Source: a virus
Length of the DNA: 24,352 nucleotides
Strand: one strand, 5' to 3'
IMG/VR virus record: IMGVR_UViG_3300010970_000183
Span: 1 to 24,352 of that record
Part shown: positions 1-24,352 of the stretch, piece after piece
How positions within the stretch are numbered: position 1 is the first letter of the stretch
Layout of the letters: every line of letters starts with the position of its first letter
Position numbers and translations under genes: made by a program
The notes under the pieces: model-generated
What the model was told of the DNA's origin: nothing
Databases searched by the model: none
What the model saw: the letters and a program-made list of their open reading frames with translations, nothing else

Positions 1-1520
1 CTGTGAACATCCCAGCAGACCCTGCAGTCGTAACTCTGAACGTAGACCACAACCGCGAGGAACCTGTAGGCCGTGCAACTGAGCTCACTGAGACTGCTAC
101 AGGCATCGTAGGTACCTTCAAGATTGCTCAGACTGAAGAGGGAGACCAGCTCCTCGCAGAGATCGCGGACGGCACTCGCGCCAAGCTTTCAGCTGAGGTA
201 AAGAATGTAGTTATCCGAGCTCGTAAAGCTGTATCAGGCTCGCTCTTCGGTGCAGCCGTAGTTGCTCAGGGAGCTTTCCCCTCCGCTGCTCTCCTCGCAG
301 AGTTCGCTGAGGACACTGACCCACAAGAGGAAGAGGAGACCGTGGCAGACGACACGACACTCGAAGCACAAATTCTCGACGTAGTCCCCGACCCCGAGGG
401 CAACACCGAGGAAATTATCGTCGATGACCTGCCCGAGCAGGTTATTGTCGATGTAGTAAACCCTGTGGACGGCACCGTAACCCCTACGGTATTCGTCCCA
501 GAAACCCAACCCAACACACAAGGAGATAACATGGGCGCAGCAACTGCACCTGAGACCCTACAGGCTCACAAGGCTGCGCCTGTATCCGAGGGCCTCAACA
601 CCGTAATCAAGAACCTCAGCGACTCAGCCAAGACTGGTGCTCGCTCGATGTTCGCAGAAATCGCTAAGCGCGATGACGCTCAGGCTGTCACCTCGCTCTT
701 CGCAGCTCTCGAAGACATCAAATACGATGGCGTCGGCTCTGTAGGCGTAAACACTGCTCAGCCTGCATGGCTGGGCGAGCTCTGGGGTGGCAAGTCCTAC
801 CAGCGCAAGTACATCCCACTCATTGGCTCTGGAGCTCTTACCTCTCTCACCATGGAAGCATGGAAGTGGAACGTAAAGCCATCCGTAGCTGAATGGGCTG
901 GTAACAAGAGTGCAGTCCCATCGAACGAACCTTCGACTACTCCAGTCACCGTAAACGGTGTCCGCTACGCCGGAGCCCACGATTGGTCTAGAGAATTTCG
1001 GGATTTTGGGCGCACTGATGTAATCGAGAGCGCATTGCGACTCATGACTGAGTCCTACGCTATGGTCACTGACATTGCAACCATCGAGGGACTCCTCGCA
1101 GGCGCTACTGACGTAGTCGCAGGCTCTGCTACCACTCAGGTAGCTTGGAACCGCATCATGGATGGTATCGAGGCAGTTATCGACGTAGCTACTCCTACCT
1201 TCGCAGTAGTTGCTCAGGACCTGTACCGCGAGCTGGTCATGACCACCTCAAACGACAGCCTGGCTTACCTGAACGCATCACTGGGCCTCGAGTCCGGTAC
1301 CGCTGCAGGTTTCCAGATTATCCCCTCGAGCGAACTCGCAGACGGAAACGTCCTCGTTGGATCGCGCGAAGCTGCAACCTCCTACGAGCTCGGTGGCTCG
1401 CCTATCCGCGTAGAGGCTGAGGCCATCTCCGTAGGTGGCTTCGACATCGGTCTCTTCGGATACCACGCAGTACACGTTGCAACGCCTCTCGGCCTTGCTC
1501 TTGTGGCACCTGCTGCCTAA
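1..1520 (+). CDS. HK97-type prohead protease fused to major capsid protein, unit A (5' end outside window)
   Basis: This is the C-terminal 500-odd residues of a capsid maturation protease joined in frame to the major capsid protein. The GTG at position 3 is an internal valine codon: it aligns with the valine in GTVDIPSDP, about residue 47 of the unit B copy, so the gene begins upstream of the window. The protease part has the likely catalytic His in NVDHNREEPVGR and the likely Ser in RAKLSAEVKN, the layout expected of the S78 prohead protease family. A long acidic linker rich in Asp, Glu and Val follows, which could act as a scaffold or delta-like domain. The capsid part begins near MGAATAPETLQ. 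The unit B homologue is highly similar. Fusion of protease and capsid is known in some phages. The capsid fold is inferred from gene order and overall resemblance. Confidence 0.85.
   Translation, partial: VNIPADPAVVTLNVDHNREEPVGRATELTETATGIVGTFKIAQTEEGDQLLAEIADGTRAKLSAEVKNVVIRARKAVSGSLFGAAVVAQGAFPSAALLAEFAEDTDPQEEEETVADDTTLEAQILDVVPDPEGNTEEIIVDDLPEQVIVDVVNPVDGTVTPTVFVPETQPNTQGDNMGAATAPETLQAHKAAPVSEGLNTVIKNLSDSAKTGARSMFAEIAKRDDAQAVTSLFAALEDIKYDGVGSVGVNTAQPAWLGELWGGKSYQRKYIPLIGSGALTSLTMEAWKWNVKPSVAEWAGNKSAVPSNEPSTTPVTVNGVRYAGAHDWSREFRDFGRTDVIESALRLMTESYAMVTDIATIEGLLAGATDVVAGSATTQVAWNRIMDGIEAVIDVATPTFAVVAQDLYRELVMTTSNDSLAYLNASLGLESGTAAGFQIIPSSELADGNVLVGSREAATSYELGGSPIRVEAEAISVGGFDIGLFGYHAVHVATPLGLALVAPAA
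520..533 (+). promoter_or_regulatory. Internal Shine-Dalgarno and in-frame ATG inside the fusion gene, unit A
   Basis: AAGGAG at 520-525 lies five bases before an in-frame ATG at 531. It is one of the best ribosome binding sites in the window, yet it lies in the middle of an open frame. The same element occurs at the matching place in unit B, so it is conserved. Confidence 0.7.
531..1520 (+). CDS. Nested major capsid protein (internal start), unit A
   Basis: Translation from the internal ATG would give a 329-residue capsid protein lacking the protease and acidic linker, about the size of a mature HK97-fold subunit. The unit B nested product is also exactly 329 residues, whereas the linker just before the ATG differs in length between the units. 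This suggests that the product boundary is under selection. Internal starts that adjust head-protein ratios are established (lambda C/Nu3), but here the nested product would be the capsid protein itself. That this start is used is inferred from the ribosome binding site. The alternative is that the fusion is made and cut by its own protease. Confidence 0.6.
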   Translation: MGAATAPETLQAHKAAPVSEGLNTVIKNLSDSAKTGARSMFAEIAKRDDAQAVTSLFAALEDIKYDGVGSVGVNTAQPAWLGELWGGKSYQRKYIPLIGSGALTSLTMEAWKWNVKPSVAEWAGNKSAVPSNEPSTTPVTVNGVRYAGAHDWSREFRDFGRTDVIESALRLMTESYAMVTDIATIEGLLAGATDVVAGSATTQVAWNRIMDGIEAVIDVATPTFAVVAQDLYRELVMTTSNDSLAYLNASLGLESGTAAGFQIIPSSELADGNVLVGSREAATSYELGGSPIRVEAEAISVGGFDIGLFGYHAVHVATPLGLALVAPAA

Positions 1521-1530
1521 GTAACTCCAT

Positions 1531-1570
1531 GAGAGGGGGCCAGTCCCTACCCCTGCGGCGGTCCCCTCTC
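1531..1570 (+). other. Hairpin after the capsid gene, unit A
   Basis: GAGAGGGG at 1531-1538 pairs with CCCCTCTC at 1563-1570. The stem extends inward with a G-T pair, C-G and C-G, to about 11 pairs. The loop holds TACCCCTGCGG, which unit B shares. No T-run follows, so a classical intrinsic terminator is doubtful. A partial terminator, RNA processing site or mRNA stabiliser for the abundant capsid message fits as well. Confidence 0.6.
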
Positions 1571-1598
1571 TCCCCCTCACACTTGAAAGGAAGCCCAC

Positions 1599-2237
1599 AT
1601 GGCTATTATCCCCGTCATTGACCTGGGCTCCCTATGGGTAGGAGACGTTCCCTTCTCTCCCACACGTGCAGACTTCGTAGACGAAGTAGGCGCTCCCGTC
1701 CAAATTTCTGAATATAACGCCTGGACAGCCATCATGCTGGGCCCAGATTTTACTGAGCTGGGCACACTCACCGGCACTGGACACGGACAGCACCTAGAGT
1801 TCACTTGGCCCACAGAGAGCATCCTCGAGCTTCCTGGACGCCACCAGATTATCGTGACCTTCACCGATACTCTCGGCGTAACCGTCCAGACTGAGCCCTT
1901 CAGCTTCGTAGTCCAGGAAGTAGACGGCTGGCTCACCCTCGAGCAGGCACGCTCACAGTGGGCAGACGCTCCACTAGACGACGTCTTCCTCGCCCAAATT
2001 CTCGACGCTGCTAAAGTGCAGTGCATCGCATACGCTCCAGCTCTCCTCCTGGGCGCTGTAGTCCCTGTGAACTACCTCCACGCGCAGCTTATGCAGGCCC
2101 GTGCACTGTATCAGTCAGTCATCGCTAACCAGCAGGATAACGTAGGCGTAGACGGCTTCCAGGTCCGCGTGTTTCCTCTAGATTTCACCATCCGTGCTCT
2201 GCTCCGTCCTAAAAAGGCTTTCGGAGGAATGTACTGA
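1599..2237 (+). CDS. Head-to-tail connector with N-terminal Ig-like domain, unit A
   Basis: A 212-residue protein immediately after the capsid gene, where siphoviruses of actinobacteria encode the head-tail adaptor. Residues 1 to about 108 look like a beta-sandwich (alternating hydrophobic strands ending in FSFVVQEVDG). The remainder begins DGWLTLEQARSQWAD and contains a helical segment ending in VFPLDFTIRALLRPKK, which resembles actinophage connector proteins. The start ATG follows GAAAGGA with good spacing. The stop TGA overlaps the ATG of the next gene (TGATG), so the two are translationally coupled. The C-terminal half is much better conserved between the units than the N-terminal half, which fits an exposed N-terminal domain. 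Confidence 0.65.
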   Translation: MAIIPVIDLGSLWVGDVPFSPTRADFVDEVGAPVQISEYNAWTAIMLGPDFTELGTLTGTGHGQHLEFTWPTESILELPGRHQIIVTFTDTLGVTVQTEPFSFVVQEVDGWLTLEQARSQWADAPLDDVFLAQILDAAKVQCIAYAPALLLGAVVPVNYLHAQLMQARALYQSVIANQQDNVGVDGFQVRVFPLDFTIRALLRPKKAFGGMY

Positions 2238-2605
2238 TGTCAGTCCGTAGTGAGCTCGCAGCTGCACTGAAGCCGCTGCTCCCTGCATCGGTGAAAATCA
2301 TCGACGTGCCACGATCTATAGACGGCATGGAAGCTAAGCGTCCAGTAGTCCTCCTGTACCGTGAAAGCCGCGCTAAAGCTCCTAACGCCATGGGCGACTA
2401 CTTCGACACCTTCGCGCTGTACGTCGTAACTCCAGGCGTAGACGTACGTCGCTCAGAGGATGCTCTAGACGATGCACTGGATGCTGTCGTAGACGCTCTA
2501 GACCAAATCAAGTGGCTGCAGTGGACTAGCGCCGAGCGCTCAATCTTCGGAGACAATCAGGCTCCGGCTTATAAAATAACCCTGACCATCGTATACAACA
2601 AGTAA
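2237..2605 (+). CDS. Tail terminator protein, unit A
   Basis: A 122-residue protein starting MSVRSELAAALKPLLP and ending AYKITLTIVYNK. This pattern, with a central DALDDALDAVVDAL helix, resembles actinophage tail terminator proteins, which cap the tail tube and join it to the head. It lies directly before the major tail protein, the usual place for a terminator. Its ATG overlaps the upstream TGA. The unit B copy has the same length and is nearly identical in protein despite many silent changes. Confidence 0.65.
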   Translation: MSVRSELAAALKPLLPASVKIIDVPRSIDGMEAKRPVVLLYRESRAKAPNAMGDYFDTFALYVVTPGVDVRRSEDALDDALDAVVDALDQIKWLQWTSAERSIFGDNQAPAYKITLTIVYNK

Positions 2606-2615
2606 GGATAACCAA

Positions 2616-3026
2616 ATGGCACAGATTGCTGTTCAGCCTATCTACCTGAAGGACTGTGTCCTCTCGGTGGCTGGGTCTGATTTTGAAAAGGCAGTTAGCT
2701 CTGTAAGCTTCACCCCTTCGGTAACTACCGCTACCTTCAAGGGACTTGAGCCTACTGCAGTGTTCACGAACGTAGGAAGCTCTACCTGGATGGTAGACAT
2801 CGCTTACGCTCAGGACTGGGAGACCACCGGCTCTCTGTCTGCATACCTCTTCGCTAACGAAGGCGCAGAAGTTACTCTGACCTTCGAGCCCGTAAACGGC
2901 GGCTCTTCATGGAGTGCAGACGTAATCATCGTTCCTGGTGCCGTAGGTGGCGCTGTAGACAGCTACGCAGTAGCTACCGTCTCACTCCCTGTACAGGGAC
3001 GCCCCACCTTCACCCCTGCAGTATAG
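2616..3026 (+). CDS. Major tail tube protein, unit A
   Basis: A 136-residue, beta-rich acidic protein (MAQIAVQPIYLKDCVL..., ending QGRPTFTPAV) that follows AAGGATAACC. Size, composition and position between terminator and tape measure fit the tube subunit of a small siphovirus. The unit B protein is the same length, with scattered substitutions mostly in the first two thirds and an identical last 30 residues. Assignment rests on synteny and general character more than on a diagnostic motif. Confidence 0.65.
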   Translation: MAQIAVQPIYLKDCVLSVAGSDFEKAVSSVSFTPSVTTATFKGLEPTAVFTNVGSSTWMVDIAYAQDWETTGSLSAYLFANEGAEVTLTFEPVNGGSSWSADVIIVPGAVGGAVDSYAVATVSLPVQGRPTFTPAV

Positions 3027-3039
3027 GTAGGAGCCTCCC

Positions 3040-3552
3040 GTGGGCGCAATAATCTGGGAATCGAAAGAACTCCAGGCCACTATCCTCGCTTTGAAGATAG
3101 TTGGAAAGGACCTTCGTAAGGAAATCCTAAAGCGCACACGGGAGCTCATCCTAAAAGACTGGGACAGTGCAGTAGCTGATGAGATCAGTACCGTAGGTGG
3201 AGACATCTACGCTACTCGTCTCACTATGCGAAACACCAGGGTAAAAGTAGGTACTCAAGGCTTTACCCTGCAGGCTGCTACACGTGGAACTAAAGCAACG
3301 TCTGGGGGGCTCATCTCCTCCAAGCACTACTATCTTGCTGAGTTCGGTGCAGATAAAAAGGTAGTGCCAGTAAACGGTAGACGTGGAGCCACAAGCTACC
3401 AATATAAGCGAACAGTAAACACCGGCTTTCAGCGACGCGTCAAAAATGGGCGCTACGCTTTCAAGGCCGGAGGTAAGATTATGAACAGGGCCCTAGCGCT
3501 CTACACACAGACCTGTATACAGATGGTCTACGAAGCTTTCGAGAGGAAATAA
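3040..3552 (+). CDS. Basic tail/neck-completion protein, possibly HK97 gp10-like, unit A
   Basis: A 170-residue lysine- and arginine-rich protein with a GTG start after GAGCCTCCC. The segment GGLISSKHYYLAEFGADKK is reminiscent of the (Y)A..vEfGt element in HK97 gp10-type proteins, but gp10 homologues normally precede the major tail protein, so this may instead be a minor tail protein. It occupies the place where tail assembly chaperones usually sit, but I see no second frame suggesting a programmed frameshift. The boundary of the exact inter-unit repeat lies inside this gene: from codon 111 onward the DNA matches unit B exactly. Confidence 0.4.
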   Translation: MGAIIWESKELQATILALKIVGKDLRKEILKRTRELILKDWDSAVADEISTVGGDIYATRLTMRNTRVKVGTQGFTLQAATRGTKATSGGLISSKHYYLAEFGADKKVVPVNGRRGATSYQYKRTVNTGFQRRVKNGRYAFKAGGKIMNRALALYTQTCIQMVYEAFERK

Positions 3553-3557
3553 CGCTT

Positions 3558-4946
3558 ATGGCTGACGCCGGCATTAACATGAGCGCCGATATTGACCCGA
3601 AACCCTTTATAGCCGGTATCGACAATATGGGCGAAGCCCTCGAAGACCTCCAAAAAGAGGTCGAAGACGTCCAAAAAGACGGTGATAAGAGCCTCGAAAA
3701 GCTTGAAAAGAGCTTCGCAGAGGTCGCAAAAGCCTCTCGTAACGCCGGTGATGACGTCCGAAAAGGGCTTGGAGACGGCACAAAACGGGCTGGAAAAGAG
3801 GCTGAAGGGGCTCTAGACGAGTTCAAGAGCGAAGCAAACAGCACCGCTAAAGAGTCTGCAGCATCATTTGATGGCTCTGCAGAGTCGATTGTGGACTCTT
3901 TTCAAGAGATCGCAGCTAATGCGTTCCAAGGTTTCGGCGCAGCCGGTGCAGTAGCTGGTTTAGCCCTCGCAGCCGGTATTGGTATCGCTACGGCAGCATT
4001 TCAGCAATCTGAAGAGGAAGCTCAAAAGGCTAAAGAGCGCATAGGTGAGCTCGGTATAGCGATGATTGACGCCGGTACAGACGGCTCTGTGCCCCTCGAA
4101 AACATCACCGAGAACCTCAAAAACATTGTCACTAACAGCGAAGACGCGGTCAAGGGCTTCAAGGATATTAGTCAGGCATCTAAAACTGCAGGTACAGACG
4201 CTGCAGCCATTGCCATGGCGTATGCAGGTAATGAAGACGCTATCGACGGGCAGATGAAAGCCCTCGAAGACCTCATCGACACTCAGCAAGAGGAAGTCGA
4301 TAAGGCAGCCGAGCATGGCTCACGTTTCGCAGCTATTTCAGACGCCAAACTCAAGGCTTTACAGCTTCAACAATCAGACCTCAAAAAGGTACAGGAAGAG
4401 ACTGAAGCTGCAGCCGAAATTGAGCAGGCATGGCTCGCCTCTGGCGGTGCAGAAATACAGGCTAAAGCCGACGCCGTAGGGCTTATAAACGACGCATACG
4501 ATGAAGTCGTCGGGAGCGTCACCGATTTCGTAAACTCAGAGACTGGCATCCTCGACGTTGAAGCCTATCTAGCAGCCATTGACGCACGCTCTAAGGCTCT
4601 GGAAGACTACCAAACTAACTTAGCTAGTGCCGGGCTCTCTACGGAGCAGAAAGACGCCCTCAACGCCATGGGTGTCGAAGCTGCATCTGCATGGCTTGCC
4701 GGTTATCAGTCAGCAACTCCAGAGCAGCAACAAAAGCTGAAGCAATCACTCACAAACGCTGCTAGTGAAAGCTCTGGCGTGGCTCGCAAAACCATTGACG
4801 ACGCTTTCAAAAAGCCTGTAGACGCTACAGTGAAAGCTATTGCAGATACTGCAAGTGCACGCCGAGACCTAGACAACCTCATCGAAGCTCGCACGGCAAT
4901 CATTAGGGTCGATTTCAGAGACCGAGAAGGGCGACCCATAGGATAA
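3558..4946 (+). CDS. Tape measure protein, unit A
   Basis: A 462-residue, Ala/Glu/Lys-rich, largely helical protein and the longest gene of the tail module. Residues 25-110 have the charge pattern of a coiled coil (EALEDLQKEVEDVQ). A hydrophobic stretch lies at about 125-148 (GFGAAGAVAGLALAAGIGIA), a common feature of tape measures thought to aid membrane passage of DNA. A second helical region covers roughly 225-290. With the known rule of about 0.15 nm per residue, this predicts a tail near 70 nm, very short. It starts after AGAGGAAATAACG, and its TAA overlaps the next ATG. Confidence 0.85.
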   Translation: MADAGINMSADIDPKPFIAGIDNMGEALEDLQKEVEDVQKDGDKSLEKLEKSFAEVAKASRNAGDDVRKGLGDGTKRAGKEAEGALDEFKSEANSTAKESAASFDGSAESIVDSFQEIAANAFQGFGAAGAVAGLALAAGIGIATAAFQQSEEEAQKAKERIGELGIAMIDAGTDGSVPLENITENLKNIVTNSEDAVKGFKDISQASKTAGTDAAAIAMAYAGNEDAIDGQMKALEDLIDTQQEEVDKAAEHGSRFAAISDAKLKALQLQQSDLKKVQEETEAAAEIEQAWLASGGAEIQAKADAVGLINDAYDEVVGSVTDFVNSETGILDVEAYLAAIDARSKALEDYQTNLASAGLSTEQKDALNAMGVEAASAWLAGYQSATPEQQQKLKQSLTNAASESSGVARKTIDDAFKKPVDATVKAIADTASARRDLDNLIEARTAIIRVDFRDREGRPIG

Positions 4947-5299
4947 TGACTACAGTCACTACTAGCTCAGGCGCATCATTTACCCCAAAAGTACGTTACA
5001 CAGCAGGGGACACCTACCCAACACGTAACAAAATCTATGACCTACTCGGCGGAGATGTAGCCGTCACATTCGGCGCAATGCCAAGACGTACCGGCACTTT
5101 CGATTTCATGTTCGAGGATGAGCTTTCGGCTTTCACCGCATACCTAATCATGCGAGACGGCTACGTCATGCAAATCATGGACGTGGACGACATCGGTGCA
5201 AGCCCTATGAACTTCGTGCTCTCTGGCGACATGACTCGCACATGGGATGCTGAAACTAATACTTGGACGGTCTCACTAGACTTTCAAGAGGTAGCATGA
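4946..5299 (+). CDS. Minor tail protein (distal tail-like), unit A
   Basis: A 117-residue protein that starts within the stop of the tape measure (TAATG) and ends in an ATGA overlap with the next gene, so three tail genes are coupled. It contains GDVAVTFGAMPRRTGTFDFM and ends TWTVSLDFQEVA, a beta-rich pattern like short tail-tip proteins that follow tape measures. Position supports a distal tail or tip role. No catalytic motif is visible. Confidence 0.5.
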   Translation: MTTVTTSSGASFTPKVRYTAGDTYPTRNKIYDLLGGDVAVTFGAMPRRTGTFDFMFEDELSAFTAYLIMRDGYVMQIMDVDDIGASPMNFVLSGDMTRTWDAETNTWTVSLDFQEVA

Positions 5300-6531
5300 G
5301 CCTCCCACTGTCTAAACACGTAGCCATAGTTAACTCAACTACCGGCTATGAAAATATGTCCACCATTGACATCGACATCCGCATCGAAGAAACGTGGAGC
5401 CCATACATACAGGGCACACTCACATTTGCAGAAAACTACGTATTAGACCCACGCGCAGGCGACCGGCTCACTATTCTCTTGCAGCAAGAGTTTGGCGCAA
5501 TGCTGCACCCTAGAGACCTCACTAACAGCATCCCCACGGGCTTAGTCTCTGACTACACTGCAGCCTTCACCCCTATGAAGCCTCGCACAATCACCTCTAC
5601 ATACGTGAAATCTTGGAACATTTTTGGCACTGCAGAGCCCATCTCATACTTGACTGCAGGCATAGGCGGAGCAATGGCAGCCTATACTGCAGCCTTCACC
5701 TATGTTTACGATGTCACCCGATACCTCGCAGGCAGTGGAAACCTAAACCCTCCACAGCCCACGGTCTTCTCTGGAGACTTAGGTATCCGCTCCGTCGTCT
5801 ACAATCAGCTCGACCAAACTTACACAGTCTCAGTATCTTCAGACGAAGCCCTCCTCCAAGATTATGCATGGATCTCAGCTACGCCATACACTCCAGCGAC
5901 CACAGACGTCGCTACGCTCACCAATTACGTCTTAGGCAAGATAGGCGCATCGTTAGCCACTGGCAACGCAACGGGAACCTATGACAACACCGTAGTAAAA
6001 TGGCTCCCCGGACAGTCCGGCTGGGACTTCATCAACCCCATTATCCAAGCATCCGATTTGGTGCTCTACTGTGACGAAGGCAGAAATTGGCGGCTCGTAC
6101 CATCCACGGCAACAACTGGCAGCCTCACACTCGACGACACATCCAACATTATTGAGCTCACAACATCCATCGACATTGCACGCGACTATTTCGACTCGTG
6201 TGTCGTCCAATACTCTTGGTATAACGGCACAGCGCAGCAAGTCGCCTACGACATTTATGCCCCCGTCGGCAGTGTCAAAACTAAGAATGTACAAATCTCA
6301 GACACGCCATATCCCGGCACTGGTCTCGCTTATGCACTAACTCAGCGAGCATTGACTCGTAGCGAAATGTTTGAGTTGAAAGCAATCTCCAACTATGACG
6401 CTCGCCCTAGGCAAGAGCTCACTGTGAACGTCACAGACACTGCAACAAAATTAGCCGTAATCTCTTCGATTGCTTGGAGCCTCCCGGCTGATACAATGAA
6501 TATCAACATCCGAAACCTAGTAGAGGTATAA
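5296..6531 (+). CDS. Tail tip/hub minor tail protein, unit A
   Basis: A 411-residue beta-rich protein. The frame is open further upstream, but the ATG at 5296 overlaps the previous stop as ATGA, like most junctions here, and gives the sensible N-terminus MSLPLSKHVAIVNS. It has the size and position of the hub (Tal or gp27-like) protein that binds the end of the tape measure: an early strand region, a central segment with WLPGQSGWDFINPIIQASD, and a C-terminus ending MNINIRNLVEV. The pattern W..L..... followed by paired strands at the end is common in hub proteins of actinophages. Confidence 0.6.
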   Translation: MSLPLSKHVAIVNSTTGYENMSTIDIDIRIEETWSPYIQGTLTFAENYVLDPRAGDRLTILLQQEFGAMLHPRDLTNSIPTGLVSDYTAAFTPMKPRTITSTYVKSWNIFGTAEPISYLTAGIGGAMAAYTAAFTYVYDVTRYLAGSGNLNPPQPTVFSGDLGIRSVVYNQLDQTYTVSVSSDEALLQDYAWISATPYTPATTDVATLTNYVLGKIGASLATGNATGTYDNTVVKWLPGQSGWDFINPIIQASDLVLYCDEGRNWRLVPSTATTGSLTLDDTSNIIELTTSIDIARDYFDSCVVQYSWYNGTAQQVAYDIYAPVGSVKTKNVQISDTPYPGTGLAYALTQRALTRSEMFELKAISNYDARPRQELTVNVTDTATKLAVISSIAWSLPADTMNINIRNLVEV

Positions 6532-6533
6532 CA

Positions 6534-7154
6534 ATGGCAACAGGCTATCTAGACGCTAACGGCATTTGGCAGTATGGCGAAGATGACAGTGACGCGAACT
6601 TCAGTTCGTTACTGAACCGTCTCGCCTCTTCGACGTCTGACGTTGTCGCTAACCCTACCGTTTCGGGCAATATGCGACTAACAAACGTGAACGATGCTTC
6701 AACTACTTCGACAGACCACGCGTTTCAAATTGGCGCATCCGCTGGAACTAATCTTCGTATTGACAATAACGAAATCTTGGTCGCAAACAACGGTGCTGCA
6801 GCGACTCTGAACATAAACCCAAACGCAGATATTTCTATGTCTGGAAGCTCCAACACGGTCACAATGAACGGTCGCTGGATAGCAGCGCATTACCCTTGGG
6901 CACAGTCCGCCGGTAACATCACTACAAGCACGTCTGCACACGTCACCGTCACATTCCCTGCAAGCCGTTTCTCAGTCGGACCAAACGTATCTGTAACAAG
7001 CGTTGCAGGCACTAACGCCGTCTGCACGCCCTACGTAGCGACCGTAAACGCCACCGCAATGACTCTAAGCCTCTACACAACTGCAGGGGCTCGTGTAGCT
7101 CAGAATGTTCAGTGGCTTGCCGTACAAATGACCTCAACAACCGCTGCAGGATAG
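6534..7154 (+). CDS. Tail fibre / receptor-binding candidate with lectin-like C-terminus, unit A
   Basis: A 206-residue protein. The N-terminus MATGYLDANGIWQYGEDD looks like the attachment end of small actinophage minor tail proteins. The middle (about 40-115) is Asn/Ser/Thr-rich with repeating short strands, as in fibre shafts. Residues ~135-202 (VTFPASRFSVGPNVSVTS to VQWLAVQMTST) resemble the H-type lectin fold seen at the tips of fibres. It is the last structural gene before lysis, so it is the best receptor-binding candidate. The lectin resemblance is my reading and not a search result. Confidence 0.55.
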   Translation: MATGYLDANGIWQYGEDDSDANFSSLLNRLASSTSDVVANPTVSGNMRLTNVNDASTTSTDHAFQIGASAGTNLRIDNNEILVANNGAAATLNINPNADISMSGSSNTVTMNGRWIAAHYPWAQSAGNITTSTSAHVTVTFPASRFSVGPNVSVTSVAGTNAVCTPYVATVNATAMTLSLYTTAGARVAQNVQWLAVQMTSTTAAG

Positions 7155-7161
7155 GACTGAA

Positions 7162-7320
7162 ATGCTCGACTTTATCGTCACTTGCCACACTGAAGGCTGC
7201 GACAACGCAGACATCCCCATCGACATCATCGTCGAGGATGCCGAGCCCATCGTCATCTGCGGCGTATGCTCTGTAACCATCATCGACATCGTGGCAAAAC
7301 CTACACCCAAAAAGAAGTGA
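7162..7320 (+). CDS. Small zinc-ribbon-like protein of the tail-lysis junction, unit A
   Basis: A 52-residue protein, MLDFIVTCHTEGCDNADIP at the start and a lysine tail KPTPKKK at the end. Cys8, Cys13, Cys33 and Cys36 (CHTEGC and CGVC) form two knuckles that could hold one zinc ion. The stop overlaps the GTG start of the lysin (GTGA). It is identical in unit B. Function is unknown; similar small proteins are, as far as I recall, frequent beside minor tail genes of actinophages. Confidence 0.7.
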   Translation: MLDFIVTCHTEGCDNADIPIDIIVEDAEPIVICGVCSVTIIDIVAKPTPKKK

Positions 7321-7949
7321 CCACTCAGCTCGTAAACCCAAACCCCGGCGTGAAAGACTACGCCGGGTTTTGTCTACGCTTCACACAAGCGGTTTACGGA
7401 GCACCAGCACAACACTCAAGCGCATGGGCTGCATGGGAAGCCACAAGCTACAAACACAGCACCGCTGAAAGCATCCCAGCGATCTCAGTCCCAGTATGGT
7501 TTAGCCACTACGGGACATACGGCGAACCCCCCACATACGCAAACTGGGGGCACGTCGTCGCCTACATCCCCGGCACCGGATACCTCTCCAGCCCCGGAGA
7601 AGGCTACGGCTCACAAATCTTTGACAGCATCCAAGCCGTAGAGACCTATTTCAACGCCCATTATGTAGGCTGGAGTGAAGACCTCAACGGTTTACGCATA
7701 GCTGAAGTAACAAATACCCCGACAAATAGTAAAGGCGACACTGAAATGCTCATGATTCACAAGCCCAGCGGAGACGCAAACGTCTACCGTTACGCCGTCT
7801 TCTCTGGCAGTTTCTGGCTCGAGTTCGTCGGGCAAGACGTAGCTAACGGTTTCAGTGCCCAAATCGGTGCAGCATCCGTGAAGGTCACTAACGATTTCTG
7901 GAACGTATGCAAGGCATCTGCACAGGCTGGGGCACGCAATGCCAAATGA
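7317..7949 (+). CDS. Endolysin, CHAP/NlpC-P60-like peptidase, unit A
   Basis: A 210-residue protein. I chose the GTG at 7317 because it overlaps the upstream stop and gives TTQLVNPNPGVKDYAGFCL; the open frame further upstream lies inside the previous gene. Cys19 in YAGFCLRF and His79 in NWGHVVAYIPG fit the Cys-His pair of CHAP-type amidases/peptidases, followed by YVGWSEDLNG, a motif typical of such actinophage lysins. Residues after about 140 are separate and could bind the cell wall. The exact repeat with unit B ends at codon 174, beyond which the C-terminus differs. It would cleave host peptidoglycan at the end of infection. Confidence 0.7.
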   Translation: MTTQLVNPNPGVKDYAGFCLRFTQAVYGAPAQHSSAWAAWEATSYKHSTAESIPAISVPVWFSHYGTYGEPPTYANWGHVVAYIPGTGYLSSPGEGYGSQIFDSIQAVETYFNAHYVGWSEDLNGLRIAEVTNTPTNSKGDTEMLMIHKPSGDANVYRYAVFSGSFWLEFVGQDVANGFSAQIGAASVKVTNDFWNVCKASAQAGARNAK

Positions 7950-8106
7950 GAAAACACGCGCATACATCTACCGCGTACTGCTCGCAGTATCGCCTCTAGT
8001 AGCCTTCTACGGGCTCCTCAGTGCCGACGAGCTCGCTTTATGGCTTGGCGTAGCATCTACCGTGCTCAACATCATGCCAGTGCTGAACACGTCCACGAAA
8101 GAGTGA
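7939..8106 (+). CDS. Holin-like small membrane protein, unit A
   Basis: A 55-residue protein overlapping the lysin end by 11 bases. Two hydrophobic segments, about residues 13-26 (VLLAVSPLVAFYGLL) and 32-50 (ALWLGVASTVLNIMPVL), are joined by a short acidic turn SADEL. The pattern YRVLLAVSPL...YGLLS resembles the two-pass small membrane proteins beside actinophage lysins. Unit B has a very similar 54-residue version. Holin function is inferred from position and topology. Confidence 0.65.
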   Translation: MPNEKTRAYIYRVLLAVSPLVAFYGLLSADELALWLGVASTVLNIMPVLNTSTKE

Positions 8107-8109
8107 CTC

Positions 8110-8316
8110 GTGGCAGACGATACCGCCGTCATAACTTTGCGTGAAGTTTATGACCTTGTGCTGGAGTTGAAGACTGAGATGTCTCCGACTCCGTCAGTGT
8201 TGCGCGATCATGAAGACCGCATCCGTGACTTGGAGCGTAAGGTGTGGTCATATTCTGGACTCTCTGCCATCGCTGCAGTGGTCTTATCTCAGGTTGTTAC
8301 TGCGCTTTTGAAGTAG
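8110..8316 (+). CDS. Coiled-coil plus C-terminal membrane segment protein (second holin candidate), unit A
   Basis: A 68-residue protein with a GTG start three bases after the holin-like gene. Residues 10-45 are charged and helical (LREVYDLVLELKTEM, RDHEDRIRDLERKVW), followed by one membrane segment (LSAIAAVVLSQVVTALL). This is the XhlA-like layout of holin-associated proteins. Unit B carries at this place a different sequence with the same architecture (22986-23222), so the slot is functionally conserved though the gene is not obviously homologous. Confidence 0.55.
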   Translation: MADDTAVITLREVYDLVLELKTEMSPTPSVLRDHEDRIRDLERKVWSYSGLSAIAAVVLSQVVTALLK

Positions 8317-8343
8317 GCGCGACACGCCCGAGATTATCTCCAC

Positions 8344-8373
8344 TTGACAATGCGTTACAACGTAACACATACT
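8344..8373 (+). promoter_or_regulatory. SigA-type early promoter, unit A
   Basis: TTGACA at 8344-8349 and CATACT at 8368-8373 with an 18-base spacer. Both hexamers and the spacer length are kept in unit B, although the spacer bases differ. The spacer holds the inverted repeat GTTAC-AAC-GTAAC (8354-8366), a possible operator, of which only the right half is kept in unit B. It lies before the small early genes. Confidence 0.7.
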
Positions 8374-8390
8374 AGATACATCAAGCACCA

Positions 8391-8405
8391 CCGCCAAACG
8401 AAAGG
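8391..8405 (+). repeat. CGCCAAACGAAAGG leader motif, early operon of unit A
   Basis: CCGCCAAACGAAAGG just before the start of the first early gene, including its ribosome binding site GAAAGG. Near copies precede the ATPase gene (9448-9459) and SSB gene (10539-10554), and an exact copy lies in unit B (23302-23316). Confidence 0.65.
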
Positions 8406-8412
8406 TAACACC

Positions 8413-8601
8413 ATGAAACTAACATTCAACGCCGTAGACATCTTTGATATGGTCGTCGATGAGCAACTCGGACACCAACAGCTCGAAGAGATTGCAAACC
8501 AAATGTATCTCCAGCGACGCGGAGGCGAACTAGCACACCTCTGGCAGTCCGAAGAGTTCACCCAGTCACTCGCAGCACAGTTAGATCTCTTCAACCTATG
8601 A
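8413..8601 (+). CDS. Conserved small early protein of unknown function (62 aa), unit A
   Basis: The frame is open from 8344, but that start would lie on the promoter. The ATG at 8413 follows GAAAGG with seven bases spacing and matches the unit B start. The protein is MKLTFNAVDIFDMVVDEQLG..., mostly helical and acidic, ending LAAQLDLFNL. The unit B homologue has the same length, with five substitutions in 62. I recognise no family. It opens the early operon and its stop overlaps the next start (ATGA). Confidence 0.75.
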   Translation: MKLTFNAVDIFDMVVDEQLGHQQLEEIANQMYLQRRGGELAHLWQSEEFTQSLAAQLDLFNL

Positions 8602-8783
8602 GACTCCAACTCGACTCAGAGACAGACCGCAAACTCAACGATGCCATAAAAGCCGAGCCCAATATGCTCGACGAGCTCTTCAATAAATACCAAGAGTCTG
8701 ACCACAGCATCGAAGCACTCACCGAACTACTAGCAGCCAAATACCGAGCCATTCTCAAAGGACAAGTTGAATATGAAGAATAG
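8598..8783 (+). CDS. Conserved small early protein of unknown function (61 aa), unit A
   Basis: MRLQLDSETDRKLNDAIKAEP... is a helical, charged protein overlapping its upstream neighbour by four bases and the next gene by eleven. The central SDHSIEALTELLAAKY is well conserved in unit B. No catalytic residues stand out. Its size and helix content would suit a small regulator or host-takeover factor, but nothing in the sequence proves this. Confidence 0.7.
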   Translation: MRLQLDSETDRKLNDAIKAEPNMLDELFNKYQESDHSIEALTELLAAKYRAILKGQVEYEE

Positions 8784-8907
8784 AAGCATCCGCATCAGCG
8801 AAGACCTCCTCTTCGCCTTGCAGCTCATCGCAGAGCAAGAAGACCGCAGCGTATCCGACTGCATACGTCAAGCCATCAAACTCTATGCAGGGCAGATGCT
8901 CAAATGA
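8773..8907 (+). CDS. Ribbon-helix-helix (CopG/MetJ-like) micro-regulator, unit A
   Basis: A 44-residue gene missed by length cut-offs. RSIRISEDLLFALQLIAEQE reads as a DNA-contacting strand plus helix 1, then DRSVSDCIRQAIKLY as turn and helix 2, closely matching the RHH pattern (RI.lpeel...L..lA...g.S.se.IR.AI..Y). RHH proteins bind operators as dimers. The inverted repeat in the promoter at 8354-8366 is a plausible target. Unit B encodes a homologue of 43 residues with about ten differences. It overlaps both neighbours. Confidence 0.75.
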   Translation: MKNRSIRISEDLLFALQLIAEQEDRSVSDCIRQAIKLYAGQMLK

Positions 8908-9020
8908 TGGCAGTGCTATGCGAAAACCATAAATACCTTTGGGGTAGATTACCCCTCGACCACATCATCGACTTCGTGGCCTTCGTAGGCTGCACAACCT
9001 GCTACACAGATAGGGACTAA
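8904..9020 (+). CDS. CxxH/CxxC zinc-knuckle microprotein, unit A
   Basis: A 38-residue gene starting ATGATG inside the stop of the RHH gene. MMAVLCENHKYLWGRLPLD opens it, and a later CTTC pair gives C-x2-H and C-x2-C, a likely single zinc site. Unit B keeps all four ligands (CENH and CTNC) while neighbouring residues vary, which supports both that it is a gene and that the ligands matter. Function unknown. Confidence 0.65.
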   Translation: MMAVLCENHKYLWGRLPLDHIIDFVAFVGCTTCYTDRD

Positions 9021-9023
9021 ATC

Positions 9024-9404
9024 ATGGCATGGAATAACAGCGACTATGTAGACGTCGCAGCACGCGTTAGAGAGTTCCACGAGAAGCATCCAGAAGGCTC
9101 ACTCCAGACAGTCAGCATTGACTTCCAAGAAGTCGCCGGACAGATGCTCGTGATCTATACCGCTGCAGCTTATCGCTCACCTGAAGACCCTCGCCCCGGC
9201 ATCGCTATGGCCTCCGAGCCTTTCCCCGGTAAAACCAACTTCACCCGTGATAGTGAAGTCATGAACGCAGAGACCTCAGCATGGGGACGTGCCATAATCG
9301 CAGCGGACGGTAGTATCGTCACCAAGAAGATAGCCTCACAGCAAGAAGTAGCTAACAGGCAGACCGCAGAGCCATGGGCTCCGCCTACTAAGACGGAATG
9401 GTAG
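9024..9404 (+). CDS. Conserved actinophage early protein, possibly recombination-related, unit A
   Basis: A 126-residue protein. YVDVAARVREFHEKHPEGSL is followed by a beta section (VIYTAAAYRSPED), then FTRDSEVMNAETSAWGRAI and a GSIVTKKIASQQEVANR tail. I recognise the overall pattern (PG...TR.SE.MNAETSAWGRA) as one found widely in actinophage genomes next to recombination or replication genes. The conserved ETSAWGRA block recalls, weakly, ERF-type annealing proteins. It lies just before the RecA-like ATPase. Unit B has a closely similar protein with divergent ends. Confidence 0.55.
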   Translation: MAWNNSDYVDVAARVREFHEKHPEGSLQTVSIDFQEVAGQMLVIYTAAAYRSPEDPRPGIAMASEPFPGKTNFTRDSEVMNAETSAWGRAIIAADGSIVTKKIASQQEVANRQTAEPWAPPTKTEW

Positions 9405-9409
9405 CGAAA

Positions 9410-9440
9410 AGCCCTAGGGAGTAACACCTCACCTAGGGCT
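9410..9440 (+). terminator. Strong hairpin, possible terminator or attenuator, unit A
   Basis: AGCCCTAGG (9410-9418) pairs perfectly with CCTAGGGCT (9432-9440). Inside, GAG and CTC add three pairs with one bulged A. CTCTCG follows instead of a T-run. It lies five bases after a stop codon, between the early block and the ATPase. A left arm of similar type (AGGCCCTGAGG) follows the same gene in unit B. Confidence 0.5.
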
Positions 9441-9469
9441 CTCTCGTCGCCAAACGAAACGCCGAAACC

Positions 9470-9487
9470 ATGCAACGGCTTAACTGA
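9470..9487 (+). CDS. Five-codon leader minicistron before the RecA-like ATPase (possible)
   Basis: ATG CAA CGG CTT AAC TGA follows the leader motif CGCCAAACGAAA (9448-9459) and the sequence GAAACC, just as real starts do in this phage. It is in frame with the ATPase ATG at 9500 but separated by its TGA. GAAAG at 9486-9490 would serve the second start. Translation through it could couple or tune ATPase synthesis. Expression is not provable from sequence. Confidence 0.3.
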   Translation: MQRLN

Positions 9488-9499
9488 AAGTATACCCTA

Positions 9500-10402
9500 A
9501 TGGACGCATTTACAGCCTTCAACGTCACACCTGCAGACCAGCAACAACTGCACGACTTCTTTCCAGACCTCTACGAAGCTCCAGTCTTCTACGACACCGA
9601 GCAACTCCTAGACTCAGACCCTAACGACACCCTCGACACGGTATTCCTGCAGCGTAACGACGGCGTGCACGCAATCTACCCCGGCTCCCACGTTGCCCTC
9701 TACGGTGAACCCGGCTCCGGTAAGACCATGCTGGCAAAGTTCGCCACCATGCAAGCACTCAACGCAGGATACAAAGTCGCACACATCGACATCGACGACA
9801 ACCGCAAAGAGATCGTTGCACACGACGTCCACAAGTTCGGAGCACACCGTGACAAGATGCTCGCACAGTGGCGACTAGCCCAACCCGACTCTATAGACCG
9901 CCTCAACAGCCTCTGGGAGCGTCTCATAGCCGACGAGTACAGCCTCGTGATAGTAGACAGCATGGCAAGCTTAGAAGGCCTTACAAGCGCAGATGCAAAC
10001 ATGGGGCTCGACTTCGTGCAGCGCATATATCTGCCATACATCAAACGCCTCATGAACGCAGGGTGTGCCGTGATCTCTATCGACCACACAGGCAAAGACC
10101 GTGAACGTAAGGGTGCCATGGGTAGCACGCAGAAGCTCGCTAAGTCAGACCTAGCCATCCACGTCGTACTCCCAGAGTCCGGAGAAGGCCTCGTCCCCGG
10201 CGAACTAGGCACAGTAGCCCTATACATAGATAAAGACCGCTACGGCGTTACAAAGGCAAACAGCCAACTGCGTGAATACCGTGCAGGTCACATGAGAAGC
10301 TTCTGGGGCACCTTCACCATCCCAGCCACAGGTCTACACCAAGCCAACATCCAAGCACCAAGCAAAAACGCCACCAACAAAGTGCCCTACAACTTTAGAT
10401 AA
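9500..10402 (+). CDS. RecA-like/RepA-type AAA ATPase (replicative helicase or recombinase)
   Basis: A 300-residue protein of the RecA-fold ATPases, most like the RepA/AAA_25 group. Walker A is GEPGSGKT at 69-76 and Walker B is LVIVDS at 149-154. The signature AVISIDHTGKD (190-200), followed by a GAMGSTQKLAKSDLAI stretch, is typical of RepA-like hexameric helicases. It is the only replication motor in the unit, with no primase or polymerase visible, so the phage must borrow the host replisome. A repeat- and hairpin-rich gap follows. The start at 9500 has GAAAG nine bases upstream. Confidence 0.75.
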   Translation: MDAFTAFNVTPADQQQLHDFFPDLYEAPVFYDTEQLLDSDPNDTLDTVFLQRNDGVHAIYPGSHVALYGEPGSGKTMLAKFATMQALNAGYKVAHIDIDDNRKEIVAHDVHKFGAHRDKMLAQWRLAQPDSIDRLNSLWERLIADEYSLVIVDSMASLEGLTSADANMGLDFVQRIYLPYIKRLMNAGCAVISIDHTGKDRERKGAMGSTQKLAKSDLAIHVVLPESGEGLVPGELGTVALYIDKDRYGVTKANSQLREYRAGHMRSFWGTFTIPATGLHQANIQAPSKNATNKVPYNFR

Positions 10403-10418
10403 AACACGGCGCGTCGAT

Positions 10419-10448
10419 TTGACAGCCCAAAAGTCGTGTATATATAGT
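10419..10448 (+). promoter_or_regulatory. SigA-type promoter before ssb
   Basis: A perfect TTGACA at 10419-10424 is followed by TATAGT at 10443-10448 (spacer 18), or TATATA at 10441-10446 (spacer 16). It is the best promoter in the window. Transcription would cross the hairpin below and enter ssb, RusA and the downstream micro-genes. Confidence 0.75.
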
Positions 10449-10527
10449 CTTCCTTACATGAAGTCTTCACAGTCTTCCTAGCGAGTGCCTCTAAGCACTC
10501 GCAACGGGAAGGAAGGGAAGTCTTCCT
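10446..10527 (+). repeat. AGTCTTC direct repeats with embedded hairpin: candidate origin or leader
   Basis: AGTCTTC occurs at 10446, 10462, 10471 and 10519 (three of them extended to AGTCTTCC). A perfect 8-pair hairpin GCGAGTGC-ctctaa-GCACTCGC lies at 10481-10502, followed by the purine-rich GGGAAGGAAGGGAAG. The 158-base gap 10403-10560 is the longest noncoding stretch in unit A. Iteron-like repeats beside a RepA-like gene could mark a replication origin. They could equally be regulator sites or a structured leader for ssb. Confidence 0.45.
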
Positions 10528-10538
10528 ATAACACACAA

Positions 10539-10554
10539 CCGCCAAACAAAGGAG
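10539..10554 (+). repeat. Leader motif before ssb
   Basis: CCGCCAAACAAAGGAG, the ssb version of the shared early leader. It contains the strong ribosome binding site AAAGGAG before the ATG at 10561. Confidence 0.6.
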
Positions 10555-10560
10555 AAAACC

Positions 10561-10917
10561 ATGGCGTTAATCAAGATAGAGTCCGCTGAAGTACTGCGCC
10601 ACGTTGGAAGCAACGGCGCATTTGCCGTTGGTGAATACATCACCACAAAAACAGGTGCATCATTCCAGAAGCAGTACACGATCTGGGCAACCGGCACCGA
10701 AGCCCCACCCGTGGGAGCTATCGTCTCAGTCATTGGTCAGCTAGGCATGAAGATGCGTGAATATGCTGCACCTTCCGGCATGAAGCAGGCCATTGACGTG
10801 AGCGTGAATGAGCCTGAAGTTACCGTCATGGGACAGCCCAAGCCTGCTACCGTGGAAGAGACCGCTGCAGCCATCCAAGACATCGCAGCATCCACAGGCA
10901 AGGAGCTCCCCTTCTAA
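10561..10917 (+). CDS. ssb: Single-stranded DNA-binding protein
   Basis: A 118-residue protein that should coat single-stranded phage DNA during replication. The OB-fold-like part covers residues 1 to about 90 (YITTKTGASFQKQYTIWATG, then VGAIVSVIGQLGMKMREY). The protein ends GKELPF, matching the hydrophobic-acidic tail with final Pro-Phe by which SSB proteins recruit partners. It is shorter than most bacterial SSBs (150-180), as usual in phages. Strong AAAGGAG lies upstream. Its TAA overlaps the next start (TAATG). Confidence 0.75.
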   Translation: MALIKIESAEVLRHVGSNGAFAVGEYITTKTGASFQKQYTIWATGTEAPPVGAIVSVIGQLGMKMREYAAPSGMKQAIDVSVNEPEVTVMGQPKPATVEETAAAIQDIAASTGKELPF

Positions 10918-11159
10918 TGACAACCGCAAAGAAGCCCACCACCCCATCGGTGGCGACACTCACCAAGAAGCTCAAAGCTGCAGAGGCAGAAGTAGCAAAG
11001 CTGGAAGAGCTCGTCTTCAAGCTAAATGAGCAATTCGCTAATGAGCTCGCTAACTACGGCAATGAGCAATACGGCTTAGGCCTAGATCAAGGCCGTGCAG
11101 AGATGGGTGCAGCTTTCGAAGCACAGTCACGCATCCAACGCTGGATGTACAAGGCCTAA
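10917..11159 (+). CDS. Small coiled-coil protein of unknown function
   Basis: An 80-residue protein overlapping ssb by one base and followed after three bases by RusA. A basic N-terminus (MTTAKKPTTPSVATLTKKLK) leads into a heptad-like segment AEAEVAKLEELVFKLNEQFA at about 24-43, then an Asn/Tyr/Gly-rich part. Being locked between SSB and RusA suggests a role in DNA metabolism, perhaps as an accessory or packaging subunit. I recognise no family. Confidence 0.6.
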   Translation: MTTAKKPTTPSVATLTKKLKAAEAEVAKLEELVFKLNEQFANELANYGNEQYGLGLDQGRAEMGAAFEAQSRIQRWMYKA

Positions 11160-11162
11160 CCC

Positions 11163-11552
11163 ATGTATGCCATCGTGTACAGTGTCACAGGTCTACCCGT
11201 CACTCAAGGCTCTAAAGCCATCTCACGCTCGGGACGTATGTACGAAACCGGCAAAGGATGGGCTGCATGGCGTAAAGCCATCAAAGAAGCCACAGAGACA
11301 CAGGTAGAACTAACCGACACTGTACTCGGTGGCGTTAGGGTAAGCCTCACCTTCCGCTTCCCACGACCTGCAAAGCCTAAGTACGACTACCCCCTCAAAG
11401 ACTTAGACAAGCTATGCAGAGCAGTACTCGATGGCATGAGCACATCACATGGCGGAGGCATCATCGAGGATGACAAGCACGTCGTCTACCTCACCGCCTA
11501 CAAGGAATACCATGAACACCCCGGCGTCATCATCCGCATTGACCCAGCATAA
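11163..11552 (+). CDS. rusA: RusA-like Holliday junction resolvase
   Basis: A 129-residue nuclease expected to cut branched recombination or replication intermediates before packaging. The N-terminus LPVTQGSKA is the usual RusA opening (P..qgs...), FRFPRPAKPK follows, then the acidic centre PLKDLDKLCRAVLDGM (Asp80, Asp82, Asp90), IIEDDKHVVYL (Asp103/104) and the closing Lys in TAYKEY. Length is typical. The TAA overlaps a further in-frame ATG. Confidence 0.8.
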   Translation: MYAIVYSVTGLPVTQGSKAISRSGRMYETGKGWAAWRKAIKEATETQVELTDTVLGGVRVSLTFRFPRPAKPKYDYPLKDLDKLCRAVLDGMSTSHGGGIIEDDKHVVYLTAYKEYHEHPGVIIRIDPA

Positions 11553-11590
11553 TGAACTACCAACCACGCCACGCGAAAAGGAATAGACCA

Positions 11591-11704
11591 ATGGAACGAC
11601 TACACACAACCATCCGACTCATCATCTGGACATCCATCGTCATAGTATCCATGCTCCTAGTGGACTGGATAGGTAGAGAGATCGTGCTAAACCTGCCATG
11701 GTAG
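11591..11704 (+). CDS. Single-pass membrane microprotein
   Basis: A 37-residue gene. The frame is open from an ATG at 11552 overlapping the RusA stop, but AAAAGGA lies about seven bases before the ATG at 11591, which I prefer. MERLHTTIR is followed by a hydrophobic helix LIIWTSIVIVSMLLVDWI and a short tail. It could be a membrane-acting host modulator or superinfection factor. Function unknown. Its 3' end overlaps the next gene by seven bases. Confidence 0.5.
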   Translation: MERLHTTIRLIIWTSIVIVSMLLVDWIGREIVLNLPW

Positions 11705-11796
11705 CCATCAAACTAGACGAGCCATGCATCGACTGTGGAAAGACAACAGCGTGCTATGGCTGCGTCATGGACTTATACAGGTCAGACGATGAGTAA
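11698..11796 (+). CDS. Zinc-knuckle microprotein 1 (CxxC...CxxC)
   Basis: A 32-residue gene: MVAIKLDEPCIDCGKTTACY and then GC, giving CIDC and CYGC pairs nine residues apart, followed by an acidic tail. It overlaps both neighbours. Two CxxC pairs in 32 residues are hard to explain by chance and suggest a single-zinc fold. Role unknown. Confidence 0.5.
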   Translation: MVAIKLDEPCIDCGKTTACYGCVMDLYRSDDE

Positions 11797-11887
11797 TCTA
11801 CCAATCTGCTATGTATGCCAGAAGCCCAAGGCAATCATGCAGACAGACTGGATAGGTGACATATGTTGGTGGTGTAACAACCAATGA
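11789..11887 (+). CDS. Zinc-knuckle microprotein 2 (CxxC...CxxC)
   Basis: A second 32-residue gene in another frame, overlapping the first by eight bases and the HNH start by four (ATGA). CYVC near residue 7 and CWWC near residue 27 flank QKPKAIMQTDWIGDI. It is similar in design but not clearly in sequence to the first. Position just before HNH and terminase hints at packaging or DNA binding. Confidence 0.5.
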   Translation: MSNLPICYVCQKPKAIMQTDWIGDICWWCNNQ

Positions 11888-12156
11888 GCCAACACCATAA
11901 AGCAGCGAAGTGGAGCAGTAGCCGTGTCAGCAAAGCAAGAGCCAACATCCGAGCACAACTCCCTCTTCCATGTGTTGAATGTGGTGGAGCAGTTATGCCA
12001 GACGACCCGTTCGATGTCGGACATCTTCAGCCACTCAGTCAAGGTGGAAATGTTGCAGAGTATGGCGCATCTCATCGACGCTGCAATCGCGCTGCAGGTG
12101 GACGAATGGGAGCAGCAATAGTGAACAGGCAACGCAAACAAACAAGACATTGGTAA
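11884..12156 (+). CDS. HNH endonuclease of the packaging module
   Basis: A 90-residue HNH nuclease. CVEC at 30-33, then FDVGHLQPL with His47, SQGGN with Asn56 and SHRRCN with His64/Asn68 form the HNH core. Genes of this type next to the large terminase (HK97 gp74 is the studied case) help cut DNA for packaging. Free-standing homing endonucleases are less likely given the overlapping, in-operon position. It starts in the stop of the previous micro-gene and ends four bases before the terminase ATG. Confidence 0.8.
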   Translation: MSQHHKAAKWSSSRVSKARANIRAQLPLPCVECGGAVMPDDPFDVGHLQPLSQGGNVAEYGASHRRCNRAAGGRMGAAIVNRQRKQTRHW

Positions 12157-12160
12157 CGAA

Positions 12161-13672
12161 ATGGTAACGATAACCGAAGACGAGGGCACATCTGTGCCTT
12201 CTTTTGAGTCTTCTCGCAACCCACGCGATGCTTTCAGCTCTTTTTTTTTACTGGATGGCGCAAAACCGCTGCACGTCAGTGATTACGCAGGCTCTGAGCA
12301 ATTTGCGGATGAGTTTTTGCTCGGCGCGAAAGCGATGGGTTTCGTTCCAACTCCACAGCAGTGGAAAATCGCTTGTGCGACTAACGCATGGGATGCAGAG
12401 CGTGACCGTCCACTGAATAGAACGATGGGCATCTGCGTGCCACGTCGTGCAGGTAAGACCACGTCTCTATTGGCTCTCGCTCTAGGCAGGTGCCTTGCCC
12501 GTCCCGGCTATGTCGTGCTCTTCACAGCGCAGTCTGGTACTAAGGCGTCTGCACGCTTCCTAGAACTTGCACGATCATTGGAGAGGGTGCAGCCTGATGA
12601 GGATGCTCGGGGCTTCCGTATCCTTCGAGGTGCTGGCAATCAGAACCTAACCTTTGCTAATGGCTCTCATTTCCAAGTGCTCCCCCCTAAGCCGGACGCG
12701 TTCCGTGGAGATGCTGGAGACTTGCTCATCTTGGATGAAGGGCAGGAGCATGACGCTGACTCGTCGAGTGAGCTACTCGGTGCCATCCTCCCTACTATGG
12801 ATACCCGTCTCGGAGCGCAGCTCATCGTGGCAGGTACTGCAGGGGAGCGTAGAAGTGGGCTCTTCTGGGACACGTTAGAGGAAGGCCGTAAAGGTGTAGC
12901 TCGTACTGGCATCGTAGAGTTCGCTGCACCCGATACGACCACCGAAGAGGAGGCTGCAAACCCTGCGCTTTGGGAGGCGACACACCCCGGCATTGGTACA
13001 CTCACCGACTTGGAGACCATTGAGAACAACTACAACCGTCTCCCTCGACCTAACTTCCTGCGAGAGTATCTAGGCATTTGGCCTGAAGACTTCTCACGCT
13101 CTGCTATCGACATGGAGAAGTGGAGAGCTGCAGCTCAAGAGTTCGATAAGAAGCCCGACCATTTCACGCTCGCTTTCGATGTCGCAGTGGACGGCTCCGT
13201 CGCAGCCATCGCTGCAGCGTGGCGCGTAGACGACAAGGCCTTCGTGGAGATCGTAGACCACAGGCAGGGCACTGAGTGGCTCGTGCCTCGACTCAATGAG
13301 CTGGCACGTCGCTACCGTTGCACCATCGCACACGACACAGTCGGGGCTGCATTGGTAGAAGCGGAAGCTCTGAACCGTCTCCGTCCACGTCCACGAGTGC
13401 AACCACTCGCCTATAAAGACCTCTCTCCGGGCTGTGCACGCTTCATGAAGGAGCTCGTGGAGGGCAATCTACGCCACTTCGACCAGCCATCCCTGAACGA
13501 AGCAGCGCGTAAAGCAGTGAAACGGCCTCTTGGTGAGAACGGTTGGGCATGGACACGCCGTAATTCAGACGGCGATATAGCCCCATTGGTCGCTGCAACT
13601 ATGGCTCTACGAGCGTATGACAACATGAAGACACCACAAAAGATGCAGATTGTTACATCCAAAACGGCCTGA
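12161..13672 (+). CDS. terL: Terminase large subunit
   Basis: A 503-residue packaging motor and nuclease. Walker A is VPRRAGKT at 94-100 (the PRRxGKT form usual in actinophages), Walker B is LLILDE at 188-193, and a coupling motif VAGTAGERRSG follows near 223-233. The nuclease half begins LAFDVAVDGS with Asp340, then IAHDTVG with Asp392 and SDGDIAPLV with Asp472, the three acidic residues expected of the RNase H-like fold. No separate small terminase is visible upstream. A run of nine T at 12241-12249 near the 5' end (codons 28-30) is slippage-prone. The TGA stop precedes the portal start by twenty bases. Confidence 0.9.
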   Translation: MVTITEDEGTSVPSFESSRNPRDAFSSFFLLDGAKPLHVSDYAGSEQFADEFLLGAKAMGFVPTPQQWKIACATNAWDAERDRPLNRTMGICVPRRAGKTTSLLALALGRCLARPGYVVLFTAQSGTKASARFLELARSLERVQPDEDARGFRILRGAGNQNLTFANGSHFQVLPPKPDAFRGDAGDLLILDEGQEHDADSSSELLGAILPTMDTRLGAQLIVAGTAGERRSGLFWDTLEEGRKGVARTGIVEFAAPDTTTEEEAANPALWEATHPGIGTLTDLETIENNYNRLPRPNFLREYLGIWPEDFSRSAIDMEKWRAAAQEFDKKPDHFTLAFDVAVDGSVAAIAAAWRVDDKAFVEIVDHRQGTEWLVPRLNELARRYRCTIAHDTVGAALVEAEALNRLRPRPRVQPLAYKDLSPGCARFMKELVEGNLRHFDQPSLNEAARKAVKRPLGENGWAWTRRNSDGDIAPLVAATMALRAYDNMKTPQKMQIVTSKTA

Positions 13673-13675
13673 GTG

Positions 13676-13693
13676 TGGTATAGAATAGGCGCG
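13676..13693 (+). promoter_or_regulatory. Possible leaderless promoter at the portal start
   Basis: TGGTATAGAAT (13676-13686) looks like an extended -10, with TAGAAT ending six bases before the GTG at 13693, the spacing typical of leaderless actinobacterial transcripts. No good -35 and no ribosome binding site are seen. Confidence 0.35.
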
Positions 13694-14736
13694 TGGGTAT
13701 TCGTAACGCTTTGAGACTTATTGAGTCCGGCGACCAACTGCATGAGCGTAGCCTTACGCCGAACCAAGGCATCGTCTCGCCATGGGTACAGTCGCAGTTG
13801 TCGCAGGTAGTGTGGTCAGACGTCTTTGGTAGTGAAGCTAACATCGTTTCACGCGCCGATGCTATGACCATTCCAGCCGTTGCGAAGGCTCGCCAAATCT
13901 TGGTGAGCACCATCGCACGCTTCCCCCTCATCGCTCTCGACTCTAACGACCAGCCTGTGAGCGTCCCATGGCTGCAGGCAACCGACGGCGAAGTCTCCCC
14001 ATGGCACCGTATGGCTTGGACAATCGACGATCTAGTCATGTCGGGCTGGTCTCTTTGGGGTGTCGAACGTGACGCAGCCGGCGAAATCATCAAGGCAGAC
14101 CGTTGCCCAATCGAACGCTGACACATAAACAACGATGGAAACATCGTAATCGACGACCAAATCGCAGAAGCTGACAGCGTCATCCTCATCCCTGCACCAT
14201 TCGAGGGTCTCCTCAAGGTCGCATCTCGTACCCTAAAGGGTGGCGCAAAGCTTGAAAATAGCTGGGTTGGTAAGGCAACTAACCCCATCCCGGCCATCGA
14301 ACTACACGCCACAACCGATGACCCCCTCGAACTGGACGAAGTGCAGGCACTCGTACAGGCTTGGGCAGACGCTCGCTCCGATGTAAATGGTGCAATCGCA
14401 TTTACACCTCACAACATTGAGGCACGCGCTCACGGTAACGCAGAGCCTTCTCTGCTTATCGAGGGTCGCAATTTCCTACGCATTGACGTCGGAGCGTTTC
14501 TTGGTATCCCTGCAGCTCTCATGGATGCATCCCTCTCCACTGCCTCGCTGACGTACAGCACGCAGGAAGGGCAGCGTAATGAGTTTGCAGACTTCACTCT
14601 CCCCTACTGGATGGAGCCCATTCAGCAACGTCTAAGCCTCGATGACGTAGTGCCCTCCGGCATCCGCATCCGCTTTGACATGAGCGACCTTTTCACCACC
14701 ACGCCAAGCCCCACAAGCCCACCTGCAGAGGATTAA
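13693..14736 (+). pseudogene. Portal protein interrupted by an in-frame TGA
   Basis: The frame runs 348 codons, with a single TGA at 14119-14121 (codon 143). Before it, MTIPAVAKARQILVSTIARF at 58-77 matches the (V)PAV..ar.ilv.tia..pl element of HK97-type portals. After it, the frame stays clean and continues HINNDGNIVIDD to PSPTSPPAED. RCPIER-stop-HINNDG is where portals commonly have a Trp (pier.W.id..G.i), so the change is probably TGG to TGA. No frameshift or other damage is seen. Either this genome is defective, a sequencing error occurred, or the stop is read through. The fragment after the stop has a GTG at 14341 in frame. The protein is short for a portal but fits a minimal phage. The TAA ends three bases before the capsid ATG. 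Confidence 0.8.
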
Positions 14737-14739
14737 ACA

Positions 14740-16404
14740 ATGGCTAAAGATGTACAAATCGAGGCCGGTAGCCTCTACGCAAACGCTGAAGAGCGTATCG
14801 TTTCGGGTCTCCTTCTCCCTTATGGCGAGATTGGACAGACCAATCTGGGACGTTTCAGCATCGAACACGGCACCGTAGACATCCCATCCGACCCCGACAT
14901 CGTCACCCTGAACGTAGACCACAACCGTGAAGAGCCCGTCGGTCGCGCTACAGAGCTCACTGAGACCGCTGCAGGTATCGTTGGAACCTTCAAGATTGCT
15001 AACACTGAAGAGGGAGACCAGCTTCTCGCAGAGATCGCGGACGGTACTCGTGCGAAGCTTTCCGCTGAGGTTAAGAACGTAGTCATTCGCGCTCGTAAGG
15101 CAGTGTCCGGCTCGCTCTTCGGCGCAGCCGTAGTTGCTCAAGGCGCGTTCCCTTCCGCTGCACTCCTCGCTGAGTTCGCTGAAGACACAGACCCCCTAGA
15201 GGAAGGCGAGAACGTGGCAGAAGATGCAACTCTCGAAGCACAAATCTTGGATGTAGTCCCCGACCCCGAGGGCAATGTCGAAGAGATCATCGTCGATGAC
15301 TTGCCCGAGCAGGTCATCGTGGATGTAGTAAACCCTGTGGATGGAACCGTAGAACCTGCGGTCTTCGTCCCAGAAACCCCAACCGCAACACCCGACAATC
15401 AAGGAGATAACCCAATGGGCGCAGCATCTGCACCTGAGACCCTGCAGGCACACAAGGCTGCACCTGCATCACAGGGACTCGCTACCGTAGTAAACCACCT
15501 GAGTGAAGCCGCTAAGTCCGGCTCTCGCTCACTCTTCGCTGAAATTGCACAGCGCGATGACGCTAAGGCAGTCACTTCGCTCTTCGCAGCTCTCGAAGAC
15601 ATCACCTTCGACGGCGTAGGCTCCGTTGGTGTAAACACCGCACAGCCTCAGTGGTTGGGCGAGCTCTGGGGCGGACGCACTTACGAGCGTAAGTACATCC
15701 CACTCATCGGCTCCGGTGCTCTCACCGCTCTCACCATGGAAGCATGGAAGTGGAACGCTAAGCCTTCCGTAGCTGCATGGACTGGCAACAAGACTGCCGT
15801 TCCATCCAACGAGCCATCGACCACCCCCGTAACCGTCTCCGGACAGCGTTACGCAGGTGCACACGACTGGGCTCGTGAGTTCCGTGACTTCGGACGTACC
15901 GACGTTATCGAGTCGGCTCTCCGCGCAATGACCGAGTCTTACGCAAAGGTCACTGACATTGCAACCATCGACGCACTCATCGCAGGTGCTACCGATGTAG
16001 TTGCAGGCTCCGCTACCACTCAGGTTGCTTGGAACCGCATCATGGACGGTGTTGAAGCAATCATCGACACCGCCGTGCCTACGTTCGCAGTAGTCGCTTC
16101 TGACCTGTACCGTGAGCTCGTCATGACCACCTCAAACGACAGCCTCGCTTACTTGAACGCTTCGCTGGGTCTTGAAGCAGGAACCGCAGCCGGTTTCAGC
16201 ATCATCCCATCGAGCGAGCTCGAAGCTGGCACCGTCCTCGTAGGTGCTCGTGAAGCTGCAGTCTCCTACGAACTGGGTGGCTCGCCTATCCGCGTAGAAG
16301 CTGAAGCTATCTCCGTCGGTGGCTTCGATATCGGGCTTTTCGGCTACCATGCCATCAATGTGGTAAACGCTGGAGCTCTTGCATTGGTTGCACCTGCAGC
16401 CTAA
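14740..16404 (+). CDS. HK97-type prohead protease fused to major capsid protein, unit B
   Basis: The complete 554-residue fusion. Residues 15-140 form the prohead protease (RIVSGLLLPYGEIG at 19-32; His61 in NVDHNREEPVGR; Ser108 in RAKLSAEVKN). Residues 143-225 are an acidic linker with about 25 Asp/Glu. The capsid part follows from 226 (MGAASAPETLQ) and contains LWGGRTYERKYIPLIGSG, WAREFRDFGRTDVIESAL and a Gly/Ala-rich end. The capsid assignment comes from the protease fusion and gene order. The start lies three bases after the portal stop. Unit A has the same protein with many, mostly silent, changes. Confidence 0.85.
   Translation: MAKDVQIEAGSLYANAEERIVSGLLLPYGEIGQTNLGRFSIEHGTVDIPSDPDIVTLNVDHNREEPVGRATELTETAAGIVGTFKIANTEEGDQLLAEIADGTRAKLSAEVKNVVIRARKAVSGSLFGAAVVAQGAFPSAALLAEFAEDTDPLEEGENVAEDATLEAQILDVVPDPEGNVEEIIVDDLPEQVIVDVVNPVDGTVEPAVFVPETPTATPDNQGDNPMGAASAPETLQAHKAAPASQGLATVVNHLSEAAKSGSRSLFAEIAQRDDAKAVTSLFAALEDITFDGVGSVGVNTAQPQWLGELWGGRTYERKYIPLIGSGALTALTMEAWKWNAKPSVAAWTGNKTAVPSNEPSTTPVTVSGQRYAGAHDWAREFRDFGRTDVIESALRAMTESYAKVTDIATIDALIAGATDVVAGSATTQVAWNRIMDGVEAIIDTAVPTFAVVASDLYRELVMTTSNDSLAYLNASLGLEAGTAAGFSIIPSSELEAGTVLVGAREAAVSYELGGSPIRVEAEAISVGGFDIGLFGYHAINVVNAGALALVAPAA
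15401..15417 (+). promoter_or_regulatory. Internal Shine-Dalgarno and in-frame ATG, unit B
   Basis: AAGGAG at 15401-15406, then eight bases to the in-frame ATG at 15415. It corresponds to the unit A element at 520-533 with three extra spacer bases, so element and frame are conserved while the exact spacing is not. Confidence 0.7.
15415..16404 (+). CDS. Nested major capsid protein (internal start), unit B
   Basis: Initiation at 15415 would yield a 329-residue capsid protein, the same length as the nested product of unit A. The fusion would supply one protease per several capsid subunits, and the nested start the bulk of the shell. This is inferred from the ribosome binding site and conserved length; no protein data are available here. 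Confidence 0.6.
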   Translation: MGAASAPETLQAHKAAPASQGLATVVNHLSEAAKSGSRSLFAEIAQRDDAKAVTSLFAALEDITFDGVGSVGVNTAQPQWLGELWGGRTYERKYIPLIGSGALTALTMEAWKWNAKPSVAAWTGNKTAVPSNEPSTTPVTVSGQRYAGAHDWAREFRDFGRTDVIESALRAMTESYAKVTDIATIDALIAGATDVVAGSATTQVAWNRIMDGVEAIIDTAVPTFAVVASDLYRELVMTTSNDSLAYLNASLGLEAGTAAGFSIIPSSELEAGTVLVGAREAAVSYELGGSPIRVEAEAISVGGFDIGLFGYHAINVVNAGALALVAPAA

Positions 16405-16415
16405 GCAATAAATTC

Positions 16416-16456
16416 GAGAGGGGAGTCCACCCGTACCCCTGCGGTGCTCCCCTCTC
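16416..16456 (+). other. Hairpin after the capsid gene, unit B
   Basis: GAGAGGGGAG (16416-16425) pairs perfectly with CTCCCCTCTC (16447-16456). Compared with unit A, the inner pairs changed on both arms while pairing was kept. The loop repeats TACCCCTGCGG. The paired changes support a functional RNA structure. Confidence 0.65.
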
Positions 16457-16483
16457 ACCCCCTCTACTTGAAAGGTGCCTAAA

Positions 16484-17122
16484 GTGGCTTACATCCCAAC
16501 AGCTGACAATCTCGGCTCAATGTATGTTGGCGACCGTCCAGACACCCCGTCAGACATTTTCTTTCACGATGAGACTGGCAACCCAGCCCCAACTAATCAC
16601 TTCAACACGCTCGCCACAACGCTTTACAGTCCAGCCGGTGCATCACTCGGCACGCTGACCACTACAGTCGCAGACGGTCACGGCATCCACGTCGCTTGGG
16701 GCACCACGAGCCTCTTCACCGTCCCCGGTATTTACACTCTCCGCAGCAAGTTCACCGTCACAAATGACCTTCTCGTAAGCGCGGAGCCCCTCCAAATCGT
16801 TATTCAAGCACTCGACGGATGGCTCACTCTTGAGCAAGCTCGCAACCTATGGGCAGACGCTCCCCTCGACGACGTGCTCCTCTACCAAATACTTGAAACT
16901 GCTAAAGCTCAGTGCATCGCATACGCTCCCACCTTCACCGGTACAGTGCCCCTACAGTATGTACAGGCTCAAGGTTTACAGGCTCGCGCAATCTACCAAA
17001 GCGTCATCGCTAACCAGCAAGACAATGTCGGTGTAGACGGTTTCCAAGTTCGCGTGTTTCCCCTCGACTTCACCATCCGCGCCATGCTTCGCCCTAAGCG
17101 TGCAGTAGGGGCGATGTACTGA
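16484..17122 (+). CDS. Head-to-tail connector with N-terminal Ig-like domain, unit B
   Basis: A 212-residue homologue of 1599-2237. An earlier in-frame GTG at 16475 lies on the ribosome binding site GAAAGG. The GTG at 16484 has eight bases spacing, aligns with the unit A start and gives an equal length, so I prefer it. The N-terminal domain differs strongly from unit A (only scattered identities, e.g. the DNLGSMYVGD region), while the part after DGWLTLEQAR is close to identical in protein. Confidence 0.65.
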   Translation: MAYIPTADNLGSMYVGDRPDTPSDIFFHDETGNPAPTNHFNTLATTLYSPAGASLGTLTTTVADGHGIHVAWGTTSLFTVPGIYTLRSKFTVTNDLLVSAEPLQIVIQALDGWLTLEQARNLWADAPLDDVLLYQILETAKAQCIAYAPTFTGTVPLQYVQAQGLQARAIYQSVIANQQDNVGVDGFQVRVFPLDFTIRAMLRPKRAVGAMY

Positions 17123-17490
17123 TGTCCGTCCGTTCGGAGCTCGCTGCAGCACTCAAACCTCTTCTCCCTAACACGGTGAAGATCATTGACGTGCCTCGCT
17201 CAATCGACGGCATGGAGTCGAAGCGTCCCGTGGTCTTGCTCTACCGTGAGAGCCGTGCAAAAGCTCCAAACGCTATTGGTGATTACTTCGACACTTTCGC
17301 CCTCTATGTAGTCACTCCCGGCGTAGACGTTCGCCGTTCAGAGGATGCACTAGACGACACGCTCGACAGTGTCATCGAAGCTTTAGACGCTATCAAGTGG
17401 GTGCAGTGGACTACTGCAGAGCGTTCAGTGTTCGGGGATAACCAAGCCCCGGCGTATAAAATAACCCTAACCATCGTTTACAACAAGTAA
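17122..17490 (+). CDS. Tail terminator protein, unit B
   Basis: A 122-residue homologue of 2237-2605, with the same TGATG coupling to the connector gene. Most differences are silent or conservative, such as NTVKII for ASVKII and ALDAIKWVQW for ALDQIKWLQW, which indicates strong purifying selection on a structural tail component. Confidence 0.65.
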   Translation: MSVRSELAAALKPLLPNTVKIIDVPRSIDGMESKRPVVLLYRESRAKAPNAIGDYFDTFALYVVTPGVDVRRSEDALDDTLDSVIEALDAIKWVQWTTAERSVFGDNQAPAYKITLTIVYNK

Positions 17491-17500
17491 GGATAACCTA

Positions 17501-17911
17501 ATGGCACAGATTGCCGTCCAGCCTATCTACCTAAAGGACGTCGTCCTCACTGTAGACGGCGACACCTACGAAAAGCACGTCTCTGGCGTAACTTTCACCC
17601 CCTCAGTAACGTCTGCAACCTTCAAGGGTCTAAACCCTTCTGCAGTCTTCACTAACGTGGGCGCATCGACTTGGATGATTGACCTTTCATTCGCACAAGA
17701 CTGGGAGACCACCGATTCACTGTCCGCTTACCTTTTCGCTAACGAAGGTGCAGAGATCTCTCTCTCATTCGTTCCCGTATCCGGTGGCGGAACTTGGAGC
17801 GCAACCGTTATCATCGTCCCCGGTGCCGTAGGTGGCGCAGTAGATAGCTACGCAGTAGCAACTGTGAGCCTCCCAGTACAGGGTCGCCCCACCTTCACTC
17901 CAGCCGTTTAG
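17501..17911 (+). CDS. Major tail tube protein, unit B
   Basis: A 136-residue homologue of 2616-3026. Substitutions concentrate in the first 100 residues (e.g. VVLTVDGDTYEKHVSGVTFT), while the last 30 residues are unchanged. It follows AAGGATAACCT and ends ten or so bases before the next GTG start. Confidence 0.65.
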   Translation: MAQIAVQPIYLKDVVLTVDGDTYEKHVSGVTFTPSVTSATFKGLNPSAVFTNVGASTWMIDLSFAQDWETTDSLSAYLFANEGAEISLSFVPVSGGGTWSATVIIVPGAVGGAVDSYAVATVSLPVQGRPTFTPAV

Positions 17912-17924
17912 TAGAGGTGCTCTC

Positions 17925-18437
17925 GTGGGCGCAACAGTATGGGACTCTAAAGAGCTCCAAGCCACTATTTTGGCTCTCAAAGTAGTTGGTAAAGACCTCC
18001 GTAAAGAGATACTGAAGCGCACACGAGAGCTCATCCTCAAAGACTGGGACAGTGCGATCGCTGAAGAGATAAGCACCGTAGGCGGAGACATTTACGCCAC
18101 ACGGCTCACCATGCGAAACACACGCGTGAAAGTAGGAACGCAGGGCTTCACTCTGCAGGCAGCTACACGAGGCACGAAGGCAACATCCGGCGGACTCATA
18201 TCGTCCAAGCATTACTATCTAGCCGAGTTCGGTGCAGACAAGAAAGTAGTGCCTGTAAACGGTAGACGTGGAGCCACAAGCTACCAATATAAGCGAACAG
18301 TAAACACCGGCTTTCAGCGACGCGTCAAAAATGGGCGCTACGCTTTCAAGGCCGGAGGTAAGATTATGAACAGGGCCCTAGCGCTCTACACACAGACCTG
18401 TATACAGATGGTCTACGAAGCTTTCGAGAGGAAATAA
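17925..18437 (+). CDS. Basic tail/neck-completion protein, unit B
   Basis: A 170-residue homologue of 3040-3552. The first 110 codons carry many silent changes and few amino acid changes (ATVWDS for AIIWES, AIAEE for AVADE). From codon 111 the DNA is the same as unit A, because the shared block begins here. This makes the gene a natural place for the crossover between units. Confidence 0.4.
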   Translation: MGATVWDSKELQATILALKVVGKDLRKEILKRTRELILKDWDSAIAEEISTVGGDIYATRLTMRNTRVKVGTQGFTLQAATRGTKATSGGLISSKHYYLAEFGADKKVVPVNGRRGATSYQYKRTVNTGFQRRVKNGRYAFKAGGKIMNRALALYTQTCIQMVYEAFERK

Positions 18438-18442
18438 CGCTT

Positions 18443-19831
18443 ATGGCTGACGCCGGCATTAACATGAGCGCCGATATTGACCCGAAACCCTTTATAGCCG
18501 GTATCGACAATATGGGCGAAGCCCTCGAAGACCTCCAAAAAGAGGTCGAAGACGTCCAAAAAGACGGTGATAAGAGCCTCGAAAAGCTTGAAAAGAGCTT
18601 CGCAGAGGTCGCAAAAGCCTCTCGTAACGCCGGTGATGACGTCCGAAAAGGGCTTGGAGACGGCACAAAACGGGCTGGAAAAGAGGCTGAAGGGGCTCTA
18701 GACGAGTTCAAGAGCGAAGCAAACAGCACCGCTAAAGAGTCTGCAGCATCATTTGATGGCTCTGCAGAGTCGATTGTGGACTCTTTTCAAGAGATCGCAG
18801 CTAATGCGTTCCAAGGTTTCGGCGCAGCCGGTGCAGTAGCTGGTTTAGCCCTCGCAGCCGGTATTGGTATCGCTACGGCAGCATTTCAGCAATCTGAAGA
18901 GGAAGCTCAAAAGGCTAAAGAGCGCATAGGTGAGCTCGGTATAGCGATGATTGACGCCGGTACAGACGGCTCTGTGCCCCTCGAAAACATCACCGAGAAC
19001 CTCAAAAACATTGTCACTAACAGCGAAGACGCGGTCAAGGGCTTCAAGGATATTAGTCAGGCATCTAAAACTGCAGGTACAGACGCTGCAGCCATTGCCA
19101 TGGCGTATGCAGGTAATGAAGACGCTATCGACGGGCAGATGAAAGCCCTCGAAGACCTCATCGACACTCAGCAAGAGGAAGTCGATAAGGCAGCCGAGCA
19201 TGGCTCACGTTTCGCAGCTATTTCAGACGCCAAACTCAAGGCTTTACAGCTTCAACAATCAGACCTCAAAAAGGTACAGGAAGAGACTGAAGCTGCAGCC
19301 GAAATTGAGCAGGCATGGCTCGCCTCTGGCGGTGCAGAAATACAGGCTAAAGCCGACGCCGTAGGGCTTATAAACGACGCATACGATGAAGTCGTCGGGA
19401 GCGTCACCGATTTCGTAAACTCAGAGACTGGCATCCTCGACGTTGAAGCCTATCTAGCAGCCATTGACGCACGCTCTAAGGCTCTGGAAGACTACCAAAC
19501 TAACTTAGCTAGTGCCGGGCTCTCTACGGAGCAGAAAGACGCCCTCAACGCCATGGGTGTCGAAGCTGCATCTGCATGGCTTGCCGGTTATCAGTCAGCA
19601 ACTCCAGAGCAGCAACAAAAGCTGAAGCAATCACTCACAAACGCTGCTAGTGAAAGCTCTGGCGTGGCTCGCAAAACCATTGACGACGCTTTCAAAAAGC
19701 CTGTAGACGCTACAGTGAAAGCTATTGCAGATACTGCAAGTGCACGCCGAGACCTAGACAACCTCATCGAAGCTCGCACGGCAATCATTAGGGTCGATTT
19801 CAGAGACCGAGAAGGGCGACCCATAGGATAA
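18443..19831 (+). CDS. Tape measure protein, unit B
   Basis: Identical in sequence to the 462-residue tape measure of unit A, including the hydrophobic stretch at 125-148. Identity at silent sites over 1.4 kb, against about 15% difference outside the block, shows very recent common origin of this module or an assembly effect. The predicted tail length is the same in both units. Confidence 0.85.
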   Translation: MADAGINMSADIDPKPFIAGIDNMGEALEDLQKEVEDVQKDGDKSLEKLEKSFAEVAKASRNAGDDVRKGLGDGTKRAGKEAEGALDEFKSEANSTAKESAASFDGSAESIVDSFQEIAANAFQGFGAAGAVAGLALAAGIGIATAAFQQSEEEAQKAKERIGELGIAMIDAGTDGSVPLENITENLKNIVTNSEDAVKGFKDISQASKTAGTDAAAIAMAYAGNEDAIDGQMKALEDLIDTQQEEVDKAAEHGSRFAAISDAKLKALQLQQSDLKKVQEETEAAAEIEQAWLASGGAEIQAKADAVGLINDAYDEVVGSVTDFVNSETGILDVEAYLAAIDARSKALEDYQTNLASAGLSTEQKDALNAMGVEAASAWLAGYQSATPEQQQKLKQSLTNAASESSGVARKTIDDAFKKPVDATVKAIADTASARRDLDNLIEARTAIIRVDFRDREGRPIG

Positions 19832-20184
19832 TGACTACAGTCACTACTAGCTCAGGCGCATCATTTACCCCAAAAGTACGTTACACAGCAGGGGACACCT
19901 ACCCAACACGTAACAAAATCTATGACCTACTCGGCGGAGATGTAGCCGTCACATTCGGCGCAATGCCAAGACGTACCGGCACTTTCGATTTCATGTTCGA
20001 GGATGAGCTTTCGGCTTTCACCGCATACCTAATCATGCGAGACGGCTACGTCATGCAAATCATGGACGTGGACGACATCGGTGCAAGCCCTATGAACTTC
20101 GTGCTCTCTGGCGACATGACTCGCACATGGGATGCTGAAACTAATACTTGGACGGTCTCACTAGACTTTCAAGAGGTAGCATGA
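19831..20184 (+). CDS. Minor tail protein (distal tail-like), unit B
   Basis: Identical to 4946-5299: 117 residues, coupled to the tape measure by TAATG and to the hub gene by ATGA. It is probably part of the tip complex. Confidence 0.5.
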   Translation: MTTVTTSSGASFTPKVRYTAGDTYPTRNKIYDLLGGDVAVTFGAMPRRTGTFDFMFEDELSAFTAYLIMRDGYVMQIMDVDDIGASPMNFVLSGDMTRTWDAETNTWTVSLDFQEVA

Positions 20185-21416
20185 GCCTCCCACTGTCTAA
20201 ACACGTAGCCATAGTTAACTCAACTACCGGCTATGAAAATATGTCCACCATTGACATCGACATCCGCATCGAAGAAACGTGGAGCCCATACATACAGGGC
20301 ACACTCACATTTGCAGAAAACTACGTATTAGACCCACGCGCAGGCGACCGGCTCACTATTCTCTTGCAGCAAGAGTTTGGCGCAATGCTGCACCCTAGAG
20401 ACCTCACTAACAGCATCCCCACGGGCTTAGTCTCTGACTACACTGCAGCCTTCACCCCTATGAAGCCTCGCACAATCACCTCTACATACGTGAAATCTTG
20501 GAACATTTTTGGCACTGCAGAGCCCATCTCATACTTGACTGCAGGCATAGGCGGAGCAATGGCAGCCTATACTGCAGCCTTCACCTATGTTTACGATGTC
20601 ACCCGATACCTCGCAGGCAGTGGAAACCTAAACCCTCCACAGCCCACGGTCTTCTCTGGAGACTTAGGTATCCGCTCCGTCGTCTACAATCAGCTCGACC
20701 AAACTTACACAGTCTCAGTATCTTCAGACGAAGCCCTCCTCCAAGATTATGCATGGATCTCAGCTACGCCATACACTCCAGCGACCACAGACGTCGCTAC
20801 GCTCACCAATTACGTCTTAGGCAAGATAGGCGCATCGTTAGCCACTGGCAACGCAACGGGAACCTATGACAACACCGTAGTAAAATGGCTCCCCGGACAG
20901 TCCGGCTGGGACTTCATCAACCCCATTATCCAAGCATCCGATTTGGTGCTCTACTGTGACGAAGGCAGAAATTGGCGGCTCGTACCATCCACGGCAACAA
21001 CTGGCAGCCTCACACTCGACGACACATCCAACATTATTGAGCTCACAACATCCATCGACATTGCACGCGACTATTTCGACTCGTGTGTCGTCCAATACTC
21101 TTGGTATAACGGCACAGCGCAGCAAGTCGCCTACGACATTTATGCCCCCGTCGGCAGTGTCAAAACTAAGAATGTACAAATCTCAGACACGCCATATCCC
21201 GGCACTGGTCTCGCTTATGCACTAACTCAGCGAGCATTGACTCGTAGCGAAATGTTTGAGTTGAAAGCAATCTCCAACTATGACGCTCGCCCTAGGCAAG
21301 AGCTCACTGTGAACGTCACAGACACTGCAACAAAATTAGCCGTAATCTCTTCGATTGCTTGGAGCCTCCCGGCTGATACAATGAATATCAACATCCGAAA
21401 CCTAGTAGAGGTATAA
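20181..21416 (+). CDS. Tail tip/hub minor tail protein, unit B
   Basis: Identical to the 411-residue hub candidate of unit A. The start at 20181 is taken from the ATGA overlap; the longer open frame from 20148 lies inside the previous gene. Sharing this protein unchanged means both units would have the same tail tip. Confidence 0.6.
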   Translation: MSLPLSKHVAIVNSTTGYENMSTIDIDIRIEETWSPYIQGTLTFAENYVLDPRAGDRLTILLQQEFGAMLHPRDLTNSIPTGLVSDYTAAFTPMKPRTITSTYVKSWNIFGTAEPISYLTAGIGGAMAAYTAAFTYVYDVTRYLAGSGNLNPPQPTVFSGDLGIRSVVYNQLDQTYTVSVSSDEALLQDYAWISATPYTPATTDVATLTNYVLGKIGASLATGNATGTYDNTVVKWLPGQSGWDFINPIIQASDLVLYCDEGRNWRLVPSTATTGSLTLDDTSNIIELTTSIDIARDYFDSCVVQYSWYNGTAQQVAYDIYAPVGSVKTKNVQISDTPYPGTGLAYALTQRALTRSEMFELKAISNYDARPRQELTVNVTDTATKLAVISSIAWSLPADTMNINIRNLVEV

Positions 21417-21418
21417 CA

Positions 21419-22039
21419 ATGGCAACAGGCTATCTAGACGCTAACGGCATTTGGCAGTATGGCGAAGATGACAGTGACGCGAACTTCAGTTCGTTACTGA
21501 ACCGTCTCGCCTCTTCGACGTCTGACGTTGTCGCTAACCCTACCGTTTCGGGCAATATGCGACTAACAAACGTGAACGATGCTTCAACTACTTCGACAGA
21601 CCACGCGTTTCAAATTGGCGCATCCGCTGGAACTAATCTTCGTATTGACAATAACGAAATCTTGGTCGCAAACAACGGTGCTGCAGCGACTCTGAACATA
21701 AACCCAAACGCAGATATTTCTATGTCTGGAAGCTCCAACACGGTCACAATGAACGGTCGCTGGATAGCAGCGCATTACCCTTGGGCACAGTCCGCCGGTA
21801 ACATCACTACAAGCACGTCTGCACACGTCACCGTCACATTCCCTGCAAGCCGTTTCTCAGTCGGACCAAACGTATCTGTAACAAGCGTTGCAGGCACTAA
21901 CGCCGTCTGCACGCCCTACGTAGCGACCGTAAACGCCACCGCAATGACTCTAAGCCTCTACACAACTGCAGGGGCTCGTGTAGCTCAGAATGTTCAGTGG
22001 CTTGCCGTACAAATGACCTCAACAACCGCTGCAGGATAG
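21419..22039 (+). CDS. Tail fibre / receptor-binding candidate, unit B
   Basis: Identical to 6534-7154. If the C-terminal lectin-like region sets host range, the two phages represented here would bind the same receptor, a condition that would allow co-infection and recombination. Confidence 0.55.
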   Translation: MATGYLDANGIWQYGEDDSDANFSSLLNRLASSTSDVVANPTVSGNMRLTNVNDASTTSTDHAFQIGASAGTNLRIDNNEILVANNGAAATLNINPNADISMSGSSNTVTMNGRWIAAHYPWAQSAGNITTSTSAHVTVTFPASRFSVGPNVSVTSVAGTNAVCTPYVATVNATAMTLSLYTTAGARVAQNVQWLAVQMTSTTAAG

Positions 22040-22046
22040 GACTGAA

Positions 22047-22205
22047 ATGCTCGACTTTATCGTCACTTGCCACACTGAAGGCTGCGACAACGCAGACATC
22101 CCCATCGACATCATCGTCGAGGATGCCGAGCCCATCGTCATCTGCGGCGTATGCTCTGTAACCATCATCGACATCGTGGCAAAACCTACACCCAAAAAGA
22201 AGTGA
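22047..22205 (+). CDS. Small zinc-ribbon-like protein, unit B
   Basis: Identical to the 52-residue protein of unit A (CHTEGC and CGVC pairs). Its stop overlaps the lysin GTG. It is too short for many gene callers. Confidence 0.7.
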   Translation: MLDFIVTCHTEGCDNADIPIDIIVEDAEPIVICGVCSVTIIDIVAKPTPKKK

Positions 22206-22825
22206 CCACTCAGCTCGTAAACCCAAACCCCGGCGTGAAAGACTACGCCGGGTTTTGTCTACGCTTCACACAAGCGGTTTACGGAGCACCAGCACAACAC
22301 TCAAGCGCATGGGCTGCATGGGAAGCCACAAGCTACAAACACAGCACCGCTGAAAGCATCCCAGCGATCTCAGTCCCAGTATGGTTTAGCCACTACGGGA
22401 CATACGGCGAACCCCCCACATACGCAAACTGGGGGCACGTCGTCGCCTACATCCCCGGCACCGGATACCTCTCCAGCCCCGGAGAAGGCTACGGCTCACA
22501 AATCTTTGACAGCATCCAAGCCGTAGAGACCTATTTCAACGCCCATTATGTAGGCTGGAGTGAAGACCTCAACGGTTTACGCATAGCTGAAGTAACAAAT
22601 ACCCCGACAAATAGTAAAGGCGACACTGAAATGCTCATGATTCACAAGCCCAGCGGAGACGCAAACGTCTACCGTTACGCCGTCTTCTCTGGCAGTTTCT
22701 GGCTCGAGTTCGTCGGGCAAGATGCAGCTAATGGCTTTGCGCGCCAAATCGGGGCAGGCTCCGTCCTCGTATCTAGCGACTTCTGGAATGTTTGCAAAGC
22801 ATCTGCCCAGGCTGGGACTAAGTAA
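22202..22825 (+). CDS. Endolysin, CHAP/NlpC-P60-like peptidase, unit B
   Basis: A 207-residue lysin, identical to unit A through codon 173, including Cys19 and His79. It then diverges: ANGFARQIGAGSVLVSSDFW replaces ANGFSAQIGAASVKVTNDFW, and the end is AGTK. The stop TAA overlaps the holin-like ATG by one base, whereas in unit A the overlap is eleven bases. Confidence 0.7.
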   Translation: MTTQLVNPNPGVKDYAGFCLRFTQAVYGAPAQHSSAWAAWEATSYKHSTAESIPAISVPVWFSHYGTYGEPPTYANWGHVVAYIPGTGYLSSPGEGYGSQIFDSIQAVETYFNAHYVGWSEDLNGLRIAEVTNTPTNSKGDTEMLMIHKPSGDANVYRYAVFSGSFWLEFVGQDAANGFARQIGAGSVLVSSDFWNVCKASAQAGTK

Positions 22826-22989
22826 TGCCTAGCGAAAAGATACGCGCATACATCTACCGCGTACTCCTCGCAGTCTCTCCTCTAGTGGCCTTCTACGGGC
22901 TCCTCAGCGCAGATGAAATCGCGCTCTGGCTAGGTGTAGCATCTACTGCGCTAAACATCATGCCAGCGATGAATACAACTACGAAGTGA
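22825..22989 (+). CDS. Holin-like small membrane protein, unit B
   Basis: 54 residues, MPSEKIRAYIYRVLLAVSPL..., with the same two hydrophobic segments as in unit A and a few substitutions (EIALW for ELALW, NIMPAMNTTTK at the end). The conserved membrane pattern in a diverged DNA context shows that this unannotated-size gene is real. Confidence 0.65.
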   Translation: MPSEKIRAYIYRVLLAVSPLVAFYGLLSADEIALWLGVASTALNIMPAMNTTTK

Positions 22990-23222
22990 TGGGCGAGCTC
23001 GACGGCCTCACAGCGGACCTCCGCTGGATAAGGAAGAATATGGAAAGCCACGACACCATCCTGGCTGAAATCTTTGAACGATTACGCAAAATTGAGACTG
23101 ATCTAGCAGCTATCGAAGCTAAGCAAAAGCCACCCATCTCAGGCTGGGCCATCTTCGGTATCATCGCCTCAGTCATGGCTACAGTCCTCATCATCCTGGA
23201 CCGTATCTACGTCAATCAGTAG
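22986..23222 (+). CDS. XhlA-like coiled-coil/membrane protein (second holin candidate), unit B
   Basis: A 78-residue protein starting GTGATG inside the holin-like stop (an ATG at 22989 is the alternative start). Residues 5-48 form a charged coiled coil (LRWIRKNMESHDTILAEIFE, then RLRKIETDLAAIEAKQ), followed by a membrane helix WAIFGIIASVMATVLIILD. This is the layout of hemolysin XhlA/holin-associated proteins. It is unrelated by eye to the unit A protein at this place (8110-8316), which points to gene replacement. Confidence 0.6.
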   Translation: MMGELDGLTADLRWIRKNMESHDTILAEIFERLRKIETDLAAIEAKQKPPISGWAIFGIIASVMATVLIILDRIYVNQ

Positions 23223-23261
23223 AAGAGTCTCCTCCGCGACACGCCAAGGGGACTTTCCTAC

Positions 23262-23291
23262 TTGACAATGTAATACGATGTAACGCATACT
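23262..23291 (+). promoter_or_regulatory. SigA-type early promoter, unit B
   Basis: TTGACA at 23262-23267 and CATACT at 23286-23291, 18-base spacer, as in unit A. The spacer has ATGTAA-TACG-ATGTAA, a direct repeat, in place of the unit A inverted repeat. Confidence 0.7.
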
Positions 23292-23301
23292 GAATACATC
23301 A

Positions 23302-23316
23302 CCGCCAAACGAAAGG
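23302..23316 (+). repeat. Leader motif, early operon of unit B
   Basis: CCGCCAAACGAAAGG, an exact match to unit A 8391-8405 although the bases around it differ. It contains the ribosome binding site. Confidence 0.65.
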
Positions 23317-23323
23317 AAACACC

Positions 23324-23512
23324 ATGAAACTCACCTTCAACTCAGCAGACATCTTCGACATGGTCGTAGACGAACAGCTCGGCCCTCAGCAGCTCGAGGA
23401 AATCGCTAACCAAATGTACCTCCAGCGTCGAGGCGGAGAACTCTCACACCTCTGGGAGTCTGAAGAGTTCACTCAGTCACTCGCTGCTCAGCTGGACCTG
23501 TTCAACCTATGA
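23324..23512 (+). CDS. Conserved small early protein of unknown function (62 aa), unit B
   Basis: MKLTFNSADIFDMVVDEQLG... is the homologue of 8413-8601, with the same length, start context and ATGA junction to the next gene. Differences are few at protein level (A/S, V/A, H/P, A/S, Q/E) but many at silent sites, which confirms selection for the protein. Confidence 0.75.
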   Translation: MKLTFNSADIFDMVVDEQLGPQQLEEIANQMYLQRRGGELSHLWESEEFTQSLAAQLDLFNL

Positions 23513-23691
23513 AACTCCAACTAGACTCCGAGACAGACGCCAAACTCAACCAAGCAATCAAGGCGCAGCCTAAGATGCTGGACGAGCTCCTCGAGCAGTA
23601 CCAGGTAAGTGACCACAGCATCGAAGCGCTTACAAACCTACTAGCAGCCAAATATAAAGCCATCCTGAATGGGGAAGTTGAATATGAATAA
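23509..23691 (+). CDS. Conserved small early protein of unknown function (60 aa), unit B
   Basis: The homologue of 8598-8783, one residue shorter at the C-terminus. SDHSIEALTNLLAAKYKAIL is the best kept part. It overlaps the RHH gene by eight bases. Confidence 0.7.
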   Translation: MKLQLDSETDAKLNQAIKAQPKMLDELLEQYQVSDHSIEALTNLLAAKYKAILNGEVEYE

Positions 23692-23815
23692 TCGCAGCAT
23701 ACGCATCCCAGAAGACCTCCTCTACGCCCTGCAGCTCATCGCAGAGCAGGAAGACCGAAGCGTCTCAGATTGCATCCGTCAAGCCATCAAGCAATACGCG
23801 TCCAGGATGCTCTGA
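23684..23815 (+). CDS. Ribbon-helix-helix micro-regulator, unit B
   Basis: 43 residues, MNNRSIRIPEDLLYALQLIA..., with the RHH core DRSVSDCIRQAIKQY unchanged from unit A. Isoleucine-arginine-isoleucine in the strand would contact DNA. Pro replaces Ser after the strand, the more usual RHH residue. Confidence 0.75.
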   Translation: MNNRSIRIPEDLLYALQLIAEQEDRSVSDCIRQAIKQYASRML

Positions 23816-23931
23816 TGATGGCTGTACTCTGTGAAAATCATAAATACCTCTGGGGACGTCTCCCACTAGACCACATCTGTGAGTTCGTGCTGTACGTACA
23901 CTGCACGAACTGCATCATAGACAACGATTAG
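23815..23931 (+). CDS. CxxH/CxxC zinc-knuckle microprotein, unit B
   Basis: 38 residues, coupled to the RHH stop (TGATG). CENH and CTNC ligands are retained while the segment between has changed (HICEFVLYVH for HIIDFVAFVG). An extra Cys appears before EFV. Confidence 0.65.
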   Translation: MMAVLCENHKYLWGRLPLDHICEFVLYVHCTNCIIDND

Positions 23932-23943
23932 AAAGGCAACACC

Positions 23944-24327
23944 ATGGCAGCACCAGCAGGCTACGTAGACGTAGCAGCACGCATCAGAGAGTTCCACCAG
24001 AAACACCCAGAAGGCTCACTCCAGACAGTCTCAATCGAGTTCCAGGAAGTAGCAGGCCAGATGCTCGTCATATACACAGCAGCTGCCTATCGCTCACCAG
24101 ACGATGTCCGCCCAGGCATCGCCATCGCCTCAGAGCCTTTCCCTGGTAAAACAAACTTCACCAGAAACTCCGAAGTCATGAATGCAGAAACATCAGCCTG
24201 GGGCCGTGCCATCATCGCAGCAGACGGTAGCATCGTCTCTAAGAAAATAGCCTCAGCAGAAGAGGTAGCAAACAGGATGGCACCTGAAGCCTGGGCTCCA
24301 CCTAAAGGCCCTGCAGCATCCTGGTAG
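23944..24327 (+). CDS. Conserved actinophage early protein, possibly recombination-related, unit B
   Basis: A 127-residue homologue of 9024-9404. The core from YVDVAARIREFHQKHPEGSL to NAETSAWGRAIIAADGS is nearly unchanged. The first six residues and the last twenty differ. GAAAGG lies seven bases before the ATG. The window ends before the ATPase gene that should follow. Confidence 0.55.
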   Translation: MAAPAGYVDVAARIREFHQKHPEGSLQTVSIEFQEVAGQMLVIYTAAAYRSPDDVRPGIAIASEPFPGKTNFTRNSEVMNAETSAWGRAIIAADGSIVSKKIASAEEVANRMAPEAWAPPKGPAASW

Positions 24328-24332
24328 GCGAA

Positions 24333-24352
24333 AGGCCCTGAGGAACTCAACT
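24333..24352 (+). other. Left arm of a probable hairpin cut by the window end, unit B
   Basis: AGGCCCTGAGG lies six bases after the stop, at the place of the unit A hairpin (AGCCCTAGG arm). The partner arm would lie beyond the window. Confidence 0.3.

Follow-up and report, generated by a model that had tools for sequence, protein, structure and literature searches.

The IMG/VR record IMGVR_UViG_3300010970_000183, a viral metagenome contig that we analysed over its whole public length of 24,352 bp (hereafter the window), is very likely an assembly chimera of two co-occurring actinobacterial phages of approximately 15 kb that share an exact block, called R below. A genome joined in this way most probably does not exist as a molecule. 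This reading is based on the exact repeat, the equivalence of the assembly graphs, the single capsid gene and the size of the relatives, and on the finding that capsids A and B of the window have different ancestries.

Organization of the contig

The window is linear, with no end repeats, and no RNA families or tRNAs were found in it. Its elements, all on the + strand, follow the order capsid A, R, early region A, large terminase (TerL), portal, capsid B, R and early region B. TerL and portal genes are present once and the fused protease-capsid gene twice. There is only one full unit, P1, of 14,885 bp (3370-18254), which comprises the tail genes, early region A, TerL, portal and capsid B and closes on itself through R. 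The second phage, P2, adds 3,369 + 1,630 bp of its own sequence (1-3369 and 22723-24352, the latter being early region B) plus R. The two genomes of ~14.9 kb announced in the original prediction are thus seen as one full unit of that size and one partial unit whose length is assumed. P2 would lack ~5.4 kb, comprising TerL, portal, the start of the capsid gene and the remainder of early region B.

Alignment of the two ends of the contig delineated R as a direct repeat of 4,468 bp without any mismatch (3370-7837 and 18255-22722, offset 14,885), in agreement to the base with the predicted coordinates. Its edges are abrupt, with the last mismatch at position 3369 and the next one at 7838. The flanks are homologous but diverged, with 59-84% nucleotide identity per 250-bp bin, including between 1-3369 and 14886-18254, and with such divergence an exact run of 4,468 bp is impossible by chance. 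The offset, predicted to be constant, is 14,885 in and near R; elsewhere it drifts from 14,872 to 14,917 because of indels.

The first copy of R extends from the end of gene 3040-3552, which starts in the P2 part, through most of gene 7266-7949, which ends in early region A. In between are genes for a tape measure protein (3558-4946), a protein of the 4946-5299 frame, a minor tail protein (5263-6531) and a tail fibre-like protein (6534-7154). The genes spanning the edges of the second copy are 17925-18437 on the left and 22151-22825 on the right, the latter ending in early region B. Matches were found in R to Corgi gp11 and to the Corgi tape measure protein, together with PHROG tail matches. 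In relatives with capsids 85-97% identical, the counterparts of the main tail proteins of R (3558-7154) reach only ~31-54% amino acid identity; R is the variable module of the family, conserved less than any other part of these phages. A scan with the minor tail protein of R as the query retrieved no relative.

On the P2 side, the 5'-truncated protease-capsid gene of capsid A (3-1520; PHROG major head protein, 9.4e-59) is followed by head-tail genes (1599-2237 and 2237-2605) and by a major tail protein gene (2616-3026; PHROG, 8.5e-12). The corresponding stretch of P1 between the portal and R (14740-18254) encodes capsid B (14740-16404; PHROG major head, 2.5e-67; Phage_capsid_4; 97% amino acid identity to L013, a related contig described below), head-tail proteins (16475-17122 and 17122-17490), a major tail protein (17501-17911) and the start of 17925-18437. 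Substitutions between A and B at first, second and third codon positions number 54/35/204 in the capsid genes (204 of 293 at third positions) and 6/1/55 in the gene to the left of R. This predominance of third positions indicates that both units carry functional phage genes, orthologues under selection.

Early region A (7838-12160) encompasses small genes (8110-8316, 8344-8601, 8598-8783 and 9024-9404) and those for an AAA/RecA-like ATPase (9500-10402; 94% amino acid identity to its homologue in a complete 15.2 kb relative), RusA (11163-11552) and an HNH protein (11884-12156). It runs into the sole TerL gene (12161-13672; PHROG_9, 1.3e-62), whose product is 88-91% identical to those of the closest IMG/VR relatives and ~35% identical to those of Arthrobacter phages. 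Early region B, with genes 22986-23222, 23324-23512, 23509-23691 and 23944-24327, is a diverged homologue of early region A in the alignable stretches. The gene that directly follows R in unit B (22986-23222) lacks close relatives within the compared set. In unit A, the equivalent gene (8110-8316) shows 62-94% conservation across five relatives; from these comparisons, the position is likely a site of gene replacement.

The structural genes are open except that of the portal (13693-14736), which matches PHROG_12 on both pieces and is interrupted by an in-frame TGA at 14119-14121. Close relatives covering this site have a tryptophan codon there (TGG to TGA, one base), and the frame is otherwise open on either side. 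The stop may reflect either an error in the sequencing or the consensus, or a genuine nonsense mutation.

Equivalence of one contig and two molecules

At all values of k examined (31 to 4,469), the k-mer set of the window is identical to that of a 14,885-bp circle (3370-18254) plus a 9,467-bp linear molecule, in which 1-7837 is joined to 22723-24352 (capsid A, R and early region B). With k=127, branching occurs at just two nodes: one at 3370, the entry into R from either capsid, and one at 7712, from which R continues into early region A or early region B. The graph is thus a loop with a single way in and a single way out, and one trip round it writes exactly the 24,352-bp contig. Reads or mate pairs shorter than R cannot distinguish one contig from two molecules.

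The prediction had invoked a figure-eight graph whose single walk would be a circle of ~29.8 kb. The collapse of two genomes onto a shared block is supported; with the second genome present only in part, the graph itself is a loop with two tails rather than the predicted figure-eight of 29.8 kb. The ~29.8 kb circle is an extrapolation, as the record is linear, devoid of an end repeat and, at 24,352 bp, shorter than 29,770 bp.

Of the 24,226 k-mers at k=127, 19,884 are distinct (ratio 1.22). The exact repeat represents 18.3% of the contig, and the homologous span, diverged outside R, ~39%; the CheckV filter requires a duplicated region of at least 20%. Exact-DNA scans of IMG/VR for the R pattern that we tried and for the right end of the contig found no other contig, near-identical records possibly lying outside the scanned set; they recovered neither P2 as a separate entity nor an independent junction.

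Related phages and natural genome size

Relatives were collected by TerL and capsid searches of IMG/VR, and 47 distinct records were searched over their whole length. All 47 have one capsid gene (matched in two pieces in some cases) and none has two. Except for a 55 kb contig, the records (46/47) do not exceed 17,562 bp, which places the window well above the family size.

The nearest closed relative, 3300043429_000342 (L010/L011/L014/L016), is 15,163 bp long after subtraction of a 127-bp end repeat from its 15,290 bp, and 3300010388_000185 (L008) has a net length of 14,736 bp (14,791 bp raw, 55-bp end repeat). Overlaps of 127 and 55 bp are of lengths typical of assembler k-mers, to which odd direct terminal repeat lengths have been attributed (PMC8116208). 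We left L047 out of the circularity evidence, its locus lacking 32 bases of its contig. Both closed circles match P1 in size, gene content and gene order. Capsid B is 93% identical at the amino acid level to the capsid of 3300043429_000342 and 76% to that of 3300010388_000185, and TerL is 81-89% (in two pieces) and 72% identical, respectively. They differ from the window in that each has a single capsid and a single tail module, and their main tail proteins are ~37-49% identical to those of R.

The named relatives in terms of TerL are small Arthrobacter siphoviruses of 15-16 kb, namely Corgi, Noely, BlueFeather and Yavru, as well as Decurro of cluster AN. Their genes follow the same order, i.e., terminase, portal, fused capsid/protease, adaptor, terminator, major tail protein, tape measure, minor tail proteins, early genes and HNH. 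In the window, tblastn searches with the Corgi proteins located terminase, portal, capsid, adaptor, gp11 and tape measure in the Corgi order, with HNH before the terminase in the circle as in Corgi. The Arthrobacter phages differ by their ~28-44% amino acid identity, the absence of detected nucleotide similarity and a single unit per genome; when 50,697 phage records were searched with the nucleotide sequence of the window, none matched. A host among Actinobacteria is suggested by these relatives. The 14,885-bp unit fits the 14-16 kb range of small actinobacterial siphoviruses, cluster AN genomes averaging 15.5 kb and that of Rhodococcus phage RRH1 being 14,270 bp (PMC5513430), and the prediction had rightly cited the latter as a precedent for minimal genomes of ~14.2 kb.

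P1 is supported by the k-mer equivalence and by closed relatives matching it in size, gene order and single capsid. The predicted view of two related minimal siphoviruses sharing one exact block is likewise supported by that equivalence, the one-capsid relatives and the 14.7-15.2 kb closed relatives.

Two other observations were made among the related sequences. In L013 (7,377 bp), whose capsid is 97% identical to capsid B, a TerL fragment (positions 7230-7376, residues 417-465, 94% amino acid identity) sits directly behind a tail gene, contrary to the usual order; this end resembles either a deletion or a further chimeric junction. More distant capsid genes, with a terminase ~1-4 kb upstream, are chromosomal in Glaciihabitans, Frigoribacterium, Promicromonospora and Corynebacterium (L092-L096), and the phages concerned could therefore be integrated elements or temperate phages.

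Two lineages and their pairing

Capsid A groups with that of L007 (support 100/99), and capsid B falls with those of L013 and L014 (support 92/95). The placement of A and B with different phages recurs for gene 2 and for the major tail protein. We considered duplication of a single ancestor within one genome and rejected it, since the A and B versions of these three proteins join different phages.

Early region A, TerL, portal and capsid B lie together on uninterrupted, non-repeated sequence (7838-18254), and the 15.2 kb circle of the closest closed relative likewise carries the homologues of both capsid B and early region A. This relative is 88% identical at the nucleotide level to the TerL-to-capsid B stretch, with 94% amino acid identity for the ATPase, versus ~76% nucleotide identity to capsid A and 73% to early region B. 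The shared stretch and the higher identity make the combination of capsid B, R and early region A in P1, and of capsid A, R and early region B in P2, the simplest pairing. Based on these comparisons we regard it as likely, favoured rather than proven given the mosaicism among relatives, and relatedness to individual relatives is suggestive only, as neighbouring genes differ in their nearest relative. The prediction had deemed the pairing undetermined; the bases alone do not fix it, and the comparison tips it towards capsid B with early region A.

Origin of the joined sequence

We propose that two related siphoviruses of Actinobacteria, each of ~15 kb, occurred together in the sample; both would have acquired the 4,468-bp R through recent recombination. 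P1, complete, would have assembled as a circle (R, early region A, TerL, portal and capsid B, 3370-18254). P2, visible only as capsid A, R and early region B, was probably less abundant. In the graph, P1 would then form a loop attached at R, whose entrance and exit would be P2 sequence. If the reads could not bridge R, an assembler rounding the loop once would have written capsid A, R, the remainder of P1, R again and early region B.

Short-read assemblers normally stop at repeats of 4.5 kb. The length of R therefore counts against a chimera, as its traversal should normally have required loop handling or long reads. So does the outcome of the exact-DNA scans, in which no separate P2 contig turned up, near-identical records possibly lying beyond their reach. 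Some IMG/VR contigs that are longer than expected and repeat a genome were described in the CheckV study as probable assembly artefacts (PMC8116208), and among public phage sequences artificial concatenation has been discussed as well (PMC7111523). Like the former, the window is an over-long contig with a large duplicated stretch. Unlike in those concatemers, its copies represent two strains identical only in R, and it would therefore score low in an exact-duplication test.

The prediction had also allowed for a single crossover as an alternative to the assembler. Its core reading is supported, and sequence alone does not separate the two routes. Co-infecting phages could have crossed over in R or formed mixed concatemers, leaving transient intracellular DNA that precedes cutting and packaging. 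Cohesive ends normally imply concatemer formation, and mosaicism is evident among the relatives. Small actinobacterial siphoviruses of cluster AN do have 11-base cohesive ends (PMC5513430). Such a molecule would be indistinguishable from a chimera by sequence, but it would be a rare junction that has to dominate the assembly although the parental units should be far commoner, and we consider this origin unlikely. A real heterodimer, i.e., one ~29.8 kb molecule formed via the identical tail modules and combining two capsids with one tail type, is highly improbable. Still less credence can be given to a stable phage or plasmid-like genome of ~29.8 kb that carries the capsid gene, the early region and R in duplicate. 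This is the literal reading of the contig, and the structural genes apart from that of the portal are open, but one capsid per record (47/47) and lengths of at most 17.6 kb (46/47, the 55 kb contig excepted) are the rule among relatives, which package ~15 kb (15.5 kb in cluster AN, 14,270 bp in RRH1; PMC5513430). Moreover, capsids A and B come from separate single-capsid phages, and there is no closure at 29.8 kb. Two related prophages in tandem within a host chromosome are equally hard to credit. Distant capsid relatives do reside in Glaciihabitans, Frigoribacterium, Promicromonospora and Corynebacterium genomes, but the window has no integrase match among the proteins scanned, no host gene, no tRNA and no junction resembling an attachment site; its early genes run unbroken into TerL, and the unit closes exactly on R.

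Implications

Taken at face value, the contig describes a two-capsid phage at twice the family size and would mislead studies of gene counts, genome sizes and taxonomy. It also illustrates that filters based on exact duplication can miss two-strain chimeras. With the contig read as a chimera, the biology that remains is a mismatch-free tail module in two phages that differ by ~20% elsewhere, although an assembler merging near-identical strains could have hidden small differences in R. That the most variable part of the family is identical in both phages fits a recent exchange of host-recognition genes. Modular exchange of tail genes is already well known and corresponds to ordinary phage mosaicism. 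If the two phages are separate, their tail module was exchanged or inherited very recently, which suggests a common host.

Follow-up and report, generated by a model that had tools for sequence, protein, structure and literature searches.

We analysed a linear stretch of 24,352 bases from a virus, IMG/VR virus record IMGVR_UViG_3300010970_000183 (hereafter the window), in which a protease-capsid fusion gene contains an SD sequence followed by an in-frame ATG at the border between the two domains. Comparison with related fusions suggests that the gene very probably yields plain shell proteins in large numbers alongside few protease-tagged ones, and the arrangement recurs in many other phages in which the gene had been annotated as a fusion only. 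The existence and conservation of the internal start, selection on its codons and on the openness of its mRNA, the kept fused frame and the order of the domains are all supported by these comparisons. We consider it likely that one cistron gives rise to two co-assembling proteins by nested in-frame initiation.

RESULTS

Two genome units in the window

The window holds ~1.6 copies of a ~14.9 kb tailed-phage genome, and both copies contain the protease-capsid fusion (Table 1). Within the block that they share, unit 1 and unit 2 are offset by 14,885 bases. This 4,468-base block (3370–7837 and 18255–22722) is 100% identical between the units, whereas its flanks are only ~76–80% identical. It results either from very recent recombination between strains or from the joining of two related ~14.9 kb genomes during assembly, and the contig may be chimeric. 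Between the units, the capsid genes diverge by ~20% at the DNA level and were counted as separate alleles. The GTG at position 3 of unit 1 is merely the first in-frame codon and not the true start of the fusion. The portal ORF (13693–14736) is broken by a single in-frame TGA (14119–14121), which is either a sequencing error or the mark of a defective copy; the frame is open at this position in four IMG/VR homologues.

Domain organization of the fusion

The unit 2 fusion matched phrog_2263 (major head protein; 2.5e-67) over residues 9–548 of 554, with one ORF spanning protease and capsid, and Pfam PF25209 (Phage_capsid_4) matched above its cut-off at residues 344–536. The portal ORF stops directly upstream, and the site of the gene between portal and head-tail genes in a ~14–17 kb genome is that of the phrog_2263 small-actinophage type. 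Residues H61 and S108 fit a prohead serine protease, and their catalytic role is suggested by the protease family.

In an AlphaFold2 model of the fusion, disorder extends up to residue ~245 and is followed by helices (246–286) and by a capsid core that is partly confident. With moderate model confidence, this core aligned in Foldseek with capsids that include HK97 (1ohg, 2gp1) and Che8, at E values between about 1e-5 and 1e-6. The internal ATG corresponds to residue 226, within the disordered stretch and ahead of the putative delta helices. By analogy with HK97 gp5, the modelled helices may represent a delta-like segment and, lying downstream of the ATG, would belong to both products. The first-pass annotation had described a scaffold-like linker. 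The acidic linker is instead confined to the fusion and modelled as disordered, and the likely scaffold is the delta-like helices at ~246–286, downstream of the ATG. We also considered the acidic linker as an independent scaffold protein and found no support for this candidate, as no start or stop would release the linker alone. Bacterial genome contigs searched with the window protein yielded no homologue; the GMA5 query retrieved a single distant locus (L058, Frigoribacterium).

Table 1. Positions of the fusion genes, their predicted domains and the candidate internal starts in the window
Feature	Position	Strand	Remarks
Protease-capsid fusion, unit 1	3..1520	+	5' end cut by window edge; 86% identical to unit 2
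Possible second start, unit 1: GAGGAAGAGGAGACC-GTG, nested length 392 aa	325..344	+	GTG 342-344 kept in 7/7 homologues
Internal AAGGAG, unit 1	520..525	+	5-nt spacer, then ATG 531-533
Nested capsid ORF, unit 1, 329 aa	531..1520	+	Frame runs to the TAA that ends at 1520
AGAGGA, ribosome binding site of fusion start, unit 2	14727..14732	+	SD energy -5.8 kcal/mol
Protease-capsid fusion ORF, unit 2, 554 aa	14740..16404	+	Open frame, complete
Prohead protease domain, residues 11-145	14770..15174	+	Confident AlphaFold2 domain, pLDDT about 80
Protease H61	14920-14922	+	Invariant in alignments of 32 and of 17 fusions
Protease S108	15061-15063	+	Invariant in alignments of 32 and of 17 fusions
Acidic linker, ~80 residues, variable length, predicted disordered, fusion product only	15175..15414	+	pLDDT 23-38; PAF-to-M 85-89 codons in 7 homologues
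Possible second start, unit 2: GAGGAAGGCGAGAAC-GTG, nested length 396 aa	15197..15216	+	GTG 15214-15216 kept in 7/7 homologues
Internal AAGGAG, unit 2	15401..15406	+	8-nt spacer, then ATG 15415-15417; CAA-GGA codons unchanged in 7/7 homologues
Nested capsid ORF, unit 2, 329 aa	15415..16404	+	ATG to TAA; synonymous conservation peak spans ATG
Putative helical delta-like segment, residues 246-286, shared by both predicted products	15475..15597	+	Low-confidence helices
HK97-fold capsid core, residues ~303-551	15646..16392	+	Foldseek + PF25209

A probable internal start at the protease-capsid border

Just five AAGGAG sequences occur on the + strand of the whole window, and two of the five are the internal sites. 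The first-pass annotation placed AAGGAG with an in-frame ATG at the protease-capsid border in both units, which is exact (520–533 and 15401–15417); its statement that the downstream product has 329 residues in both units despite a change in linker length was also confirmed, the distance from the PAF/GAF motif of the protease to the internal M being 85 codons in unit 1 and 89 in unit 2, i.e. four residues shorter in unit 1. By upstream SD energy, the unit 2 ATG ranks within the top 1.8% of linker codons. In the window, the internal SD (−8.3 kcal/mol) exceeds that of the fusion (−5.8 kcal/mol) in strength, yet this holds for just 16 of 27 homologues, so that SD strength does not settle the ratio of fusion to nested product. 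The set ratio of products that had been suggested is thus not borne out by SD strengths.

Selection on the start among close homologues

The close set consisted of seven sequences, i.e. the two units and five IMG/VR contigs that are 85–97% identical to the query. All seven keep AAGGAG-N5..8-ATG and a 329-aa nested product. The distance from the ATG to the GEL of the capsid core is constant (81 codons in 7/7), while that from the protease to the ATG ranges from 85 to 89 codons, and every indel is in frame. Synonymous conservation reaches its peak for the gene at codons 212–240, centred on ATG codon 226 (scan p 0–0.0016; within-amino-acid permutation p 5e-5; n = 7), and this peak extends 14 codons past the internal start. 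Between codons 212 and 234, nine of the ten codons for invariant residues (90%) were identical in all seven sequences, compared with a mean of 21% over the gene.

These data bear on the possibility that only the fusion is made. Each capsid subunit would then be a protease-capsid polyprotein from which the protease cuts itself off, and the internal SD-ATG would be an accident of purine-rich linker codons. The Nocturne116 paper (PMC8306868) cites a proposal of this kind for Pseudomonas phage PAJU2, a capsid polyprotein with autocatalytic cleavage. A codon shuffle with amino acids fixed that scored SD strength alone is in keeping with such an accident, being borderline in the window group (p 0.05–0.12) and not significant in most of the distant members. 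This shuffle is weak because the linker residues (K/E/G/Q) already impose purines, and it was replaced by tests of mRNA openness, synonymous conservation and position. A conservation peak that is centred on the start and continues beyond it argues against exclusive synthesis of the fusion.

Recurrence and mRNA openness in distant fusions

Most related fusions, at 26–37% identity, also have an SD-start at this border. A border SD-ATG is present in Decurro/AN, Kels, Root, Penoan, MooKitty, Adaia, Atraxa, RRH1, Coeur, GMA5, GRU3, McGonagall, Schiebs, Corgi, Noely, BlueFeather and BurtonThePup, among others. PensacolaC28 has an SD-GTG at the border, GTG is also used in two further loci (L044 and L045), and the border sites of Berka and Whytu/Piku/Yavru are weak (−4 kcal/mol). 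Conservation of AAGGAG among relatives, which the first-pass annotation had put forward as a check, held for close relatives and, in the form of a weaker or different SD, for most of the distant ones. Among 28 representatives, an SD core precedes 27 of 67 linker ATGs (40%), versus 398 of 3624 other linker codons (11%; p 1e-9) and 16 of 138 ATGs elsewhere (12%; p 6e-6).

Openness of the mRNA was then compared with that of amino-acid-fixed codon shuffles. At 24 representative internal starts the mRNA was more open than the shuffles (mean z about +1.4; Fisher p 8e-11, combined p-values being optimistic as the representatives share descent and are not phylogenetically independent). Controls at linker, gene, Met and SD-like non-start positions averaged z of about −0.1 to −0.3, and the starts differed from the linker, Met and SD-like non-start controls with p-values of 1e-8, 2e-9 and 6e-10, respectively. 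The sites in this test had been picked for carrying an SD, and the SD-like control was run alongside. Selection on openness at the start also speaks against exclusive synthesis of the fusion. An SD-like sequence could alternatively cause a translational pause between the domains of one protein during co-translational folding, with no initiation, and the site does lie in a disordered inter-domain linker where pausing could aid folding. A pause, however, requires neither an ATG at SD spacing nor open mRNA nor conserved downstream codons, all three of which are present, and SD-like non-start sites of the same genes showed no openness. We regard a pause as very improbable.

All 42 fusion ORFs of the phrog_2263 type, with 31 distinct linker lengths, lack a stop or frameshift between the domains. 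Such breaks would be expected if the nested start alone counted, and selection therefore appears to act on the long product as well as on the short one.

A second fusion family with internal SD-starts

Circum-type fusions (phrog_3270; loci L059–L138) come from Arthrobacter AM/AU, Gordonia, Streptomyces and Lactococcus 1706. Only weak cross-matches were found between this family and phrog_2263 members, indicating a distant relationship. Among 50 Circum-type representatives (<70% identity), a strong SD precedes 58 of 214 inter-domain ATGs (27%) versus 12 of 493 ATGs elsewhere (2.4%; p 7e-22). Many members have two SD-starts, one after the protease and one directly before an MKHNVF-type capsid N-terminus. 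The distal start before the conserved MKHNVF often has a perfect GGAGG or AAGGAGG. Circum-type genes thus resemble the window gene in having a fused frame with internal SD-starts at domain borders, and differ from it in belonging to a distantly related protein family and in having as many as two internal starts, of which the distal precedes MKHNVF. Recurrence of the start in a second, distantly related family with different capsid N-termini is a further argument against exclusive synthesis of the fusion.

The fusion is in frame in all 79 Circum-type loci for which both parts were in hand. Taken with the 42 of 42 open frames in the phrog_2263 type, this result bears on the proposal that the fusion is hardly translated, that the internal start is simply the start of an ordinary capsid gene, and that the missing stop between the two genes is neutral. 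The internal SD does exceed that of the fusion in the window group, and the nested product has the size of an ordinary capsid protein, but open frames across widely varying linker lengths imply selection for the fused product. We consider an ordinary capsid gene with a neutral fusion to be highly improbable.

The window gene has a candidate second internal start at the end of the protease. The GTG at 342 in unit 1 and 15214 in unit 2 follows a GA-rich SD-like sequence (GAGGAAGAGGAG) and is the sole all-GTG column among 35 Val columns in the seven homologues, GTG being the rarest Val codon. The mRNA openness at this GTG was not significant. If real, this start would give the window gene a two-start pattern like that of the Circum family.

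Exceptions and an upstream holin-like domain

A nested capsid start is common but not universal. Emperor, SallySpecial and EricDab have short linkers (93–101 codons) and no SD-ATG between protease and capsid; their SD-ATG (CGAAAGGA) instead separates the protease from an N-terminal membrane domain. No convincing ATG site was seen at the border in Idaho or in the Frigoribacterium locus. As these exceptions lack a nested start, expression of the fusion alone with subsequent cleavage must be possible for some members and may be viable. Such members favour exclusive synthesis of the fusion, which we nonetheless judge unlikely given the conservation peak, the openness and the recurrence described above.

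For the holin-protease-capsid fusion gp9 of EpicDab/EricDab, the published description draws attention to an internal ATG at nt 5870 (PMC9671378), and we found that this ATG carries CGAAAGGA. The Gordonia EpicDab/EricDab gp9 belongs to the same family as the window gene, but its internal start precedes the protease rather than the capsid domain. An extra membrane-spanning, holin-like domain is present in frame upstream of the protease in small phages of Gordonia and Rhodococcus (L009, L011, L017, L018, L023, L024, L026 and L028). In Rhodococcus phages P19 and Toil, stand-alone proteins match residues 32–85 of Coeur.

DISCUSSION

We infer that both products are made, and likewise their ratio, co-assembly and cleavage, along the following lines. 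Initiation at 14740 would produce the 554-residue protease-linker-delta-capsid fusion, and initiation at the internal AAGGAG/ATG (15415; 531 in unit 1) would produce the 329-residue delta-capsid protein. The nested protein would be expected to form most of the shell, with a minority of fusion subunits joining the same lattice via the shared capsid domain. The disordered linker would carry the protease into the procapsid, making a separate recruitment step needless, and the packaged protease would then cut delta/linker sites during maturation. The place of the internal start in an already translated mRNA and coupling to the portal stop could affect the product ratio. A capsid N-terminus generated by protease cutting, which in the first-pass annotation would count against internal initiation, would not exclude a nested start, since removal of delta would hide the nested N-terminus.

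Internal starts in protease genes are known. In phage lambda, a nested in-frame start in the protease gene C yields the scaffold Nu3. In Mu I/Z, an in-frame scaffold start likewise lies inside the protease gene (PMC4378225). The window gene resembles both systems in that an in-frame internal SD-start in a protease gene would give a protease-free partner, and comparative sequence evidence supports the earlier suggestion of a nested capsid start with lambda C/Nu3-like logic, including the finding of an in-frame SD-start in the protease gene that appears to be under selection. In lambda and Mu the nested product is a scaffold and the capsid gene is separate, whereas the predicted nested product in the window is a capsid protein with a putative delta segment. 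Because this product contains the capsid domain, the gene would work like lambda C/Nu3 without being a member of that type. The order protease, putative delta and HK97-fold capsid is the same as in HK97 gp4/gp5, where the protease is likewise expected to be incorporated and to cleave delta, but gp4 (protease) and gp5 (delta-capsid) are two genes, while the window has one ORF with a nested start. A sequence search of the PDB gave only a weak profile match (9sz9, E 0.002) to the protease part of the fusion profile. The 516-aa capsid chain of 9sz9/9sza corresponds by tblastn to the capsid protein of Lactococcus phage Nocturne116 (100% across 215 aa), and the sequence KEKENENM at its protease end resembles, at the protein level, SD-encoding motifs.

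Protease-capsid fusions have been described as common among siphoviruses whose genomes are unusually small, including Arthrobacter AN/AX/FE, Microbacterium EE, Gordonia CW/DM and Rhodococcus RRH1 (PMC5513430, PMC7302621). These tiny-actinophage fusions share with the window gene the phrog_2263 family, the position between portal and head-tail adaptor and a genome of ~15 kb; the available text of both papers describes the fusion alone, with no nested capsid start. Fusions and nested starts in protease genes are each known; a limited search of the open-access literature found no description of the two combined, with a capsid start nested in the fusion and conserved and apparently selected at the codon level in two fusion families.

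We give an even chance to a broader reading, in which fused protease-capsid genes of two distantly related phage families are polycistronic in disguise. SD-starts at domain borders would yield two nested products, or three in the Circum type (protease-delta-capsid, delta-capsid and capsid), that co-assemble, and the dose of protease and scaffold in the procapsid would be set by initiation within one ORF. Hundreds of public phage records bear a single product named 'major capsid and protease fusion protein' or similar (87 and 244 records matched). Use of the nested start would mean that the abundant shell protein is mis-annotated in many such phages and that the shell tolerates the protease since most subunits carry none. 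In this way, a single gene could provide the smallest tailed phages with protease, delta and shell functions in controlled stoichiometry.

Follow-up and report, generated by a model that had tools for sequence, protein, structure and literature searches.

A single environmental contig was found to contain parts of two clearly different small bacterial viruses, and it is likely that these are two co-occurring actinobacteriophage species of ~15 kb that share a recently exchanged tail-lysis block, through which the assembler joined their genomes. The window analysed, which is the whole of one IMG/VR record of 24,352 bp classed as linear, carries this block, designated X, twice. Recent homologous exchange of the genes for the tape measure, distal tail, tip, fibre and lysin proteins is the best explanation of X.

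When the two copies of X were aligned base by base (offset 14885), positions 3370-7837 and 18255-22722 were found to be identical over 4,468 bp, with zero mismatches and zero gaps, as had been claimed from the letters of the window alone. In the adjoining DNA, identity was 82, 79, 83, 74 and 75% in the five 100-bp windows beside the left border and 76% over the 270 bp beside the right border; the earlier estimate of ~85% was slightly too high. Third positions differed in 54 of the 109 codons to the left of the border and in none inside X. At 19% divergence, the log10 of the probability of zero differences over 4,468 bp is about -409. The pattern by which a module exchange was defined was thus observed, namely, a block with 100% identity over 4468 bp, flanks with 74-83% identity and sharp borders. 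Both borders lie inside genes and are in frame, in agreement with the sequence-only reading: position 3370 is the start of codon 111 of the gene beginning at 3040, and position 7837 falls within codon 174 of the lysin gene, assuming a GTG start at 7317.

Two further features of X were considered. A foreign composition was rejected, as the GC content of X (0.516) is normal among the tail modules of the family (0.50-0.53). As a recombination motif common to both borders, one 9-bp word (TCGGTGCAG) was found in the two 101-bp border windows and was presumed to be a chance match.

Self-comparison of the window demonstrated that one unit occurs twice with an offset of 14,885 bp and that X is the sole repeat at k of 31 or more. 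The record is best read as N-left, X, the M loop, X and N-right, where M and N are the two phages (Table 1). This layout follows from the length of the loop plus X, 14,885 bp, equal to a single genome of the family, and from the circular relatives L016 (15,163 bp) and L008 (14,736 bp), whose direct terminal repeats of 127 and 55 bp, respectively, match typical assembler k-mer lengths. According to the CheckV paper, odd-numbered terminal repeats are assembler k-mers left on circular templates (PMC8116208). M is best read as a complete, circular-assembling phage of 14,885 bp, roughly of the type of the 15-kb actinophages of Arthrobacter, Rhodococcus and Gordonia, and N as a second, partly recovered species. 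Two diverged genomes had been proposed previously as copy 1 and copy 2, side by side. Two diverged phages are indeed present, but they are not divided in this way: because 7838-18254 is one continuous stretch, the genomes are M (loop plus X) and N (1-3369, 22723-24352 and X).

Table 1. Coordinates of the segments of the record and of genes discussed in the text.
Feature	Position	Strand	Basis or content
N-left	1..3369	+	74-83% identical to M copy near border; tree positions unlike M; contains 3' part of capsid-protease fusion, adaptor, 2237-2605 protein, major tail protein, codons 1-110 of basic tail protein
X copy 1, tail-lysis block	3370..7837	+	base-by-base identity to 18255-22722
M loop (phage M except X)	7838..18254	+	loop + X = 14885 bp; contains right flank, RecA-fold ATPase, RusA, HNH, terminase, portal, capsid, left tail genes
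X copy 2	18255..22722	+	base-by-base identity to copy 1
N-right, right flank of N	22723..24352	+	next to border, 76% identical to 7838-8109 in a global alignment
Basic tail protein, left border at codon 111	3040..3552	+	82-91% aa identity to L014, L015, L013
Tape measure protein (in X)	3558..4946	+	tblastn match to proteins annotated as tape measure in Arthrobacter phages Whytu and Corgi and in Microbacterium phage PensacolaC28
Small tail protein, possibly distal tail (in X)	4946..5299	+	position; 31-40% aa homologues in relatives
Tail tip/baseplate-like protein (in X)	5263..6531	+	phrog_1887 tail protein, E 3e-5
Tail fibre (in X)	6534..7154	+	phrog_25747; synteny; alignment: N-terminal ~28 aa conserved, remainder variable
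Probable endolysin (in X up to codon 174)	7317..7949	+	N-terminal domain homologous to L015 LysM protein; phrog_12298
RecA-fold ATPase, RadB/Sak4/RepA-like	9500..10402	+	TIGR02237 1.5e-6, PF13481 3e-9, phrog_124 1e-4
RusA-type Holliday junction resolvase	11163..11552	+	PF05866 4.7e-12
Terminase large subunit	12161..13672	+	phrog_9 1e-62
Capsid-protease fusion of M	14740..16404	+	phrog_2263 2.5e-67; tblastn match to proteins annotated as 'major capsid and protease fusion protein'

Among the genes of X, the small tail protein gave no match in family searches. The protein encoded across the right border is probably a lysin, as judged from synteny and from the homology of its N-terminal domain to the L015 protein of the same locus, which ends in LysM. 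CHAP+LysM proteins were found in L014 and L008 shortly downstream of their fibre genes. No relatives of the tip and lysin were found in viral_contigs, and a PDB sequence search with the lysin gave no match. The predicted structures of the lysin (pLDDT 45) and fibre (pLDDT 34) were too poor and were set aside. The fibre was recognised by the synteny of its gene, by its conserved N-terminus and variable C-terminus, and by its match to phrog_25747. It is plausible that M and N have a common host specificity or receptor. A search for hosts with the capsid protein against GTDB genomes found none.

To the right of X, small genes occupy the same position in M (8110-8316) and N (22986-23222) and have no detectable nucleotide similarity. 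That of M is common to L014 and L015 (91-94% amino acid identity); for that of N, neither a counterpart in M nor any relative was found.

The genes flanking X were found to place M and N apart. In AU tests, a sister relationship of M and N was rejected in the trees of the capsid (p 5e-5), major tail protein (1.6e-6) and adaptor (7e-5), in which M grouped with L013/L014 and N with L007 or L015. The 330 bp beside the left border separated the two phages less strongly (AU p 0.04). For the terminase and capsid of the main relatives (L014, L015, L013, L008, L006, L009 and L007), amino acid identity was mostly 71-97%, whereas for the tape measure, distal tail and tip proteins it was 26-55%. Additionally, M and N become less similar to L014 and L015 at the nucleotide level from ~130 bp inside the left border. 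X therefore covers the module that is normally the most variable in this family. No close DNA match was found among phage records.

Other signs of reassortment were observed in the family. The major tail protein gene of N (2616-3026) is 92% identical to that of L015 at the nucleotide level, and the adjacent genes are ~77-81% identical. This points to a second exchange, older than that of X, whose borders lie close to the ends of the gene. Exchange is therefore routine in the family, and X stands out only by its length and exactness. The tape measure genes of L014 (5529-8535) and L015 (6150-9231) are 75-83% identical near their start, while the major tail proteins of these two are only about 62-81% identical, so tail modules have been reshuffled in other members of the family as well. 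In L013 (7208-7377), a contig of 7.4 kb, the tail tip gene joins directly to the 3' part of the terminase gene, without lysis or replication genes, which is either a deletion form or a misjoin.

The origin of the tandem arrangement was also considered. For all values of k examined between 21 and 1000, the window had the same k-mer multiset as circular M (14885 bp) plus a linear molecule of N-left, X and N-right. These two structures are indistinguishable by short reads. Because this is the content of a circle and a linear genome sharing X, the tandem form is probably an assembly product. As only one record is involved, the two copies of X are not independent sequence evidence and are probably one assembled consensus used twice. 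Assemblers would not plausibly collapse a divergence of 15-20% over 4.5 kb. A true difference between M and N of up to a few per cent within X may have been collapsed by the assembler, so that the zero divergence of X may not be literal. metaSPAdes, for example, collapses strain bulges (PMC8021871). Repeated-genome contigs in IMG/VR are, according to the CheckV authors, 'probably artifacts of metagenomic assembly' (PMC8116208).

It could be supposed that X belongs to one phage only, the diverged module of N having been lost and the ends of N falsely joined to the X of M. Related genomes linked by shared k-mers can yield chimeric contigs (PMC7299287), and such a hop would likewise give perfect identity. 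However, an assembler can pass from N into X only where the reads of N continue into X. For a false join, two independent hops would be required, each at an exact match of length k, and self-comparison revealed no exact run of at least 31 bp between M and N outside X. The exact runs common to relatives and the outermost 200 bp of X are at most 42 bp on the left and 12 bp on the right. Moreover, both junctions are in frame within functional-looking proteins. Because k-long exact identity would be needed at both borders, a chimeric hop into X, and with it this reading of the record, is unlikely. As a point against the exchange, a search of viral_contigs for the junction pattern found no other record with the right junction, although this search set may lack near-identical records.

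Alternatively, as the units of the sequence-only reading imply, two genomes P (1-~12 kb) and Q (~12-24 kb) could lie head to tail, joined at physical ends upstream of the terminase gene, which was considered decidedly unlikely. The linear genomes of cultured relatives do start just before the terminase gene (match at 82-87 in PensacolaC28 and BlueFeather). However, region 11400-12400 shares no exact stretch of >36 bp with relatives, so a joint via a conserved end is not obvious. In addition, L014 is mostly closer to the left side of copy 2 and, more weakly, to the right side of copy 1 than to the counterparts of these, as would be the case for a one-genome loop, although mosaicism weakens this test. 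The exchange of X itself is unaffected if the head-to-tail arrangement holds.

The record could also represent a real molecule, that is, a cointegrate or mixed concatemer formed when M and N, as circles or concatemers, underwent a single crossover within X during co-infection. Two circles recombining at X yield exactly this order with the same k-mer content. Nevertheless, this origin is very unlikely, considering that such molecules would need to outnumber monomers in the sample, that the record runs beyond one unit and is not closed, and that the ORF list shows neither an integrase nor host DNA. For the last reason, tandem prophages were rejected as well. That physical M/N cointegrates at X are a natural recombination intermediate of co-infection, by which the family swaps the tape-measure-to-lysin block as one cassette, is a slightly longer shot still.

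Vertical inheritance of X with extremely slow evolution is next to impossible: apart from the identity of X, nothing speaks for it, while relatives are 26-55% identical in amino acids across most of the module, about half of the third positions are changed immediately beside X and none within it, M and N do not form a sister pair, and family members with diverged flanks were found to have diverged versions of the module as well.

Recent exchange of X was therefore preferred, inherited identity being unlikely because the flanking-gene trees reject M and N as sisters and the module varies most among relatives. M and N, 74-83% identical near the borders, would have been present in the same sample, and X would have been gained recently by one phage from the other or by both from a third phage. 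The likely route is homologous recombination in a co-infected cell, with crossovers in the conserved basic tail gene at the left border and in the 3' end of the lysin gene at the right border, where the reading frames stay intact. Phage recombinases tolerate a divergence of ~12-17% (PMC3945230). As X is longer than short reads, the assembler would have run from N into X, once round circular M, through X again and out into N. Short-read assembly, the recombination route, any direction of transfer and the shared receptor are parts of this account that we infer. The previous claim of a recent real exchange thus holds insofar as the clades differ, the block spans the most variable module and a k-mer hop is unlikely, but not as to literal zero divergence or the tandem form, which is probably an assembly join.

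Mosaicism of tail modules is known, and the present event is one more case of it, probably brought to light by the assembly join. It resembles the mosaicism by relaxed homologous recombination described by De Paepe et al. in 2014 (PMC3945230) in that the swapped block is bounded by sharp junctions within conserved genes, that the genomes are ~20% diverged and that recombination genes are present (here, RusA and the RecA-fold ATPase). That system is known from isolates and prophages, whereas here a single metagenome contig was read from sequence. In Bacillus V4 phages (PMC10674732), combinations of fibre and lysin arise by HGT; as here, fibre and lysin differ among close relatives and the N-terminus of the tail fibre is conserved. 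In those phages, however, individual genes are replaced; in the present case, two species carry an identical, uninterrupted block that runs from tape measure to lysin.

Cultured phages of 14-17 kb, namely, Arthrobacter cluster AN (Corgi-Whytu type), Rhodococcus RRH1, Gordonia Schiebs and Microbacterium PensacolaC28, are similar to M and N in genome size, terminase, capsid-protease fusion and tape measure homology. Because their terminase and capsid are only ~29-35% identical in amino acids to those of the M/N family, the latter is a distant environmental lineage without a cultured host. Like the repeated-genome contigs flagged by CheckV (PMC8116208), the record is ~1.6 times the genome length and has an internal repeat; in contrast to them, its repeated units come from two diverged species, and only X would raise the k-mer frequency.

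Provided that the exchange is real, the functions of host recognition and lysis would have been transferred together between two species of environmental phage, so recently that no substitutions remain, and host range in the group would not track the phylogeny of capsid or terminase. Recent swaps can themselves make assemblers merge two phage genomes into one record. Therefore, IMG/VR records with repeated units could be screened for recent exchanges rather than merely thrown out.

Several observations were made on other genes of M. When an annealing protein of the Rad52/Red-beta/Erf/Sak type was sought, only the RecA-fold ATPase was found, with weak matches to Sak4/RadB/AAA_25, and its phage matches were primase/helicase-like. 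The portal gene (13693-14736) contains an in-frame TGA at 14119-14121, where L014 has TGG, and this is either a single-base nonsense change or an assembly or sequencing error. In the terminase frame, a conserved GCTC-T9 tract was found at 12236-12250, and the independent contigs L006 and L015 start (position 1) exactly there. This suggests that sequencing or assembly breaks at the homopolymer; possibly, the tract is a slippage site.
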